DNA of 64,000 bases, from contig NZ_JAHYCB010000004.1 of assembly GCF_019430945.1 (NCBI RefSeq), positions 558,001-622,000 on the forward strand. Reading direction: 5' to 3'. Under the pieces are notes generated by a model, which had not been told where the DNA came from, ran no database searches, and was given only the letters and a program-made list of their open reading frames with translations. Shown here one piece after another: positions 1 through 64,000 of the stretch (its first letter is position 1; the number at the start of each line of letters is the position of its first letter). The translations under genes and the position numbers were made by a program. Origin of the DNA: Neorhizobium populisoli. Its GTDB lineage: Bacteria; Pseudomonadota; Alphaproteobacteria; Rhizobiales; Rhizobiaceae.

Positions 1-1
1 T

Positions 2-637
2 CCGTCCGTCACCGACGAGATGAACCCCGACGACCGCGACCTGGAATTCGACATCTATTCGCCGCACTGCCCCCACCAGCCGCCCTATTCGAAGGAATTC
101 ATCGAGCGCTTCCGCGCCGCGCAGTTGGCCCGCAACCGCAAGATCACCCAATGGGTGCAGGACATGTTGGCGGAACTGAAGCGTCGGGGCGGTCCGGAAC
201 AGGAACGCGCCTTCGTTGTCCACCGCACCATGTGCGACGTGCGTTGGTTCGACGGCACGATCGATCCGAACGACCGGCCGATCGGCAAGAGCTATATGGG
301 CGATCCGCGCACGGTCAATGTCGGCCCGGTCGGGCTTGCCCGCTTCACGACGTTGCGCTCGTGGTTGTCACAGTGGAGCTACGACCTTTCGAACGCCAAG
401 GGGCCGATGAACGCGGCGCTGATCAAGCGTTCGCCGGTGCTGCAGATCGAGAACAATGCCGACGAGGCGGTGCCGGCGACGCATAATCCGGCGATCCGCG
501 ACGCGCTGGCGACGCCGAACAAGGAATATATGAGCTTGCCGCATGCCACCCATTATTATCTTGGTCAGCCGGAACTGTTGCAGGCTTGCATCGACCGGGT
601 GGTGGATTGGAGCAAGCGGCAGGGGCTGTTGGCGTAA
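2..637 (+). CDS. Alpha/beta-hydrolase, C-terminal part (5'-truncated by window edge)
   Basis: The frame is open to the left edge, so the N-terminus and the nucleophile elbow lie outside the window. The visible part carries two features of the C-terminal half of alpha/beta-hydrolases: an acidic residue after a beta strand (LQIENNADEAVP) and a histidine in SLPHATHYY, placed as the Asp and His of the triad would be. The rest is not distinctive and the substrate is unknown. It ends 265 bp before the convergent VOC gene, with a GC-rich hairpin and a repeat element in between. The family call rests on the triad-like pattern and C-terminal layout only. Confidence 0.7.
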   Translation, partial: PSVTDEMNPDDRDLEFDIYSPHCPHQPPYSKEFIERFRAAQLARNRKITQWVQDMLAELKRRGGPEQERAFVVHRTMCDVRWFDGTIDPNDRPIGKSYMGDPRTVNVGPVGLARFTTLRSWLSQWSYDLSNAKGPMNAALIKRSPVLQIENNADEAVPATHNPAIRDALATPNKEYMSLPHATHYYLGQPELLQACIDRVVDWSKRQGLLA

Positions 638-644
638 GGGGCTG

Positions 645-664
645 AGGCCCGTGGGAGCGGGCCT
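645..664 (+). terminator. Weak GC-rich hairpin after the hydrolase gene
   Basis: AGGCCCG (645-651) pairs perfectly with CGGGCCT (658-664) across a 6-nt loop, 8 bp after the stop codon. No T-run follows, so termination would be weak or Rho-assisted. Confidence 0.35.
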
Positions 665-698
665 TCACCATCAGGAGGTTTGACTGTGAGCTGCAATG

Positions 699-733
699 AA
701 AAGCACCACCGTCCGGGCTGGAACGGTGGTGCT
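699..733 (-). terminator. Probable terminator of the VOC gene (minus strand)
   Basis: An 11-bp perfect inverted repeat (AGCACCACCGT at 702-712, ACGGTGGTGCT at 723-733) has a 10-nt loop. Read on the minus strand it is followed by TTTT (699-702), the layout of a short Rho-independent terminator for transcription leaving the VOC gene. Confidence 0.5.
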
Positions 734-767
734 CGTGTTGATGAGATGGAGCGCCGTTGCGGGTTAA

Positions 768-868
768 GCCCCTCCCCCTTGTGGGGAGGGGTTGGGGAGG
801 GGATCTTTCTTCAACCTGGAGAAAAGACCCCTCCCGCCTGCCGGCCGCCCTCCCCTCAAGGGGGAGGG
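768..868. repeat. Palindromic intergenic repeat, CCCTCCCC type
   Basis: Two GC-rich palindromes (CCTCCCCCTTGTGGGGAGGGG-like at 771-791, and its relative at 848-868) frame about 56 bp. The arms are inverted with respect to each other. It lies between two convergent genes and belongs to the rhizobial intergenic mosaic/REP-like class, related in style to the elements at 6.3, 8.9, 17.3, 22.9 and 28.1 kb. Confidence 0.6.
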
Positions 869-901
869 TTAAGACCGCGGCACCGTCGCAGTTCTATAAT
901 C

Positions 902-1432
902 TCAAGCCGCCGACTTCGCGGCAATCATACCGGCCTTCTTCTTCACCCATGCCTTCATCGCATCATGGGCTTCGGAAGCGGCCTGTTCCAGATAACCCGG
1001 CTCTTCCGTACGCGCCGTGATCTCCAGGCGCAGGCCGTTCGGGTCGAAGAAGTAGATCGAGTTGATGAACTCGTGGTCGATGACGTCGGTCGTCTTGACG
1101 CCGGCTTCCTGCAGCCGCTTCTTGAACTTCAGGACTTCCTCGACCGAGTCGACTTCCATCGCGAAGTGCTGCACCCAGTCCGGCGTGTTCGACGAGGGAA
1201 GTGGCATGGTGTTTTCGCCGAGGTCGAAGAAGGCCATGTAGGAACCGTCGCCCATTTCGAAGAAGAAATGCGCATAGGGCTTTTCCTCACCGGTGGACGG
1301 CACCTTGTCGGCGGTCATGCAGTTGACCAGCGGCAGGCCGAGCAGGTCCTCGTAGAACTTGCGGGTTTCTTCGCCATCGCGGCAGGGGTAGGAAAAGTGA
1401 TAGAGTTTGCGAAGCTTCGGTGCGTCGACCAT
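902..1432 (-). CDS. VOC-fold (glyoxalase/dioxygenase superfamily) protein
   Basis: 176 residues with the pattern of a single vicinal-oxygen-chelate domain. N-terminal LYHFSYPCRDGEETRKFYEDLLG supplies the first metal-ligand His and the paired beta-alpha-beta entry. FAMEVDSVEEVLKF and IYFFDPNGLRLEITAR form the second half with the usual DPNG turn and a terminal Glu ligand. This start is chosen because GGAGG sits 7 nt upstream of the ATG at 1432; an in-frame extension to 1519 lacks such a site. The substrate is not evident. It is divergent from a LuxR-type regulator and shares a promoter region full of repeats with it. Confidence 0.85.
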   Translation of the reverse strand: MVDAPKLRKLYHFSYPCRDGEETRKFYEDLLGLPLVNCMTADKVPSTGEEKPYAHFFFEMGDGSYMAFFDLGENTMPLPSSNTPDWVQHFAMEVDSVEEVLKFKKRLQEAGVKTTDVIDHEFINSIYFFDPNGLRLEITARTEEPGYLEQAASEAHDAMKAWVKKKAGMIAAKSAA

Positions 1433-1495
1433 GGTGGTTCCTCCAAATCCAGGCTTGTTGCATTGGCTCAGATGGTAGGCCTTTGCCGTTCCTCC

Positions 1496-1520
1496 CATGT
1501 CCTCCGCCCGAGAGGACATG
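1496..1520. promoter_or_regulatory. Perfect inverted repeat in the VOC/LuxR divergent promoter
   Basis: CATGTCCTC (1496-1504) and GAGGACATG (1512-1520) are perfect 9-bp arms around a 7-nt spacer, 64-88 bp upstream of the VOC start. This is a good operator candidate for the adjacent LuxR-type protein. There is no T-run, which argues against a terminator. Confidence 0.5.
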
Positions 1521-1528
1521 CCTCACTC

Positions 1529-1558
1529 AAATTCCCGACTGGCAAATTCCCGACCGGC
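1529..1558. promoter_or_regulatory. 15-bp tandem direct repeat upstream of the LuxR-type gene
   Basis: Two abutting copies of AAATTCCCGAYTGGC (1529-1543 and 1544-1558) differ at one position. They end 28 bp before the regulator's start codon, a position suited to autoregulation. Confidence 0.5.
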
Positions 1559-1586
1559 AGATTGATAAACATGGCAGGAGGCGTTT

Positions 1587-2378
1587 ATGCCTGCGCTTGA
1601 TCGCGACGATATGGCGGCGCTTGCCGCATTGATGGATGATGTCGGGGAGCTGACATTTCCAGAAACTTTCCTGAAAACCCTGCGGCGTCTCGCCGGCACG
1701 GATTTCTGTTCCGCCTTTCAGGCCGAAGAGGACGGGTCGCTGACCTATCTCTTCGCCGGCGGCTACCATTCGCAAATTCCGGGTTTTGCCGAGCGCGCCT
1801 CGCTGGATTACGCCCACCTTTATTGGCAGCGCGACCGGGTGACCCGCCAGATGCTCAACGGCTCTTCTGGAAGCGGCAAGGTGCAGGTCATCCGCCAGGC
1901 CTGGAACGGCATTCGCGATCCGGAATACCGCCGCGACTGTTACGAGCGGGCGCATGTGCTGGAGCGTCTGACGATCTACCATTCGGAAGAGCCGCGTATC
2001 TTCACCAGCCTCTACCGAACCCGCGAGAGCGGACCGTTTCCGCTGGTCGCGGTGGAGCGGATCGAAAGCGTCGCGCCGCTGTTGATGGCCATGGTCGTTA
2101 AGCATGTGCGCCTGCAATCCCGGCCGCTTGCCGTATCGCTGCATCCACCGCAACAGGAGATTGCCGGCCGGCTTCTTCAGGCCGGCTACGCGCTGTCCGG
2201 CCGTGAGGCCGAGGTTTCCGCCGGTCTGCTGCTTGGTCGCACGCATCGGGAAATATCGGAAAAGGTCGGTCTCGCCCTGTCGAGCATCGTCACCTATCGT
2301 CAGCGCGCCTACCGGAAGCTGGGTGTCAGCGACCGCCGCGGGCTGGAAGCGCTTTATGAGGGAATTTCGCGCAACTGA
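1587..2378 (+). CDS. LuxR-family transcriptional regulator
   Basis: 263 residues. An N-terminal sensory region of about 180 residues contains no receiver signature, so this is not a classical two-component regulator; an autoinducer-type or other ligand-binding fold is possible. Residues 200-258 form a LuxR/GerE DNA-binding domain (LSGREAEV, ISEKVGLALSSIVTYRQRAYRKLGV), with the final helix typical of the family. GCAGGAGG just upstream of the ATG acts as ribosome-binding site. The gene is divergent from the VOC gene and 28 bp ahead of an SDR gene, so it may control either or the ferulate-like module beyond. The ligand is unknown. Confidence 0.85.
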   Translation: MPALDRDDMAALAALMDDVGELTFPETFLKTLRRLAGTDFCSAFQAEEDGSLTYLFAGGYHSQIPGFAERASLDYAHLYWQRDRVTRQMLNGSSGSGKVQVIRQAWNGIRDPEYRRDCYERAHVLERLTIYHSEEPRIFTSLYRTRESGPFPLVAVERIESVAPLLMAMVVKHVRLQSRPLAVSLHPPQQEIAGRLLQAGYALSGREAEVSAGLLLGRTHREISEKVGLALSSIVTYRQRAYRKLGVSDRRGLEALYEGISRN

Positions 2379-2406
2379 GCGCGGGCATAGGGAAGGGAGT
2401 TCTAAG

Positions 2407-3135
2407 ATGATTTCGATCAAGGACCGTATTGCCATCGTCACCGGCGCAAGCTCGGGTATCGGCTGGGGCATCGCCAAGGCGATTGCCGCCGAAGGCGCCA
2501 TCACCGTGCTTGCGGCCCGCAGCGCCGACAAGCTGGAGAAGCTCGCCGCAGAGATTGAGGCAGAAGGCGGCCGCGCGCTCGTCGTGCCGACCGACGTCAC
2601 CGACGACGCGCAGGTGGAAAAGCTCTTCGCCATCGTGAAGGAAAAATACGGCCGTCTCGATATCCTCATCAACAATGCCGGCATTGCCGACCACACCGCG
2701 ACCGAAAAGCTGACCAATGAACGTTGGCACGAGGTGATCGACGCCAACCTGCATTCAGTCTTCTATTGCTCGCGCGCCGCCTTCACCATGATGATCGAGC
2801 AGAAGCGCGGCCGCATCATCAACATGGGCAGCCTCTCGGCAAAAGTGCCGCGCGGCCATACCGCAGCTTATACCGCCAGCAAGTTCGCGCTCGAAGGTCT
2901 TACCCGCTCGCTCGCCGTCGATGGTCGGGAACATGGAATCGCCGTCTCCATGGTGCATCCGGGCTCGACCGTCAGCTCGCTGGTTCCCGGCGTTACGGAC
3001 AAGGTTCGTCCCGTCACCATGATGCCGCTCGATGTGGCGCGCACCGTCGTGCTGATGGCGACTTTGCCGGACGACGTGAACCTCTATGAGAGCATCATCC
3101 TGCCGGTGGAAATGCCCTTCCTCGGCCGCGGCTGA
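2407..3135 (+). CDS. Short-chain dehydrogenase/reductase (SDR)
   Basis: 242 residues of classical SDR design. TGASSGIG at 12-19 binds the dinucleotide, NNAG lies at 89-92, and Tyr155 and Lys159 (YTASK) with a Ser near 142 form the active site. The reaction is an NAD(P)-dependent alcohol/ketone interconversion with unknown substrate. GGGAAGGGAG upstream serves as ribosome-binding site. The gene follows the LuxR gene by 28 bp and precedes the ferulate-like genes, so oxidation of an aromatic side-chain alcohol or a beta-hydroxyacyl intermediate is an attractive but unproven role. Confidence 0.88.
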   Translation: MISIKDRIAIVTGASSGIGWGIAKAIAAEGAITVLAARSADKLEKLAAEIEAEGGRALVVPTDVTDDAQVEKLFAIVKEKYGRLDILINNAGIADHTATEKLTNERWHEVIDANLHSVFYCSRAAFTMMIEQKRGRIINMGSLSAKVPRGHTAAYTASKFALEGLTRSLAVDGREHGIAVSMVHPGSTVSSLVPGVTDKVRPVTMMPLDVARTVVLMATLPDDVNLYESIILPVEMPFLGRG

Positions 3136-3157
3136 TTGATTTCCAGGTCAGGCGACT

Positions 3158-3186
3158 GGCTTTCCGCAAAAGCGGGAAAACAAGCC
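3158..3186. other. Stem-loop between SDR and hydratase-lyase genes
   Basis: GGCTTTCCGC and a nearly complementary arm ending CAAGCC fold around an AAAA loop, with a bulge. It sits 23 bp after the SDR stop and just upstream of a promoter, so it may end SDR transcription. No T-run is present. Confidence 0.3.
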
Positions 3187-3188
3187 GC

Positions 3189-3217
3189 TTGACGTATATA
3201 TGGGTCCCTGATATTCA
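3189..3217 (+). promoter_or_regulatory. Sigma-70-like promoter of the hydroxycinnamoyl-CoA module
   Basis: TTGACG (3189-3194), a 17-bp spacer and TATTCA (3212-3217) match the housekeeping consensus well. The spacer includes an alternating TA stretch and a GGGTCCC palindrome. The ribosome-binding site AGGGAG (3228-3233) and the ATG at 3242 follow. Confidence 0.55.
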
Positions 3218-3241
3218 ATCTCTCGACAGGGAGAAATCGCT

Positions 3242-4105
3242 ATGGAAAACAAGACCGAATCCACCACGTCCGAGCACATTGCCGGCAAATGGGGCGAATA
3301 CGTCGCCGTGGAATTCGACGAGGGCATTGCCTGGGTCACCCTCAATCGCCCGAAGCAGCGCAACGCGATCAATCCCGGCATCGTCTGGGAAATGAACGCC
3401 ATCATGGACGCGCTGGAAGAAGACGATCGCTGCAAGGTGATGGTCGTCACCGGCGCCGGCGAATCCTTTTCCGCCGGCATGGACCTCAAGGAATATTTCC
3501 GCGCTACCGACAAGGTGCCGCCGATCCAGCGCGAACGCCTGTTCCGGGCCAACGCCGCCTGGCAGTGGCGTCGCATGATGTATTACCCGAAGCCGACCAT
3601 CTCTATGGTCAACGGCTGGTGCTTCGGCGGTGCCTTCCAGTTCCTCGTCGGCTGCGATCTGGCGATTGCTTCCCAGGAAGCGATTTTCGGCTTGTCGGAG
3701 ATCAACTGGGGCATCATCCCGGCCGGTATCGTCACCAAGTCCGTACTGGAAACCATGAGCTTCCGCGACGCCATGTATTACATCATGACCGGCGAGACGT
3801 TTAACGGCAAACAGGCGGCTGAGATGAAGCTGGTCAACAAGGCGGTCGCGCCCGAACAGCTCCGCGAAGAGACCCGCAAGCTTGCCATGACGCTGATCGG
3901 CAAGAACCCCTTCGTGCTGCGCCAGGCCAAGACTGCCTGCCGCTTTACCCGCGACATGACCTGGGAACAGGCCGGCGAATATCTGATGGCGAAGTCCGAC
4001 CAGACGGAACTGCGCGACCCGGAAAACGGTCGCAATACCGGTATGAGCCAGTTCCTCGATGAAAAGTCCTTCCGCCCCGGCCTCGGCGCCTATCGCCGCG
4101 ATTAA
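3242..4105 (+). CDS. p-Hydroxycinnamoyl-CoA hydratase/lyase homologue 1
   Basis: 287-residue crotonase-fold enzyme matching the feruloyl/p-coumaroyl-CoA hydratase-lyase family, which hydrates and retro-aldol-cleaves hydroxycinnamoyl-CoA to an aromatic aldehyde and acetyl-CoA. Family signatures include SAGMDLKEYFRA, MVNGWCFGGAF and GLSEINWG. Aligned by eye to the Pseudomonas fluorescens enzyme (from memory, no gaps): catalytic Glu143 is Glu153 and Tyr75 is Tyr85. Ser123 is Gln133, and ring-binding Tyr239 is Met249. The substrate may therefore differ from ferulate. It is first gene of a module with its own promoter, 11 bp before the acyl-CoA synthetase. Confidence 0.88.
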   Translation: MENKTESTTSEHIAGKWGEYVAVEFDEGIAWVTLNRPKQRNAINPGIVWEMNAIMDALEEDDRCKVMVVTGAGESFSAGMDLKEYFRATDKVPPIQRERLFRANAAWQWRRMMYYPKPTISMVNGWCFGGAFQFLVGCDLAIASQEAIFGLSEINWGIIPAGIVTKSVLETMSFRDAMYYIMTGETFNGKQAAEMKLVNKAVAPEQLREETRKLAMTLIGKNPFVLRQAKTACRFTRDMTWEQAGEYLMAKSDQTELRDPENGRNTGMSQFLDEKSFRPGLGAYRRD

Positions 4106-4116
4106 GAGTTGCTTCG

Positions 4117-6237
4117 ATGGCTGACACGATGATCCAATCTCCCGAGACGTTCGACCTCGACCGTCTGCTCCGCCCACGATCCATCGCGATCGTGGGCGCG
4201 TCGCCCGATCGGGCTTCGATCGGCGGCGGGGTTCTGGCGAACCTCGAACTGTTCCAATATTCCGGCGAATTGCATCTCGTCAGCCGCTCGCGCGACGAGA
4301 TCAACGGCCGCCCCTGCGTGAAGACGATCGGCGACCTGCCGAAGGGCGTCGATGTGGTGATCCTCATCGTGCCGCAGGCGGCGATCAAGGATTCGATCCT
4401 CGCCTGTGTCGAGCGCGAAGTGGCGGGCGTCATCGTTTACTCCTCCGGCTTCGCGGAAGCCGGCGAGGAAGGCCGCCAGCAGCAGGAAGAGCTTGCTGAA
4501 ATCTGCCGCAAGGCGGGCATCGCCATGCTCGGCCCGAACTGCATGGGCTATACGAATTATATCGACGGCATTCCGCTCACTTTCGAACCCGTCGATCTGC
4601 GCGGCGTCGGTGAGCGCAGCCGTGTCGCGATTGTCGCCCAGAGCGGCGCGACGGCGGCGAACATCCGTTTCGCCATGCATTCCCGCGATATCGCGGTGTC
4701 TTATGTCATCGCAACCGGCAATGAGGCGGTCATCGCCGTCGAAGATCTGGTCGCGTGGCTGATCGAGGACCCCGACAATGCGGTCGTCGCGGTCTATGTC
4801 GAGCAGGTCAAGAACCCGCAGAAGTTCCTTTCCATCGCCCGTCGTGCCCGCGAACTCGGCAAGCCGATCGTCATGCTGCATCCGGGCTCCAGCGAGCGCG
4901 GTAAGGCAGCGGCGCAGTCGCATACCGGCGCGCTGGCTGGCGACCACGCCACCATGCAGGCCGCCGTTCGCAACGAGGCGGTCGCGCTGGTCGATACGAC
5001 CGACGAACTCTTCGATGTCGCGGCGATCCTTGCGCGTTATCCGCTGCCGCCGGCCGGTCAGGCGGGCATCGTCACCAATTCCGGCGCTATCCGCGGCCTC
5101 TGCTTCGATTTCTGCGAACGCGTCGGCCTGCCGATCGCGACGCTGTCGGACGAGGTGCATGCCGAACTGACGACACAGGTGCCGCCTTACGTACATGTCG
5201 ATAACCCGTTCGACATCGGCACGACCGGCTTTTCCAATCCCGGCATTTTCGGCACGTCCACGGCCTCCATGCTGAAGGATCCGAGCGTCGGCATCGTCTT
5301 CCTGTCGCATGCCGGCGGTTCGCCGCCGATGCAGATCAAGAAGTCGGATGCGATCATTCCGGTCGCAGCGACCGCGACAAAGCCGGTCATCCTCAACATC
5401 ATCGGCGACGACTACCCGCTCGACCCGAGCTTCATGAAGGCGGTGCGCGACAGCGGCATTCCCTTCTTCCGCTCGCCGGAACGCGCCATGCGCGCCATGG
5501 CCGTGGTGATGAACTATGCCGCAGCGCTTGCAGCCACGAAGGATCGGGCGGCGGAAGGCGCTCGCCTGAAGCAGATGCCCGCTTCCGGCCTGATCGTGGA
5601 ATACGAAGGCAAACGCATCCTCTCCGAACTCGGTATCCAGATCCCCAAGGGTGCGCTGGCGAAATCCGCCGACGAAGCGGTGAAGATCGCCGCCGAGATC
5701 GGTTATCCGGTGGTGATGAAGGCGCAGGCCGCCGAGCTTGCCCACAAGAGCGATGTCGGCGGCGTTGCTGTTAATCTCGCTGATGAGGCGGCGGTGCGCG
5801 CCGCGCATGAGAAAATGTATGCGAGCATCGCAATCCACAAGCCGGGCCTGAAACTCGACGGCGTGCTGATCGAGGGCATGGCGCGGCAGGGGCTTGAAAT
5901 GGTGGTTGGCGCCAAGCGCGACCAGTGGGGTCCGACGGTTCTCGTCGGCCTTGGGGGTGTCTGGATCGAGGCGTTGGCGGATGCGCGTCTTCTGCCGGCC
6001 GATATCAGCCGCGAGCGGGCGATTGCCGAAATCCACAAGCTGAAGGCTGCCAAGCTGCTCGGCCCCTTCCGCGGCCAACCGGCTCGTGACGTGGAGGCGA
6101 TCGCCGACGTAGTGGTGAAGCTCGGCGCGCTGATGCGTGCGGCGCCGGAGATTGTCGAAGCCGATATCAACCCGCTGGTTGTCTATGGCGAGGGGGACGG
6201 GGTTCTCGCGCTCGACGCGTTATTCGTGGTGCGGTGA
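4117..6237 (+). CDS. NDP-forming acyl-CoA synthetase (feruloyl-CoA synthetase-like)
   Basis: 706 residues of the single-chain ADP-forming acetyl-CoA synthetase superfamily. An N-terminal CoA-binding Rossmann domain (SIAIVGASP, about 20-110) is followed by succinyl-CoA-synthetase-like domains with the phosphohistidine motif SHTGALAG (His269), then a C-terminal ATP-grasp domain (about 490-700, VMKAQAAELAHKSDVGGV). It would activate a carboxylic acid to its CoA thioester through acyl-phosphate and phosphohistidine. FerA of Sphingobium SYK-6 is a feruloyl-CoA synthetase of this superfamily. With hydratase-lyases on both sides and an aldehyde dehydrogenase downstream, a hydroxycinnamate is the likely substrate. 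This is inferred from context. Confidence 0.85.
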   Translation: MADTMIQSPETFDLDRLLRPRSIAIVGASPDRASIGGGVLANLELFQYSGELHLVSRSRDEINGRPCVKTIGDLPKGVDVVILIVPQAAIKDSILACVEREVAGVIVYSSGFAEAGEEGRQQQEELAEICRKAGIAMLGPNCMGYTNYIDGIPLTFEPVDLRGVGERSRVAIVAQSGATAANIRFAMHSRDIAVSYVIATGNEAVIAVEDLVAWLIEDPDNAVVAVYVEQVKNPQKFLSIARRARELGKPIVMLHPGSSERGKAAAQSHTGALAGDHATMQAAVRNEAVALVDTTDELFDVAAILARYPLPPAGQAGIVTNSGAIRGLCFDFCERVGLPIATLSDEVHAELTTQVPPYVHVDNPFDIGTTGFSNPGIFGTSTASMLKDPSVGIVFLSHAGGSPPMQIKKSDAIIPVAATATKPVILNIIGDDYPLDPSFMKAVRDSGIPFFRSPERAMRAMAVVMNYAAALAATKDRAAEGARLKQMPASGLIVEYEGKRILSELGIQIPKGALAKSADEAVKIAAEIGYPVVMKAQAAELAHKSDVGGVAVNLADEAAVRAAHEKMYASIAIHKPGLKLDGVLIEGMARQGLEMVVGAKRDQWGPTVLVGLGGVWIEALADARLLPADISRERAIAEIHKLKAAKLLGPFRGQPARDVEAIADVVVKLGALMRAAPEIVEADINPLVVYGEGDGVLALDALFVVR

Positions 6238-6276
6238 GGGGGTGTAAGCCCTCGCTGAGGTTTTGGGGTGGCTCAG

Positions 6277-6408
6277 CCCCTCATCTGCCTGCCGGCACCT
6301 TCTCCCCGCTCGCGGGGAGAAGGAAATATGCCGCACCGTCAGCCGGTCCCCCTCGCCCCGTTTACGGGGAGAGGGTGCGCCGAGCGAAGCAGAGGTGGGG
6401 TGAGGGGC
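6277..6408. repeat. Rhizobial mosaic palindromic repeat (A-to-B orientation)
   Basis: Starts with a half reading CCCCTCATCTGCCTGCCGGC plus a CTTCTCCCCGC/GCGGGGAGAAG palindrome (type A). It ends with a CCCCGTTTACGGGG palindrome and GGTGAGGGGC (type B). It occupies most of the gap between the synthetase and dehydrogenase genes. It is inverted with respect to the copy at 8878-9051. Confidence 0.75.
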
Positions 6409-6455
6409 TAACCGCGCCCAACGTTTTATTGTCTGTCACGAGGGAGGATACCGTG

Positions 6456-7898
6456 ATGCAGACCCAGTCCTATGGTGAACTGAAACTCTTCGTCGATGGC
6501 GAGTGGCTAGGACCGGAAGGCCGCGTCACGGAGGACGTCATCAACCCCGCCACCGGCGAGCCGATCGCCGCGCTGCCGCATGCAACGCCTGCCGATCTCG
6601 ACCGTGCCGTCGCAGCCGCCGAACGCGAGTTCAAGGCTTGGAAGGCGATGACCGCCTTCGACCGCGCCAAGATCATCCGCAAGGCGGCCGACATTCTTCG
6701 CGAGCGGGCAAATGCGCTCGGCGCCCGGATGACGATGGAACAGGGCAAGCCGATCGGCGAAGCCACCCAGGAAATCCACATCACGGCCGACATTCTCGAC
6801 TGGACCGCCGACGAAGGCCGCCGTTCCTACGGCCGCATCGTGCCCTCGCGTGTTCCGGGGGTAAAGTGGATGGTCACCAGGGAGCCGGTCGGCCCGGTCG
6901 CCGGTTTCACGCCCTGGAACTTTCCGGCCGTCATCCCGGCGCGCAAGATTTCGGCGGCGCTTGCCGTCGGCTGCACCATGGTCATCAAGCCGTCGGAAGA
7001 AACGCCGGCGACCGTGCTCGAAATCGCCCGCGCGCTGCAGGATGCGGGCCTGCCGAATGGCGTGCTGAACGTCGTTCACGGCAAGCCCGCCGAAGTCTCC
7101 GAACATCTGATCGCCGCCGACGGCATCCGCAAGATCACCTTCACCGGCTCCACCAATGTCGGCCAGCATCTGGCGGTGCTTGCCGCCAAGGCAGGCGTCA
7201 AGCGCGCTACGATGGAACTCGGCGGCCATGCGCCGGTGCTGATCTTCGAAGACGCCGATATCGATCTGGCGATCCGCACGATGGTGCATTCGAAATATCG
7301 CAATGCCGGACAGGTCTGCATTTCGCCGACCCGCTTCTATGTTCATGACAGCGTCCATGACCGGTTCGTCGATGGTTTTGCCAAGGCAGCGTCCGCGATC
7401 AGGGTCGGCGACGGCATGGACCCGGCAAGCCAGATGGGTCCGCTCGCCAACAGCCGCCGGGTGCCGACCATGGAACGCATGGTGGCGGATGCGGTGAGCC
7501 GCGGCGCCAAGGTGAAGACCGGCGGCGAGCGGGGCAGCAATCGCGGCTATTTCTTCCAGCCGACGGTGCTCTCCGATGTGCCGCAGGGTGCGATCATCAT
7601 GAACGAGGAGCCCTTCGGCCCGGTCGCCGTGACGGCCCGCTTCTTGTCCTTCGACGAGGTGATCGAACAGGCAAACCGCCTGCCTTACGGCCTTGCTTCC
7701 TATGCCTTCACTCAGTCGAGCCGCACTGCCGCGATGGTGAGCGATGCGCTGGAAGCCGGCATGGTCGGCATCAACAACAGTTTTATCTCGATGGCGGAAA
7801 CGCCCTTCGGCGGCGTCAAGCAGAGCGGTTATGGCTCCGAAGGTGGCACCGAGGGCATGGATGCTTACCTCGTCACCAAGATGACCAGCCAGTCCTAG
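6456..7898 (+). CDS. NAD(P)-dependent aldehyde dehydrogenase, probable vanillin/hydroxybenzaldehyde dehydrogenase
   Basis: 480 residues of the ALDH superfamily, with general base Glu254 in MELGGHAP and nucleophile Cys288 in GQVC, 34 residues apart as usual. PWNFPAVIPARKI and FTGSTNVGQ are cofactor-binding segments. By sequence alone it resembles succinate-semialdehyde-type dehydrogenases. Its place between a CoA synthetase and two hydratase-lyases points to oxidation of the released aromatic aldehyde, for example vanillin to vanillate. The start is set by AGGGAGGA (6441-6448) before the ATG at 6456; GTG at 6453 is an alternative. A longer frame from 6234 only reads through the repeat. Confidence 0.85.
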   Translation: MQTQSYGELKLFVDGEWLGPEGRVTEDVINPATGEPIAALPHATPADLDRAVAAAEREFKAWKAMTAFDRAKIIRKAADILRERANALGARMTMEQGKPIGEATQEIHITADILDWTADEGRRSYGRIVPSRVPGVKWMVTREPVGPVAGFTPWNFPAVIPARKISAALAVGCTMVIKPSEETPATVLEIARALQDAGLPNGVLNVVHGKPAEVSEHLIAADGIRKITFTGSTNVGQHLAVLAAKAGVKRATMELGGHAPVLIFEDADIDLAIRTMVHSKYRNAGQVCISPTRFYVHDSVHDRFVDGFAKAASAIRVGDGMDPASQMGPLANSRRVPTMERMVADAVSRGAKVKTGGERGSNRGYFFQPTVLSDVPQGAIIMNEEPFGPVAVTARFLSFDEVIEQANRLPYGLASYAFTQSSRTAAMVSDALEAGMVGINNSFISMAETPFGGVKQSGYGSEGGTEGMDAYLVTKMTSQS

Positions 7899-7917
7899 GT
7901 TTTTCAGGAGAAGTTTT

Positions 7918-8760
7918 ATGGCCATTGAAACAAGCGATATCGGCGGAGAAAACGTCAAGGTCGAATTCGAGGACGGTATCGCCTGGGTGAAGCTGAACCG
8001 CCCGGACAAGCGCAACGCCATGAGCGTCGGTCTGGCGGAAGACATGATCCGCGTGCTCGACGAGCTGGAAATCGACGACCGCGCAGGCGTCATCATTCTG
8101 ACCGGCGAGGGCGAAGCCTTCTCCGCCGGCATGGACCTCAAGGACTTCTTCCGCGCTACTGACGGCGTCTCGGACGTCAAGCGCATGCGCGCTTACCGCT
8201 CCACCCGCGCCTGGCAGTGGCGCCTGCTGATGAACTACGCCAAGCCGACCATCGCCATGGTCAACGGCTGGTGCTTCGGCGGTGCCTTCACCCCGCTGAT
8301 CTGCTGCGACCTCGCGATCGCCTCAGAAGACGCGGTGTTCGGTCTGTCGGAAATCAACTGGGGCGTCATCCCCGGCGGCGTCGTCTCCAAGGCGATCTCG
8401 ACGCTGATGAATGACCGCAAGGCGATGTATTACGTCATGACCGGCGAAAAGTTCGGCGGCAAGATGGCCGAACAGCTCGGCCTGGTGAACGAGGCGGTGC
8501 CGGCGGACAAGCTACGCGAGCGTACTATCGAAATCGCCCGTGTGCTGTTGGAGAAGAACCCGACGGTGCTGCGCCAGGCGCGCATGGCATACAAATATGT
8601 GCGCGAAATGACCTGGGAGGAGTCAGCGGAATATCTCACCGCCAAGGCTGACCAGACCACATTCGTGGATACGGAAAAGGGCCGGGAGAAGGGGCTGTCG
8701 CAGTTTCTGGATTCGAAGACCTATCGTCCGGGGCATGGGGCTTACAAGCGGGAGGAGTGA
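7918..8760 (+). CDS. p-Hydroxycinnamoyl-CoA hydratase/lyase homologue 2
   Basis: 280 residues, a clear paralogue of the gene at 3242 (shared MVNGWCFGGAF, GLSEINWG, MTWE...EYL and a GAYKR-like end). Aligned by eye to the P. fluorescens enzyme, catalytic Glu143 is Glu145, but Tyr75 is Phe77, Ser123 is Thr125 and Tyr239 is Thr241. Both phenol-contacting tyrosines are thus missing. It follows the aldehyde dehydrogenase by 19 bp with AGGAG before the ATG and is surely co-transcribed. It may act on a differently substituted or non-phenolic cinnamoyl-CoA. Confidence 0.86.
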   Translation: MAIETSDIGGENVKVEFEDGIAWVKLNRPDKRNAMSVGLAEDMIRVLDELEIDDRAGVIILTGEGEAFSAGMDLKDFFRATDGVSDVKRMRAYRSTRAWQWRLLMNYAKPTIAMVNGWCFGGAFTPLICCDLAIASEDAVFGLSEINWGVIPGGVVSKAISTLMNDRKAMYYVMTGEKFGGKMAEQLGLVNEAVPADKLRERTIEIARVLLEKNPTVLRQARMAYKYVREMTWEESAEYLTAKADQTTFVDTEKGREKGLSQFLDSKTYRPGHGAYKREE

Positions 8761-8783
8761 GGAGCGGTCGGGCCTAAGCTCGA

Positions 8784-8808
8784 GCAATCGATCCAGTGAA
8801 TCGATTGC
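8784..8808. repeat. GCAATCGAT palindrome (stem-loop)
   Basis: GCAATCGAT (8784-8792) and ATCGATTGC (8800-8808) are perfect 9-bp arms with a 7-nt loop, 24 bp after the hydratase-lyase stop. No T-run follows. It may be a 3'-end-stabilising stem or a REP-type unit. Confidence 0.5.
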
Positions 8809-8877
8809 AGCGACGAACGCCCGGAGCGAAAGCGGAGGGCTGCCGCAGACTCCCTGCCATTGCCCAAGGCACAGTCG

Positions 8878-9051
8878 CCCCTCACCCTAATCCTCTCCCC
8901 GTTCTTACGGGGAGAGGGGACGTGCCCCATTCGTCGTCAGCGTTCCGGGAAGCCGGTGCAGCATTCGTCCTTCTCCCCGCTTGCGGGGTCCGGAGGACGG
9001 GACGGGATAAGCGACCCGTCCCCGGTTGGTGCCGGCAAGTGGATGAGGGGC
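8878..9051. repeat. Rhizobial mosaic palindromic repeat (B-to-A orientation)
   Basis: Begins CCCCTCACCCTAATCCTCTC with a CCCCGTTCTTACGGGG palindrome (type B) and ends with a CTTCTCCCCGC half and GGATGAGGGG (type A-like, partly diverged). It is inverted relative to 6277-6408, so the pair brackets the aldehyde dehydrogenase and second hydratase-lyase. Confidence 0.7.
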
Positions 9052-9081
9052 AGATTTCCGCAGCAAGACACGAGACCACCC

Positions 9082-11460
9082 ATGAACCTCAACCACACCG
9101 ACGAACAGCTCCTCCTCAAGGCAAGCGCCACCCGCTTCCTCAAGGATCGCTACGACTTCGAGAAGCGGGCCAAGATCCTCGCCGCTGGCGGTTTCGATGA
9201 GGCGACTTGGTCCGCGATGGCCGATCTTGGCTGGCTGGCGCTGCCCTTCTCTGAAGAAAACGGCGGCCTCGGCGGCAGTGCTGTCGAAATCTCATTGATC
9301 ATGGAAGCCATCGGCCGGGCGCTTGTGGTGGAGCCCTATCTCGCCTCCGTCATCCTCGCCGGCATCCTCGTTGAAAAGCTGGGCACGGCGGAGCAGAAGG
9401 CCGAGATCCTTGGATCGCTGATCGTCGGCACCTCACGCCCGGCGCTGGCGCATGTGGAAAAGCAGACTGGCTTCGACCTTGCCAATATTACGGCTACCGC
9501 CGTGCGAACCAGCGAAGGTTATCGCCTTTCAGGCGAAAAGCCGCTGGTACCCGGCGGCGCTTTTGCGGACGTGTTTCTCGTTTCGGCAAAGCTTGAGGGA
9601 GACGTCTGCCTCTTCGCCGTGCCGGCCGAGACGCCTGGCCTCAGCCGGAAAACCATCAAACTAGTCGACGGCAGCCATGCCGCCGATCTCGTGCTGGATG
9701 ACGTCTCTATTCTGGCCTCGGCCCTTCTCGATGGCGGCGGTGCGCTTGCCGAGATCGAAGCGGCCTATGACCGCGCCAATGCGGCACTCGCCTCCGAAGC
9801 CGTCGGCATCATGGATGCGCTGATGGATGCAACCGTCGCCTACACGAAGGAGCGCGTGCAATTCGGCAAGCCGCTCGCGGCGTTTCAGGCACTGCAGCAT
9901 CGAATGGCCGAGATGGCGGTGAAATGCCAGGAGGCGCGCGGTGCCGCCCTGCTCGCGACGCTCTCCGTCGATGCGCCGCATGCAATGCTTATCCGCGGCG
10001 TTTCCGGAGCACGGGCCAAGATCGGCAAGGTCTCCCGCTCCGTCGCGCAGGAGGCGATCCAGCTGCATGGCGCTATGGGGTTTTCGGAAGAAATGCCGAT
10101 CGGCGCCTGGTTCCGCCGGCTCTACGCCATCGAAAACACCTTCGGCACCACCGCCGACCATCTGAAGCGATACGGCGAGACCATTCGTGACACCGACGTG
10201 CTGTCCGGCAGCTTGTTGCGCGCGCCGGATGCCGACCAATCTGCGGCAAGCAATGGCATGAACCTTCGGATGACCGAAGAGGAGGCCCGCTTCCGCGACG
10301 AGGTGCGGGCTTTTCTCGATACTCATCTCGATGACGACCTGAAGCGCGCCGAGCGTTTGAACCCGAGTTTTCTCGCCGACCCGCGCATCGGCCTCAAATG
10401 GCAGGCAAAAATCAACGGCGAGGGTTGGGTCGCGCCCTCATGGCCGAAACAATACGGCGGCACCGGCTGGACGCTGACCCAGCGCTATATCTTCGACCAG
10501 GAATGTGAGCACGCCGGCGAACCGCATTTTCGCGGTGCCTCGATCAAGATGATCGCGCCCGTCATCATGCGCTATGGCGATGAAGCGCAAAAGGCCTTCT
10601 ATCTGCCGCGCATTCTCCGCGGGGAGGATTTGTGGGCGCAGGGTTATTCCGAACCCGGCTCCGGCTCCGACCTCGCTTCGCTGAAGACGAAGGCGGTGCG
10701 GGAAGGCGACCACTATGTCATCAACGGTTCGAAAATCTGGTCGACGCTCGCGCATCACGCCACCCGCATGTTCGCGCTGGTGCGCACCGCCGACACGGGC
10801 AAGAAACAGGAAGGCATCACCTTCATCCTGATCGACCTGAAATCGCTCGGCGTCGCAATCCGGCCGATCCGTTCGATCTGCGGCACGCATGAGTTCAACC
10901 AGGTCTTTTTCGACGACGTGAAGGTGCCGGTTTCCGACCGGATCGGCGAGGAGGGCGAGGGCTGGGACATCGCCAAATACCTGCTCGAGTTCGAGCGCGG
11001 CGGCGCCTTCGCCGGTGGCGTGTTGCGCGCTATGCTGACCCGCCTCTATCGCCTGGCATCCGAACCTTTGCCGGGTGACCGGAAAATGGTCGACGATCCG
11101 CTGTTCATGGCTCGCTTTGCCGAGATCGCCACGGATGTCGATGCCAACGACATGTTGGAAATTGCCGCGATGTCCAAGGTGCAGGCCGGCGGCAATCCGG
11201 GTTCGGTGCCGTCCTCGACAATGAAGATAGAGCGCAGCCGCATCCGCCAGTCGATCGCCGAACTTGCCGCCTCGATCCTCGGCCCGGACGTGCTGCGCTG
11301 GGAAGAACACCGCCCACTGCACGAACTGCCGGAAGAGAGTGAGATCGACGAGGAGCGCAAGGTGGCTTCGGCTGTCTATTTCAACTCTCGCTCCCAGAGC
11401 ATCTTTGGCGGCAGCAACGAGATCCAGCTTGAGATCATCGCGAAGACGCTGCTCAGATAG
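9082..11460 (+). CDS. Double-domain (fused) acyl-CoA dehydrogenase
   Basis: 792 residues, twice the usual length of an acyl-CoA dehydrogenase. Domain 1 (about 1-385) starts MNLNHTDEQLLLKASATRFL and ends at IENTFGTTADHLKRYGE. Domain 2 starts near Met393 (MNLRMTEEEARFRDEVRAFL) and carries the flavin/substrate segment AQGYSEPGSGSDLASL and the terminal FGGSNEIQLEI. Each looks like an ancestral full subunit. The Glu found in many family members just before GT/GS-EIQ is not at that place in either half, so the base, if present, sits elsewhere. It may desaturate dihydrocinnamoyl-CoA-like substrates for the neighbouring hydratase-lyases (inference). Its stop codon abuts that of the convergent gene. 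Confidence 0.85.
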   Translation: MNLNHTDEQLLLKASATRFLKDRYDFEKRAKILAAGGFDEATWSAMADLGWLALPFSEENGGLGGSAVEISLIMEAIGRALVVEPYLASVILAGILVEKLGTAEQKAEILGSLIVGTSRPALAHVEKQTGFDLANITATAVRTSEGYRLSGEKPLVPGGAFADVFLVSAKLEGDVCLFAVPAETPGLSRKTIKLVDGSHAADLVLDDVSILASALLDGGGALAEIEAAYDRANAALASEAVGIMDALMDATVAYTKERVQFGKPLAAFQALQHRMAEMAVKCQEARGAALLATLSVDAPHAMLIRGVSGARAKIGKVSRSVAQEAIQLHGAMGFSEEMPIGAWFRRLYAIENTFGTTADHLKRYGETIRDTDVLSGSLLRAPDADQSAASNGMNLRMTEEEARFRDEVRAFLDTHLDDDLKRAERLNPSFLADPRIGLKWQAKINGEGWVAPSWPKQYGGTGWTLTQRYIFDQECEHAGEPHFRGASIKMIAPVIMRYGDEAQKAFYLPRILRGEDLWAQGYSEPGSGSDLASLKTKAVREGDHYVINGSKIWSTLAHHATRMFALVRTADTGKKQEGITFILIDLKSLGVAIRPIRSICGTHEFNQVFFDDVKVPVSDRIGEEGEGWDIAKYLLEFERGGAFAGGVLRAMLTRLYRLASEPLPGDRKMVDDPLFMARFAEIATDVDANDMLEIAAMSKVQAGGNPGSVPSSTMKIERSRIRQSIAELAASILGPDVLRWEEHRPLHELPEESEIDEERKVASAVYFNSRSQSIFGGSNEIQLEIIAKTLLR

Positions 11461-11907
11461 CTATTGTTGCTCCTGCACGGCAGGTCCCGCCCGCTCGCGG
11501 CAAAGATGGAGAACCCAGAGCATCGCGGCAAATACAACGACTGATGCATATGGTGCGAAGGAAACCATTCGCTCGGCGTCTTCCACTGTGCGCTGCAAGC
11601 CTTGATTTGCGCGGCGTGCTACTTGAGCCGCTACCAGTGCATCTCGGGCAAAATAAAAACTGACCGCCAGACCCGCGGCGCTGAAGGCCATAATAGCCGC
11701 ATTCACCAGTTTTGCGCCGGGTATAAAGCGCAGCATCATGATGCCGGCCAGCAGGCAAATGCCGCCAAGAATCGTCAGGAGGCCGATCTTGAGGGGCGTT
11801 TCATCAACGAGCAGAAAAGCGGCAGTCCCTGTCCAGGTGCGGTCCAGTTCACCAGCTCCTTTAGACCACTCAGGATCATAAGTGTGCCAATCACCAAATT
11901 GGGCCAT
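11461..11907 (-). CDS. Small membrane protein, possibly 3' half of a frameshifted gene
   Basis: 148 residues with hydrophobic segments near residues 40-60 (KIGLLTILGGICLLAGIMML), 67-88 and 115-133; I do not recognise a family. It overlaps the upstream frame (11775-12155) by 133 bp in another phase. Joined near 11.81-11.83 kb, the two would give one multi-span membrane protein, so they may be one gene broken by a frameshift. Alternatively, translation starts independently at the ATG at 11907, which has GGGAG 13 nt upstream. Its stop codon abuts that of the fused acyl-CoA dehydrogenase. Confidence 0.45.
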   Translation of the reverse strand: MAQFGDWHTYDPEWSKGAGELDRTWTGTAAFLLVDETPLKIGLLTILGGICLLAGIMMLRFIPGAKLVNAAIMAFSAAGLAVSFYFARDALVAAQVARRANQGLQRTVEDAERMVSFAPYASVVVFAAMLWVLHLCRERAGPAVQEQQ

Positions 11908-12155
11908 TGGCGGGTGGTAACTCCCATCGCGCGTTCGACTTTTGCGTGGGCCAATAACCGTTCTCCAATTGAAAGATCAAGCCGTCGGCCGATCAATATC
12001 AGGCTTAGAACCAGTCCCCACGATGCCGGTACAGAATAGGCCGAATCGATTTCACGCCCGGCAACCTGCGCCAGATGCGCCATAAGGCCGACAAGCGAGT
12101 TGATGAAAATGAAATCGAGATAAAAGCCCAGAATGGGCAGAATATATTTGCGCAT
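11775..12155 (-). CDS. Small membrane protein, possibly 5' half of a frameshifted gene
   Basis: 126 residues. A hydrophobic N-terminus (ILPILGFYLDFIFINSLVGL), a second span (WGLVLSLILIG) and a third (NLVIGTLMILSGLKEL) precede a short polar tail, LMKRPSRSAS, which looks out-of-frame. The arrangement of the first two spans is reminiscent of RDD-type membrane proteins, but I cannot assign it. See the overlapping frame at 11461-11907. A single-base insertion or deletion around 11.81-11.83 kb would unite them. Confidence 0.5.
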   Translation of the reverse strand: MRKYILPILGFYLDFIFINSLVGLMAHLAQVAGREIDSAYSVPASWGLVLSLILIGRRLDLSIGERLLAHAKVERAMGVTTRQWPNLVIGTLMILSGLKELVNWTAPGQGLPLFCSLMKRPSRSAS

Positions 12156-12309
12156 GAAATCGACACCTCAGCCTTAGGTTTCATGAATAGGTGTGCCTTC
12201 GCGTAAGGGCAAGCCGTAAAAATATCGATCCCAAAGAGTGTCGTCTGTGCTGAAACCATCTCCCGTCCAGCACGTTATTGGGCCAAATGCCACAACCCGG
12301 AGACACCCT

Positions 12310-12468
12310 TTGGATATCATCCGCATCCTGCTCGCCTTCATCCTGCCGCCGCTCGGCGTGTTCTTTCAGGTGGGCCTTGGCCTGCATTTCTGGCTGAACA
12401 TCCTGCTCACCCTTTGCGGCTGGCTGCCGGGCATCGTGCATGCACTCTGGGTCATCCTGAAGAAATAG
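12310..12468 (+). CDS. YqaE/Pmp3-family small membrane protein
   Basis: 52 residues, the normal size of the family: LDIIRILLAFILPPLGVF, a short polar turn, then LNILLTLCGWLPGIVHALWV, i.e. two transmembrane helices with the typical PPLGVF and GWLPGIVHA motifs. Family members are stress-related hydrophobic proteins thought to affect membrane potential. The TTG start at 12310 is chosen because GGAG (12299-12302) lies 7 nt upstream and it gives the family's standard N-terminus; an ATG at 12238 would add 24 unrelated residues. The last 17 bp overlap the convergent GlxA-type gene. Confidence 0.85.
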   Translation: MDIIRILLAFILPPLGVFFQVGLGLHFWLNILLTLCGWLPGIVHALWVILKK

Positions 12469-13432
12469 GTTGCTTCAGCCGCCGGCGGGTATCACTCGGG
12501 CTTTCGCGATAATGCGCGCGATAGCTGCGGGAAAACGCGGAGGCCGAGTTGAAGCCGGTGGCGGCGGCGACATCCGCGAAAGTCGCGCGCGTTTCGATGA
12601 CTTTTCGACGTGCCGCGTTGAGCCTCAGCGCCAGATAGTGCTCGCGCGGCGCCACACCCATAATATCGTTGAAAAGATCTTGGAGGTGGCGCGCGCTGAC
12701 GCCTGCGCGTTTTGCCAGCCGGGTCAGCGAAAGCGGGGCTTCCACCGTTTCTTCCATCAACTTTACCGCCACCTGCACCCGGCTATCGACGATGCGCATG
12801 TTGCCTATCGCCGGCATCTGCAACAGGTCGCCGCGGGTCCTTTCCTGCTCGTAGATGAAGAGACGCGAGACTTCGAGCGCCAGTGAATAGCCATGCGAAC
12901 GGCGGATCAATTCCAGCATCAAGTCGAGTGTCGGCAGTGAACCGCCGGTGGTTATCCGCTTGCCGTCGATGACGAACCGCTCGCGGACCATGTTCACCTG
13001 CGGATAGGCCGTCGAAAAGTCCTCGAAATCCTCCCAATGGGTCGTGGCGGAAAAGCCATCGAGCAGGCTGGTATCGGCAAGAATGAAGGAGCCAGCCTCG
13101 ATGCCGGCGATCAGCGTCCGGTGTCGGGCGGTTTGTGAAAGCTGGAATTTCAGCTCGCGGGTGGCATGCCGTTTCCAGTTGTAACTCGCAAGCACGAAGA
13201 GTGGATCGCTTTCCCGACCGGGCCGGAATGCGCCGCCGACCGGGATGGGGATGCCGGACTTGGTGTCGATCGGTTGCCCGTCGGGCGAGGACAGTGTCCA
13301 GTGATAAAGCTCCCGGCCGGCGATGCGGTTTGCGGCCCGCAAAGGCTCGATCACGGATGCCGCGAGAATGAGGTTGATCTCCGGCAGCACCAGAATGTCG
13401 AAATGCTGCGCTCCGGCCAAACCGTCTGCCAT
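12452..13432 (-). CDS. GlxA/CdhR-type AraC-family transcriptional regulator
   Basis: 326 residues. The N-terminal half is a DJ-1/PfpI-like amidotransferase fold (FDILVLPEINLILAASVIEPLRAANR, AGIEAGSFILADTSLL). The C-terminal half (about 220-320) has two AraC helix-turn-helix units (LTRLAKRAGVSARHLQDLF, FADVAAATGFNSASAFSRSY). GGAGGA 10 nt before the ATG at 13432 fixes the start. This family regulates quaternary-amine catabolism (CdhR for carnitine, GbdR for betaine in pseudomonads). The divergent genes are carnitine-degrading, so this is probably the local carnitine- or dehydrocarnitine-responsive activator. Confidence 0.9.
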   Translation of the reverse strand: MADGLAGAQHFDILVLPEINLILAASVIEPLRAANRIAGRELYHWTLSSPDGQPIDTKSGIPIPVGGAFRPGRESDPLFVLASYNWKRHATRELKFQLSQTARHRTLIAGIEAGSFILADTSLLDGFSATTHWEDFEDFSTAYPQVNMVRERFVIDGKRITTGGSLPTLDLMLELIRRSHGYSLALEVSRLFIYEQERTRGDLLQMPAIGNMRIVDSRVQVAVKLMEETVEAPLSLTRLAKRAGVSARHLQDLFNDIMGVAPREHYLALRLNAARRKVIETRATFADVAAATGFNSASAFSRSYRAHYRESPSDTRRRLKQPISSG

Positions 13433-13538
13433 GCAACCATCATCCTCCGTTTCCGGTAATGTATAGAATGGCGCCGAAAGTGAAAAGCATTTCGCCCTTG
13501 TCCGGTTCGTAATGCGCAAAACGAACAAGGAGGGGAAG

Positions 13539-14441
13539 ATGCCGCTTGAGATGAACCGCGAGGTTTTCATCACCTGCGCCGTGACCGGTGCCGGCGATAC
13601 GACCGCGAAATCGAGCCACGTGCCGATCACGCCGAAGCAGATCGCGGATTCGGCAATCGACGCCGCCAAGGCCGGAGCGGCAGTCGTCCATTGTCATGTC
13701 CGCAATCCTGAAACCGGTGCGGCTGCACGCGGCATCGATCTTTACAGGGAAGTCACCGACCGCATTCGTTCAGCAGATGTCGATGTGGTGCTGAACCTCA
13801 CCGCCGGCATGGGCGGCGATCTCGTGTTCGGCAATGTCGAGGCGCCGTTCCCGGTCAATCCGAATGGCACCGACATGGCGGGCGCCACGGAGCGTGTCGC
13901 GCATGTGGCCGAATGCCTGCCGGAAATCTGCACGCTCGATTGCGGCACGATGAATTTTTCGCTCGGCGATTACGTCATGACCAACACGCCCTCCATGCTG
14001 CGTGAAATGGCGCGGCAGATGACGGCGCTCGGCGTGCGGCCGGAGATCGAGGCCTTTGACACCGGCCACCTCTGGTTCGCCAAGCAGCTTGTCGAAGAGG
14101 GGCTGATCGAGGATCCGGTATTGATCCAGCTCTGCATGGGCATTCCGTGGGGCGCGCCGGACGACCTCAACACCTTCATGGCGATGGTCAATAACGTGCC
14201 GAAGAACTGGACGTTTTCGGCCTTCTCAATTGGTCGCAACGCGCTGGCCTATCCGGCGGCCGCGGTGCTCGCCGGCGGCAATGTCCGCGTCGGGCTGGAG
14301 GACAATCTCTATGCCGGCAAAGGGCAGCTGGCGACGAATGCGCAGCTCGTTGAAAAGGCGGTTGGCATGATCGAAGGCATGGGCGCCAAGATCATCGGGC
14401 CGGCTGCGGTGCGTGAAAAACTGAAGCTGAAGAAGCGGTGA
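13539..14441 (+). CDS. 3-Dehydrocarnitine cleavage enzyme (BKACE family)
   Basis: 300 residues of the beta-keto acid cleavage family (formerly DUF849). The zinc site HCHVRNP (His51, His53) follows strand AGAAVVHC, and a long TIM-barrel pattern continues to the end. BKACE enzymes condense a beta-keto acid with acetyl-CoA to give acetoacetate and a new CoA ester; for 3-dehydrocarnitine the products are betainyl-CoA and acetoacetate. That assignment rests on the next gene, a carnitine dehydrogenase-thioesterase fusion, overlapping or 5 bp away. AAGGAGGGG (13529-13536) selects ATG 13539 over 13512. It is divergent from the GlxA-type regulator. Confidence 0.88.
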   Translation: MPLEMNREVFITCAVTGAGDTTAKSSHVPITPKQIADSAIDAAKAGAAVVHCHVRNPETGAAARGIDLYREVTDRIRSADVDVVLNLTAGMGGDLVFGNVEAPFPVNPNGTDMAGATERVAHVAECLPEICTLDCGTMNFSLGDYVMTNTPSMLREMARQMTALGVRPEIEAFDTGHLWFAKQLVEEGLIEDPVLIQLCMGIPWGAPDDLNTFMAMVNNVPKNWTFSAFSIGRNALAYPAAAVLAGGNVRVGLEDNLYAGKGQLATNAQLVEKAVGMIEGMGAKIIGPAAVREKLKLKKR

Positions 14442-14446
14442 TCGCC

Positions 14447-15937
14447 ATGAGCAAGATTGAAAAAGCAGCCTGCATCGGCGGTGGCGTGATCGGTGGGGCC
14501 TGGGCGGCTCGGTTTCTGCTGGCCGGTATCGACGTCAACATGTTCGATCCGCATTCCGAAGCGCAGCGTATCGTCGGCGAAGTGCTCGCCAATGCCGAAC
14601 GTGCCTATGCCATGCTCACCATGGCGCCATTGCCGCAAAAGGGAAAAATCACCTTCTGCAAGACGGTCGAGGAAGCTGTTCAAGGCGCCGACTGGATCCA
14701 GGAAAGCGTACCGGAGCGGCTGGAACTGAAGCGTGGCATCATCACCCAGATCGACGCGGCCGCCGATCCGAAGGCGCTGATCGGCTCCTCTACCTCCGGC
14801 CTGATGCCGACCGACCTGCAGCGGGACATGAAACATCCTGAGCGGATGTTCGTCGCACATCCCTATAATCCCGTTTATCTCCTGCCGCTCGCCGAATTGG
14901 TCGGCGGTCAGAGGACATCTGCCGAAACGCTGAAGGCGGCGCAGGAAAAGCTCGCACCAATCGGCATGAAGGGTGTCATCATCAAGAAGGAAATCGAAGC
15001 CTTCGTCGGTGACCGTCTGCTGGAAGCCGTATGGCGCGAGGGCCTCTGGCTGATCCATGACGACATCTGTGATACGGAAACGCTGGACGACGTGATCCGC
15101 TACTCGTTCGGCATGCGCTGGGCGCAGATGGGCATGTTCGAGACCTATCGCATTGCCGGCGGCGAGGCGGGCATGCGGCACTTCTTGGCGCAGTTCGGTC
15201 CGTGCCTCTCCTGGCCGTGGACGAAGCTCACCGATGTCGTCGATCTCGATGATGCGCTGGTCGACAAGATCGCCGGCCAGTCCGATGCACAATCCGGCGC
15301 CCGAGGCATCCGGGATCTGGAACGCATCCGCGACGAAAACCTCGTCGGCATCATGCAGGCGCTGAAGGCAGGCGATGCGGGCAAGGGCTGGGGCGCCGGC
15401 AAGATCCTCGCCGAGTTCGAAAAACATCTCTGGAAGAATTCGCCAAAACCGGCCGCCAAAACCGGCAAGAATGCGCTCGACCTTCTCGAGATCAAGGTCC
15501 ACCCGTCCTGGATCGATTATAACGGTCACATGACCGAGTTCCGTTATGCGCAGTGTTTTGCAGATGCCAGCGACTCGCTTCTGCGCCTGATCGGTGTCGA
15601 TATGGACTATGTCGCGGCAGGCAACAGCTATTACACCGTCGAGACTCATAACCGTTTGCTCGACGAAGCCAAGCTTGGCGATGTCCTGAAAGTCAGCGGG
15701 CAGATATTGCCGTCTTCGGACGGCAAGAAGGTACAGAGCTTCCTGTCGTTGAGCCGCGCTTCGGATGGCGTGCTGCTTGCGACATGCGAACATCTGATGC
15801 TGCATGTCTCGTCGGACGAGGGCAAGGCGGTGGCGCCCGGGGCGGAGGTCATGGGCAGGCTGCAGCCGCTGATCGACGCACACAGGGGCTTGCCGGCGCC
15901 GGAAGGGGCGGGGCGGTCTGTGGGGCAGAAGAGGTAA
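14447..15937 (+). CDS. lcdH: L-carnitine 3-dehydrogenase fused to betainyl-CoA thioesterase
   Basis: 496 residues. An N-terminal 3-hydroxyacyl-CoA-dehydrogenase-like Rossmann domain (CIGGGVIGGAWAARFLLAG) and a helical domain (FVGDRLLEAVWREGLWL) run to about 320. A hotdog thioesterase domain follows (about 345-480, VHPSWIDYNGHMTEFRYAQCF). The fusion is the known form of carnitine dehydrogenase in several proteobacteria: the first domain oxidises carnitine with NAD, the second hydrolyses betainyl-CoA made by the neighbouring BKACE enzyme. A GTG at 14438 overlaps the upstream stop as GTGA; ATG 14447 starts at MSKIEK. Either could be used, and both imply translational coupling. Confidence 0.92.
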   Translation: MSKIEKAACIGGGVIGGAWAARFLLAGIDVNMFDPHSEAQRIVGEVLANAERAYAMLTMAPLPQKGKITFCKTVEEAVQGADWIQESVPERLELKRGIITQIDAAADPKALIGSSTSGLMPTDLQRDMKHPERMFVAHPYNPVYLLPLAELVGGQRTSAETLKAAQEKLAPIGMKGVIIKKEIEAFVGDRLLEAVWREGLWLIHDDICDTETLDDVIRYSFGMRWAQMGMFETYRIAGGEAGMRHFLAQFGPCLSWPWTKLTDVVDLDDALVDKIAGQSDAQSGARGIRDLERIRDENLVGIMQALKAGDAGKGWGAGKILAEFEKHLWKNSPKPAAKTGKNALDLLEIKVHPSWIDYNGHMTEFRYAQCFADASDSLLRLIGVDMDYVAAGNSYYTVETHNRLLDEAKLGDVLKVSGQILPSSDGKKVQSFLSLSRASDGVLLATCEHLMLHVSSDEGKAVAPGAEVMGRLQPLIDAHRGLPAPEGAGRSVGQKR

Positions 15938-16023
15938 GGTGGGGCTTGGCGGGGAGATTGGCTGGGCGCACCGGTGACTTACTCCCATCGACGACAGAGA
16001 GACGCGAGACGTATGCCGCAAGT

Positions 16024-16073
16024 CGATCTCCCTCCTTGTGGGAGAAATGGCCTGCGGGGCAGAGGAGGGTAGC
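16024..16073. repeat. Degenerate palindromic repeat fragment
   Basis: GATCTCCCTCCTTGTGGGAG followed by TGGCCTGCGGGGCAGAGGAGGG resembles half of the element at 17299-17470. It lies just upstream of the acyl-CoA dehydrogenase gene. Confidence 0.4.
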
Positions 16074-16106
16074 GGCGCCTTCCGCTTTTAGTGTGGAGGA
16101 GAACAC

Positions 16107-17267
16107 ATGAATTTCGGCCTGACCGGCGAGCAGGAAATGATCGTCAAGACCGTCCGCGATTTTGTCGAGACGGAGATTTATCCGCACGAAAATGAGGTAG
16201 AGCGCACCGGTATCGTGCCGCCGGAGCTTGGCCGAGAGATCGCCACGAAATGTCGGGAAATAGGCTTCTTTGGATGCAATTTCCCCGAAGAGGTGGGAGG
16301 TGCCGGTCTCGATCACACATCTTTCACGCTGGTGGAGCGTGAGCTCGGTCGCGGCTCGATGGCGCTGACCGTGTTTTTTGGCCGCCCCTCCGGCATCCTG
16401 ATGGCTTGCAATGACGAGCAACGAGAAAAGTATCTTTTCCCGGCAGTGAAGGGCGAAAAGTTCGATGCGCTGGCCATGACCGAGCCGGATGCAGGTTCGG
16501 ATGTGCGCGGCATGAAATGTTTTGCCCGGAAAGACGGCGACGACTGGGTTGTCAACGGTACGAAACACTTCATCAGCCACGCCAATATCGCCGACTTCGT
16601 GATCGTCTTCATTGCGACGGGCGAGGAGGAGACACCGCGCGGGCCGAAGAAGCTGATCACCTGTTTCTTCGTCGATCGCGGCACGCCGGGTTTCGAAATC
16701 CGTGAGGGTTACAATTCCGTCTCGCATCGCGGTTACAAGAACTGCATTCTCACCTTCGACGAATGCCGGTTGCCGTCGGCGCAAATCCTCGGCGAGGTAC
16801 ACAAGGGTTTCGACATCGCCAACGACTGGCTTTATGCGACGCGCCTGACGGTTGCGGCCACCTCGGTTGGCCGGGCGCGGCGGGCGTTCGACTACGCCCT
16901 GAACTATGCGGCCGAGCGAAAACAGTTCGGCAAGCCGATCGGCGCCAACCAGGGCGTTTCCTTCAAACTGGCCGACATGATCACCGAGATCGATGCCGCG
17001 GACCTGCTGACGCTCTCCGCCGCCTGGCGGCTCGACCAGGGCCTGCCGTCGAACCGCGAAATCGCCTCCGCCAAGGTGTTTGCCACGGAAATGCTCGCCC
17101 GCGTCACCGACGAAGCGATCCAGATCTTTGGTGGCATGGGCCTGATGGATGACCTGCCGCTGGCGCGGTTCTGGCGAGACGCGCGGGTGGAGCGTATCTG
17201 GGACGGCACGTCGGAAATCCAGAGGCATATCATCAGCCGCGATCTGCTGCGGCCGCTGGGGGCTTGA
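16107..17267 (+). CDS. Acyl-CoA dehydrogenase, probably gamma-butyrobetainyl-CoA dehydrogenase
   Basis: 386 residues, normal length. Flavin and substrate motifs ALAMTEPDAGSDVRGM and VNGTKHFISHANIADF are followed by the C-terminal FGGMGLMDDLPLARFWRD and WDGTSEIQ. Asp366 occupies the place where medium-chain enzymes have the catalytic Glu. It lies between the carnitine dehydrogenase fusion and a CoA ligase plus CaiD-like dehydratase. The natural reaction in that setting is gamma-butyrobetainyl-CoA to crotonobetainyl-CoA, the reverse of CaiA. Substrate is inferred from neighbours only. GTGGAGGAGAAC gives a strong ribosome-binding site. Confidence 0.85.
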   Translation: MNFGLTGEQEMIVKTVRDFVETEIYPHENEVERTGIVPPELGREIATKCREIGFFGCNFPEEVGGAGLDHTSFTLVERELGRGSMALTVFFGRPSGILMACNDEQREKYLFPAVKGEKFDALAMTEPDAGSDVRGMKCFARKDGDDWVVNGTKHFISHANIADFVIVFIATGEEETPRGPKKLITCFFVDRGTPGFEIREGYNSVSHRGYKNCILTFDECRLPSAQILGEVHKGFDIANDWLYATRLTVAATSVGRARRAFDYALNYAAERKQFGKPIGANQGVSFKLADMITEIDAADLLTLSAAWRLDQGLPSNREIASAKVFATEMLARVTDEAIQIFGGMGLMDDLPLARFWRDARVERIWDGTSEIQRHIISRDLLRPLGA

Positions 17268-17298
17268 GATGTATAAGTACTCGCAGTCGTTGGGGCGC

Positions 17299-17470
17299 GC
17301 CCCCCTCTGCCCTGACGGGCATCCCCCCCTCAAGGGGGGAGATCGGATGGAGCACCGCCCCGCGCCTATCTCCCCTGTTAGGTTTAGCCAACGCAAAATG
17401 CTGGGTGAAGGGCATGCCATAGGCCAATCTCCCCCCTTGAGGGGGAGATGCCCGGCAGGGCTGAGGGGTG
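17299..17470. repeat. Palindromic repeat pair, CCCCCTCAAGGGGG type
   Basis: Two inverted copies of a unit built of GCCCTGACGGGCATC / GATGCCCGGCAGGGC and CCCCCTCAAGGGGGGAGAT / TCTCCCCCCTTGAGGGGGAG (at 17307-17345 and 17428-17466) frame about 80 bp. The right copy ends 11 bp before the ligase start, and its GAGGGGTG may act as the gene's weak ribosome-binding site. Confidence 0.7.
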
Positions 17471-17480
17471 TATCTGCGGT

Positions 17481-19556
17481 ATGACGCCAGCCCCCCGTTC
17501 TCTCGACCGCCTCACACGCCCCAAAACCATCGCAGTCTTCGGCGGCAAGGAAGCCCGTCGCGTCATCGAGCAATGCGACAAGATGGGTTTTGCCGGCGAG
17601 ATCTGGCCCGTTCATCCAAAGAGTGACGAAATCCTCGGGCGCAAATGTTATCGCTCGGTGGCTGACCTGCCGGCCGCACCGGATGCCTCCTTCGTCGGTG
17701 TTAACAGGCAGCTGACGATCGAGATCATCCGCGATCTTTCGGCTCGCGGGGCAGGCGGTGCGGTCTGTTACGCCTCCGGCTTCCGCGAAGCCGTGAGCGA
17801 GCTTGCCGATGGCGACGCGCTACAGGCGGCCCTGGTCGCGGCGGCGGGCGACATGCCGATCCTCGGACCGAATTGCTACGGTTTCATCAACATGCTGGAT
17901 GGAGCGCTGATGTGGCCGGATCAGCATGGCATGTTGCGTGTCGACCGCGGCGTCGCGGTGCTGACGCAGTCCTCCAACATTGCCTGCAACATTTCCATGC
18001 AGCAGCGTGGCTTGCCGCTTGCCTATCTGATGACGGCCGGCAACCAGGCACAGACAGGGCTCGCTGAACTCGCCTGCACCGTCATCCAGGATTCCCGCGT
18101 CACCGCCGTCGGCTTGCATGTGGAGGGGTTCGACAGTCTGGAAGCGCTGGAGCGGCTTGCAGGCCTGTCCCGGCAGCTGAAAAAGCCGGTCGTGATGCTG
18201 AAAGTCGGGAAATCGGAGGCGGCGCAGCTTGCGACCGTTTCTCACACAGCTTCGCTCGCCGGCAATGACCGTGTCTCTTCTGCCCTGCTGGAACGTCTCG
18301 GGATCGGCCGTGTCGAAACATTACCCGAACTGCTGGAAACGTTGAAGCTTCTCCATCTCTACGGCCCGCTGGAGAGTGCCGATATCTCGTCCATGAGCTG
18401 TTCCGGCGGCGAAGCCTCGCTGATGGCGGATGCCGGAGTTAGGCGGAAAATCGCCTATCGGCCGCTGAGAGACGAACAGCTGAAGCCCCTGCGCGAAACG
18501 CTCGGCCAGATGGTGACGCTTGCCAACCCGCTGGATTATCACACGTTCGTCTGGGGAAATGGTGAGAAACAGACAGCGGCCATCACTGCGATGATGCAGG
18601 GTGGCTATGCGTTGAATCTCGTGGTGCTGGACTTCCCGCGCCTTGATCGCTGCGACGCCGCCGACTGGATGACGACCGTGGATGCGGTCGTTGCGGCGCG
18701 TATTGCAACGGGAGCCAATGCCGGTATCGTTTCCAGCATGGCGGAAAACCTGCCGGAAGCGGTGGCCGAGCGACTGATGCGTGATGGCGTAGTACCTTTT
18801 TACGGCATCGAGGAAACGCTTGCCGCGGCGGAGACTGCGGCCTTTATCGGCAAGGCCTGGCGTGAGCCTGCACCTGCACCTCTACTGAAATCCAATGCTG
18901 GTGCCGGCGAGTTGGTGACACTCAACGAAGACGACGCAAAGCGCGAGCTTTCCGCCTTCGGTTTGCCAGTTCCAGAGGGGCTGGTGGAGATTGAGCCTGA
19001 AGACACCGGGCCTGCGGCGGAAAGGCTCGGCTTCCCGGTGGTGCTGAAAGGGCGCGGGGTCGCCCACAAGACGGAGGCCGGAGCTGTGAAGCTCAACCTG
19101 AAAAGCCGTGACGAGGTCAACGCCGCGGCGCATGCCATGGCCGGCGCCGCAAACGGCTACCTGGTCGAGAAAATGGCCGGTAAGCCCGTCGCGGAAATCA
19201 TTATCGGCGCCATTCGCGATCCGGTTGCCGGGCTGGTGCTCACGGTCGGCGCTGGCGGGATTTTGGTGGAGCTGCTGGAGGATTCGGCGCTGATCACCTT
19301 GCCACCAACGCGGGCGGCGATCTCTGCGGCGATCTCCGGTCTCAAGATCAGGAAACTGCTGGATGGTTATCGCGGCGGGCCGAAGGGCGACATCGCTGCT
19401 CTGGAGCTGGCTGTTGCCGCCGTCGCAGCCTATCTGGTCGCCAATGCCGGCGATATCGAAGAGCTCGATATCAATCCGGTCATGGTTCTGCCGGAAGGCG
19501 AGGGAGTGGTTGCCGTGGATGCGCTGGTGCGGCGAAGAATTCCATCTTCCCTTTGA
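17481..19556 (+). CDS. NDP-forming acyl-CoA synthetase, probable (gamma-butyro/croto)betaine-CoA ligase
   Basis: 691 residues of the ADP-forming acetyl-CoA synthetase superfamily. A CoA-binding domain (TIAVFGGKEARRVIEQCDKMGF) is followed by flavodoxin-like domains with phosphohistidine motif SHTASLAG (His255), then ATP-grasp from about 480 (GFPVVLKGRGVAHKTEAGAV, ELDINPVMV). It is distinct from the FerA-like copy at 4117. It sits directly ahead of the CaiD homologue where enterobacteria use CaiB/CaiC, so it probably activates gamma-butyrobetaine, crotonobetaine or carnitine. Substrate is inferred. The ATG at 17481 is preferred because the longer frame from 17448 merely translates the repeat. 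Confidence 0.82.
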   Translation: MTPAPRSLDRLTRPKTIAVFGGKEARRVIEQCDKMGFAGEIWPVHPKSDEILGRKCYRSVADLPAAPDASFVGVNRQLTIEIIRDLSARGAGGAVCYASGFREAVSELADGDALQAALVAAAGDMPILGPNCYGFINMLDGALMWPDQHGMLRVDRGVAVLTQSSNIACNISMQQRGLPLAYLMTAGNQAQTGLAELACTVIQDSRVTAVGLHVEGFDSLEALERLAGLSRQLKKPVVMLKVGKSEAAQLATVSHTASLAGNDRVSSALLERLGIGRVETLPELLETLKLLHLYGPLESADISSMSCSGGEASLMADAGVRRKIAYRPLRDEQLKPLRETLGQMVTLANPLDYHTFVWGNGEKQTAAITAMMQGGYALNLVVLDFPRLDRCDAADWMTTVDAVVAARIATGANAGIVSSMAENLPEAVAERLMRDGVVPFYGIEETLAAAETAAFIGKAWREPAPAPLLKSNAGAGELVTLNEDDAKRELSAFGLPVPEGLVEIEPEDTGPAAERLGFPVVLKGRGVAHKTEAGAVKLNLKSRDEVNAAAHAMAGAANGYLVEKMAGKPVAEIIIGAIRDPVAGLVLTVGAGGILVELLEDSALITLPPTRAAISAAISGLKIRKLLDGYRGGPKGDIAALELAVAAVAAYLVANAGDIEELDINPVMVLPEGEGVVAVDALVRRRIPSSL

Positions 19557-19620
19557 CGGGAGGTGCGCGGCTGTGACCCGCCAATACAGAAAACCTCGAC
19601 TGGGGGGAAAGAATACGAGC

Positions 19621-20406
19621 ATGACCGACCAACCGATCAAAACACGCCGCGAGGATGGCATTCTCGAAGTCACCATCGATCGGCCGAAGGCGAATGCGAT
19701 CGATCTTGTCACATCGCGGATCATGGGCGAGATATTTCGCGATTTCCGGGATGATGAAACGCTGCGTGTTGCGATCATTACCGGCGCCGGCGAGAAATTC
19801 TTTTGCCCGGGTTGGGATCTGAAAGCTGCGGCTTCCGGCGATGCCGTGGACGGCGACTATGGCGTCGGCGGTTTTGGAGGCATGCAGGAGCTGCGCGATC
19901 TCAACAAGCCGATCATCGCAGCGGTGAACGGCATCTGCTGCGGCGGCGGTCTGGAAATCGCGCTCTCGACGGATCTCATTCTGGCGGCCGAGCACGCCAC
20001 CTTCGCGCTTCCCGAAATCCGCTCCGGCACGGTTGCCGATGCGGCCTCGATCAAGCTGCCGAAGCGCATTCCCTACCATATCGCAATGGATATGCTGTTT
20101 ACAGGACGCTGGCTCGACGTGCAGGAAGCGCATCGCTGGGGGTTCGTCAATGAAATCCTGACGGCCGAAAAGCTGATGGCCCGCGCCTGGGAGCTGGCAC
20201 GCCTGCTCGAAAGCGGCCCGCCGCTGGTTTATGCGGCGATCAAGGAAGTGGTGCGCGAGGCGGAAGGCGAGAAATTCCAGGCGACCATGAACCGCATTAC
20301 CCGCCGCCAGCTGAAGACGGTCGATATTCTCTATTCCAGCGACGACCAGCTGGAAGGCGCACGCGCCTTTGCCGAAAAGCGTGATCCGGTGTGGAAGGGC
20401 AAGTAA
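19621..20406 (+). CDS. caiD: Carnitinyl-CoA dehydratase-like enoyl-CoA hydratase (CaiD homologue)
   Basis: 261 residues, exactly the length of E. coli CaiD. Many stretches match it: RPKANAID, RVAIITGAGEKFF, GWDLKAAA and the C-terminal AFAEKRDPVWKGK. The catalytic pair Glu111/Glu131 of CaiD corresponds to Glu112 (GGGLE) and Glu132 (LPEIRSG). It interconverts crotonobetainyl-CoA and carnitinyl-CoA. In this aerobic setting it would run in the hydrating direction. A run of G (CTGGGGGGAAAG) precedes the ATG at 19621; a longer frame from 19363 overlaps the ligase and is not supported. Confidence 0.88.
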   Translation: MTDQPIKTRREDGILEVTIDRPKANAIDLVTSRIMGEIFRDFRDDETLRVAIITGAGEKFFCPGWDLKAAASGDAVDGDYGVGGFGGMQELRDLNKPIIAAVNGICCGGGLEIALSTDLILAAEHATFALPEIRSGTVADAASIKLPKRIPYHIAMDMLFTGRWLDVQEAHRWGFVNEILTAEKLMARAWELARLLESGPPLVYAAIKEVVREAEGEKFQATMNRITRRQLKTVDILYSSDDQLEGARAFAEKRDPVWKGK

Positions 20407-20410
20407 CCCT

Positions 20411-20647
20411 TCAGGCTGCGATATCTGCGATCTCGCCGGCCTGCCACAGGACCTTCGGATCCGACATGTCGCCGCTTTCCATATCCACCTGCACCGAATA
20501 AGCCGCGACGCCCACGAAACGTTCGGCCATGGCACGGGCGATCTTTTCTGCCGATGCTGCATTGGATGCGGCCCGCATTTCTCCGGGCGCGATATTGCCC
20601 CTGACCTTCTTGAACGGCAGGACGATGAATTTTTCCGATTTTGACAT
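20411..20647 (-). CDS. Small protein of unknown function in the carnitine island
   Basis: 78 residues, no signal peptide or membrane span. MSKSEKFIVLPFKKVRGNI is followed by an alanine-rich helix (AASNAASAEKIARAMAERFVGVAAYSV) and an acidic C-terminus. The upstream AAAGGGGATTCC is a workable ribosome-binding site. It is convergent with the CaiD-like gene, stop codons 4 bp apart. I do not recognise the family. The compact alpha/beta pattern with an early Arg/Lys patch does not permit a functional call. Confidence 0.6.
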   Translation of the reverse strand: MSKSEKFIVLPFKKVRGNIAPGEMRAASNAASAEKIARAMAERFVGVAAYSVQVDMESGDMSDPKVLWQAGEIADIAA

Positions 20648-20756
20648 GGAATCCCCTTTGATGTTCCCATTTTGTTCATATGATTGGCGAAGTCAACGAC
20701 GAGCCAGTGACATTCGTGAAATAATTCGGGAATAGGGCTTTCTACTCTCGGTTTGG

Positions 20757-21230
20757 GTGAAGAATTTGAATATCGGTTTTTTCGAAGAGGCGGATGTCGA
20801 TGACCTTGCCTCGCTTCTCATGGAAATGCAGGCCTATTACGGGGTATTTTGCCCACCGCGCGAAGCGGTGCTCGCCGGCATTCTTGATCGACCCAAAAAC
20901 TCCGAAATACTGGTTGCGAAGGCAGATCGGATCGTCGGTATGGCGGCTTTCGGGGCCAACTATCCGGGGCCGGGTCTCAAACCCGGTTTCTTTCTCAAGG
21001 ATCTCTATGTCCTGAATGCCGAACGCGGCAGGGATATCGGCACCAAGCTCGTGACGCGGCTGGCGGCGCTGGCGGTAGAGCGTGGCCATAGCCGGATCGA
21101 CTGGACCGCCGGCCGGTCCAACGAAAGGCTGCTGCGTTTTTATGACGAACTGGGTGGAGACCGGAAGGAAGACCGCATCTTTTATCGCCTGGAGGGCGAG
21201 AAACTGAAGGCGCTGGCGGCCAAAGCCTGA
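20757..21230 (+). CDS. GNAT-family N-acetyltransferase
   Basis: 157 residues with the GNAT pattern: an N-terminal IGFFEEADVDDLASLL, a mid beta-hairpin (ILVAKADRIVGMAAF), the acetyl-CoA-binding stretch LKDLYVLNAERGRDIGTKLVTRLAALA and a final NERLLRFYDELGG. The acceptor substrate is unknown. The start codon shown is GTG at 20757 without a clear Shine-Dalgarno; a TTG at 20766 preceded by GGTGAAG is an alternative. It is divergent from the small 20411 gene and has no evident link to the surrounding pathway. Confidence 0.82.
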   Translation: MKNLNIGFFEEADVDDLASLLMEMQAYYGVFCPPREAVLAGILDRPKNSEILVAKADRIVGMAAFGANYPGPGLKPGFFLKDLYVLNAERGRDIGTKLVTRLAALAVERGHSRIDWTAGRSNERLLRFYDELGGDRKEDRIFYRLEGEKLKALAAKA

Positions 21231-21233
21231 GAG

Positions 21234-21632
21234 TTATTGCTTGTGCCCGTCATATTGAGGCAGGTCGTCGGTGATCTCATACCACGGTGCTTTCGAGCCG
21301 ACGAAGATGTGATGGGTCGGACAAATGCTCGGCGCTTCGACAAGCGTGCCCATCGCCACATGATACCAGGCGGCCTCGCGCACGAGAGAATAGAGCAGCG
21401 AGCCGCAAACGCGGCAATGGGCATCGTGATTATCCGCCCCGCCGTAAATCGTCAGGCCGTCGGCTCCCTTGGTGAGCGTGAGCTTCTCACGCGGAATACC
21501 GGCAAACGGCTTGAAGGCCGAACCTGTCGTGCGGCGGCAATCGGAACAGTGGCAATTGGCAGCGTAAACGAAGCTGTCATCAACCGCATATTCTACCGCG
21601 CCGCAAAGGCATCTGCCCGACAGTCTTTTCAT
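21234..21632 (-). CDS. GFA/CENP-V-family zinc protein
   Basis: 132 residues with three cysteine clusters for zinc binding: CLCGAVEY near the N-terminus, CHCSDCRRTTGSAF, and CRVCGSLLY. This is the fold of glutathione-dependent formaldehyde-activating enzyme and its relatives; many members have no proven activity. It starts 7 bp after the Rieske oxygenase stop, on the same strand, so it is very likely co-transcribed. Because the Rieske enzyme and the two DMGDH-like enzymes release formaldehyde or methylene-THF, a formaldehyde-handling role is a reasonable inference. Confidence 0.85.
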   Translation of the reverse strand: MKRLSGRCLCGAVEYAVDDSFVYAANCHCSDCRRTTGSAFKPFAGIPREKLTLTKGADGLTIYGGADNHDAHCRVCGSLLYSLVREAAWYHVAMGTLVEAPSICPTHHIFVGSKAPWYEITDDLPQYDGHKQ

Positions 21633-21639
21633 CTGCGCC

Positions 21640-22869
21640 TCACGCCCGGCTGATCTCATCCAGATACCAGCCGATATAGCGCAATTCGTTCTGTTCCATA
21701 GGGGCGATCGGACCGGGAACGAAGAAACGGGAAACAACGCCGCGGGCGGTATGCTCGATGATCGCCTTGTCTTCGTCCGTTGTCACCTTCCAGAGCCAGG
21801 TGAGCTGTTCGAGATCGTAATCGCGGCCTTCCTCCGCCTTGGCGTCCACCAGCCAGATCAGTTCCATCTCGCAGGTATCTACCGTTTTTGGAATAAAACG
21901 GTAGATCATGCCGTGGTCGGCATAACAGACGAGGAAACTCGTGCCGCCGAGATGGATGGAGGTGACGCCGCCGTCGAAATCTGAAAACCGGCCCATCAGC
22001 GGGGCGAGCGGCTGGCCATCCTTGCTGCCGGTTTTCACGCCATCGTAGAGCGCATACCGGAAGGCATGGATCGCCTCGCGACCTTCCCTGGAATTCTGCC
22101 AGTGATTGCCGGACCCGACTTCAATGCCCAGAGCGCAGGTGCGCTCCTCCATCCTGGCGTTCAGCTCCTCGATCATGTGCAGCGGCTGTTCCAGCGCGTG
22201 GGTCTCGGAATATTCCGGATGCGCCGGGCCGCAATGGTAACACTCGACATAGTTCTCGACGGCGAGCTTCCAGTTGGCGTCCAGCGGGTAACTCTGGCGA
22301 TAGGCGATCTTGGCGGAGGCCCAGCCATATTGCCCGCAGGTGGCGTGCAGCAGGTTTTCCACCTCGGAGAAATCCAGCGGATTTTCGGCGAAGGAAATGA
22401 AGACGAGGCCTTCGACGACACGGACATGCAGCTTTTTCAGCCCGTGGTCCTCGCGCTTGAAATCCTTCGGCATCAGCCGCGCGGCTTTCAGCCGGCCGTC
22501 GTTCGCAAAGGTCCAGGCATGATAGGGACAGACGAAGGCCTTGGCATTGCCCTTTTCCTGCGTGCAAACCTCCGCGCCGCGATGGCGGCAGACGTTCAGC
22601 ATGGCATGCACCGTGCCATCGCCCGCGCGGGTGAGGATGATCTGTTCGGCGCCGAGCTTGAAGACTTCGAAATCGTTGAGATTTGGAATGACGCTTTCGT
22701 GCGCCAGGCAGTGCCAGTGGCGGAAGAAGACGCGGGCCATATCCCGCTCGAAGATCTCGGGGTCGTGGTAGAAGGGGCGGGTGAGGCCATGGCCGGGACG
22801 GTGCTCGGAGATGAGGCGGTCGATGCGGTCGCCGGTGGCGACATTGGTTTTCGGATCGGATGCCAGCAT
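21640..22869 (-). CDS. gbcA: Rieske non-heme iron oxygenase alpha subunit, probable glycine betaine monooxygenase (GbcA-like)
   Basis: 409 residues. The Rieske [2Fe-2S] site is Cys94-x-His96 and Cys114-x2-His117 (CRHRG, CPYHAW). The mononuclear iron site is in NWKLAVENYVECYHCGPAHP, with His212 and His217. The residue bridging the two centres is Glu209 instead of the usual Asp, as in the carnitine oxygenase CntA and relatives acting on quaternary amines. Expected reaction: glycine betaine to dimethylglycine plus formaldehyde. AAGGAG 9 nt upstream of ATG 22869 fixes the start. No GbcB-like ferredoxin reductase is seen anywhere in the window. Confidence 0.87.
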   Translation of the reverse strand: MLASDPKTNVATGDRIDRLISEHRPGHGLTRPFYHDPEIFERDMARVFFRHWHCLAHESVIPNLNDFEVFKLGAEQIILTRAGDGTVHAMLNVCRHRGAEVCTQEKGNAKAFVCPYHAWTFANDGRLKAARLMPKDFKREDHGLKKLHVRVVEGLVFISFAENPLDFSEVENLLHATCGQYGWASAKIAYRQSYPLDANWKLAVENYVECYHCGPAHPEYSETHALEQPLHMIEELNARMEERTCALGIEVGSGNHWQNSREGREAIHAFRYALYDGVKTGSKDGQPLAPLMGRFSDFDGGVTSIHLGGTSFLVCYADHGMIYRFIPKTVDTCEMELIWLVDAKAEEGRDYDLEQLTWLWKVTTDEDKAIIEHTARGVVSRFFVPGPIAPMEQNELRYIGWYLDEISRA

Positions 22870-22914
22870 GATCTCGGTCTCCTTAGTGGCCTTACGGCCT
22901 ATTCGTTCAAGCTG

Positions 22915-23053
22915 CCCCTCATCCGCCCTGCCGGGCACCTTCTCCCCGCCCGCGGGGAGAAGGTGACTCGCGGCACTGTCTTTGCCCCAACGTGGGCGTT
23001 GAGCATGGCACGTCCCCTCTCCCCGCGAGCGGGGAGAGGGTTAGGGTGAGGGG
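22915..23053. repeat. Rhizobial mosaic palindromic repeat (A-to-B orientation)
   Basis: CCCCTCATCCGCCCTGCCGG plus CTTCTCCCCGCCCGCGGGGAG (type A) at the left and CTCTCCCCGCGAGCGGGGAGAG with TTAGGGTGAGGGGC (type B) at the right. The middle contains GACGTGCCATGC on the minus strand, shared with 28095-28233. It separates the Rieske gene from the DMGDH-like pair. Confidence 0.8.
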
Positions 23054-23085
23054 CAGTCTCATCGGCAAAGCCGATGAAGGGCAAT

Positions 23086-25536
23086 TTACATTCGCACTCG
23101 CTCGGCCTTCGGGTCGTACATCGGCGAAAGCGACGCCTCCGCCTTAACCCGCCGGCCGGCGATTTCGATTTCGTAATTCGAAGCCAGCATATCGGTTGCG
23201 CTCTCGTCTTTGCAGGGCACATAGCCGAGACCGACCGCGCCGCCGAGGAAATGGCCGTAATTACCGGACGTGATCGTCCCGACGATCTTTCCGTCGCGGA
23301 CGACAGCCTCGTTGTGGAAGAGCAGCGGTTGAGGGTTGGTCAGGCGGAACTGTAACAGCCGGCGGTCAAGCCCGGCCTCTTGCTTCCGCAGCACCGCATC
23401 GCGGCCGAGGAAATCAGCTTTGTCCGTCTTCACTGCGAAACCAAGGCCGGCTTCCAGCACATGGTCCTCATCCGTGATGTCATGGCCGAAATGGCGGAAG
23501 GCCTTTTCGATGCGGCACGAATCCAGCGTGTGAATGCCGCAGAGTTTCAGGCCGATATCGGCTCCAGCCTCTTCCAGCGCTTCGAAGACATGTGCCGTCT
23601 GGTCGGTCGAGACGTAAAGCTCCCAGCCAAGTTCGCCGACATAGGTGACCCGATGGGCGCGGGCGAGGCCCATGCCGATCTCGATCTCGCGGGCGGTGCC
23701 AAAGGGATGCACCGTATTGGAAAAGTCGTTTGGGCTGACCTTCTGGATCAGTTCGCGCGATTTCGGCCCCATCAGGCAGATCACGCTTTCGGCAGCAGTT
23801 ACATCGGTGATTACGACGAACTCGTCGCCGAGGTTCTTGCGCAGCCAGGCAAGGTCACGCTGCAGCGTCGCACCCGGCACGACGAGCAGGAAAGCGGTCT
23901 CGGAAAGGCGGGTGACGGTAAGGTCGCTCTCGATGCCGCCCTTTCGGTTCAGCATCTGGGTATAGACGATGCGGTCCACTAGCACGTCGATCTGGTTGGC
24001 GCAGAGGCGGTTGAGGAAGATGCAAGCATCACGGCCCTCGACGCGGATCTTGCCGAACGAGGTCATGTCGAACAGACCAACGCCGGTGCGCACCGCCATA
24101 TGCTCGTCGCGCTGGTTTTCGAACCAGTTCTGCCTCTGCCAGCTATAGCGGTATTCGCGCTCCTGGCCTGGCTTGGCGAACCAGTTGGCGCGCTCCCAGC
24201 CTGCCACCTCGCCGAACACAGCGCCGCGTGCCTTCAGATGTTCGTGGATCGGCGAGCGGCGTACGCCGCGGGCCGTCGCCATCTGACGATAGGGGAAATG
24301 GTCGGCATAGAGCAGGCCGAGCGTTTCGGTGACGCGCTCCTTCAGGTAGCGGCGGTTCTTCTGGAAGGGCTGGGCGCGGCGGATATCGACTTCCCAGAGG
24401 TCGAAGGGCGCTTCGCCATCGTTCATCCATTGCGCCAGCGCCATGCCGGCGCCGCCGGAGGAAACGATGCCGATGGAGTTGTAGCCGGCGGCAACCCAAT
24501 AACCCTTCAGTTCCGGCGCTTCGCCGAGATAATAGCGGTCGTCGGGGGTAAAGCTCTCAGGGCCGTTGAAGAAGGTGTGGATGCCGGCGGTTTCCAGCAT
24601 CGGCATGCGGTTGATCGCCATTTCCAGGATCGGCTGGAAATGGTCGAAATCCTCCGGCAACTGATCGAAGCAGAAATCCTCGCGGATTTTCTCGCCCGCC
24701 GGCGGCCAGGGCTTGGCGACCGGCTCGAAGGCGCCGACCAGCATCTTGCCGGCATCCTCCTTGTAATAGGTGCATTCGTCCGGCACGCGCAGCACCGGCA
24801 GTTGTTTCAGCCCGGCGATCGGTTCAGTGACGATGTAGAAATGCTCGCAGGCATGCAGCGGCACGGTGACGCCAGACGAGGCGGCAAGATCACGACCCCA
24901 CATGCCGGCGCAGTTGACGACATTTTCCGTCTCGATGACGTATCGCTCGCCATTCTGCTCGCAGGCCACGCCGGTGACGCGGCCATCCTTGGCGATGACT
25001 TCGGTGACCTTTACGCCTTCGAGGACGGTGGCACCGTTCTGGCGTGCGCCTTTGGCGAGCGCCATGGCGATATTGGCCGGATCGCACTGGCCGTCGAGCG
25101 GCAGATGTACGGCGGCCTTGATGTCACCGATGTTCAAGTGCGGATACATCGCCTTCGCCTCGTCCGGCGAGATTTCGCGGACATCGATATTGAAGGCGCG
25201 AGCAAGCGAGGCCTGGCGGTAGATTTCCTCTTTCCGCTCCTCCGTCAGCGCCACGGTCATCGAGCCGTTTTGCTTCATGCCGGTTCCGATGCCGGTTTCC
25301 GCCTCCAGCTTTACGTAGAGATCGGCGGAATATTTGGCGAGCCGGGTCATGTTCTGGCTGGCGCGCAACTGGCCGATCAAGCCGGCTGCGTGCCACGTGG
25401 TGCCGGAGGTGAGCTGCTTGCGTTCCAACAGCACGACATCCGTCCAGCCGAGCTTGGCCAGGTGATATGCGACCGAACAGCCGGAGACGCCGCCGCCGAT
25501 GATCACTGCTCGGGCTTTCGAGGGGATCGTTTTCAT
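23086..25536 (-). CDS. Dimethylglycine/sarcosine dehydrogenase-like FAD-GcvT fusion, copy 1
   Basis: 816 residues. The N-terminal DAO-type FAD domain (AVIIGGGVSGCSVAYHL) has SGTTWHAAG, whose His49 matches the covalent flavin-attachment histidine of dimethylglycine dehydrogenase. From about residue 430 a GcvT-like tetrahydrofolate-binding aminomethyltransferase half follows (GLFDMTSFGKIRVEG, MGPKSRELI, GELGWELYV). It should oxidatively demethylate dimethylglycine or sarcosine and pass the C1 unit to THF. The ATG at 25536 overlaps the stop of the upstream paralogue as ATGA, so the two are translationally coupled. Confidence 0.9.
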   Translation of the reverse strand: MKTIPSKARAVIIGGGVSGCSVAYHLAKLGWTDVVLLERKQLTSGTTWHAAGLIGQLRASQNMTRLAKYSADLYVKLEAETGIGTGMKQNGSMTVALTEERKEEIYRQASLARAFNIDVREISPDEAKAMYPHLNIGDIKAAVHLPLDGQCDPANIAMALAKGARQNGATVLEGVKVTEVIAKDGRVTGVACEQNGERYVIETENVVNCAGMWGRDLAASSGVTVPLHACEHFYIVTEPIAGLKQLPVLRVPDECTYYKEDAGKMLVGAFEPVAKPWPPAGEKIREDFCFDQLPEDFDHFQPILEMAINRMPMLETAGIHTFFNGPESFTPDDRYYLGEAPELKGYWVAAGYNSIGIVSSGGAGMALAQWMNDGEAPFDLWEVDIRRAQPFQKNRRYLKERVTETLGLLYADHFPYRQMATARGVRRSPIHEHLKARGAVFGEVAGWERANWFAKPGQEREYRYSWQRQNWFENQRDEHMAVRTGVGLFDMTSFGKIRVEGRDACIFLNRLCANQIDVLVDRIVYTQMLNRKGGIESDLTVTRLSETAFLLVVPGATLQRDLAWLRKNLGDEFVVITDVTAAESVICLMGPKSRELIQKVSPNDFSNTVHPFGTAREIEIGMGLARAHRVTYVGELGWELYVSTDQTAHVFEALEEAGADIGLKLCGIHTLDSCRIEKAFRHFGHDITDEDHVLEAGLGFAVKTDKADFLGRDAVLRKQEAGLDRRLLQFRLTNPQPLLFHNEAVVRDGKIVGTITSGNYGHFLGGAVGLGYVPCKDESATDMLASNYEIEIAGRRVKAEASLSPMYDPKAERVRM

Positions 25537-27983
25537 GCGCGGATCCTCTCGTTTGCCGAGTCCCAAAGGGCCTGTTCCGCCTGCACGGTGGCCTTGAAGC
25601 GATCTCCGAAAATCTCGACTTCGAGTTCCGTTCCGGGCTCTGCAAGATCGGCGCGCAACATGCCGAGTGCGATGGATTTGCCGGTGCGGTAACCCCAGTT
25701 GCCGGAGGTCGTCTCGCCGACCACCTCGCCGCCATGCCAGAGCGTCGACATGTAAGGCGCGTCGCAATCGCCGGCGTCGACGACAAGCGTCACGAAGCGC
25801 CTCCTGACGCCTTGCTGCTTTTCGGCGGCGAGTGCCGCCTTGCCCCTGAAATCCGGTTTCGACCAGTCGACGAAACGTTCGAGCCCACCCTGTAACACGG
25901 TGTAATCGGTCGAAAGATCGCCCTTCCAGGCGCGATAGCCTTTTTCGATGCGCAGGCAGTCCAGCGCTTCCATGCCGAAGGGTTTGAGACCGTGTTTCTG
26001 GCCGGCTGCCCAGACGGCATCGAAGATGATTGCCGTGTCATCGAGCTTGGTATGGATTTCCCAGCCCAATTCGCCGGCGAAGGAGACGCGCACCAACTGG
26101 CACCAGCGGCTGGCAATCTGGCAGGATTGATGCGTGAGCCAGCCCTTCGAAAGATCGGCGTCGCTGACTTCGGCCAGGATATCGCGGCTCTTCGGGCCGG
26201 AGAGGATCTGGCAGGAGAATTGCTCGGTGACATCGTCGATCGAGAAGGCGGCATCCGTTGGCAGATGTTTCTTCAGCCAGTCGAGGTCGTGCCACTGGGC
26301 GGTGGCGGCGGTGATCAGGAAGAAGAAATCCTCATCCAGCATCATCACGGACATTTCCGTGACGATGCGGCCCTTGTCGTCGGCGAAATAGGCGAGCCCG
26401 ATGCGGCCGGGTTTCGGCACCTTGCCGGTGATCAGCGAGGAGAACCATTCGGTGGCGCCCGTTCCCTTGACTCGGTAGCGGGAAAAACCCGGCAGATCGA
26501 GAATGCCGGCGGCATCGCGGACTGCGAGACATTCCTCCTCGATGCGCTGGCTCCAGGGCCCTTCGCGGTTCCAGGTCTGGGTCGCTTCCTCCGATGTGTT
26601 ATCGCCCGGTTTGGCATACCACATGGCGCGCTCCCAGCCGTTATAGGGCTTGAACTGGGCGCCGAGCGCGGCGATGCGGTCATGGATCGGCGACAGTTTT
26701 TTCCCGCGCCCTGCCGGCCAATAGTGTTTCGGGAAATGCATCGCATATTCGTGGCCGTAGATTTCCATGCCTTTGGAGATGCAATAATCCGGGTGGGAGG
26801 CGAAGGATGTGTAGCGGCGCGGGTCGCAGCTCCACATGTCCCATTCGGTTTCGCCTTCGGTCACCCATTCGGCCAGGACCTTGCCGGCGCCGCCGGCCTG
26901 GCAGATGCCGAAAGTGAAGACGCAGGCCTCGAAAGCGTTCGGCACGCCGGGCATCGGGCCGATCAGCGGATTGCCGTCCGGCGCATAGGGGATCGGTCCG
27001 TTGATGATGCGCGACAGGCCGGCCGTGCCGAGGATCGGCACGCGGGCAACAGCGTCGTTCAGATACCACTCCAGCCGGTCGAGATCGTCGGGGAAAAGCT
27101 GGAAGGAGAAATCGTCCGGCATCGGGTCATCCGCTGTTACCCAGTGGGCCCGGCAGTTCCTCTCATAGGGGCCGAGATTCATGCCGTTTTTCTCCTGCCG
27201 GAGATAATAGGAGCTGTCGACGTCCCGCAGCAGCGGCAGCTTGTGGCCGGCCTCCCTGGACCAGGCGGCAAGTTCGGGGATCTCGTCGAACAGGATATAT
27301 TGATGGCTCATCACCATCATCGGCACGTCGCGGCCGAACAGTTTTCCCACCTCGCGGGCATAATACCCGGCGGCGTTGACCACATATTCGCAGGCGATCT
27401 CACCCTTCGGCGTGGTCAGGATCCAGTCGCCCTTTTCCCGGCGCGCCGCCGTGACGGGACAGAAGCGGATAATCTTCGCACCCATGTCGCGGGCACCCTT
27501 TGCCAGCGCCTGGGTCAGCTGCGCCGGATCGATGTCGCCGTCATAGGGGTCATAAAGCGCCCCGGTCAGTTCGTGGGTTTCGAGAAAGGGATACCTTTGC
27601 CGCATCTCGTCCGGTGAAATGATGTCGAGGTCCATCCCCTGATAACGACCCATGCCGACGACGCGCTTGAACTCCCGCAGGCGTTCGTTGTTGTGGCCGA
27701 GGCGGATCGAGCCGGTCACATGGTAGTTCATCGGATAATCGACCATCGCGCCCAGCTCCCGATAAAGCGAGGCGGAATAACGCTGCATGTTCATGATCGA
27801 CCAGGAAGACGAGAAGGTCGGCACATTGCCGGCCGCGTGCCAGGTGGAGCCGGCGGTCAGCTCGTTCTTTTCCAGAAGCACGCAATCCGTCCAGCCAGCC
27901 TTGGCGAGATGGTAGAGCGACGACGCCCCCACCGCTCCCCCGCCGATGATCACCACGCGCGCCCGTTCCGGCAATTCCGACAT
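25533..27983 (-). CDS. Dimethylglycine/sarcosine dehydrogenase-like FAD-GcvT fusion, copy 2
   Basis: 816 residues, the same length as its downstream partner but clearly diverged. FAD fingerprint VVIIGGGAVGASSLYHLAKAG; AGSTWHAAG places the covalent flavin histidine again at His49. The GcvT half begins near 480 (GILDLPGFSRYRVKG, LSGPKSRDILAE, GELGWEIHTKL). AGGGGAGAGACG precedes the ATG. One copy probably acts on dimethylglycine and the other on sarcosine, completing betaine to glycine; which is which cannot be told here. It is the first gene of the pair, divergent from a LysR-type regulator. Confidence 0.9.
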   Translation of the reverse strand: MSELPERARVVIIGGGAVGASSLYHLAKAGWTDCVLLEKNELTAGSTWHAAGNVPTFSSSWSIMNMQRYSASLYRELGAMVDYPMNYHVTGSIRLGHNNERLREFKRVVGMGRYQGMDLDIISPDEMRQRYPFLETHELTGALYDPYDGDIDPAQLTQALAKGARDMGAKIIRFCPVTAARREKGDWILTTPKGEIACEYVVNAAGYYAREVGKLFGRDVPMMVMSHQYILFDEIPELAAWSREAGHKLPLLRDVDSSYYLRQEKNGMNLGPYERNCRAHWVTADDPMPDDFSFQLFPDDLDRLEWYLNDAVARVPILGTAGLSRIINGPIPYAPDGNPLIGPMPGVPNAFEACVFTFGICQAGGAGKVLAEWVTEGETEWDMWSCDPRRYTSFASHPDYCISKGMEIYGHEYAMHFPKHYWPAGRGKKLSPIHDRIAALGAQFKPYNGWERAMWYAKPGDNTSEEATQTWNREGPWSQRIEEECLAVRDAAGILDLPGFSRYRVKGTGATEWFSSLITGKVPKPGRIGLAYFADDKGRIVTEMSVMMLDEDFFFLITAATAQWHDLDWLKKHLPTDAAFSIDDVTEQFSCQILSGPKSRDILAEVSDADLSKGWLTHQSCQIASRWCQLVRVSFAGELGWEIHTKLDDTAIIFDAVWAAGQKHGLKPFGMEALDCLRIEKGYRAWKGDLSTDYTVLQGGLERFVDWSKPDFRGKAALAAEKQQGVRRRFVTLVVDAGDCDAPYMSTLWHGGEVVGETTSGNWGYRTGKSIALGMLRADLAEPGTELEVEIFGDRFKATVQAEQALWDSANERIRA

Positions 27984-28094
27984 CGTCTCTCCCCTGATTT
28001 TGAGTGGAGTTTTCCAGCGGAATTGATCGCCATCAAGCAGGCAGAAATGGCTTTATTGATCGAGGAATTCGATTAGATTTGAAGCCAGAGTTTG

Positions 28095-28233
28095 CCCCTC
28101 ACCCTAACCCTCTCCCCGCTTGCGGGGAGAGGGGACGTGCCATGCTCGACACTGGTAATTGGGGCGAGGATGGTGCCACATCTTCCTTCTCCCCGTCAGA
28201 ACGGGGAGAAGGTGCCGGCAGGCGGATGAGGGG
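28095..28233. repeat. Rhizobial mosaic palindromic repeat (B-to-A orientation)
   Basis: CCCCTCACCCTAACCCTCTC and CCCCGCTTGCGGGG (type B) at left, then GACGTGCCATGCTCGACACT. At right are CTTCTCCCCGTCAGAACGGGG and GCCGGCAGGCGGATGAGGGG (type A). It is an inverted copy of 22915-23053, so the DMGDH-like gene pair is framed by inverted repeats of about 139 bp each. Confidence 0.8.
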
Positions 28234-28255
28234 CTAATCACGCGGGAGCAACAAA

Positions 28256-29107
28256 ATGCAAATCGACCTGATCGAAACATTCCTCGACCTGATGGAAACC
28301 CGCAGCTTCAACCGCACGGCGGAGCGGCTGAACATCACCCAATCGACCGTCTCGCATCGGGTCAACGCGCTGGAGACGGCGTTCAACCGCAAGCTTTTCA
28401 GCCGTGGCAAGGGCGGCACGTTGCCGACGGCGGCGGGCTTGAGGCTCGTCGACCACGCCAAGGCGCTGCAGAGCCAGTGGCACGAGGCGGCGCGGGCGGT
28501 GGAGGCGGCGGGCACTTATGAACGAGCAATGCGGATCGGCATCCAGCATGATGTGGCCGAACTGGTGGTCGGGCGCTTCCTGAAGGCGATGCGTAGCGAG
28601 ATGCCGGGCACCTCGATCTATCTCGAGGGCGACTACTCCAACCAGATGAACCGCGATCTCGGGGCCGGCGACCTTGATCTTGCCGTGCTCTACACACCCC
28701 ATCATTTGCCCGACCTGCATTACGAACGGATCGGTGAGATCGCCTATATCCTCGTCAGCACCAATGCCGGGACAATCGCGGACATCCGTTTGGAGGACTA
28801 TATCTACGCCAATTATTCGCCGTCCTTTGATCGCGCGCACAGGCTGGTCATGCCGCAATTCGCCTCGGCGCCGGTCTCGACCGGCCGCGACCTGATCGCC
28901 GCCGAACTCATCTCGACGCTCGGCGGTGCCGCCTATGTGACGCGCTGGACGGCTGAAGCCCTGAAGGCAAAAGGCATAGCTCAGCCTGTCGAAGATGCGC
29001 CGGTGATCGCGCAGGCTGTGCATGCGGCGACCAATATCCGCTCCCGCCACGCCCATCAGCACCGGCGGCTGATGGCCATCCTGTCCGATCTCATCTCGGC
29101 TGCATAA
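28256..29107 (+). CDS. LysR-family transcriptional regulator
   Basis: 283 residues. The N-terminal winged HTH (1-60) reads FLDLMETRSFNRTAERLNITQSTVSHRVNALE, typical of LysR proteins, followed by the linker helix and a periplasmic-binding-protein-like effector domain (about 90-280). GGGAG 7 nt before the ATG is the ribosome-binding site. It is divergent from the DMGDH-like operon and, by LysR convention, could control it; a mosaic repeat occupies part of the shared promoter. The inducer is unknown. The GlxA-type protein at 12.4 kb is the other candidate regulator of the island. Confidence 0.9.
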   Translation: MQIDLIETFLDLMETRSFNRTAERLNITQSTVSHRVNALETAFNRKLFSRGKGGTLPTAAGLRLVDHAKALQSQWHEAARAVEAAGTYERAMRIGIQHDVAELVVGRFLKAMRSEMPGTSIYLEGDYSNQMNRDLGAGDLDLAVLYTPHHLPDLHYERIGEIAYILVSTNAGTIADIRLEDYIYANYSPSFDRAHRLVMPQFASAPVSTGRDLIAAELISTLGGAAYVTRWTAEALKAKGIAQPVEDAPVIAQAVHAATNIRSRHAHQHRRLMAILSDLISAA

Positions 29108-29108
29108 C

Positions 29109-29567
29109 TCACATCTTCTCGCCCGGCATCCGGCTTGCCTGCCGAATCCAGTCGACGAACTGCGCTTCGTCGAATTTTCCGTCCTCGGCGATATGCAGGT
29201 AGCGCGCTTCCTTGGTCTTGGAATCGACCGGCGGCATGGGATCGAGCAGCTTGCCGCGGAAGAACGCGAGCTTGATGTATTTGTCGAAACAGTGGATGCC
29301 GAGAAACCAGGTCTCGCCATCCATCCCGTAAAGCGGCGAATTCCATTTCACCGCTTTTTTGATATCGGGGAGGGTGGTTTCGATCAGCGCGTCGAGCCTG
29401 CGCCCGACATCGCTTTTCCAGCCCGGCATGGCGGCGATATAGGCCTGTACCGGTTCGTTGCCATAACCCTTGGCGATCTGCGGATTGCCGCCGGACAGCA
29501 GGGTGGGTTCGGATGCCGGGCCGGTTTCATTGCTCTTCGCCGGCTTGCGGGACATCTGTTTCGCCAT
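29109..29567 (-). CDS. DUF1801-family protein
   Basis: 152 residues. A basic, disordered N-terminus (MAKQMSRKPAKSNE) precedes a DUF1801/YdhG-like domain with the family signature IKKAVKWNSPLYGMDG and a beta-rich segment (WFLGIHCFDKYIKLAFF). Function of the family is not established. GGAGG 7 nt upstream supports the ATG. The gene is convergent with LysR, ending 1 bp after it, and faces the spermidine-synthase-like gene. I see no pathway connection. Confidence 0.82.
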   Translation of the reverse strand: MAKQMSRKPAKSNETGPASEPTLLSGGNPQIAKGYGNEPVQAYIAAMPGWKSDVGRRLDALIETTLPDIKKAVKWNSPLYGMDGETWFLGIHCFDKYIKLAFFRGKLLDPMPPVDSKTKEARYLHIAEDGKFDEAQFVDWIRQASRMPGEKM

Positions 29568-29688
29568 CAGGTTTCCTCCATGTATTCATCCCAAACTATA
29601 CGAAGCGGCCTCGTATTGCATCGATCTGGAGGTGTTTTCCGGATCAAGCCTGTGTTAGGAGGCGCCTCCACAACGACGAGACAGACCG

Positions 29689-30360
29689 ATGCTTCCCTGG
29701 ATAGAACTTGACCGAGCAACCATTCCCGGCGAGGGCGGCGAGCTGCGCCTGAAACAGCGCGGTCAGGAGTTTTCCATCATGCTCGGCTCTACCGAGCTGA
29801 TGAACAGCCGGCTGAGCGGCTCGGAAGAAGCGCTGGCGACGCTCTCACTGGAGCGGATCGCCGGGCGAAAGGACGCCCATATGCTGATCGGCGGCCTTGG
29901 CATGGGATTCACGTTGCGAGCAGCGCTTGCGGCCGCGCCGGAGGATATAAAAATCACGGTTGCCGAGCTCGTGCCCGCTGTTGTTGCATGGGCACGCGGG
30001 CCGATGGTGGATTTTCATAAGGGCACGCTCGATGATCCGCATGTCGATACCCACGTAGGCGATGTCGGCGCGCTGATCCGCTCGAAGAAGGCTGCCTATG
30101 ACGCCATCCTGCTCGATGTCGACAACGGCCCCGATGGGCTGACGCGCGCCTCGAACGATAGCCTCTACAACTACATCGGCCTGCGCGCCGCCAAAACGGC
30201 CTTGCGCGCCGGCGGCGTGCTGGCCGTCTGGTCTTCTGCTCCGGATGCCGCCTTTACGCGCCGGCTGAAGGAGGTCGGCTTTGCCGCCGAGGAAGTGCAT
30301 GTGCGGGCGCATGGCAAGCGCGGCGCCAAGCACGTCATCTGGATGGCTGTGAACCGCTGA
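29689..30360 (+). CDS. Spermidine synthase-like methyltransferase-fold protein
   Basis: 223 residues. A short N-terminal beta region (GELRLKQRGQEFSIMLGSTELMNS) precedes a Rossmann-like core with HMLIGGLGMGFTLRAAL (cofactor loop), VAELVPAVVAWA and YDAILLDVDNGP, the DxDNGP-type motif of spermine/spermidine synthase-domain proteins. Such short homologues often lie alone and have no proven polyamine activity. The ribosome-binding site is weak. No polyamine genes are nearby. Confidence 0.8.
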   Translation: MLPWIELDRATIPGEGGELRLKQRGQEFSIMLGSTELMNSRLSGSEEALATLSLERIAGRKDAHMLIGGLGMGFTLRAALAAAPEDIKITVAELVPAVVAWARGPMVDFHKGTLDDPHVDTHVGDVGALIRSKKAAYDAILLDVDNGPDGLTRASNDSLYNYIGLRAAKTALRAGGVLAVWSSAPDAAFTRRLKEVGFAAEEVHVRAHGKRGAKHVIWMAVNR

Positions 30361-30365
30361 GGGTC

Positions 30366-31082
30366 TCAGCTTTTTTCTTCATGCTCCAGCGAGCCTGAAG
30401 CCGTTGGCAGCAGCGAGAAGAGATGGGCGTTCATCGCGGCTTGCGCCCATTCGGGATTGTGCGCCTTCAGCGCCGCGAGGATTTCCCGATGCTGTGCATG
30501 GGTGCGGCGGGTGCGCACCTCGACCGGCTCGGAATAGCGGTTGAAGATCGAGGCCGGCAGTTCCAGCGAGGAGGCGAGGATCTTTTCCAGCCGCGGGCTT
30601 TCGGCGGCGGCGGCGATCACCGCGTGGAATTCGCTATTCAGCTTGTCGAAACCTTCCAGATGTTCGTTCCAGCCCAGTTCCTCAAACTGGGCTTCCATCA
30701 CCCGTTCCATCTCCTGCAGCCGCAAGAGGTCCGTATCGGAAATACGCGTCGCGGCACGGCTGGCCGCATGGCCTTCAAGGATCGCGCGTAGTCGGAAGAT
30801 TTCCATCGCGTCGTTCAACGAGAAGTCCGCGACGATGCCGCGCCGGTAGCGTTCCAGCACGACGAGGCCCTCGGCATTCAGCCGGTTCAGCGCTTCGCGT
30901 ACGGGCGTGCGGGAGACGCCGATCGCGGTCGCCAGCTGGTTTTCCAGAAGCTTGTCGCCGGACCGCATCTCGCCGGTCAGGATCATGTGGCGGATGCGAT
31001 GGTATGCCGTTTCCACCGCACTGGTGGAGCCGCCGTCCTTGCTTGTGTCTTTGCTCGTCTCGTTTTTCAAGTCATTGCCCAT
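30366..31082 (-). CDS. GntR-family regulator, FadR/FCD subfamily
   Basis: 238 residues. Winged HTH at about 22-90 (AYHRIRHMILTGEMRSGDKLLENQLATAIGVSRTPVREALNRL) and an all-helical FCD ligand domain from about 95 (FRLRAILEGHAASRAA, EFHAVIAAAAESPRL, HREILAALKAHNPEWA), whose Asp/His pattern usually binds a metal and a small carboxylate. It is divergent from the FMN-reductase/luciferase-like operon. Two GTATAC-centred sites lie in the divergent region, fitting this subfamily's short palindromic operators. A third sits on the gentisate promoter. Confidence 0.92.
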   Translation of the reverse strand: MGNDLKNETSKDTSKDGGSTSAVETAYHRIRHMILTGEMRSGDKLLENQLATAIGVSRTPVREALNRLNAEGLVVLERYRRGIVADFSLNDAMEIFRLRAILEGHAASRAATRISDTDLLRLQEMERVMEAQFEELGWNEHLEGFDKLNSEFHAVIAAAAESPRLEKILASSLELPASIFNRYSEPVEVRTRRTHAQHREILAALKAHNPEWAQAAMNAHLFSLLPTASGSLEHEEKS

Positions 31083-31142
31083 GCTGCATTTATTCGAATG
31101 ATGAGGGAAAAGCAGCCTGCCGTCTAGAGATGCAGCCGATCA

Positions 31143-31160
31143 AAAAGTGTATACCAATTC
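31143..31160. promoter_or_regulatory. GTATAC-centred operator candidate 1 (GntR side)
   Basis: AAAAAGTGTATACCAATT, with core GTATAC at 31149-31154. It lies 61-78 bp upstream of the GntR start. The core is 62 bp from that of site 2, about six helical turns. Confidence 0.55.
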
Positions 31161-31203
31161 AACGAAATCGATTTGAGGATAACGGGTGACGCTTGACTTC
31201 ATC

Positions 31204-31222
31204 CAAAAAGGTATACAAAACT
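31204..31222. promoter_or_regulatory. GTATAC-centred operator candidate 2 (oxidoreductase side)
   Basis: CAAAAAGGTATACAAAACT, with core GTATAC at 31211-31216. A TTGACT (31193-31198) lies just upstream, so the site sits in or next to the promoter of the FMN-reductase operon, where binding should repress. Confidence 0.55.
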
Positions 31223-31273
31223 CATTTCAAGGATGCCTGAGGAGGCGATCGGCTTCGGCCGAGGGAGGAATAA

Positions 31274-31885
31274 ATGACTCAGACAAGAAAGCCGTTCATC
31301 GTCGGCATCGGCGGCACTCAGCGTGCCGGCTCCAGCTCGGAGCTTGCGCTTCGTTATTGCCTGTCGGCCGCTGAAAAGGCGGGTGCCGAAACGGACATCA
31401 TCTGTGGCGCAGCCCTTGAGCTGCCGCTTTTCGATCCGGGTGTTACCCACCGCACGCCGGCCACGCTCCGCCTCATCCAGGCGCTCCGCCGCGCCGATGG
31501 CGTCGTCATCGCCACGCCGAGCTATCACGGCGGCATGTCGGGCATGATCAAGAATGCGATCGATTACACCGAAGATATGCGCGAAGACGCGCGCTCCTAT
31601 TTCGATGGCCGCGCCGTCGGCTGCATCGTCTGTGCTGCCGGTGACCAGGCACTTGGTTCCGGCCTGATGGGCCTGCGCATGGTCGTGCATGCCCTTCGCG
31701 GCTGGCCGACGCCCTATGCTGCGACCATCAAGTCCAATGAAAAGCCTTTCATCGACGGCCAGCCGGCCAAGCGGGAAGTGGCACAGGCGCTTGAGATCGT
31801 TGCCTCGCAGGTCGTCGATTTTGCGCGCATGGCGATGGCGAGCCGCGTCGAAGATGCGAGCCCGCGCCTCGTGGTTTCCAACTGA
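31274..31885 (+). CDS. NADPH-dependent FMN reductase
   Basis: 203 residues, flavodoxin-like. The phosphate-binding loop GIGGTQRAGSSSELA (about 12-26) and the flavin-binding ATPSYHGGMSGMIKNAIDY (about 80-97) are diagnostic of this family. It should supply reduced FMN. GGGAGGA 4 nt before the ATG fixes the start. It is first gene of an operon with a luciferase-like monooxygenase and an alpha/beta-hydrolase, so it is most likely the reductase of a two-component monooxygenase. Control by the divergent GntR protein is likely. Confidence 0.88.
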   Translation: MTQTRKPFIVGIGGTQRAGSSSELALRYCLSAAEKAGAETDIICGAALELPLFDPGVTHRTPATLRLIQALRRADGVVIATPSYHGGMSGMIKNAIDYTEDMREDARSYFDGRAVGCIVCAAGDQALGSGLMGLRMVVHALRGWPTPYAATIKSNEKPFIDGQPAKREVAQALEIVASQVVDFARMAMASRVEDASPRLVVSN

Positions 31886-31951
31886 TCATTTCATAACCAG
31901 CGTCTTTACCGTTCAGCCTTTCGAAGGGCGGCGGTCCATGCGGAGTTTTCC

Positions 31952-33076
31952 ATGAAGTTCAACTTCTTTCACCTGATGCCCTATCCGGACTACGACAAGC
32001 TGCCGCATGAATGGCCAGTCAGCACGCATGGCATCGACAGCAGGCGCATCCAGGGCCTCTACAACGAATACATCGACGAGATGGTCGATGCCGAAAACTA
32101 CGGTTTCGACTGGGTGGGCTGCAACGAGCACCATTTCAGCCCCTATGGCCTGATGTCGAACCCGAACCTGATTGCCGGCGCTCTTGCCCGTCAGACGTCC
32201 AAGGCGAAGATCGCCATCGTCGGCAATCTCCTGCCGCTGCTCAATCCGATCCGCGTCGCGGAAGAATATGCGATGATCGACGTCATGTCCGGCGGTCGTC
32301 TGGTGGCGGGCTTCCTGCGCGGCATTCCGCACGAATATATCGCCTACAACATCCCGCCGAGTGAATCCCGCAGCCGTCTGCGCGAGGCGACGGAGCTGAT
32401 CATCAAGTGCTGGACAGAGGACGAGCCCTTCGGCTGGGAAGGCGAGCATTACCAGTTCCCGGCCGTCTCCATCTGGCCGAAACCGATCCAGAAGCCGCAT
32501 CCGCGCATCCTGATGTCCGCCAGCAACGCGGAATCGGCGGAATTCGTCGCCAAGATGCGCGCCATCATGGGCATCACCCTGATCCAGGACCTGAAGATCG
32601 CCGCTGGCGCAGTCGATTATTTCAAGAAGACCGCTCGGTCCTACGGCTGGGAACCGACGCCGGACGACATTCTGGTTGGCCAGCAGATCTGCATCGCCGA
32701 TACGGACGAGGAGGCCAAGCACCATATGGCTGCCGCCCAGACCTACTTTCACCAGACGCTGATGCGGCCGCAGCGCTCCGCCCAACAGCTCGTGCTCGGC
32801 CAAAGCCGCTACTATACCGAGGCCGATGCCGGCGAGAATTTCCAGAAGCGCCTCGCGACGCTGCGCGGCCGCACCGTGGAAGAGCAGATCGAAGCCGGTT
32901 CGATCATCTGCGGCAGCCCGGAATCGGTGGTCAAGCAGATCAAACGCCTGCGCCAGGAGCTGGATTGCGGCCTGCTGAACCTGACGATCAAGGTCGGCAA
33001 CATGCCGGGCAGCGTCGTTCGCCGCGGCATGGAACTGTTCCGCGATCGCGTCGCGCCTGAAGTTGCCGGTTTGTAA
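31952..33076 (+). CDS. Luciferase-like (LLM class) flavin-dependent monooxygenase
   Basis: 374 residues with the bacterial-luciferase TIM-barrel pattern: MKFNFFHLMPYP, YGFDWVGCNEHHFSPYGLMSNP (the EHH substrate-side motif), IAIVGNLLPLLNPIRVAEE and MSGGRLVAGFLRG. It uses FMNH2 from a separate reductase, here probably the upstream gene. The substrate is unknown. CGGAG lies 6 nt before the ATG. The downstream hydrolase (15 bp gap) suggests that oxygenation produces an ester, lactone or amide to be hydrolysed, as after a Baeyer-Villiger-type step. Confidence 0.9.
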   Translation: MKFNFFHLMPYPDYDKLPHEWPVSTHGIDSRRIQGLYNEYIDEMVDAENYGFDWVGCNEHHFSPYGLMSNPNLIAGALARQTSKAKIAIVGNLLPLLNPIRVAEEYAMIDVMSGGRLVAGFLRGIPHEYIAYNIPPSESRSRLREATELIIKCWTEDEPFGWEGEHYQFPAVSIWPKPIQKPHPRILMSASNAESAEFVAKMRAIMGITLIQDLKIAAGAVDYFKKTARSYGWEPTPDDILVGQQICIADTDEEAKHHMAAAQTYFHQTLMRPQRSAQQLVLGQSRYYTEADAGENFQKRLATLRGRTVEEQIEAGSIICGSPESVVKQIKRLRQELDCGLLNLTIKVGNMPGSVVRRGMELFRDRVAPEVAGL

Positions 33077-33091
33077 AAGGGAGTTCGATCC

Positions 33092-33871
33092 ATGGCTTTT
33101 GAAATCAAGACGATCGAGCTTTCCCGCGGCAAGCTCTCCTATCATGTCGGCGGCAATGGCACGCCGGTTCTTTATCTCCATGCCGCCGGCGGCATCATGC
33201 TGACCGAGCCTTTGAAGGCGCTGACCGGCAGCCACAAAGTTTACGCGCCGATCTGCCCTGGCTTCGATGGCACGGAAGGCAATGAGGGCCTGAAATCCGT
33301 GCAGGACTGGACGGCCATGGTCGCCGAATTTGCCGAAAAGATTGTCGGTCCGCGTTTCGATGTGATCGGCTCTTCTTTCGGCAGCTGGACGGCGCTCTGG
33401 CTTGCGGCCGAGCGGCCGAAAATGGTGGACCATCTCATCCTGCAGGTGCCGGCCGGTTTCCGCTTCGACGGCAAGGGTGGTTTGCCGACCGATCCGGAGG
33501 CGCGTTTCAAGGCGCTTTACGCCCATCCGCAGAAGATTACGTCGACGCCAAAGGCGCCCGAGATCATGGGAGCCAACGGCAAGACTTACGAGCGGCTCGC
33601 CAACAATGTTCAGGTTGACGAGGCGCTGAGCGCGCGCTTGGCCTCTATCGAGGCCGTGACTCTTATTCTGCTGGGTACGGAAGACAGGGTCGTGCCGGCG
33701 GAGGCGGGTGCGCATCTGAAACGCAATATCCCGATGTCGCAGCGCGCCTTCATCTTTGATGCCGCCCATTCGGTCGAGGTCGACCAGCCGGAGCGGGTGC
33801 TTCGCCTCTGGAACGACTTCCTGAAGCGCGGCCCGGGCTATGTGCTGAACCAGGGGCCGGAAGCCGCCTGA
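33092..33871 (+). CDS. Alpha/beta-hydrolase
   Basis: 259 residues. Oxyanion-side segment LYLHAAGG, nucleophile elbow GSSFG with Ser95, acidic residue in LLGTEDRVVP, and catalytic His in DAAHSVEV: a complete triad. GGGAG before the ATG. Third gene of the FMN-reductase/monooxygenase operon and followed by a strong terminator, so this is a self-contained three-gene transcription unit. It probably hydrolyses the product of the monooxygenase. Confidence 0.9.
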   Translation: MAFEIKTIELSRGKLSYHVGGNGTPVLYLHAAGGIMLTEPLKALTGSHKVYAPICPGFDGTEGNEGLKSVQDWTAMVAEFAEKIVGPRFDVIGSSFGSWTALWLAAERPKMVDHLILQVPAGFRFDGKGGLPTDPEARFKALYAHPQKITSTPKAPEIMGANGKTYERLANNVQVDEALSARLASIEAVTLILLGTEDRVVPAEAGAHLKRNIPMSQRAFIFDAAHSVEVDQPERVLRLWNDFLKRGPGYVLNQGPEAA

Positions 33872-33914
33872 TACGGTTTCCCCCTCGGGAAAAATTCCCC
33901 TCCCAGGGAAGCTT

Positions 33915-33942
33915 GGCCCGGACTTCGGTTCGGGCCTTTTTT
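33915..33942 (+). terminator. Strong Rho-independent terminator of the monooxygenase operon
   Basis: GGCCCGGAC (33915-33923), a TTCG tetraloop and GTTCGGGCC (33928-33936) form a 9-bp stem with one G-U pair, followed by six T (33937-33942). It closes the 31274-33871 operon and insulates the molybdenum-hydroxylase gene. Confidence 0.9.
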
Positions 33943-34097
33943 ATTCCGTATTCAATTGCCGTTGATTTATTTTTCAACATTGACGGATTAAATATGTCTA
34001 TTATGAATGGCATTGCATTCCTTCCATAACGCGGCTCGAAAGCTGCAGGCGGAGTGCCGCCGGTCGCGATAGGATCGGTGAGAATGGGAGGAATGGC
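33943..34097 (+). promoter_or_regulatory. AT-rich promoter region of the molybdenum-hydroxylase gene
   Basis: Unusually AT-rich for the window, with candidate elements TTGACG and TATTAT, but their 13-bp spacing is too short to call a promoter. No GTATAC core is present. GGGAGGA lies just before the ATG at 34098. Confidence 0.35.
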
Positions 34098-36443
34098 ATG
34101 ATCGGTGAAGAAGTCAGGCGCAAGGAAGACCTCCGGTTGATCACCGGCCGGGGAGAATATGCCGACGATTTGAAATACGAAAACACGGCCTATGCTTCGT
34201 TCCTCCGCTCGCCGCATGCGCATGCCGTAATCAAAAGCATCGATACCTCCGCTGCGCTGAAAATGCCGGGCGTGCTGGCCGTCATCACCGGCGAGGACCT
34301 TGTTGCCGCCGGCATCAAGCCGATCCCGCATGCGATCGGCAGTTCGCAATTCGGCTCAGACATCCGCATCAAGAACCACGACGGCACCGAACGTGCCCGT
34401 ACCCATCACCACGCGCTGCCGACCGACAAGGCCCGTTTCGTCGGCGAGGCGGTGGTGATGGTGATCGCCGAGACCACCAATCTGGCTAAAGATGCGGCGG
34501 AAGCCGTCATGATCGATTGGGAAGAGCTCCCGGCCGTCGTGCGCGGCATCGAGGCTCTGGAAGACGGCGCCCCGCAGCTCTGGGATCACGTGCCGGGCAA
34601 TCTCGCCATGGGCGGCGAGGTCGGCAATCCGGTCGGCACGGCGGAGGCTTTTGCCAGCGCGGCACATGTGCTGGAATTCGAAAGCTGGGCGCAGCGTGTC
34701 ACCGGCGTTCATATGGAACCGCGGTCTTCATCGGCCGAATACGATCCGGAAACGAGAAAATTTACCATCCATGCCTCTGGCGGCCATGGCGTGGTGATGA
34801 TGCGCGAGCAGATTGCCGCCTCGCTCGGCGTCGAGATGGCTTTCGTGCGGGTCGTTGCGCCGCGTGATGTGGGCGGCAATTTCGGCACGCGCAACGCCAC
34901 CTATCCGGAATTCGTGGCGCTGCCCTATGCCGCCAAGCTGGTCGGCCGGCCGGTCAAGCATCTGGCGGAGCGCATCGAGGCGTTTCTCTCGGATTTCCAG
35001 GGCCGCGACCTGCATGTGAAGTCGCGTCTGGCGCTCGACGAAAGTGGCAAGTTCCTCGCCTTCCATTCGGTCAATACCAGCAATATCGGCGCCCATACGG
35101 TCTCCTATACCGCCCTGAACAAGGGCATCCAGCTGATGACCAGTCTCTACCGCGTGCCGGTGGCGCATGTGGAATTCCGTGCCGCGATGACCAATACGGT
35201 CTCGACCATTCCTTACCGCAGCGCCGGCCGTCCGGAGGCGATGTACATCATCGAGCGGATGATCGATCTCGCCGCCCGCAAATTCGGCTTCGACCGGATT
35301 GAGCTGCGCCGTATCAACATGATCCCGGAAGCGGACTGTCCCTATGCCAACCCGGTCGGTGTCACCTATGACAATGGCGATTATATTGGCTGCATGGACA
35401 AGGTACTCGACATGGCCGACTGGCAGGGTTTCGAGGCGCGCCGGGCCGAAGCACTGATGCGTGGAAAACTGCGCGGCATCGGCATGTCCAACTATATCGA
35501 AGGTACGAGCGGCGTGCCTCGCGAGCGCGCCGAGATTACCGTCGATCCGACCTTCGGCATCGTCGATGTGGTGATCGGCACCCAGAACACGGGGCAGGGG
35601 CACGAGACGGCCTTTGCCCAGCTCGTCGGCTCCTTCCTCGGCGTTTCGCATGAGGTCGTGCAGGTTCGCGCCAGCGATACGGATTTCGTCTCGGCCGGCG
35701 GCGGTTCGCATTCTGGCCGGTCATTGCGTTTCGCCTCGATCGTCATGCACAAGGCAACCGCCGAGATCATCGAACGCGGGCGGAAGATTGCCGCCTTCAT
35801 CCTGTCGGTAAATCCGGAAGAGATCGACTATACCGAAGGCCATTTTCGCGCCCGCGGTTCTAACGGTGTCATGAGTCTTTTCGAAGCGGCGCAGGCTGCC
35901 GAAACCGATCTCGGCCTGCCCGACGAGCTTCAAGGCACGCTTGCCGCCATCGCCGACGAAACCACCCATGGCCTCGCTTATCCTTACGGCTCTGCCGCCT
36001 GCGAAATCGAGATCGATCCGGAAACCGGTCATTACGAAATCCCGCGTTATTCGACGGTGGACGATGTCGGCAAGGCGCTGAACCCGATGATCGTCGACGG
36101 CCAGACCCATGGCGGGATCGTCCAGGGCGCCGGCCAGGCGATGTTCGAATGGTCGCATTACGATCACGAGACGGGGCAGAATCTGGCGGCTACCTTCATG
36201 GACTATCAGGTAGCGCGGGCTTCGGATTTCCCGAGTTTCGATACGCATATCAGTGAAGTGCCGGCTAAGAGCCATCCGCTTGGTTTCCGCCCGGGCGGAG
36301 AGGGCGGCACGACGCCGTCGCTCGGCGTCATCGTCAACACGATCACCGATGCACTTGCGCCGCTCGGCATCACCCATATCGAAATGCCCGTCACGCCGTC
36401 GCGTATCTGGAATGCGATTCAAGCGGCAAAAGCCAATCAATAA
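34098..36443 (+). CDS. Molybdenum hydroxylase (xanthine dehydrogenase family) large subunit, partner subunits absent
   Basis: 781 residues. A fusion-protein-type N-terminal domain (EDLRLITGRGEYADDL, SPHAHAVI, PGVLAVITGEDL) is followed by the molybdopterin-binding region with GGNFGTRN, a GQGHETAFAQ segment and RPGGEGGTTP, whose Glu735 is the conserved active-site base. Such enzymes hydroxylate aldehydes or N-heteroaromatic carbons with water and need a FAD subunit and a 2x[2Fe-2S] subunit. Neither is encoded on either side, so electrons must go to subunits elsewhere or to another acceptor. Followed 11 bp later by an enoyl-CoA hydratase-like gene. Confidence 0.9.
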   Translation: MIGEEVRRKEDLRLITGRGEYADDLKYENTAYASFLRSPHAHAVIKSIDTSAALKMPGVLAVITGEDLVAAGIKPIPHAIGSSQFGSDIRIKNHDGTERARTHHHALPTDKARFVGEAVVMVIAETTNLAKDAAEAVMIDWEELPAVVRGIEALEDGAPQLWDHVPGNLAMGGEVGNPVGTAEAFASAAHVLEFESWAQRVTGVHMEPRSSSAEYDPETRKFTIHASGGHGVVMMREQIAASLGVEMAFVRVVAPRDVGGNFGTRNATYPEFVALPYAAKLVGRPVKHLAERIEAFLSDFQGRDLHVKSRLALDESGKFLAFHSVNTSNIGAHTVSYTALNKGIQLMTSLYRVPVAHVEFRAAMTNTVSTIPYRSAGRPEAMYIIERMIDLAARKFGFDRIELRRINMIPEADCPYANPVGVTYDNGDYIGCMDKVLDMADWQGFEARRAEALMRGKLRGIGMSNYIEGTSGVPRERAEITVDPTFGIVDVVIGTQNTGQGHETAFAQLVGSFLGVSHEVVQVRASDTDFVSAGGGSHSGRSLRFASIVMHKATAEIIERGRKIAAFILSVNPEEIDYTEGHFRARGSNGVMSLFEAAQAAETDLGLPDELQGTLAAIADETTHGLAYPYGSAACEIEIDPETGHYEIPRYSTVDDVGKALNPMIVDGQTHGGIVQGAGQAMFEWSHYDHETGQNLAATFMDYQVARASDFPSFDTHISEVPAKSHPLGFRPGGEGGTTPSLGVIVNTITDALAPLGITHIEMPVTPSRIWNAIQAAKANQ

Positions 36444-36454
36444 GGGAGAGAGAA

Positions 36455-37177
36455 ATGTCTGACGTCCTGATTTCCACCAAGGGCAACGTCCTCGAGATCA
36501 CCCTCAATCGCCCCGACAAGGGCAATGCGCTGACGCCTGAAATGGTGCAGGAGATCACTGCGGCACTGAAGTCGCTGTCGCCGGATACCCGCGTGGTATT
36601 GATGAAGGCGAATGGCCCGGACTTCTGCACCGGCCGCGCCGCCGCAATGCCGGCGGCCGGTAGCCGGGCGACCGCGCTCGACCTGCGCAATGCGATCTCC
36701 GATCCAGTGCTCGATTTCTATGAAGTGCTGCGCGAAATCCCGGTACCGTTCATCACCGCTGTTCAGGGCAAGGCCGCCGGCGTCGGCTGTGCGCTTGCAG
36801 CTCTCGCGGATGTTGCCATCGCTTCTGAAGCAGCCACGTTTCAAGTTCCGGAAATGAATCACGACATCGCCCCGACGCTGGTTCTGAATGCGCTTGCGGA
36901 CCGCATTTCCCGCGCCGCGCTTGCCCGAATGGTCCTGACCCGAGACATCATCCCGGCGACCGAAGCCAAGATGCTTGGCGTGATCGGCATTACGGTTTCC
37001 GCTGACGGACTGGAGGCCGAAGTCGCCCGCGTCGTCGGCCAGCTCGAAAAGAACTCCGTGCCGACGGTGCGCGGCATCAAGGCGTTTATTTCGATGAGCC
37101 CGGAAACGTCGTTCGCATCCCGTAAGGAACTGGCGGCGCTGATCAACTGCGTCGCGACGGCTGAGAAGTTCCGGTAA
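36455..37177 (+). CDS. Enoyl-CoA hydratase/isomerase family protein
   Basis: 240 residues with the crotonase core: ITLNRPDKGNALTPEMVQEI, a GPDFCTGRAA oxyanion segment and AVQGKAAGVGCALAALADVAIAS. In VPEMNHDIAP the second catalytic Glu position is followed by Met-Asn, unlike the usual PE-x-x-x-G, so standard hydration is uncertain. GGGAG before the ATG, 11 bp after the molybdenum-hydroxylase gene, hence the same operon. It may process a CoA-bound ring-opening product. Confidence 0.82.
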   Translation: MSDVLISTKGNVLEITLNRPDKGNALTPEMVQEITAALKSLSPDTRVVLMKANGPDFCTGRAAAMPAAGSRATALDLRNAISDPVLDFYEVLREIPVPFITAVQGKAAGVGCALAALADVAIASEAATFQVPEMNHDIAPTLVLNALADRISRAALARMVLTRDIIPATEAKMLGVIGITVSADGLEAEVARVVGQLEKNSVPTVRGIKAFISMSPETSFASRKELAALINCVATAEKFR

Positions 37178-37192
37178 GAGCGCGGCCTACTC

Positions 37193-37222
37193 CTTTCTTT
37201 CCCCTTGCGGGGAGGAAGGGAG
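37193..37222. repeat. Short palindromic repeat remnant
   Basis: TTTCCCCTTGCGGGGAGGAAGGGAG resembles the CCCCGCTTGCGGGG core of the larger mosaic elements. It lies between convergent genes. Confidence 0.35.
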
Positions 37223-37235
37223 TCCGGTGGCGCCC

Positions 37236-38174
37236 TTAAAGCCTCAACCCCTCCGTCACAAACTCCTTCAGCGCCTCCGTCGCCGCCGGAGAAATCGACA
37301 CGATTGCCCGCGCGTCAATATCGAACACCACTGCGACCGACTGCATCGTCCCGAACACCCGGCCGCTGAACGGATCGACCATCCAGAAGATCAGCGACAT
37401 GGTGCGTTTGTCGGTTTTCTGCAGCCCGGCCCAGATTTCGAAACAGTCGCCTATCCGAGGCGTTTCGCCATAGAGGATGCGGAATTCCAGCACCGCGCCG
37501 CCGATCTTGCCAGGTGGGGTTTCGGCGAGTTCGGCGACTTTGGCACGGAGTGGTCCGGTCAGTTGCTTGACCCCGCTACCGACCGCACCGATGAATCTCT
37601 GAGGTCCCATGCGGCCGAACGCATCGCAGCTGTCCCGCTCGATCAGGCTCATGGCGGTGCGCTTGAGGTTGAGTTCGATTGCCCGGTCGCGCGAGGCGGT
37701 AACGCTGACCGGTGTGTCGCCCGTGCCGCGAGGAGCTGCTTCCTTCGGCATTTCCACCCGCGAAGCGGAGGCTTTTTCGTAAAACGCAGCTGGCCAAGTC
37801 CGCGATGCCAGACCGTCGGCGGCATGCACATGCGTGACACGCACGCGGAAGGTGGCAGCGATCTGGCCGCTTTCGCTATGATGCAGGACGAGTACCGCAG
37901 ACGCGGTCGTTTCGGTTACCTCAAGAAAACCGCCGGTCATGTGCAGTGGCGCGCCGCCGTGAGCTTCGCGATGGAAGCGGATGTGATGTTCGTTGAAGGA
38001 GATCGTCGTGGCGGAGTTCGGTGCGAAGAGGCCCGGCAGTCCGCGGAAACCGAAAAGCGCGGCCAACCCTTCATTGGCACGCGCGACGTAGAACTGCGTA
38101 TTCCAGTGGCCCATCTCGTCCACTTCCCATTGGCGCACGCCGCCGCGCCAGACTTCGATCATTTCACCGCTCAA
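37236..38174 (-). CDS. Thioesterase-like protein with two hotdog domains
   Basis: 312 residues. Domain 1 (about 5-130) has WRGGVRQWEVDEMGHWNTQFYVARAN, the Asp-x-x-x-His-x-N region of 4HBT thioesterases. Domain 2 (about 165-300) repeats the fold (RDSCDAFGRMGPQRF, EFRILYGETPRIGDCFEIWAG). The start is TTG at 38174: AGGAGG lies 7 nt upstream within the 3' end of the dehydrogenase gene, and the start overlaps that gene's TGA; an ATG at 38162 is too far from the site. Acyl-CoA or acyl-ACP hydrolysis is likely; the substrate is unknown. Confidence 0.8.
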   Translation of the reverse strand: MSGEMIEVWRGGVRQWEVDEMGHWNTQFYVARANEGLAALFGFRGLPGLFAPNSATTISFNEHHIRFHREAHGGAPLHMTGGFLEVTETTASAVLVLHHSESGQIAATFRVRVTHVHAADGLASRTWPAAFYEKASASRVEMPKEAAPRGTGDTPVSVTASRDRAIELNLKRTAMSLIERDSCDAFGRMGPQRFIGAVGSGVKQLTGPLRAKVAELAETPPGKIGGAVLEFRILYGETPRIGDCFEIWAGLQKTDKRTMSLIFWMVDPFSGRVFGTMQSVAVVFDIDARAIVSISPAATEALKEFVTEGLRL

Positions 38175-39229
38175 GCCATTTCCTCCTGCAGCACGATCCG
38201 GCCTTTTACCCTGCCTTCGTGCAGCCTCGCCATTGCATCGTTGATTTTGGATTTCGGCACGTATTCGTAAGGGATTGCGGCCAGCTTGCCGCTTTTTGCC
38301 AGATCGACGAGGTCTCGCAATTCCTGCAGCGATCCGGTGATGCTGCCGATCAAACTGAGACCTCCTTGCGCCATGCGCATGGTGGGAATGGTTATCTGGC
38401 CGCCGAACATGCCGACCATGATGATCCGCCCGCCGCGCGCCAGAGCCGGGAAGGAAAACGCGACGGTCTCGCTGTTGTTGACGAAGTCGATAATGGTGCG
38501 GACAGGCCTGCCGACGGCGTCGACCATCCTTCTCGTCACGTCTTCGCCGACAGAAAGCACCGTCGTGTGAGCGCCGGCATTCCGTGCGGTCTCAAGCTTA
38601 TCTTCGGAAACATCGACAACGACGATGTTTTCGTGCCCCAGAGCCTTGAGGATGACGATGCCGCTCAGGCCTAGTCCTCCGGCACCGACCACCACGATCG
38701 CTTCATCGGGGCGCGCCGGCATCGCCTTGCGGACGGCGGAATAGGCAGTCAGGCCGGAACATGCATAGGTCGCCGCAAGGGCAGGATCGAGATCGCCGAT
38801 ATCGATCAGGTAACGACTATGGGGGACGACGACATGGCTGCCGAAGCCGCCAGGCCTGCGCATGCCGAGCGGCTTGCCCTGCATGCACAGGTTCTCCTGA
38901 TTGGCCCGGCAGGCGTCGCATTCGCCGCAGCCCAGCCACGGGTAGACGAGGCGGCGATCACCGATTTCCACACCGGTCGCTTCGGGGCCGATGGCGGTGA
39001 CGGTCCCGAAGATTTCATGACCTAATGTCAGTGGATGTTTCATGCCGATGCTGTCGATCGACACCATCTTCTCGCCCATGTCGAAAATCCCCTTCCACAG
39101 GGTGATATCCGAATGACAGAGGCCGCAATGCGAGACCGAAACGATGACTTCACTGCCGACAGGCTCGGGTGTTGCCTCCTCGATCTCCCGCAACACTTCC
39201 GATGCCTGAAAAACTTGCCATGACCGCAT
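38171..39229 (-). CDS. Zinc-dependent medium-chain alcohol dehydrogenase
   Basis: 352 residues. Catalytic zinc ligands are in SHCGLCHSD and LGHEIFG. The structural zinc site reads GCGECDACRANQENLC. The Rossmann motif is VVVGAGGLGLSG. Overall it recalls 6-hydroxycyclohexene-carbonyl-CoA dehydrogenase-like enzymes as well as general alcohol dehydrogenases, but I would not commit to a substrate. GGGAGGAG upstream fixes ATG 39229 over 39301. It is translationally coupled to the downstream double-hotdog thioesterase, suggesting the two act on the same CoA-bound alcohol or acid. Confidence 0.87.
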   Translation of the reverse strand: MRSWQVFQASEVLREIEEATPEPVGSEVIVSVSHCGLCHSDITLWKGIFDMGEKMVSIDSIGMKHPLTLGHEIFGTVTAIGPEATGVEIGDRRLVYPWLGCGECDACRANQENLCMQGKPLGMRRPGGFGSHVVVPHSRYLIDIGDLDPALAATYACSGLTAYSAVRKAMPARPDEAIVVVGAGGLGLSGIVILKALGHENIVVVDVSEDKLETARNAGAHTTVLSVGEDVTRRMVDAVGRPVRTIIDFVNNSETVAFSFPALARGGRIIMVGMFGGQITIPTMRMAQGGLSLIGSITGSLQELRDLVDLAKSGKLAAIPYEYVPKSKINDAMARLHEGRVKGRIVLQEEMA

Positions 39230-39331
39230 GATGCCGCTCCTCCCAGATGCACGACATCTCATATCAGGTCGCCTGTTATGCGGCAATCGAGGAATGACCA
39301 CCTGGCCGGGGAATGACGACCGGGCGGTTCT

Positions 39332-39877
39332 TTATGCGCGCGCCTGGCGATAACCGGCCACGACCAGCCAGATTGCCGAAAGCAGGAAATAGAATGCCCC
39401 GAAACCTGCATAGGGGGCGATGTCCAGAATTGTCGGCATAGCGCTGCCGACAGATCGGCTGATCATGAAGCCACCGGCGAGAGCAGATTGTGCGCCGCTG
39501 AGGATCATTACCCATTGCGCGCCATACTGACGCCAGCGTCTGACACCCGTGTAAAGCTGCAGAAGACCCGAGAAGATGGCCCAAACCCCGAATACGGCCA
39601 GAACAGCATAGCTGCTATTGCTCGCGGCGATGATTACCGCAAGCGTGGTGATTACGCTGACTGCGACGTTCAAGGCCTGGGACGGATTGGCCTTCAAGCC
39701 GCCGTTGACGCGTGCATCGACAAAGTTAGCTGCCGCATCCCACAGAGGGTAGATCACCAGCAACAGGGTAGCGAGGTCTTTCAACAGGATCGCTGCGGCA
39801 ATCCATCCGATGGAGAAGATGGCGCGACCGAAATAATAGGACCGCAGCCAGTTGGAAGTGGGAGATTGATTTTGCAT
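39332..39877 (-). CDS. DUF308-type multi-span membrane protein
   Basis: 181 residues with about six hydrophobic segments (AIFSIGWIAAAILL, LATLLLVIYPLWDAA, ALNVAVSVITTLAVIIAA, LAVFGVWAIFSGLLQLYTGVRRW, SALAGGFMI, FGAFYFLLSAIWLVVAGY). The GVWAIFSGLLQL segment is typical of HdeD/DUF308 proteins, which are linked to stress or acid resistance. AAGGA 9 nt upstream of the ATG. It is divergent from a TetR-type gene, and a palindromic operator lies in its promoter spacer, so it is very likely repressed by that regulator. Confidence 0.85.
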   Translation of the reverse strand: MQNQSPTSNWLRSYYFGRAIFSIGWIAAAILLKDLATLLLVIYPLWDAAANFVDARVNGGLKANPSQALNVAVSVITTLAVIIAASNSSYAVLAVFGVWAIFSGLLQLYTGVRRWRQYGAQWVMILSGAQSALAGGFMISRSVGSAMPTILDIAPYAGFGAFYFLLSAIWLVVAGYRQARA

Positions 39878-39901
39878 CGTTGGTTTCCTTTATAAATCCT
39901 A

Positions 39902-39913
39902 CCTACTAGTAGG
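39902..39913. promoter_or_regulatory. TetR operator candidate 1, DUF308 promoter
   Basis: CCTACTAGTAGG is a perfect 12-bp palindrome. On the minus strand it falls between TTGCCT and an AT-rich TTTATAA, i.e. inside the likely promoter spacer of the DUF308 gene. Confidence 0.65.
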
Positions 39914-39992
39914 AAGGCAAATCAGGCGAGTCAATCGGCCATGCAAACACCTCATCGTGATAGATCAGAAAGCGCCAGAGCAATTGACAGCC

Positions 39993-40012
39993 TGCCTACC
40001 AGAAGGTAGGCA
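39993..40012. promoter_or_regulatory. TetR operator candidate 2, tetR promoter
   Basis: TGCCTACC (39993-40000) and GGTAGGCA (40005-40012) are perfect 8-bp arms around AGAA. TTGACA (39984-39989) lies directly upstream and the regulator's start codon 5 bp downstream, so binding would block its own gene. Half-sites share CCTAC with operator 1. Confidence 0.7.
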
Positions 40013-40017
40013 ACGGT

Positions 40018-40605
40018 ATGAATTCAATGGCCTCTACTTCGGATAAAATATTGGACATCGCCCAGTCCCTCATCGTCGCGGGGGGCTATAATGGCTTCAG
40101 CTATGCCGATATCTCGGCTGCGATCGGCATCCGCAAAGCCAGCATCCATCACCATTTTCCCACCAAGGCCGAACTCGTCGCAGTATTGGTCGACCGCTAT
40201 CGGCAGCAGGCGGAGGCGGGCTTGAAATTCCTCCAGGAACGGTCTTCGGATCCGTCTGAACAGTTGCAGTCTTATCTTGGCTTCTGGGAGAAATGCATTC
40301 GCGATGCCTCGCTGCCCGTCTGCGTCTGCGCGATGCTTGCAAGCGAGATGCAGATGTTGCCGGAAGAGGTCGCATCGCGCGTTCGCACCCATTTCCAAAG
40401 CCTAGCCGCATGGCTGACATCCTTGCTGAAGGAAGGGGCGGAGCAGGATTTGTTCAGGTTGAGCAGGCGTCCGGAAGACGAGGCGCAAGCGCTTATGGCG
40501 TCCGTCCACGGGGCGATGTTGTCAGCGCGCGCTTTCGGCGATCCGGCACTTTTTATCACGATCGCCAATGCACAGATTGCCAAGCTGCAGGCGCCGGCTC
40601 GGTAA
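40018..40605 (+). CDS. TetR-family transcriptional repressor
   Basis: 195 residues. N-terminal HTH (about 10-55): KILDIAQSLIVAGGYNGFSYADISAAIGIRKASIHHHFPTK, the canonical TetR layout. The helical C-terminal domain has VCVCAMLASEM, a double-Cys segment seen in several TetR regulators of this type. ATG 40018 follows the operator-overlapping leader; ATG 40027 is an alternative. Two palindromes in the divergent promoter indicate autoregulation and control of the DUF308 membrane protein. The ligand is unknown. Confidence 0.9.
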   Translation: MNSMASTSDKILDIAQSLIVAGGYNGFSYADISAAIGIRKASIHHHFPTKAELVAVLVDRYRQQAEAGLKFLQERSSDPSEQLQSYLGFWEKCIRDASLPVCVCAMLASEMQMLPEEVASRVRTHFQSLAAWLTSLLKEGAEQDLFRLSRRPEDEAQALMASVHGAMLSARAFGDPALFITIANAQIAKLQAPAR

Positions 40606-40623
40606 AACCGTCTCGCAAGCGCG

Positions 40624-41139
40624 CTATCGGATGCCTGCGCCCGGCTCGTCGATCGCGGTTTCTGCGCCTGCTATGGCCTTGTCCAGCAATGCAAGAAAAG
40701 CCTGGCGCTCTTCGAACGAAAGAGCGCGCAGCAAATCCGCCTCGTGCTTCGGCGTGGATGTTTCGACCATCGCCGCAGCCTCGCTGCCTGCCTGGGTCAG
40801 CCGCAGTTCATAAACACGGCCGTCTTCGGCCGAGCGATCACGCTCGACGAGACCTTGATTGACGAGAGGTGTCAGCGATTGCAGTAAAGTCGGCGGCTCG
40901 ATCCTCAGCCGCCTTGCGAGCGCAATCTGGCTGATGCCTGGGTGATGCCGGATGAGAAGAAGAACGCCACCTTGAACCGGTGTAACCACGAGACCACGGG
41001 CGCGAAACCAGCTTTGCCAATGGCCGCTGAACAATGCCTGCAGCCGCCTGATGCGGATGCCGACGACGCCGTCAAGGAGGACGGGGGCGGGGTTTTCCGG
41101 CCCGCCCTCCTGTTCCGGCGCCTTCGGATCGAGGCTCAT
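40624..41139 (-). CDS. MarR-family transcriptional regulator
   Basis: 171 residues. The winged HTH lies around 60-110 (GISQIALARRLRIEPPTLLQSLTPLVNQGLVERDRSAEDGR), with the wing and dimerisation helices of MarR proteins. Its start overlaps the stop of the fumarylacetoacetase-family gene as ATGA, so it is the last gene of the gentisate operon and translationally coupled to it. An aromatic acid is the probable ligand. It could act together with the GntR regulator whose putative site lies on the operon's promoter. Confidence 0.9.
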   Translation of the reverse strand: MSLDPKAPEQEGGPENPAPVLLDGVVGIRIRRLQALFSGHWQSWFRARGLVVTPVQGGVLLLIRHHPGISQIALARRLRIEPPTLLQSLTPLVNQGLVERDRSAEDGRVYELRLTQAGSEAAAMVETSTPKHEADLLRALSFEERQAFLALLDKAIAGAETAIDEPGAGIR

Positions 41140-42005
41140 TTCGTGGCCCAGTTGTCGTAGACCTTCACGTCCATGGAGCCGATGCCTTCGAACGTGCCAT
41201 GCAGCACGTCACCGGCGGCTATCGGTGCGACGCCTTCCGGCGTGCCGGTCATGATTACGTCGCCAGGGTGCAGTGTATAGGCCTTGGAGGCAAATTCGAT
41301 GAGCTTCTGGATGTTGAAGATCAGCATCTTGGTATTCGACTTCTGGCGCGTCTCGCCGCCGATCGTCAGTTCGAAATCGAGATTGTTCGGATCGGCGATC
41401 TCGTCGGTTGTCACCACATAGGGGCCGAGCACGCTGAACGTATCGAGAGACTTGCGGTAGCTGCGCTCTTCTGGGCCACGGATGGTGATGTCGTAGCAGA
41501 TCGCGTAGCCGGCGATGTAATCCAGTGCGTCGGCTTCAGAAATGCGAAAACCCTTTTTGCCGATGATGACGGCCAGTTCGATCTCGTGGTCGGTGCGGCG
41601 GTCGTTCCAGTCGACGACAATGCCTTCCGACGGTCCGATCAGCGAGCTTGTCGCCTTCAGGAACACGCCGGCCTCGGCGATCGGCTTGATCTTCATGCCG
41701 TGATGCAGCTGGTCGCTGTCCAGCACCTCGTCGAGATGCAGGCGATAGTTGACCGGGGCACCGATGATCTTGCCGGGATTGGCGATCGGGCTCAGAAGCG
41801 CGACATCGGCGAGCTTCTTCGAAGGCGCGGTCTTGGCCATTTCTTCCATGACTGGGCGCAGTTCGGCGAAGTTCACCATCAGCTGGTCGCCATGCGGGAA
41901 GGGATAGCGATAGCTCGGCAGGCGGTCGAGCACGGCGGTGACATCCTTCACCTCGTCGCCGATCACCACGCCCAGCCGATTATCGTCAAAGCGACAGAAA
42001 CGCAT
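41136..42005 (-). CDS. Fumarylacetoacetate hydrolase-family protein (maleyl-/fumarylpyruvate hydrolase)
   Basis: 289 residues of the FAH fold. NPGKIIGAPVNYRLHLDE begins the catalytic domain, DHEIELAVIIGKKG supplies a Glu-x-Glu metal-ligand pair, and VIMTGTPEGVAPIAAGD is the conserved C-terminal motif. It hydrolyses a C-C bond in an acylpyruvate. Directly after gentisate dioxygenase (45 bp), the expected substrate is maleylpyruvate or fumarylpyruvate. No maleylpyruvate isomerase is in the window, so direct maleylpyruvate hydrolysis is possible. GAGGAGAG before ATG 42005 sets the start; 42044 lacks a good site. Confidence 0.9.
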   Translation of the reverse strand: MRFCRFDDNRLGVVIGDEVKDVTAVLDRLPSYRYPFPHGDQLMVNFAELRPVMEEMAKTAPSKKLADVALLSPIANPGKIIGAPVNYRLHLDEVLDSDQLHHGMKIKPIAEAGVFLKATSSLIGPSEGIVVDWNDRRTDHEIELAVIIGKKGFRISEADALDYIAGYAICYDITIRGPEERSYRKSLDTFSVLGPYVVTTDEIADPNNLDFELTIGGETRQKSNTKMLIFNIQKLIEFASKAYTLHPGDVIMTGTPEGVAPIAAGDVLHGTFEGIGSMDVKVYDNWATK

Positions 42006-42050
42006 TTTTCTCTCCTCGATATTCTTGAAATAGGGGTGAAGCAATCCGCG

Positions 42051-43100
42051 TTAAGCGCGGACGCGGTCCTCGCGGAAATAACCGAGCTTCTCCTGCGCCA
42101 CGCGGTCGGAGAAGCAGAAGACGACGACGTCTTCGTTTGCCTTGAACGAACGCCAGGCCCAGCCCGGCACGACGATGACGTCCTTCGGGCCGAAATCGAA
42201 GGTCTTCGCGCCGACGGTGATCGAGCCGGTGCCTTCGGCGATGCACATGACGATATGGTCGGTGGAACGGATATTGGCTGTCTCCATGCCCTTCGGGAAA
42301 TGGCTGAGCCAGGCAGACATCGTCGGCATCGTCCAGCCGCCGTCGAGCGGGTTGGAGTAGCGTAGCGTCGTGCCGATATGCGCATCGATCTTCTCGCCGC
42401 GCGATGCCCGGAACAGCGCTTCGCGGCTGCGCTCATAAGGATAGTTGAAGATCGGCGTTGTCTGGCCATAGGGACTGGTGCCGTCGATCGGCAGCATACC
42501 GGAGCCGAAACGGGCGAGGCTGTCGCCTTCTGGCCGCAACAGTTCCTGCTCGGTTTCACCGGAATCTTCGCGGAAGACCGCTTCGAAGAAGGCGATCATC
42601 GGCACGTCGAGCCCGTCCAGCCAGGCGGCCGGATCGGAGCCGTCATTGCCGTGGTCGTGCCAGGCCCAGACGGGGGTGATGACGAAATCGCCGAAGGCCA
42701 TGCGGGTGCGCTCGCCGCCGACAGAGGTGTAGGCGCCGGTGCCTTCCAGCATGAAACGCAACGCCGACGGCGTATGGCGATGGGCTGGCGCCACTTCGCC
42801 CGGCATGATGATCTGGATGCCGGCGTAAAGCGTCGAGGTTGCGCGCGACTGGCCGGGGAAGGCCGGATTTTCGAGGATCAGCACCCGTCGCTCGGCCTCT
42901 TCGGCGGTCAGCAGGCTGCCGGATTCTAGGATCAGCGGACGGATTTCGTCATAGCGCCACCGATGCGCCTGCGCCTTGGATGTCGGCTCCGGCGGCAGCA
43001 TGCCCTTCATGACTTCCCAGAGGGGCGCCATGTTATGCGGCTTGAGACGACCGTAAAATTCCTCGCGCTTGGCGGCGGTGGGTGCATCGATCCCGTGCAT
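42051..43100 (-). CDS. Gentisate 1,2-dioxygenase
   Basis: 349 residues, bicupin. The first cupin carries the iron ligands His107 and His109 in PAHRHTPSALRFMLEG and His148 in WAWHDHG. The second cupin (about 270-330, DHIVMCIAEGTGS, VVPGWAWRSF) lacks the full ligand set, as usual in the family. It cleaves gentisate to maleylpyruvate. GAGGAGG before the ATG. First gene of the operon dioxygenase - FAH-family hydrolase - MarR. Promoter at 43141-43168 with a GTATAC site over the -10. Confidence 0.93.
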   Translation of the reverse strand: MHGIDAPTAAKREEFYGRLKPHNMAPLWEVMKGMLPPEPTSKAQAHRWRYDEIRPLILESGSLLTAEEAERRVLILENPAFPGQSRATSTLYAGIQIIMPGEVAPAHRHTPSALRFMLEGTGAYTSVGGERTRMAFGDFVITPVWAWHDHGNDGSDPAAWLDGLDVPMIAFFEAVFREDSGETEQELLRPEGDSLARFGSGMLPIDGTSPYGQTTPIFNYPYERSREALFRASRGEKIDAHIGTTLRYSNPLDGGWTMPTMSAWLSHFPKGMETANIRSTDHIVMCIAEGTGSITVGAKTFDFGPKDVIVVPGWAWRSFKANEDVVVFCFSDRVAQEKLGYFREDRVRA

Positions 43101-43140
43101 GAAATCCTCCTCTGAAGGCTCCTCCAGCCTCAGATCGTAA

Positions 43141-43168
43141 GGTATACTAATTATCTGAAATGCGTCAA
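43141..43168 (-). promoter_or_regulatory. Gentisate operon promoter with GTATAC operator candidate 3
   Basis: On the minus strand TTGACG (43168-43163), a 16-bp spacer and TATACC (43146-43141) form a good promoter. The core GTATAC (43142-43147) overlaps the -10. TAGTATACCTT here resembles TTGTATACCTT (site 2, minus strand) and GTGTATACCAA (site 1). Confidence 0.6.
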
Positions 43169-43202
43169 TGTCGCCTTTATGGTTTGATGCGGTTCGATCG
43201 GC

Positions 43203-44810
43203 TCAATGCATTCCGCCGCCACCGGCCTTGAGATTGACGTTGCGCAGGATCAGCGCCAACGGCACGGCAAGCGCGGAGATGATCGCCAACACATAGAACA
43301 CGTCGATATAGGCGAGATAACTTGCCTGCAGTCCGACTTGTTTGCCGATCAGGCCCATGGCCTGACCTTGCGCATCGGCCATAGAGGCGCCGCGTTCCAT
43401 AAAGAAGCCCTGCATGCCGCGCATCGCCTCGTGAAAGGCAGGGTCGGTCGGGTTGATATGCTCCACCAACCGGCTTTGATGCCATTGCTCGCGATGAGCC
43501 AGCACATTCGAGGCAACCGACACACCGATCGAGCCGCCTGTATTCCGCGCGGCGTTGATCAGCGCCGAGGCCTGGTCGGTTTGATCCGGCCTCAAGCCGT
43601 CATAAGAAGCGGCAGTGATCGGGATGAAGATCAGCGGCAGACCGAGGCCAAGGATGCAGCGCGACCAGACGAAGAAGCCAAAATCGGCGTCTGGGCTGAG
43701 CCGGGTCATATCGTACATCGAGAACGCGATGATGGTGGCGCCGATGGCGATCAGGTATTTCGGCTGGAAACGTGAGGTAAGCTGGCCCGCCATGAACATC
43801 ATGACCATGGTGACAAGTCCGCCGGGCGAGAGCGCCAGTCCTGCCCAGGTTGCGGTGTATCCGTAGTTCTCTTGAAGGACCTGCGGCACGAACTGGGTTG
43901 TGGCGATCAGGATGGCGCCGATGGCCAGCATGACGATCATGCAGGAACCGAATTGCCGGGTCGCAATGAGGCGCACATCTACAGCCGGGTTCTTCGCAGT
44001 TAACAGCCAAGGAATGGAGGCTGCCAGCGCTGCGACACAGATCATCGTTGCAACGGTGACGAAGGTGGAATCGAACCAGTCTTCGATCTGTCCGCGATCG
44101 AGCACCAGTTCCAGCGAACCGAGGAAAGTTGCAACCAGCAGGAAGCCGACGATGTCGAAACGGATGCCTTTTCGGCGCATCTCCTGCCGCTTTTTCTCGG
44201 TTTCTTCGGATTCGTTGACGAGGAAATAGACCAGGATGAAGGCAAAGACGCCGACCGGGCCATTGATCAGGAAACACCAGTGCCAGGAGAAATTGTCGGA
44301 GAGCCAGCCGCCGAGCGTCGGCCCGACGACGGGCGCCACGACCACTGCGACGCCGAAAATGGCAAAGGCCTGACCGCGTTTGGCGGGCGGAAAGGCATCT
44401 GTCAAAATCGACTGCGAAACTGGCACCATGCCGCCGCCTGCAAAACCCTGAATCATGCGGAAGAAGAGCAGCGAAGGCAGGTCCCAGGCCAATCCGCACA
44501 TGATGGACGCGATGGTGAACATCGCCAGACACACGAGATAGAACTGCTTACGGCCGTAACGCTGGGCGATGAAGCTGGAGGCTATCAGCGCGATGGCGTT
44601 GGAGACGAGATAGGTGGTGACCACCCATGACGCCTCGTCCGAGCTGATCGCCAGCCCCCCGGAAATGTAGCGCAACGCCACATTGGCGATGGTGGTGTCC
44701 AACACTTCCATGAAGACTGCGAGCGCCACGACGATCGCAACCAGCCATGGATTGGTACTGCGCCGGGCCGCTTTCGCGCCGGGTCCGCCTGTTATTGCCG
44801 CAGTCGCCAT
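43203..44810 (-). CDS. DHA2-family (EmrB/QacA type) MFS efflux transporter
   Basis: 535 residues with about 14 hydrophobic segments. Family motifs include VFMEVLDTTIANVALRYISG at the first span, the loop-2 motif FIAQRYGRKQF, and motif C-like VAVVVAPVVGPTLGGWLSDNFSWHWCF. It pumps drugs or aromatic acids across the inner membrane, working with a periplasmic adaptor. It starts 9 bp after the HlyD-type gene and is its partner. Its position next to the gentisate operon suggests export of toxic aromatics, but an ordinary multidrug role is equally possible. Confidence 0.92.
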   Translation of the reverse strand: MATAAITGGPGAKAARRSTNPWLVAIVVALAVFMEVLDTTIANVALRYISGGLAISSDEASWVVTTYLVSNAIALIASSFIAQRYGRKQFYLVCLAMFTIASIMCGLAWDLPSLLFFRMIQGFAGGGMVPVSQSILTDAFPPAKRGQAFAIFGVAVVVAPVVGPTLGGWLSDNFSWHWCFLINGPVGVFAFILVYFLVNESEETEKKRQEMRRKGIRFDIVGFLLVATFLGSLELVLDRGQIEDWFDSTFVTVATMICVAALAASIPWLLTAKNPAVDVRLIATRQFGSCMIVMLAIGAILIATTQFVPQVLQENYGYTATWAGLALSPGGLVTMVMMFMAGQLTSRFQPKYLIAIGATIIAFSMYDMTRLSPDADFGFFVWSRCILGLGLPLIFIPITAASYDGLRPDQTDQASALINAARNTGGSIGVSVASNVLAHREQWHQSRLVEHINPTDPAFHEAMRGMQGFFMERGASMADAQGQAMGLIGKQVGLQASYLAYIDVFYVLAIISALAVPLALILRNVNLKAGGGGMH

Positions 44811-44819
44811 GTCAGGTCC

Positions 44820-45956
44820 TCAATTCTGGCTTCTGGGGCGAACGGTAACGGTTGGAACGACAGACATGCCGGGGCCGATCGAAACGTCCTTCGGCCATTG
44901 ATCGACGACGATCTTCACCGGCACGCGCTGGGTTACTTTCACATAATTGCCGGTGGCATTTTCCGCCGGCAACAGCGAAAAGGCAGTGCCCGAACCGGGC
45001 TGCACAGAATCTATTTTTCCGCGCAGGATGTGGTCCGGATAGGCATCGATGGTCAAATCCACCGGTTGGCCGGGTCGCATGTCGGCAAGCTGGGTCTCCT
45101 TGAAATTGGCGGTCACCCAAATCTCGTCCGGCACGAACATCGCAATCGCCTGGCCGGCTTCGACAAACTGGCCTTTCGCGCCGCTGATCTTCACCACACG
45201 GCCTGGCTGGGCCGCCGTCAGCGTGGTGTAGTTCAAATTCTGGTCGGCGCTTTCCTTCTGGGCCTCGGCCTGCTTCAGGCTGGCTTGGGCACTGTTGCGC
45301 TGCGCTTCCGCCGCAACCTTGCTCTTCGTCGCCGAACTGATGTTGGCCTGCGCTTCCGTATGGGCGGCCTGCGCCTGTCGAAGGCTCGATTCTGCCTGCT
45401 GCGAGGTCTGCAGGCTGCCGGCGCCGCCCTGTTGCAGCTGGCGCTGGCGATCAGCTTCGTCTTTTGCGAATTGAAGCGCGGCGGCAGATGATGTCTCCCG
45501 CGCCTTCGCCTCATCTATGGCCGCCGACGCCACGTCTATCTGTGCGGCGGCATTGGCGATCGCCGCCCTGGCGGATTCCACCTGGGCCTGCGCCTGATCG
45601 ATTGCGATCTGGTAGTCACGTGGCGCTATTTTAGCGATCACTGCGCCGGCTGCGATATGGGCGTTGTCGGTGACACTCACCTCATCGAGATAACCGGAAA
45701 CCTTTGCCGCCAGCGAGAAGCTGCGCGCATCGACAAAGGCATCGTCAGTCGATTCGTAGGGATGGAAATAGATAAGCCAGACGAAATAGGCGCCGACACC
45801 GAACGCGATCAGCAGGAGCACCACGAGTGCCGCCCAGAATGGATGACGGCGGATAATCGAGGGCTTCTTCTCTTCCTGTTTGGCCTCCGCTGTGGGGGCT
45901 TGATCGGTGGGTTGCTTCGCTTCGTCTTCAGGAACGGCGCGCTGAGCTTGGGCCAC
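44820..45956 (-). CDS. HlyD/EmrA-family membrane fusion protein
   Basis: About 378 residues. A short cytoplasmic tail and one transmembrane helix (ALVVLLLIAFGVGAYFVWL) precede the biotinyl-lipoyl half motif (YLDEVSVTDNAHIAAGAVIAKI), a long alanine/glutamine-rich coiled coil (about 110-240) and the closing beta-barrel (FKETQLADMRPGQPVDLTIDAYP). It forms the periplasmic bridge for the DHA2 pump. GTG at 45956 is chosen because AGAGG lies 6 nt upstream; ATG 45989 and 46061 are in-frame alternatives without such a site. Confidence 0.87.
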   Translation of the reverse strand: MAQAQRAVPEDEAKQPTDQAPTAEAKQEEKKPSIIRRHPFWAALVVLLLIAFGVGAYFVWLIYFHPYESTDDAFVDARSFSLAAKVSGYLDEVSVTDNAHIAAGAVIAKIAPRDYQIAIDQAQAQVESARAAIANAAAQIDVASAAIDEAKARETSSAAALQFAKDEADRQRQLQQGGAGSLQTSQQAESSLRQAQAAHTEAQANISSATKSKVAAEAQRNSAQASLKQAEAQKESADQNLNYTTLTAAQPGRVVKISGAKGQFVEAGQAIAMFVPDEIWVTANFKETQLADMRPGQPVDLTIDAYPDHILRGKIDSVQPGSGTAFSLLPAENATGNYVKVTQRVPVKIVVDQWPKDVSIGPGMSVVPTVTVRPRSQN

Positions 45957-46071
45957 GATATGCCTCTGAAAATTGGCTGAGGGAAGCATTTGCAACGTGG
46001 CACGTCGCTTAAGGTTCCAGCCGGTGGCGGGCTGCCGCTCAGATCGGCGACATTTGTTCACGCATGCCGCG

Positions 46072-46404
46072 TTAGCCGCCCGAGCCGTTCGAGGGATTGT
46101 TGTTGCTCGGCACTTCGCCCGGCTTGATGACGCGAGAATTGCCCGTATCAGGGGCCGGCTCCACCATCTGGCCGTCGCCGACAGGCGGGGCTTTCAGCTC
46201 GCCGTTGCAGCTATCCAGCTTTTGAGCAAGATCCTGCGAATTGTCGGTGTGTCCGTTATTCTGGCCAGGACCAGGCGGAACCGGAGCAACGCATTTTCCA
46301 GACGGGGAGGTTTGAGCATAAGCTGCGGGTAAAAATGAAAAGCCCGCCGCCATAAGAGGCAGCAGGGCTAAAATTGCTGGGAGTTTACGGATTTTTGTCT
46401 GCAT
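46072..46404 (-). CDS. Small exported Pro/Asn-rich protein of unknown function
   Basis: 110 residues. Sec signal peptide: basic MQTKIRK, hydrophobic LPAILALLPLMAAGFSFL, and a probable cleavage after AAYA. The mature part is short and low-complexity, rich in Pro, Gly and Asn, with two Cys (GKCVAP and DSCNGE) that could form a disulfide and a PSNNNPSNGSGG tail. GGAGG 8 nt upstream of ATG 46404 sets the start. No family is recognised. It lies between the sugar dehydrogenase and efflux genes on the same strand. Confidence 0.7.
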   Translation of the reverse strand: MQTKIRKLPAILALLPLMAAGFSFLPAAYAQTSPSGKCVAPVPPGPGQNNGHTDNSQDLAQKLDSCNGELKAPPVGDGQMVEPAPDTGNSRVIKPGEVPSNNNPSNGSGG

Positions 46405-46485
46405 CGGATTGCCTCCTTTGGAGGTCAACCCGATGCATAGCCAGTCGTTCCGTCACAATATAGGTTCCCAGCCGAGCTATCCGCC

Positions 46486-48078
46486 TCAGGGACCGGTTGC
46501 CGGGGCAACCTGCATCTGAGCCGGCAAGAACTTGTCCGGCTGACCGGAAAGCGGTTCCTGCCCCGTCAGGCGCTCATCGGCGGAAGCGGGTGTCTGTGCT
46601 GCGGGTGCAGCATTGGAAGTCGTCGTGGAAGCGGTGGTTTCCCGGCTTACACTGAGCGCAGCATCCGGCAGGCGACCGGTCTTTTCCGTCGAGGAGACCT
46701 GCTGACTGGCGGAAACCTGATCGGTGCCGATGGGCTGCGGCGTGACCTTGCCGTCTGCCGACGCAACGCGCCAAAGCGTATTGCCGGCATCGTCTGCTAC
46801 CAGAAGAGCACCTGTTCCATCGATCCCGACGCCAACGGGACGACCACGCGTCTTGTCGCCGTCCAGGAAGCCGGTGACGACGTCCTGCGCTTTGCCGTTT
46901 GGCTTGCCGTTTTGAAACGGCACGAAGACAACTTTGTAGCCGTTGAAACTGTCGCGGTTCCAGCTGCCGTGTTCACCAATGAAGGCGCCGTTGGCATAGG
47001 CTGCCGGCAGCGCGGAATTCATCGAGAAAGTCAGCCCAAGCGCCGCAACGTGACTGGACAGCGCGTAATCCGGCGGTGTCGCCTTATCGACCATGTCTTG
47101 GCGGGTCGGGTTGACACGGGCATCGACATGCTTGCCGTAATAGCTCCAGGGCCAGCCATAGAAACCGCCATCCTTTACCGACGTCATATAATCCGGAACG
47201 AGATTTGGCCCGAGTTCGTCGCGTTCGTTGACGACGGTCCAGAGTGCGCCGGTTTCCGGATTGAAGGTGAGGCCGTTCGGGTTGCGCAGGCCGGATGCGA
47301 AGACGCGGGCTGCACCCGTCTGTCGGTCGACCTGCCAGATTGCGGCACGACCCTTTTCGGCTTCCAGACCGTTTTCGACAATATTGGAATTCGAGCCCAC
47401 CGAGACATACAGCATCTTGCCATCGGGGCTGAGCGCCAGATCCTTGGTCCAATGATGATTGATCGGACCGCCGGGCAGCGGGATGAGAACCTTCGGCTGG
47501 CCTGAAATCTCGTTCTGTCCGAGCTCGTAAGGATAAGCGAGGATGGCACTGGTGGTCGCGACATAGAGCGTGTTGTCCACCCAGGCGACACCGAACGGCG
47601 AATCGAGCTTTTTCAGAAGGTCATGCCGTTCGTCCACCGTGCCATCGCGATTGGTATCGCGCAACAGGGTGATCATGTTGCTCTCTTTCTGCTCGCCGCC
47701 ACCGCCGCCATGGGCGATCGCCATGATCCAGCCACGGATAAAATCCTTCGGCCGCGAGGTCGGTTCGCCTTCCGGTCCGCGGGACTGGATTACGAGGACG
47801 TCGCCGTTCGGCAGGGTATGAACGGTGCGCGGGTTGGCAAGGTCCTTGGCATAAGGCGTTACCTTCAAACCGTCCGGGACCTTGGGCGCCTCGTTCTCTT
47901 TCCATCCGACCACTTCGGCGACCTTCAGGTCGGGCATCAAGGATGGTGACGGTTCGGGCAGGACCGGGTCCGGTCCGATCTGCTGGGAAAGATCGAACTT
48001 CGCGTCCTGCGCCGCCGCGCCGAAACCGAGAGACAGCGACAGAACCGAAACGCCGAGAATAAGGGACGTCTTCATCAT
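46486..48078 (-). CDS. PQQ-dependent sugar dehydrogenase-like beta-propeller protein (sorbosone dehydrogenase family)
   Basis: 530 residues. Signal peptide (MMKTSLILGVSVLSLSLGFGAAAQ) followed by a six-bladed glucose/sorbosone dehydrogenase fold: VIQSRGPEGEP, GPINHHWTKDLALSPDGKMLYVSVG, FASGLRNPNGLTFNPETGALWTVVNERDELGPNLVPDY, IGEHGSWNRDSFNGYKVVFV. The NHHW and NPNG motifs are typical. An unstructured Ser/Thr/Ala-rich tail of about 80 residues follows. Periplasmic oxidation of a sugar or alcohol with PQQ is expected. GGAGGA precedes ATG 48078, which shares a base with the upstream stop; ATG 48075 is also possible. Confidence 0.88.
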   Translation of the reverse strand: MMKTSLILGVSVLSLSLGFGAAAQDAKFDLSQQIGPDPVLPEPSPSLMPDLKVAEVVGWKENEAPKVPDGLKVTPYAKDLANPRTVHTLPNGDVLVIQSRGPEGEPTSRPKDFIRGWIMAIAHGGGGGEQKESNMITLLRDTNRDGTVDERHDLLKKLDSPFGVAWVDNTLYVATTSAILAYPYELGQNEISGQPKVLIPLPGGPINHHWTKDLALSPDGKMLYVSVGSNSNIVENGLEAEKGRAAIWQVDRQTGAARVFASGLRNPNGLTFNPETGALWTVVNERDELGPNLVPDYMTSVKDGGFYGWPWSYYGKHVDARVNPTRQDMVDKATPPDYALSSHVAALGLTFSMNSALPAAYANGAFIGEHGSWNRDSFNGYKVVFVPFQNGKPNGKAQDVVTGFLDGDKTRGRPVGVGIDGTGALLVADDAGNTLWRVASADGKVTPQPIGTDQVSASQQVSSTEKTGRLPDAALSVSRETTASTTTSNAAPAAQTPASADERLTGQEPLSGQPDKFLPAQMQVAPATGP

Positions 48079-48515
48079 CAGATCCTCCAGGCCAGTCTGG
48101 CATATTTGCGGGCAGAAACGGCAGCGGCCATGAGGCAGAGCACGAAGGTGACGGCGGAGAGCGCCAGTCCGTAGGGAACCACAGCGGTCCATCCATCGCC
48201 GGCATGCACGAGGCTGTTGGCGAACGCGAGCGCGAGAATGATGAGGTAGAGAAGCGCCGTCAGGAAAGCCGGACGCAGCGGGCGGGTGCGGGGCCGAACG
48301 AGATCCATCAGGCCGGCCAGAACGCCGATCGCGCCGAACACCAATCCGGCAAACAGCAGCCAGGCGGAGGAATTCTGCCACATTAGATTGTTGCTCTGCC
48401 AGAAGGCGATATCGGTGGCGAGCGCCAGCGTGAAACAGACGAAAGGAAACGGTACGAAAAGCGACTGGATCGGGTAGGCGGCGGAGTCGCGATCATTGGA
48501 GGATAGTACAGCCAT
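48078..48515 (-). CDS. DUF2231-type membrane protein
   Basis: 145 residues with four hydrophobic helices (FVPFPFVCFTLALATDIAFW, SSAWLLFAGLVFGAIGVLAGLMDLV, AFLTALLYLIILALAFANSLVHAGD, GLALSAVTFVLCLMAAA). The pattern of the first helix (PIQSLFVPFPFVCFTLA...D) and the His in the third span fit DUF2231, a predicted membrane redox/heme-type domain. GGAG 6 nt upstream supports ATG 48515; ATG 48554 has none. Its stop overlaps the dehydrogenase start, so it may couple that enzyme's electrons to the membrane (inference). Confidence 0.82.
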   Translation of the reverse strand: MAVLSSNDRDSAAYPIQSLFVPFPFVCFTLALATDIAFWQSNNLMWQNSSAWLLFAGLVFGAIGVLAGLMDLVRPRTRPLRPAFLTALLYLIILALAFANSLVHAGDGWTAVVPYGLALSAVTFVLCLMAAAVSARKYARLAWRI

Positions 48516-48626
48516 GGCATGCTCCCTGGGATAAGAGCTGGAGATGCCATTCAACCCGCAGATATGGGAATTTGTTCCGCCAGGCTGGTGACTTCCGCCG
48601 GCATGTAAATCTGCTGCACAATCGAA

Positions 48627-49292
48627 CTAGCGGCGGATTTCAGCGCTCAGGAAAGCCTCGAATATGGCGCGATGACCGGCATCGTTGGGATGAGTGAGAT
48701 CGGGCGAGGCAAGCATGCCATCTCCTTGCGCATTCATGATCTCGTAGACCGGCGCGTAAAAGATCGAAAACCGTCGCGCCAATGCGCTTACGGCTTCGAC
48801 ATAATCCTCGAAACCGACCCTTGTCTGGCCGATGAAACCTGCACTGCCGATCGAGAAACCTGCATCGGGAATATAGGGCGGGCTGCCGATTGCCAACCGT
48901 TCCGCATGACCGGCCTCGATCAATGTTTCAACCAGCCTTGTATAGTCGCGAACGAAGCTGCGGACGTTCATCGTCTCCGGTGCTGCCGTATAACGGGCAT
49001 CGTTGTAGCCGTAGAGGATGAGAATCGCATCGCGATGCGGTCCATCCAGAAGCGCGGTTTGAAAACGCCCGATGCCGTTGTCCGCTCGCGGCTTGCCATC
49101 CGCCGGTCGTGAGCCCTGCAGCACCGTACCGGGGATTGCGTGGTTGCGGATCGGGAATCCATCGACATCAGCGGCAAACAAAGCCGGCCAGGCGAGATGC
49201 GGCTGGCTGGCGTTGAAACCGGCGGTGATGCTGTCGCCGAACACGCGGGTGCCGGAAATTCCCAGCGTTTTCAAATGCTCCCCGAATTGCAT
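48627..49292 (-). CDS. SGNH/GDSL-type hydrolase
   Basis: 221 residues. Block I VFGDSITAG has nucleophile Ser21; block III-like ILILYGYNDARY lies mid-protein; block V DLTHPNDAGH supplies the Asp-x-x-His pair. No signal peptide, so cytoplasmic. It probably deacetylates or de-esterifies an imported carbohydrate. GGGAG 5 nt before ATG 49292 sets the start rather than GTG 49298. It is divergent from the LacI gene, and shared operator palindromes suggest it belongs to the same sugar regulon. Confidence 0.88.
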   Translation of the reverse strand: MQFGEHLKTLGISGTRVFGDSITAGFNASQPHLAWPALFAADVDGFPIRNHAIPGTVLQGSRPADGKPRADNGIGRFQTALLDGPHRDAILILYGYNDARYTAAPETMNVRSFVRDYTRLVETLIEAGHAERLAIGSPPYIPDAGFSIGSAGFIGQTRVGFEDYVEAVSALARRFSIFYAPVYEIMNAQGDGMLASPDLTHPNDAGHRAIFEAFLSAEIRR

Positions 49293-49344
49293 CGGCACTC
49301 CCGTATTTTCCCGCTTGACAGCAGACCGCTCAATCTTGTTTATA

Positions 49345-49370
49345 CGTATTAGCTGCTAATACGCATTAGC
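49345..49370. promoter_or_regulatory. Overlapping LacI-type operators
   Basis: CGTATTAGC-T-GCTAATACG (49345-49363) is a perfect 9-bp inverted repeat with one central base. GCTAAT-ACGC-ATTAGC (49355-49370) is a second palindrome sharing half of it. They lie between the SGNH hydrolase and LacI genes, 29 bp upstream of the lacI-type start. Confidence 0.75.
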
Positions 49371-49398
49371 AGTCAAGAGGAGAAGGGGAGGATGTTGC

Positions 49399-50424
49399 GT
49401 GGCGGGCACTAAGCGCTTGACCCAGCACGATATTGCGAAACTTGCCGGCGTCAGTCAGGCAACCGTCTCGCTTGTGCTGAACGGTGCGCCGACAGCCCTG
49501 GCGCGCATTCCGCAGGAAACTCGCGAGCGCGTTCAGCACGTCATCCGCACGACAGGTTACGTGGCCGATCCGATCGCGCGGCGCATGGCCAAGGGCCTCA
49601 ACCGCATTCTCGGCGTCTTCACCTACGAGCCAGCTTTTCCGAGTGCGCAAGCGGATTTCTTCACGCCCTTCCTGCTGGGCATTGAGGAAGAGGCGCAGGC
49701 GCAGAATTACGATCTGTTGCTGCTGACCGGCGCCGGTGTTGGCCGGGAGCGCAAGATTTTTGCCGATGGCAACCGCTTGAGGATCGCCGACGGCTGCCTC
49801 GTGCTCGGCCGCGAATTTGACCGCGAAGAACTGAAAAGGCTCGTCACCGGCGATTACCCGTTCGTGGCGATCGGCCGACGTGAGGACGCTGGCGGACCCG
49901 TTCCTTACGTCGGCGGCGATTATGCGAACGCCACCCGAGCGCTGGTGGAAAAGGCTTGGGCGCTCGGCCATGAGAAACTTGCCTATGTCGGGCCAAGCGG
50001 TTCGGCCGAATCCGTTATCGACCGTTGGCGCGGCTTTGCCGAGGCAATCACGGCGGGTGCCGAACTGGTCCTGCATTTGGATGAAGTCGGCGGAGCGGCC
50101 GATGAAACGCTGGATGCGATCGTTGCAAGCGGCGCGACCGCCGTCTTTTTCGTCGAACTGGCCGACGCGGTGCGCGTCGAGGCGGTGGCGCGGGCGAGGG
50201 GGCTCTCGGTTCCCGACGATTTCTCGGCCATCGTGCTCGGCAGCCATGTGCGGGCCGAACGCAGCCATATGCAATTTACCGCCTTCGACATTCCCCGCGA
50301 GGAAATGGGGCGGCAGGCGACGGCCATGCTGGTGCGGCGCATCGAAGGCGATGCTCCCGTCGAACAAATTCTTCTGACCTGTGAACCGGTCGAGGGGCAA
50401 ACCCTCGCAAACAAACGGACGTGA
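49399..50424 (+). CDS. LacI-family transcriptional regulator
   Basis: 341 residues. HTH and hinge at 6-60 (LTQHDIAKLAGVSQATVSLVLNG, IPQETRERVQHVIRTTGYVADPIARRM), then a type I periplasmic-binding-protein-like sensor domain to the end. GTG start at 49399 with GGGGAGGA 6 nt upstream. Its stop overlaps the GTG start option of the FAD oxidoreductase as GTGA, so it heads the sugar-uptake operon. Palindromes directly upstream indicate autoregulation. The inducer is presumably the sugar carried by the ABC system. Confidence 0.92.
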   Translation: MAGTKRLTQHDIAKLAGVSQATVSLVLNGAPTALARIPQETRERVQHVIRTTGYVADPIARRMAKGLNRILGVFTYEPAFPSAQADFFTPFLLGIEEEAQAQNYDLLLLTGAGVGRERKIFADGNRLRIADGCLVLGREFDREELKRLVTGDYPFVAIGRREDAGGPVPYVGGDYANATRALVEKAWALGHEKLAYVGPSGSAESVIDRWRGFAEAITAGAELVLHLDEVGGAADETLDAIVASGATAVFFVELADAVRVEAVARARGLSVPDDFSAIVLGSHVRAERSHMQFTAFDIPREEMGRQATAMLVRRIEGDAPVEQILLTCEPVEGQTLANKRT

Positions 50425-52046
50425 GTGAAATGCCTGCAAAAGAGATGCGAGCGGATATTCTGGTGGTCGGCGGCGGCCTCGGCGGCGTGGCGGCAGCGCT
50501 CGGCGCCTGCCGGGCCGGCAAAAGCGTTATCATGACCGAGGAATTCGATTGGATCGGCGGTCAGTCGACCAGCCAGGCGGTGCCCTCTGATGAACATACC
50601 TGGGTCGAGCAGTTCGGCATCACCCGTTCCTATCGCAAGCTGCGCAACGGCATCCGCCAGTATTACCGTGACAACTATCCGCTGACCGAGGGCGCGCGCG
50701 CCTGGGGTGACCTCAATCCGGGCGGTGGCTGGGTCAGCCGCATCTGCGCCGAGCCGCGCGTCAGCCTTGCCGTCATGGAAGCGATGTTGATGCCTTATCG
50801 CGGCGCTGGCCGCCTGACGGTGCTGCAGCCTTATCGGCCGGTTGCGGCGGATGTGGATGGCGACACGGTGCGCTCCGTCACCGTCCGTCATCGCGATACG
50901 GATCGGGAAATCGTCATCTCGGCCGACTACGTTCTCGATGCGACCGAACTTGGCGATCTACTGCCGATGACCGGCACGGAATATGTGAAGGGCTTCGAAG
51001 CGCAGTCTGATACGGGCGAGCCGAGCGCGCCGAGCCAGGCGCAGCCGGATAACGTCCAGGCGGTTTCCGTCTGCTTCGCGGTCGATTGCGTCGATGGCGA
51101 CCAGACGATCGACAAGCCGGAAAACTACGATTACTGGAAAAAGTACCAGCCGCATTTCTGGGGCGGGCCGCTGCTGGGTTTCACGGCGCCGCATCCGCGC
51201 ACGCTGGAATTCACCACCCGTTCCTTCACGCCGAATGTGGACGACAACCCGCTGCTGGTCGATGCCGACCAGCGCAAGGGCGGCGGCGACGAAAACCTCT
51301 GGCTGTTCCGCCGCATCGCGGCGCGCGGTAATTTTACCCCCGGTTTCTACCAGTCCGACATCTGCTTCGTGAATTGGCCGATGATCGACTATATGGATGG
51401 CACGATCATCGACGTGTCGGAAGAGGAAAAGGCGCGGCACCTGAAGTCGGCGGCCGATCTTTCATATTCGGTCTTCTACTGGCTGCAGACGGAAGCGCCG
51501 CGCGTCGATGGCGGGCAGGGCTATCGCGGCCTGCGCCTGCGCGGCGACATTACCGGCACCGAACATGGGCTCGCCATGGCGCCTTACATCCGTGAAGGCC
51601 GCCGCCTGAAGCCGGTCACACGCATCGTCGAGCAGGACATGTCAGAAGCAGTGCGTGGTGCCACGGGCGCGGTGAACTATCGCGACAGCATCGGCATCGG
51701 CATGTACCGCATCGACCTGCATCCCTCGACCGGCGGCGACAACTATATCGACGTGCCGTCCTGCCCGTTCGAAATCCCGCTCGGGAGCCTGCTGCCGCAG
51801 AGGATGAAGAACCTCATCGCCGCCGGCAAGAACATCGGCACCACCCACATCACCAATGGCTGCTACCGCCTGCATCCGGTCGAATGGAATGTCGGCGAGG
51901 CCGCCGGCATGCTCGCCGCCTATTGCCTGGAGAAGGGCTTGAAGCCGCATCAGGTGCAGGCCGACGACAAACATCTCACGGATTTCCAGCAGGAACTGAC
52001 CCGCGAAGGCGTCGAAATCCGCTGGCCGCATATCGGCGCTTACTGA
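50421..52046 (+). CDS. FAD-dependent oxidoreductase (FAD_oxidored/PF12831-like) in a sugar operon
   Basis: 541 residues. The dinucleotide-binding start is ADILVVGGGLGGVAAALGACRAGKSVIMTEEFDWIGGQ; VLDATELGDLLPM and NLIAAGKNIGTTHITNGCYRLHPVEWNVGEAAG are further FAD-contact regions seen in this family. No signal peptide. The substrate is unknown; it is co-encoded with LacI, a sugar ABC importer and an SGNH hydrolase, so it probably oxidises an imported sugar or glycoside. GTG 50421 overlaps the lacI stop; ATG 50430 is an alternative. Confidence 0.87.
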   Translation: MSEMPAKEMRADILVVGGGLGGVAAALGACRAGKSVIMTEEFDWIGGQSTSQAVPSDEHTWVEQFGITRSYRKLRNGIRQYYRDNYPLTEGARAWGDLNPGGGWVSRICAEPRVSLAVMEAMLMPYRGAGRLTVLQPYRPVAADVDGDTVRSVTVRHRDTDREIVISADYVLDATELGDLLPMTGTEYVKGFEAQSDTGEPSAPSQAQPDNVQAVSVCFAVDCVDGDQTIDKPENYDYWKKYQPHFWGGPLLGFTAPHPRTLEFTTRSFTPNVDDNPLLVDADQRKGGGDENLWLFRRIAARGNFTPGFYQSDICFVNWPMIDYMDGTIIDVSEEEKARHLKSAADLSYSVFYWLQTEAPRVDGGQGYRGLRLRGDITGTEHGLAMAPYIREGRRLKPVTRIVEQDMSEAVRGATGAVNYRDSIGIGMYRIDLHPSTGGDNYIDVPSCPFEIPLGSLLPQRMKNLIAAGKNIGTTHITNGCYRLHPVEWNVGEAAGMLAAYCLEKGLKPHQVQADDKHLTDFQQELTREGVEIRWPHIGAY

Positions 52047-52072
52047 ACCAATCTTTGGAGGAGGATAAGGGA

Positions 52073-53347
52073 ATGAACTATCACAGCAAACTGAAATCGG
52101 CGGTGGCGGCTCTGGCCATCGCCGTGCCGCTGGGCTTCACGGGCATGGCCCACGCCCAGGATGCCGTCAACCTGCGCATGACGATCTGGAGCGCCAACGA
52201 GGCGCATCTGAAGCTGTTCAACGAGATCGCCGCCGGCTTCTCGAAGGATCATCCGAACGTCAAGGTGACCTACGAGTCGCTGCCGTTCGATACCTATACG
52301 ACGGCGCTCACCACCCAGATCGCCGGCGGCAACGCGCCGGACATGGCCTGGATCTTCGAGACCGCCGCCTATGACTTCGTCAACTCCGGCGCTCTCTTCC
52401 CGCTGAGCGATACGCTGAAGGCCACCAAGGACTACAATGCCGAGGAACTGAGCGCCACGGCTGCAGAACGCTGGACGAAGGACGGCAAGCTTTACGCCTA
52501 TCCTTTCTCCACCTCGCCGTTTGCCATGTTCGTCAACAACGACGTCATCAAGGCCGCAGGCGCCAAGACACCTGCCGAGATGATCGCCGCCGGCCAGTGG
52601 ACCTGGGAGAATGCCCTCGCCACCGCGTCCGCCGTTGGCCAGACGCCGGGCAAGGGCGGCCTGATCGTCCGCGACTTCAACTACCAGGTCTGGCAGAACC
52701 TCGCTTCCGTCTGGAACGGCTGGGGTGCCTCGCCCTGGAGCGCCGACGGCAAGACTTGCACCATGACCGAAAAGCCGATGGTCGATGCGCTGACCACCAT
52801 CCACAACGCCATCTTCAAGAAAAAGGCGATACCGGGACCCGGTGAAAACGTCGATTTCTTCGCCGGCAATGCGGCGATGACGATCACCCAGATCAGCCGT
52901 GCCTCGCTTCTGCCGAAGGAAAAGCCCTTCGCCTGGGACCTCGTACCGCTGCCGAAGGGTCCGGCAGGTGAATATGCACTGATCGGCCAGGCCGGTATCG
53001 GCGTCATGCAGGCGGGCAAGAACGCCAAGACGGCGGCCGAATTCGTTGCCTATATGACGAACCCGGAAAACTCGGCCAAGCTCAGCCAGTTCTTCCCCTC
53101 GGCCCGCAAGTCGCTGCTCAACGCGGAAGTCTTGAAGAAGACCAACCCGCTGCTCACCCAAGAACAGATCGACAAGGTCGTCATCGGCGGCATCGCCACC
53201 GGCAAGGTCATTCCTGGTCATACGGGCTTTGCGCAGATCCAACAGGCGGTGCGTTCCGGTCTCGATGCCGTCTGGCGTCCGGATGCGGATATTGCCGGTT
53301 CGCTGCAAAAGATCTGCGGCCAGATCAACCCGCTGCTGAAGCGCTAA
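52073..53347 (+). CDS. Sugar ABC transporter substrate-binding protein
   Basis: 424 residues. Sec signal peptide (MNYHSKLKSAVAALAIAVPLGFTGMAHAQ, cleavage probably after AHA). The mature protein is a cluster-1 (MalE/UgpB-type) sugar-binding protein: VNLRMTIWSANEAHLKLFNEI, FKKDHPNVKV-like strand, GGNAPDMAWIF, and C-terminal helices. GGAGGAGGATAAGGG upstream is a very strong ribosome-binding region. It captures the sugar for the two downstream permeases. Confidence 0.93.
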   Translation: MNYHSKLKSAVAALAIAVPLGFTGMAHAQDAVNLRMTIWSANEAHLKLFNEIAAGFSKDHPNVKVTYESLPFDTYTTALTTQIAGGNAPDMAWIFETAAYDFVNSGALFPLSDTLKATKDYNAEELSATAAERWTKDGKLYAYPFSTSPFAMFVNNDVIKAAGAKTPAEMIAAGQWTWENALATASAVGQTPGKGGLIVRDFNYQVWQNLASVWNGWGASPWSADGKTCTMTEKPMVDALTTIHNAIFKKKAIPGPGENVDFFAGNAAMTITQISRASLLPKEKPFAWDLVPLPKGPAGEYALIGQAGIGVMQAGKNAKTAAEFVAYMTNPENSAKLSQFFPSARKSLLNAEVLKKTNPLLTQEQIDKVVIGGIATGKVIPGHTGFAQIQQAVRSGLDAVWRPDADIAGSLQKICGQINPLLKR

Positions 53348-53359
53348 GGGGATAAACGG

Positions 53360-54292
53360 ATGGCTGTCGCGCAGGATCATGCAACGCCGGAGGGCCGCTC
53401 CTCATCGCCCTTCTGGACGATTGCCCGGCGCGACAGTCTCGCCGGTTTCCTCTTCATCGCCCCACAACTGATCGGCATTATCACCTTCGTGCTGATCCCG
53501 CTCGGCCTCGTATTCTGGTATTCGCTGCACGAGTGGAATGTGCTGGCGAACACCTTTACCTATACCGGCGCGCAGAACTACCAGATGCTGATGGAGGACA
53601 CGAACCTCCTCGAAGTGCTGGGCGCGACCGCGATCTTTTCCGCCGGGCTCGTCGTTCTCAACATGTCGTTGGCGCTGCTGCTGGCGGTGCTTTTGAACCA
53701 GAAGCTCGCCGGCATCACCATTTTCCGCACGCTGTTCTTCTCGCCGGTCGTCGTTTCGCTGGTGGCCTGGACGATCGTCTGGGGTTTTCTCCTGCAGAAG
53801 AACGGCGGCATCAACGGTGTGCTGCTTCTCGTCGGCATTGAGGGACCGAACTGGCTGCGTGAGGAAACCACTGCGATGATCTCCGTCATCGTTGTACAGG
53901 TCTTCAAGAATGTCGGCCTCAACATGATCCTGTTTCTGGCGGCGCTTCAGGGCGTGCCGAACGAGCTTTACGAGGCAGCCCGCATTGATGGAGCGCCGCG
54001 TTTCAAGCAGTTCCGCCGCATCACCCTGCCGCTGATCAGCCCGACCATCCTGCTCACCTCGATCATCACCATCGTCGGCTCGCTGCAGGTGTTTGCGCAG
54101 ATCGCGGTGCTGACCCAGGGCGGGCCGGGCATGTCGACGACCGTGCTTGTCTATTACCTCTACCAGCAGGCCTTCCAGTTCCATCTCTTTGGTTACGGCT
54201 CGACGCTCTCCATTGTGTTGTTCGTCATCGTCGCGGTGCTGACCTTCGCCCAGTGGCAGATGCGCAAGAGGATCGTCTTTTATGAAAGCTGA
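53360..54292 (+). CDS. Sugar ABC transporter permease 1 (MalF/UgpA type)
   Basis: 310 residues with six membrane spans. The first is LAGFLFIAPQLIGIITFVLIPLGLVFWY. The EAA loop reads ELYEAARIDGAPRFKQFRRITLPL and docks the ATPase. The ORF follows the binding-protein gene by 12 bp and overlaps the second permease by 11 bp. Confidence 0.93.
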   Translation: MAVAQDHATPEGRSSSPFWTIARRDSLAGFLFIAPQLIGIITFVLIPLGLVFWYSLHEWNVLANTFTYTGAQNYQMLMEDTNLLEVLGATAIFSAGLVVLNMSLALLLAVLLNQKLAGITIFRTLFFSPVVVSLVAWTIVWGFLLQKNGGINGVLLLVGIEGPNWLREETTAMISVIVVQVFKNVGLNMILFLAALQGVPNELYEAARIDGAPRFKQFRRITLPLISPTILLTSIITIVGSLQVFAQIAVLTQGGPGMSTTVLVYYLYQQAFQFHLFGYGSTLSIVLFVIVAVLTFAQWQMRKRIVFYES

Positions 54293-55124
54293 ACTCTCCC
54301 CGCGCATGAAGACCGCGCTTTACGGGCTGATGTGCGTGCTGCTCATCCCCTTCGTCTTCCCGACCTGGTGGATGGTCACGTCATCGGTCAAGCCGATCAG
54401 CGATATCTTCGCTTTCCCGCCGCAGTTCATCCCGCAACACTACGACTGGACAACCTATTCGAAGGTCTTCGAACTGCAGCCCTTCGTGCAGCAATACTGG
54501 AACTCGGCCTATATCGCCGCGGCGGTGACAATAGGCACGATGGTGATCTCGTCGATGGCCGGTTATGCCTTCGCGCGGATTAGGTTTCCGTTCGCCAACA
54601 CGATTTTCATGATCGTGCTGCTCGGTCTGCTGATCCCGTCGGAAGTGACGATCGTGCCGCTGTTCCAGATGTTTCTGAAGGCCGGCATGGTGAACACCCA
54701 CTGGCCGCTGATCCTGGTGCCGATCTTCGGCGCGCCGAGCGTCTTCGCCACTTTCGTGATGCGGCAGTTCTTCGTGACGCTGCCGAACGAATTGGAAGAG
54801 GCGGCGCGCGTCGATGGCCTTGGCCGTTTCAAGATCTTTCACAAGATCGCCCTGCCGCTCGCCAAGCCGGCGCTGGCATCGGTGGCGATCTTCACCTTCC
54901 TGCATTCCTGGAATTTGTTCCTCGAACCGATCGTGTTCCTTTCCAGCGCCGACAAGTTCACGCTGCCGCAGGCGCTGACCCAATATACCGACGCTTATGG
55001 CGGGCCGATGTGGAACATCCAGCTTGCCGCCGCGACACTGACGGCACTGCCCGTCCTCATCGTCTTCATCATCGCGCAGAAGCAGTTCGTCGAAGGGCTC
55101 GCGCATACCGGCCTGAAGGGCTGA
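54282..55124 (+). CDS. Sugar ABC transporter permease 2 (MalG/UgpE type)
   Basis: 280 residues with six membrane spans. The N-terminal YGLMCVLLIPFVFPTWWMVTSSVKP and EAA loop ELEEAARVDGLGRFKIFHKIALPLAKPA are characteristic. Its start lies inside the 3' end of permease 1, in another frame, indicating translational coupling. Confidence 0.93.
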   Translation: MKAELSPRMKTALYGLMCVLLIPFVFPTWWMVTSSVKPISDIFAFPPQFIPQHYDWTTYSKVFELQPFVQQYWNSAYIAAAVTIGTMVISSMAGYAFARIRFPFANTIFMIVLLGLLIPSEVTIVPLFQMFLKAGMVNTHWPLILVPIFGAPSVFATFVMRQFFVTLPNELEEAARVDGLGRFKIFHKIALPLAKPALASVAIFTFLHSWNLFLEPIVFLSSADKFTLPQALTQYTDAYGGPMWNIQLAAATLTALPVLIVFIIAQKQFVEGLAHTGLKG

Positions 55125-55139
55125 AGAACCGGATTTCTC

Positions 55140-56192
<1,053 letters not shown>

Positions 56193-56200
56193 GGGTCGCC

Positions 56201-56899
56201 ATGCCGGTCTATCCAGAAACCAAGCTCACCAAGGCTCTGCGTGGGGGTGAGTTTCCCGTCATCGTCTCGCTGGCGCGTCACGATCTCGACCTCGCAAAGG
56301 CGGCGATCGGGGCAGGAGCCGTCGCCATCAAGGTGCATCTCAACGCCTATCACCGGGCGACCCGCACGACGTTCGGAAGTTTTGCCGAAGAACGGCCGTT
56401 TTATGAAAAGCTCGCGACTTTAGGTGTGCCGCTGCTGGTGATGGCCGGGCAGGAGAAGGTGCCGAGTGTGGAAGAAATGGATGCGCTCGCCGATCTGGGT
56501 TTCGAGGGTTTCAATATCTATTTCAGCGACTTGCACCCGCATCTTCTGCAGTCGCGACTTCGTCCCATGCCGGCGCTCGGCGAAAACAGCACGGACGATG
56601 ACCTGAAGAAGATCCTCGATATTCCTGGTTCGATGATGGAGGCATCCGTTGCCTCGTTTGCCGACTACGGCAAGCCTCTCAATGAGACCGATCTCGCCCG
56701 CTATCGTGAGATCACCACCAAGGCAGGCATTCCGGTCATCGCGCCGAGCCAGAAGAAGTTCACGCCAACCGACATGCAGAAGTTGAAGGCAGCTGGCATT
56801 GCTGCACCGCTGCTCGGCGTCATCGTGACCGGCACCACGGTCGAGAGCATGGAAGCCGCAGTGCGGCCGATCGTGGAAAGCGCCCGGCGCGTGAACTGA
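56201..56899 (+). CDS. Unassigned TIM-barrel-like protein of the sugar operon
   Basis: 232 residues, cytoplasmic. Alternating strands and helices suggest a ribulose-phosphate-binding-type barrel: FPVIVSLARHDL, AVAIKVHLNAYHR, VPLLVMAGQEKVPS, FEGFNIYFSDLHPHLL, then IPVIAPSQKKFTPTDMQKLKAAG and LLGVIVTGTTVESM, where such barrels place phosphate-binding glycines. I do not recognise a characterised family. It is the last gene, 8 bp after the ATPase and just before a terminator, so it should act on the imported sugar or a phosphorylated product, e.g. as an epimerase, isomerase or aldolase. The exact function is open. Confidence 0.75.
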   Translation: MPVYPETKLTKALRGGEFPVIVSLARHDLDLAKAAIGAGAVAIKVHLNAYHRATRTTFGSFAEERPFYEKLATLGVPLLVMAGQEKVPSVEEMDALADLGFEGFNIYFSDLHPHLLQSRLRPMPALGENSTDDDLKKILDIPGSMMEASVASFADYGKPLNETDLARYREITTKAGIPVIAPSQKKFTPTDMQKLKAAGIAAPLLGVIVTGTTVESMEAAVRPIVESARRVN

Positions 56900-56921
56900 T
56901 CCGCCTTACCAATCCGAATGC

Positions 56922-56959
56922 AAAAGGCCTGTCGGACATTTGTCCAGACAGGCCTTTTT
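56922..56959. terminator. Bidirectional Rho-independent terminator
   Basis: AAAAGGCCTGTC (56922-56933) and GACAGGCCTTTTT (56947-56959) enclose a second nested stem GGACA-TT-TGTCC. A-run at one end and T-run at the other make it work on both strands, ending the sugar operon and the convergent peptide-transport operon. Confidence 0.95.
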
Positions 56960-56982
56960 GATTCACGTTTGCTGTCGCGGGC

Positions 56983-57876
56983 TTATCGCGAACGCGGATC
57001 CAGCGCATCACGCAACCCGTCGCCCAGCAGGTTGAACGACAGAACCGTCATGAAGATGGCCACACCGGGCCAGAGCGCCATCCAGGGTGCATTGCTGAGG
57101 AAGCGTTGCGCCGAGTTCAGCATGGAACCCCAGGAGGGAGCCGGCGGCTGCAGGCCGAGGCCGAGGAAGGACATGCTGGCTTCGGCGATGATCGCTGATG
57201 CGATCGTCAAGGTCGCCTGCACCATCAGCTGCGGCAGGATGTTCGGCAGGATATGTCGAACCGCGATGCGCCATTGCGGGTTGCCGACCGCGCTCGCCGC
57301 CTCGATATACTCTTCCGCCTTGATCGACAGGACCTGACCGCGGGTCAGGCGGATGAAGAGCGGCGTGGCAGTGATGCCGATCGCCAGCATGGCGTTGGTC
57401 AGGCTCGGACCGAGGAAGGCGGCGAAGGCAATCGCCAAGATCAGGAACGGGCAGGCGAGCATGGCATCGGTGAAACGGCTGATCAGCCCGTCGACGATGC
57501 CGCCGAGAAAGCCGGCGGCAAGGCCCAGAGGCACGCCGATCGCCATGGCGATCGCAACCGAGGTAAGGCCGGCCAGCAGCGAGGCGCGGGCGCCCCAGAT
57601 GATCCGGGAAAGCATGTCGCGGCCGGCTTCGTCCGTGCCGAACCAATGCGCCATGGACGGCGCCTTGCGGACCAGCGTCCAGCTTTGCGCGGCCGGATCG
57701 TAGGGTGCCAGCAGCGGCGCGAAAACGGCGACGAAGACCATGAGCAGCACAACGGCGAGGCCGACGAGCGCGCTCTTGCGCTTCGACAGCCGCCGCCACA
57801 GGCGCCCCTGGAAGAAGTTGGTGATCGGGTTGCCCTTGGGAGCGGCGACAGGTTTGGTTTCGGAGATCGTCAGCAC
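56983..57876 (-). CDS. Peptide ABC transporter permease (DppC/GsiD type)
   Basis: 297 residues. An N-terminal cytoplasmic stretch leads to the first span (ALVGLAVVLLMVFVAVFAPLLAPYDP), with five further spans. The EAA loop EYIEAASAVGNPQWRIAVRHILPNILP is typical. GTG start at 57876, 2 bp after the stop of the DppB-type gene. Last gene of the operon before the bidirectional terminator. Confidence 0.92.
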   Translation of the reverse strand: MLTISETKPVAAPKGNPITNFFQGRLWRRLSKRKSALVGLAVVLLMVFVAVFAPLLAPYDPAAQSWTLVRKAPSMAHWFGTDEAGRDMLSRIIWGARASLLAGLTSVAIAMAIGVPLGLAAGFLGGIVDGLISRFTDAMLACPFLILAIAFAAFLGPSLTNAMLAIGITATPLFIRLTRGQVLSIKAEEYIEAASAVGNPQWRIAVRHILPNILPQLMVQATLTIASAIIAEASMSFLGLGLQPPAPSWGSMLNSAQRFLSNAPWMALWPGVAIFMTVLSFNLLGDGLRDALDPRSR

Positions 57877-57878
57877 GG

Positions 57879-58820
57879 TCAGCTTCTCAGTCTTGGGTTG
57901 ACGAGGATGTATCCGATGTCAGCCAGAAGGTTGAGGATGATATAGAACAGCGAGGTCACGAGCACGACGCCCTGCACCACGGGATAGTCGCGGGTGAAGA
58001 CGGCATCGACGATCAGCTTGCCGAAACCGGGGATCGTGAAGATCTGTTCGGTTAGCACTGCGCCGGAGAGCAGCGCGCCGAATTCCAGCGCGCCGAGCGT
58101 GATGATCGGCGTCAGGGCATTGCGCATAGCATGTTTGAACACGACGACCCATTCGCTGAGGCCCTTGGCGCGGGCAGTGCGGACGTAATCGCTTTCCAGC
58201 GCCTGCAGCATGGCGCCGCGGGTGTGGCGCATGATGACGCCGGCAATGCCGGTGCCCAGCACGAAGGCCGGCATGATCGTCGTCGCAAGGTTCATCCTCA
58301 GGTCTTCCCAAGGGCTGACGAAGCCGGAGGCCGGCAGCCAGCCGAGATTTACCGAGAAGAACATGATCAGCATGATGCCGAGCCAGAAGTTCGGCAGCGA
58401 AATGCCGGCCAGCGACACGACGTTTGTGGCGTAGTCGATCGGCGTATTCTGGCGAAGCGCCGAGATGACGCCGCCGGCAATGCCGAGCACCAGGGCTACG
58501 ATGATGCCCATGACCGCGAGCTGCAGGGTGACCGGTAGCTTGAGCAGGATGAGTTCGAGAACCGGGCGATTGTGGCGCATGGATTCGCCGAGATCACCGA
58601 CGAAGACGCCCTTAACCCAGTAGAGATACTGGACGAGCATCGGCTGATCGAGATGGTACTGGGCGCGGATGGCGGCAAGCGTCGCCTCGTCCGGATTTTC
58701 GCCGGCCAGCACCAGCGCCGGGTCACCCGGCAGGAGATGCTGCAGCGAGAAGATGATCAGCGACAGAAGGATGACCGTCGGGATGAGCTGCAGGAGGCGG
58801 CGTGCGAGAAGCGATGACAT
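57879..58820 (-). CDS. Peptide ABC transporter permease (DppB/GsiC type)
   Basis: 313 residues. First span LLQLIPTVILLSLIIFSLQHLLPGDPA with the family's PGDPA motif, then a long periplasmic loop and five spans. The EAA loop is YVRTARAKGLSEWVVVFKHAMRNALTP. ATG 58820 lies 4 bp after the upstream ATPase stop; a longer frame from 58991 would overlap that gene and is rejected. Confidence 0.93.
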   Translation of the reverse strand: MSSLLARRLLQLIPTVILLSLIIFSLQHLLPGDPALVLAGENPDEATLAAIRAQYHLDQPMLVQYLYWVKGVFVGDLGESMRHNRPVLELILLKLPVTLQLAVMGIIVALVLGIAGGVISALRQNTPIDYATNVVSLAGISLPNFWLGIMLIMFFSVNLGWLPASGFVSPWEDLRMNLATTIMPAFVLGTGIAGVIMRHTRGAMLQALESDYVRTARAKGLSEWVVVFKHAMRNALTPIITLGALEFGALLSGAVLTEQIFTIPGFGKLIVDAVFTRDYPVVQGVVLVTSLFYIILNLLADIGYILVNPRLRS

Positions 58821-58824
58821 GGGT

Positions 58825-59939
58825 TCAGCCTCCTGCCACGGTCTGGGCCGGACGATTGGCCGCTTTGGCGGCCATGGCCTCGAAGGCCGCGAACAGCTTT
58901 TCAAGCTTTGGATTGCGCGGTTCGCGGGCGATTTCCGCTGCATCCTGCGCCGGCAGTTCGCGCCAGAAGGCGCAGGTATTGGCATGGCCATTGGCTTCGA
59001 CGTCTAGTTTCATATCGACGCTCTTGCATTCCGGTCGCGCATACGGACAGCGGGTATGCAGGCGGCAGCCTTCCGGCGGCGAAAGCGGGCTTGGCAGGTC
59101 ACCATGCAGGCGGGCGGCCTTGGCGCGCTGGTGGCTTGGCGGAGCGGCGACCGGAATGGCCGAGAGCAGGGCGCGTGTATAAGGATGGCGCGGAGCGGCG
59201 AAGATATCGTCGGCCGTGCCCATCTCGACCACCTTGCCGAGATACATGACGGCGACGCGGTCGGCGATGTGCTTCACCACGCCGAGGTCATGCGAGATGA
59301 ACACGAAGGCGAGGCCGAGGCGTTTCTGCAGATCTTTCAGCAGATTGAGAACCTGCGCCTGGATCGATACGTCGAGGGCGGAAACCGCCTCGTCGCAGAT
59401 GATGGCCTTCGGCTCCGACGCAAGCGCACGGGCGATGACGACGCGCTGGCGCTGGCCGCCGGAGAATTCGTGCGGATAGCGGTTTGCCGTTTCCGGGCGC
59501 AGACCGACCATTTCGAGAAGCTCGGCGACGCGTTTGGCGCGCTGATTGGCCGGCACGATATTGTGCAGCATCAGCGGCTCGGCAATCGTCTGGGCGATCG
59601 TCATGCGCGGGTTGAGCGAGGCATAGGGGTCCTGGAAGATCAGCTGCACATGCCGGCGCTGCTCGCGCATCGCCGAGTGGCTGATATTGGTGACGTCCTG
59701 GCCGTCGATCAGCACTTCGCCGGCGCTCGGCTTGATCAGCCGCATCAGCAATCGGCCGAGCGTGGACTTGCCGCAACCGGATTCGCCGACGATCGCCAGC
59801 GTTTCGCCGGGCATCAGCTTCAGGGTGACGGCATCAACAGCGCCGACAGAGGCCAGCGGACGGCCGAACACGGTGCGCTTGACGACGAAATTCTTGCCGA
59901 GCCCACGGACTTCGATAATCGGGGTGGTGGAGGTCTGGG

Positions 59940-59943
<4 letters not shown>
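58825..59943 (-). CDS. Peptide ABC transporter ATPase (DppF/OppF type)
   Basis: 372 residues. Walker A GESGCGKST, signature [14 protein letters not shown], and Walker B AIICDEAVSALDVS, where Ala follows DE instead of the usual Pro. The C-terminal peptide-importer extension with the four-Cys motif (CRLHTRCPYARPEC and later CAF) probably binds an iron-sulfur cluster. ATG 59943 overlaps the stop of the upstream ATPase as ATGA. Confidence 0.92.
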
Positions 59944-60980
<1,037 letters not shown>

Positions 60981-61002
60981 CGAAGCCTTTGATCAGCTTG
61001 TA

Positions 61003-62520
61003 TTACTTACGGCTGACGCCAGCCAGGCGGATGATGCCGTCCGGAGCAGGCTTCATGCCGACGATGTTGGAGTTATGCGCGAAGATCCACTGCGAATGGT
61101 ACATGTAGACGATCGGCAGGTCCTTCTGGAGTGTCGCGACGATCTTGGCGTATTCCACTTTGCGGGCTTCTACGTCACCGATAGAGCGGGCCTTTTCCAG
61201 GTTCGCATCGAGCTCCTTGTTGCAGTAATGCGCGTCGTTGGTCGGCGCACCGCAGGAGAGCATCGGCGTGATGTTGAGGTCGGGGTCGACACGACCGCTC
61301 CAGCCGACGAGGTGCGCCTGGAACTTGCCCTGGCGGGCGATGTCGAGCAGCGTCATCAGCTCGGTCGGCTTGATCGAAACGTTGATGCCGATTTCCTGAA
61401 CCATGGCCTGGATCAGCGTTGCGACCTGCTGGCGCTCGGCATCGGTCGGAACGAGGAGTTCCAGATCGACCGACTTCACACCGGCTTCCGCCATCTTCTT
61501 CTTGGCGGCTTCGACGTCGCGGGCCGGAACCGGGAACTTTTTGTCGTAGAACGGGCTCGACGGCGGGAACGGCTGGTTGCCGATCGAGGCCTGGCCGTCG
61601 AACACGACATTGCTGATCGCTTCGCGGTCGATCGCAAGGCTGAATGCTTCGCGGATGGCGGCCTTCTTGCCGGCTTCGAGGTTTGCGCCCTCGCCACCGA
61701 TGCTGAAGGTGATGCCGTAATAACCGAGACCGACGACCGGATCGACGGCGAGCGCCTTGTCCTTCTTGACGGCTTCGACGTCGGTCGCTGCCAGACGCTC
61801 GATCAGGTCAAGCTGGCCGGAACGCAGGTTGAGCAGGCGGACGTTGGAATCCGGCATGCCGCGATAGATCAGGCGGTCGAAATTGTACTTCTTGGCGTCG
61901 TAATACTGCGGGAACTTTTCAAGGACGATACGGTCCTGAACCACGCGCTCGACGAACTTGTACGGGCCGGAGCACACCGGAGCGTCGGTGAACTTCTCGC
62001 CGAGCTTTTCACCGGCAGCCGGGCTGATGATCATGCCGGCGCGGTCGCTGAGTGCAGCGAGCAGCGGCACGGACGGCGATTTCAGATTGATCTGGACGGT
62101 GGTCGGATCGACGACGTCGACCGTGTTGATCGCGCTGATTTCCGGCTTGCGGCGGGAGAACTTGGCGTTGAGAGCGCGCTCGAGATTGTACTTGATCGCA
62201 GCCGCATCGACCTTGGTGCCGTCATGGAAAACGGCGTCACTGCGCAGCTTCAGCGTCAGGGTCTTGCTGTCGGCGCTCCACTGCCAGCTGGCAGCGAGCA
62301 TCGGGATGATCTGGCCGTTCTCGTCGATATCGACGATCTTGTCGCAGAGCGACTGCAGAACGTGGCGGCCGACGAAGCTCCAATTGGTTGCCGGGTCGAG
62401 CGTATCCGGGTCGTCCTGCAGGCCGATCTTGAGGACGGACTGAGCGGCGGCCGGCGCTGCAGTGGCGGCCATGCCGCCGAATGCCAGCGTGGCTGCGAGT
62501 GCGAGGTAAAGTGGTTTCAT
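61003..62520 (-). CDS. Peptide ABC transporter substrate-binding protein (GsiB/DppA type)
   Basis: 505 residues. Sec signal peptide (MKPLYLALAATLAFGGMAATAAPAAAQ) without a lipobox, so a free periplasmic protein. SBP_bac_5 family layout: VLKIGLQDDPDTLDPATN, WSADSKTLTLKLRSDAVFHDGTKVDA, YYDAKKYNFDRLIYRG, AIREAFSLAIDREAI. It is encoded 48 bp after a gamma-glutamyltransferase, hinting at glutathione or gamma-glutamyl peptides as cargo, but the family also carries other peptides and opines. Confidence 0.92.
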   Translation of the reverse strand: MKPLYLALAATLAFGGMAATAAPAAAQSVLKIGLQDDPDTLDPATNWSFVGRHVLQSLCDKIVDIDENGQIIPMLAASWQWSADSKTLTLKLRSDAVFHDGTKVDAAAIKYNLERALNAKFSRRKPEISAINTVDVVDPTTVQINLKSPSVPLLAALSDRAGMIISPAAGEKLGEKFTDAPVCSGPYKFVERVVQDRIVLEKFPQYYDAKKYNFDRLIYRGMPDSNVRLLNLRSGQLDLIERLAATDVEAVKKDKALAVDPVVGLGYYGITFSIGGEGANLEAGKKAAIREAFSLAIDREAISNVVFDGQASIGNQPFPPSSPFYDKKFPVPARDVEAAKKKMAEAGVKSVDLELLVPTDAERQQVATLIQAMVQEIGINVSIKPTELMTLLDIARQGKFQAHLVGWSGRVDPDLNITPMLSCGAPTNDAHYCNKELDANLEKARSIGDVEARKVEYAKIVATLQKDLPIVYMYHSQWIFAHNSNIVGMKPAPDGIIRLAGVSRK

Positions 62521-62568
62521 CGAATTCCCTCTCTCTTGTTTAAAACTCTTGTTACGGCCTAGGCGGCA

Positions 62569-64000
62569 TCAGCGCGCGACAGCATAGCCCTGCACGCCGC
62601 GCGGGTTGGAGCCGGCCTTGATCAGTTGCACGTCGCCATCCATTTCCCTTGCGACCGCAGCAAGACGACCTTCCGACCAGGCATCGGCGACGGTGATCTT
62701 ATGGCCACGGGCCGCCAGATCCTCGCGAACCGCTTCAGGGAAACGGGATTCCAGCGTGACCGCACCATAGCTGATCTCGCGCGGCCAGAAGGAGGAGGGC
62801 AGATGGTCGGTATGGAAGGAAGGCGCGTCGATCGCCTCCTGCAGGTTCATGCCCTTGTGGATATGGCGCATCAGCATGATGAGCTGCCACTGGTCCTGCT
62901 GGTCGCCACCCGGCGTACCGAAGGCCATGTAAGGCTGGCCATCGCGGAACATGGTGGACGGGGTCAGCGTCGTGCGCGGCCGCCTGGACGGTGCGAGCGA
63001 GGAATTCAGGCCCTCTTCCAGCCAGAACATCTGGCCGCGTGTTGTGAGGCTGAAACCAAGGCCCGGAATGACCGGGCTCGACTGGAACCAGCCGCCCGAA
63101 GGGGTTGCGGAGACCATATTGCCCCAGCGATCGACGGCGCTTACTTGCACGGTATCGCCGCGCTGAGCGCCTTCGCGTGTCAAGGCGGGTTCGCCCTGCT
63201 TGTCGTTCGGCAGCTTGACGTCACGGGCAACCGTCGGTTCGCCGCCGCCAAGGCCCGGCTGATGAATGGTGCCGACCGTGCGCAGCGGCGGGATGTTCGG
63301 GTTGCGGCCTTCCGGGGCGCCGGGGCGCACATCCATGGAGGCGGCACCGGTGATCAGTGCGCGGCGGGTGTCGGCATAACCGGAGGACAGCAGCGCGGCC
63401 ATCGGCACGTCGGGACTGTCGCCATACCACGACTCGCGGTCGGCCATGGCGAGCTTTGTCGCCTCGACGACGAGATGCACGAAATCGGCGCCCATCGGGT
63501 CCAGATCGGCGATATCCGTGCCCTTCAGGATGTTGAGCATCTGCAGGAGGACCGGGCCTTGCGACCACGGTCCGCACTTGAAGACCTCGTAGTCGCCATA
63601 GGTGGTGGAGACCGGCTTTTCGATCAGCGGCTTGTAATCGGCCATGTCCTGGGCGGTGATCAGGCCCTTGTGGCGGCGGCCGGAAACGTCCCAGACTTCT
63701 TCCGTGGCGCAGAATTCCTCGATCCGTTCGGCAACCGGGCCGCGATACCAGAAATCCAAAGCCGCATCGATGCGGGCTTCGCGGGTCTTGGCGGACTTCG
63801 TCTGATTGATGATCTTTTCGTAGAGATCGGCAATCAGCGGGTTACGGAAGAGCTTGCCGGATTGCGGCGCAACACCGCCCGGCAGGTAGATTTCCGCCGA
63901 GCTCGGCCAATGCGTTTCGAAGAGTTCGCGCATCGAGGCAATCGTGTTGGCGATGCGCGGCACCAGCGGGTGGCCGGTCCTTGCATAATAGATCGCCGGC
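62569..64000 (-). CDS. Gamma-glutamyltransferase-family protein (N-terminus beyond window edge)
   Basis: At least 464 residues, with the frame open through the right edge. The N-terminal alpha-chain part is cut. Visible: LITAQDMADYKPLIEKPVSTTYGDYEV, the autoprocessing site RGDTVQVSAVDRWGNMVSATPS, where the Thr after GD should become the N-terminal nucleophile of the small chain, and SLAPSRRPRTTLTPSTMF and AFGTPGGDQQDQW. It hydrolyses gamma-glutamyl bonds of glutathione or related amides, or acts as a related acylase. First visible gene of the operon with the peptide importer. Confidence 0.88.
   Translation of the reverse strand, partial: PAIYYARTGHPLVPRIANTIASMRELFETHWPSSAEIYLPGGVAPQSGKLFRNPLIADLYEKIINQTKSAKTREARIDAALDFWYRGPVAERIEEFCATEEVWDVSGRRHKGLITAQDMADYKPLIEKPVSTTYGDYEVFKCGPWSQGPVLLQMLNILKGTDIADLDPMGADFVHLVVEATKLAMADRESWYGDSPDVPMAALLSSGYADTRRALITGAASMDVRPGAPEGRNPNIPPLRTVGTIHQPGLGGGEPTVARDVKLPNDKQGEPALTREGAQRGDTVQVSAVDRWGNMVSATPSGGWFQSSPVIPGLGFSLTTRGQMFWLEEGLNSSLAPSRRPRTTLTPSTMFRDGQPYMAFGTPGGDQQDQWQLIMLMRHIHKGMNLQEAIDAPSFHTDHLPSSFWPREISYGAVTLESRFPEAVREDLAARGHKITVADAWSEGRLAAVAREMDGDVQLIKAGSNPRGVQGYAVAR

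Follow-up and report, generated by a model that had tools for sequence, protein, structure and literature searches.

A predicted gamma-butyrobetaine/carnitine operon adjoining a Rieske-DMGDH module in Neorhizobium populisoli

Results

In the window (the 64,000-nucleotide stretch of N. populisoli DNA analyzed here), the genes at 12452-20406 very probably form the rhizobial operon converting gamma-butyrobetaine and carnitine to glycine betaine that was already characterised in S. meliloti. A second half, at 21640-29107, contains a LysR regulator, two DMGDH-type flavoproteins, and a Rieske oxygenase, and is conserved as a separate module. That both halves belong together, an operon leading from carnitine to glycine betaine and a module demethylating glycine betaine, is an evenly balanced proposition. 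The reactions described below are predictions for this organism, drawn from gene content, domains, motifs, gene order, and co-occurrence, all of which were read from the sequence.

Gene content of the locus

Pfam and NCBIfam searches recovered all ten genes named in the original prediction between 12452 and 27983, with the placement and strands that it had given. Likely gene starts were taken from relatives and upstream sequence (regulator, 13432; BKACE, 13539; ligase, 17481; CaiD, 19621; Rieske, 22869; DMGDH-2, 25536), and that of the ligase agrees with the start proposed earlier. The features are as follows.

12452-13432, minus strand: GATase-AraC regulator (GlxA/CdhR/GbdR-type; Pfam/NCBIfam), divergent from the operon
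13539-14441, plus strand: BKACE (PF05853, 325 bits), presumed dehydrocarnitine cleavage enzyme
14447-15937, plus strand: carnitine 3-dehydrogenase fused to a thioesterase (Pfam 3HCDH and 4HBT_2), presumed betainyl-CoA thioesterase
16107-17267, plus strand: acyl-CoA dehydrogenase (Pfam), presumed gamma-butyrobetainyl-CoA dehydrogenase
17481-19556, plus strand: NDP-forming acyl-CoA ligase, putative BcoAB-type gamma-butyrobetaine:CoA ligase (Pfam domains, alignment, and synteny)
19621-20406, plus strand: CaiD-like protein, putative crotonobetainyl-CoA hydratase (Pfam ECH_1)
20757-21230, plus strand: GNAT acetyltransferase (Pfam GNAT), which adjoins the cluster in some relatives (6 of 80 loci)
21640-22869, minus strand: Group V type Rieske monooxygenase (Pfam Rieske and Ring_hydroxyl_A)
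23086-25536, minus strand: DMGDH-type flavoprotein 2 (Pfam DAO, FAO_M, GCV_T, and GCV_T_C), with a TWHAAG motif
25533-27983, minus strand: DMGDH-type flavoprotein 1 (same Pfam domains), whose best solved relatives are dimethylglycine dehydrogenases
28256-29107, plus strand: LysR-type regulator (LysR annotation in relatives), divergent from the DMGDH-Rieske operon

Conservation and predicted route of the operon

The gene order of the first half was also found in S. meliloti Ak57, N. petrolearium, Neorhizobium NCHU2750, R. etli IE4803, and Rhizobium NLR16a, and this shared order disfavours a chance arrangement. Across these five relatives, the matched pieces of the five enzymes are 64-94% identical. 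With respect to the S. meliloti counterparts, identity is 75.6% for the regulator (to the stretch at the same place), 89% for BKACE (to the gene at the same place), 71% for the fusion protein, 92.5% for the acyl-CoA dehydrogenase, and 89% for the CaiD-like protein (to caiD).

Curated family models were reached to varying degrees. The fusion protein passes the carnitine 3-dehydrogenase model NF005716 (NCBIfam; 840 bits, cut-off 592). The acyl-CoA dehydrogenase stays below the cut-off of the CaiA crotonobetainyl-CoA dehydrogenase model NF002885 (189 bits, cut-off 540), as does the CaiD-like protein with NF002936 (304 bits, cut-off 500), which is still its best family match. The regulator matches HTH_18, with a DJ-1/PfpI match below its Pfam cut-off, and scores 218 bits against the GbdR model (NCBIfam), under the cut-off of 480. 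According to an excerpt of PMC12482172, carnitine oxidation and betainyl-CoA hydrolysis are both carried out by SM2011_c01638.

Judging from its fold and two conserved histidines, the NDP-forming ligase would make gamma-butyrobetainyl-CoA via acyl-phosphate and phosphohistidine intermediates. The acyl-CoA dehydrogenase would convert this ester to crotonobetainyl-CoA and the CaiD-like hydratase would yield carnitinyl-CoA, from which the fusion protein, acting as thioesterase and carnitine dehydrogenase, would produce carnitine and then dehydrocarnitine. BKACE would turn dehydrocarnitine and acetyl-CoA into betainyl-CoA and acetoacetate, and the thioesterase would release free glycine betaine. 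As far as glycine betaine, this order of steps, which had been proposed beforehand, fits the syntenic S. meliloti cluster, for which Bazire et al. 2019 reportedly described a route from gamma-butyrobetaine and L-carnitine to glycine betaine. Its proposed continuation to glycine, by a GbcA-like oxygenase and the two DMGDH-type enzymes, is only plausible, as the Rieske protein falls short of the GbcA model and the genome encodes other candidates for betaine demethylation.

Linkage of the Rieske-DMGDH module to carnitine genes

Carnitine genes lie beside the Rieske gene in 13 of the 80 relatives' loci, and one further locus has a CaiD-like gene at its edge. Since carnitine genes adjoin in just these 13 loci, the module was counted as a separate unit. 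Two distinct clades of the Rieske protein have it next to carnitine clusters, with differing gene orders, so a pathway link between the module and the carnitine operon is likely. On the Rieske tree, carnitine adjacency takes two changes, both forced by starred branches, with a shuffled mean of 13.2. The locus with the CaiD-like gene at its edge, that of Shinella daejeonensis, is perhaps a third arrangement and was scored on the tree as lacking carnitine genes. Within the genus, at E <= 1e-150 for both, the Rieske gene was detected in 12 of 57 genomes and the ligase in 13, which include all 12; this co-occurrence is not independent evidence, because the genes form one linked block. No description of a Rieske-DMGDH-carnitine linkage was found among the matches listed in the open-licence literature.

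Close orthologues of the Rieske protein (>=75%) occur in Rhizobiaceae, Phyllobacteriaceae, and two Paracoccaceae, and several relatives carry the Rieske gene without DMGDH genes. At loci devoid of carnitine genes, the neighbours (an aldehyde dehydrogenase, an ABC transporter ATPase, siderophore-type uptake) did not point to a substrate. An MttB-type protein is encoded near the Rieske orthologues in at least 18 of the 80 loci, a lower bound because opposite-strand frames were picked over the Rieske gene in 29 of them; one of these 18 calls was checked against Pfam. In 47 of the 80 loci, a LysR gene lies no more than 10 kb from the Rieske gene, and that of the window, 65% and 70% identical to its annotated counterparts in NCHU2750 and CC-CFT758, presumably controls the DMGDH-Rieske operon.

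Proteins of the module and their possible substrate

The Rieske protein was initially described as GbcA-like, a name that its score does not support: we rejected its assignment as GbcA, with 261 bits against a curated cut-off of 670 (NF058607). No GbcB-type reductase was found near the gene; matches to FAD_binding_6, which we take to be the mark of such reductases, were located in this genome only on contigs C1 and C14. The protein carries ECYHC at residue 232 of a 432-residue frame, and thus the Cys-X-X-Cys beside the mononuclear iron site that an excerpt of PMC10952381 attributes to some Group V Rieske oxygenases.

Both flavoproteins show the DAO and GCV_T architecture together with the WHAAG motif, as expected for enzymes of the dimethylglycine dehydrogenase type; the motif (WHAAG/TWHAAG) presumably has a covalent-flavin role. 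Flavoprotein 1 scores 578 bits against the solved dimethylglycine dehydrogenase 4pab, and the start of flavoprotein 2 overlaps its stop by four bases.

From these sequence features, the most likely role of the module, held with about even confidence, would be to strip glycine betaine of its three methyl groups. These would be lost in turn, the Rieske enzyme acting first and the two flavoproteins following with tetrahydrofolate. It is somewhat less probable, though a serious alternative, that the module acts on a different quaternary amine, such as gamma-butyrobetaine, carnitine, or a plant betaine (a proline betaine among others), and that demethylation of glycine betaine falls either to a second Rieske protein, on contig C12, or to the MtgB/MtgE-type genes of contig C2. 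Besides the low GbcA score, several results are consistent with this possibility. The C12 paralogue is of GbcA/Stc2-type (528 bits) and matches Stc2 and 3n0q far better than the window protein does (529-570 versus 218-239 bits), and the motif NYVECYHCGPAHP of the window protein is closer to CntA than to Stc2. Contig C2 encodes an MtgB-type protein (763 bits) and a BHMT/MtgE-type protein (562 bits). Moreover, the MttB-type neighbours of the orthologues are distinct, being 25-28% identical to the organism's own MtgB and 38-40% identical to one that adjoins a related Rieske gene in Leisingera. Glycine betaine is nevertheless favoured by the tie of the module to glycine-betaine-producing clusters in two clades, by the paired DMGDH-type partners, which suit stepwise demethylation of dimethylglycine and then sarcosine, and by the closeness of flavoprotein 1 to mitochondrial DMGDH. 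A search of the open-licence literature for homarine as a lead to the function of the module returned nothing on point.

Tentatively, the Rieske protein may be placed in a quaternary-amine oxygenase clade with a substrate apart from those of GbcA, Stc2, and CntA, with either two DMGDH-type enzymes or a distinct MttB-type methyltransferase as partners, and may have been recruited twice into carnitine loci. If this is true, betaine methyl groups can be removed in rhizobia by an additional, oxygen-dependent route.

The NDP-forming ligase

The ligase combines CoA_binding_2, Succ_CoA_lig, and ATP-grasp_5 (Pfam), the domains of the ACD family. Two of its histidines, His266 (SHT) and His540 (AHKT) in the numbering of the 702-residue frame from 17448, could be aligned to 8wzu, a 4-hydroxybutyrate-CoA ligase of solved structure, and we take both to be phosphoryl relay residues. 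The syntenic orthologue in S. meliloti Ak57 is 75% identical; from name and position, we infer that it corresponds to BcoAB, for which Bazire et al. 2019 (J Bacteriol 201:e00772-18) is said to be the source study. Purified S. meliloti BcoAB, as stated in an excerpt of PMC8364193, turns gamma-butyrobetaine, ATP, and CoA into gamma-butyrobetainyl-CoA. The original prediction saw the ligase as an unusual substitute for CaiB and CaiC. The substitution holds: profile searches gave no match in the 64-kb window to the CaiB family PF02515 (four in the genome) or to PF00501, the AMP-forming ligase family of CaiC (15 in the genome). Its novelty does not, and the ligase was rejected as a new element, BcoAB being already in print according to the same excerpt.

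A ligase using mainly crotonobetaine or carnitine, with gamma-butyrobetaine as a secondary substrate, is unlikely. The operon does carry enzymes for all three CoA esters, and ligases of this fold differ in substrate (4-hydroxybutyrate, 3-hydroxypropionate, DMSP); against this, the S. meliloti relative serves as a gamma-butyrobetaine ligase (PMC8364193, excerpt), and in the best 30 loci from the 47 genomes with a match across the order, its own included, the acyl-CoA dehydrogenase is a steadier neighbour of the ligase (30 of 30) than the hydratase (25 of 30). A role in the metabolism of hydroxycinnamate or another acid, as is probable for the window's other NDP-forming ligase (4117-6237), which accompanies a hydroxycinnamoyl-CoA hydratase/lyase, is highly improbable, since the two ligases are only 30% identical and orthologues of the first sit with carnitine genes in all six annotated relatives inspected.

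Comparison with known systems

The closest system is the S. meliloti L-carnitine/gamma-butyrobetaine cluster around SMc01638, which we take to be that of Bazire et al. 2019 (reference 26 of PMC12482172). It shares the order regulator, BKACE, carnitine dehydrogenase-thioesterase, acyl-CoA dehydrogenase, NDP-forming ligase, and CaiD, with 71-92% identity, but in S. meliloti Ak57 and R. etli a peptide-type ABC transporter lies downstream, where the window has the genes for GNAT, the Rieske protein, and the DMGDH-type enzymes. Other rhizobia thus share the S. meliloti pathway, NDP-forming ligase included, and in them it is often plasmid-borne. The enterobacterial cai operon comprises CaiA, CaiB, CaiC, and CaiD; the window encodes distant homologues of CaiA and CaiD that do not reach the respective models, whereas the CaiB and CaiC Pfam families are missing from it, and its direction is presumably aerobic catabolism.

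The Rieske protein has the fold of the Group V enzymes GbcAB, Stc2, and CntA, and ECYHC at the iron site, but falls under the GbcA cut-off and is 31% identical to the GbcA/Stc2-type paralogue of its own genome. Like mitochondrial dimethylglycine dehydrogenase and dimethylglycine oxidase, the flavoproteins have full DAO and GCV_T domains and an STWHAAG/TWHAAG motif; the window differs in having two adjacent copies, 36% identical to each other, on the same strand as the Rieske gene. Rhizobia have recently been proposed to demethylate betaine by a cobalamin route (MtgBCDE), and the Rieske-DMGDH module is a concrete candidate for betaine demethylation in these bacteria.

Gene content of the island and nature of the ligase

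The gene classes named in the original prediction were recovered with Pfam and NCBIfam for all ten genes at 12452-27983. Gene starts were corrected using relatives and the upstream sequence, and the genes were arranged as follows.

12452-20406, operon 1: regulator, BKACE, carnitine dehydrogenase-thioesterase fusion, acyl-CoA dehydrogenase, NDP-forming ligase and CaiD-like hydratase
21640-29107, operon 2: Rieske oxygenase, DMGDH-2, DMGDH-1 and LysR
28256-29107, LysR-type gene, part of the operon 2 unit

The ligase at 17481 is a fused NDP-forming enzyme whose His 266 and His 540 (frame from 17448), which we take from their role in the family to be the phosphohistidines, align with 4-hydroxybutyrate-CoA ligase 8wzu. 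The island had been described as using an NDP-forming ligase instead of CaiB/CaiC, and neither Pfam family was matched within the window; elsewhere in the genome, the CaiB family had four matches and the CaiC family 15.

Operon 1 is a known type of cluster

The order reversed regulator, BKACE, carnitine dehydrogenase-thioesterase, acyl-CoA dehydrogenase, ligase and CaiD was common to five relatives (S. meliloti Ak57, N. petrolearium, Neorhizobium NCHU2750, R. etli IE4803, and Rhizobium NLR16a). Identities to S. meliloti were 89% for BKACE, 71% for the dehydrogenase-thioesterase, 92% for the acyl-CoA dehydrogenase, 75% for the ligase, and 89% for CaiD. The Ak57 ligase is unannotated and was matched by tblastn in two pieces in different frames (L035:16001-18066). 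Split matches were also observed for the ligase, CaiD and DMGDH-1 in Rhizobium sp. CC-CFT758 (L045); in both strains, they represent either strain-level breaks or sequencing errors.

Bazire et al. (2019) reportedly assigned the conversion of gamma-butyrobetaine to glycine betaine, a seven-step route, to five enzymes. Carnitine oxidation and the conversion of betainyl-CoA to glycine betaine are both attributed to SM2011_c01638 (PMC12482172, citing Bazire et al. 2019). In PMC8364193, BcoAB, the gamma-butyrobetaine:CoA ligase of S. meliloti, was employed with ATP and CoA, its plasmid coming from A. Perret, a co-author of the 2019 study. We infer that the syntenic NDP-forming ligase is BcoAB; on that basis, and with BcoAB already in print, the use of such a ligase in place of CaiB/CaiC, regarded earlier as the unusual point, was already known. 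Operon 1 is, with high confidence, a further example of the S. meliloti-type cluster.

Across the order, the ligase was matched at E <= 1e-60 in 47 of 199 genomes, own genome included, some of these matches being other ligases of the family. In the DNA around the 30 best places among these matches, own locus included, the acyl-CoA dehydrogenase was adjacent in all 30 and the hydratase in 25. Of 458 plasmid records with a match, 340 contain 80% or more of the ligase at a single place. Identity to the ligase was below 60% in 319 of the 458, and many are therefore other family members. Within the genus, the ligase was found in 13 of 57 genomes (partial in G237) and the Rieske gene in 12, all among the 13, a co-occurrence that is one linked block and not 12 independent events.

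Two neighboring regions were also inspected. The region 4117-8760 holds another NDP-forming CoA ligase (30% identity to the one at 17481), an aldehyde dehydrogenase, and a p-hydroxycinnamoyl-CoA hydratase/lyase above its cut-off (415 vs. 276 bits); this is probably a hydroxycinnamate catabolic cluster, and its order is unchanged in N. petrolearium. At 8860-11460, a single 866-codon frame encodes PimD-like then PimC-like acyl-CoA dehydrogenases. These are two separate genes in N. petrolearium, which suggests that the genes were fused or a stop codon was lost in the window.

Conservation of the Rieske-DMGDH module and its link to carnitine genes

The oxygenase had been called GbcA-like; its Rieske class was upheld, but it scored only 261 bits against the GbcA model, whose cut-off is 670. 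Its best solved relatives were 3n0q (239 bits) and 4qup/3vca (218 bits), the latter presumably Stc2, followed by CntA over a shorter stretch. In the iron-site stretch, the window protein (NYVECYHCGPAHP) is nearer to CntA (NYMECYHCGPAHP) than to Stc2 (NNRECYHCSSNHP). The Cys-X-X-Cys pair of the window protein is of a kind reported for some Group V enzymes (PMC10952381).

In the genome collection, 157 of 161 pattern matches encoded a relative of this protein. Among the best 80 of these 157 loci (flanks up to 10 kb, ten loci cut below 21 kb; 50% identity, 60% length), DMGDH-1 was near the Rieske gene in 56, DMGDH-2 in 54, LysR in 47, the CaiD-like gene in 14, and the ligase in 12. A carnitine link was assigned to 13 of the 80. 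Nine of these fall in the Neorhizobium-like clade that includes the window and keep the window's gene order over the available DNA; at locus L068, several kb of extra DNA lie between, and the carnitine genes in reach are the ligase and CaiD only. In the other four, from Phyllobacterium/Paramesorhizobium, the carnitine genes flank the module on the opposite side, the module itself is rearranged to Rieske, DMGDH-1, DMGDH-2, and the carnitine enzymes have diverged further (53-75%).

On a quick Rieske tree of 84 rows (74 scored; seven short loci were omitted, and L107 was counted as lacking carnitine genes), the carnitine-link label required two changes, each of them imposed by starred branches, compared to a mean of 13.2 with shuffled labels (0/500 as low as two). 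This count alone does not distinguish gains of the link from losses, and the label is also clustered by near-copies among the loci. Because gene orders differ between the two clades, we favor two separate joinings of the module to the carnitine cluster. In N. petrolearium OS53, the Rieske gene is represented only by 3'-end fragments beside CaiD (L036:19257-19398), suggesting a relic of module loss.

Substrate of operon 2 and other betaine demethylation routes

The least expected observation was that the Rieske gene has an immediate same-strand neighbor of the MttB family in at least 18 of the 80 loci (L098, L106, L107, L124, and 14 others), with PF06253 membership tested for one of them. This neighbor lies upstream of the Rieske gene, downstream, or between it and DMGDH-2, and an MttB-type gene also flanks a Rieske gene in Leisingera. 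The Rieske-adjacent proteins are 38-40% identical to the Leisingera protein vs. 25-28% to the MtgB of the window's own genome, and belong to a subfamily distinct from that MtgB. This distinct neighbor speaks for the Rieske clade possibly acting on another quaternary amine. Operon 2 is probably the downstream partner of operon 1, and glycine betaine is slightly favored over another betaine as its substrate.

The window Rieske gene is one among several candidates for betaine demethylation in this genome. A protein on contig C12 is closer to the GbcA/Stc2 type (528 bits), yet under the GbcA cut-off. On contig C2 (38029-58197; L061, L062, L143), MtgB-type, BHMT/MtgE-type and third DMGDH-type genes lie within about 20 kb, the BHMT/MtgE-type protein exceeding its cut-off. 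This set resembles the cobalamin-dependent betaine route. MtgBCDE is proposed as the route by which roseobacters demethylate betaine, and the same genes are reported to be colocalized in S. meliloti (PMC12478193); BHMT is named for S. meliloti (PMC12093977).
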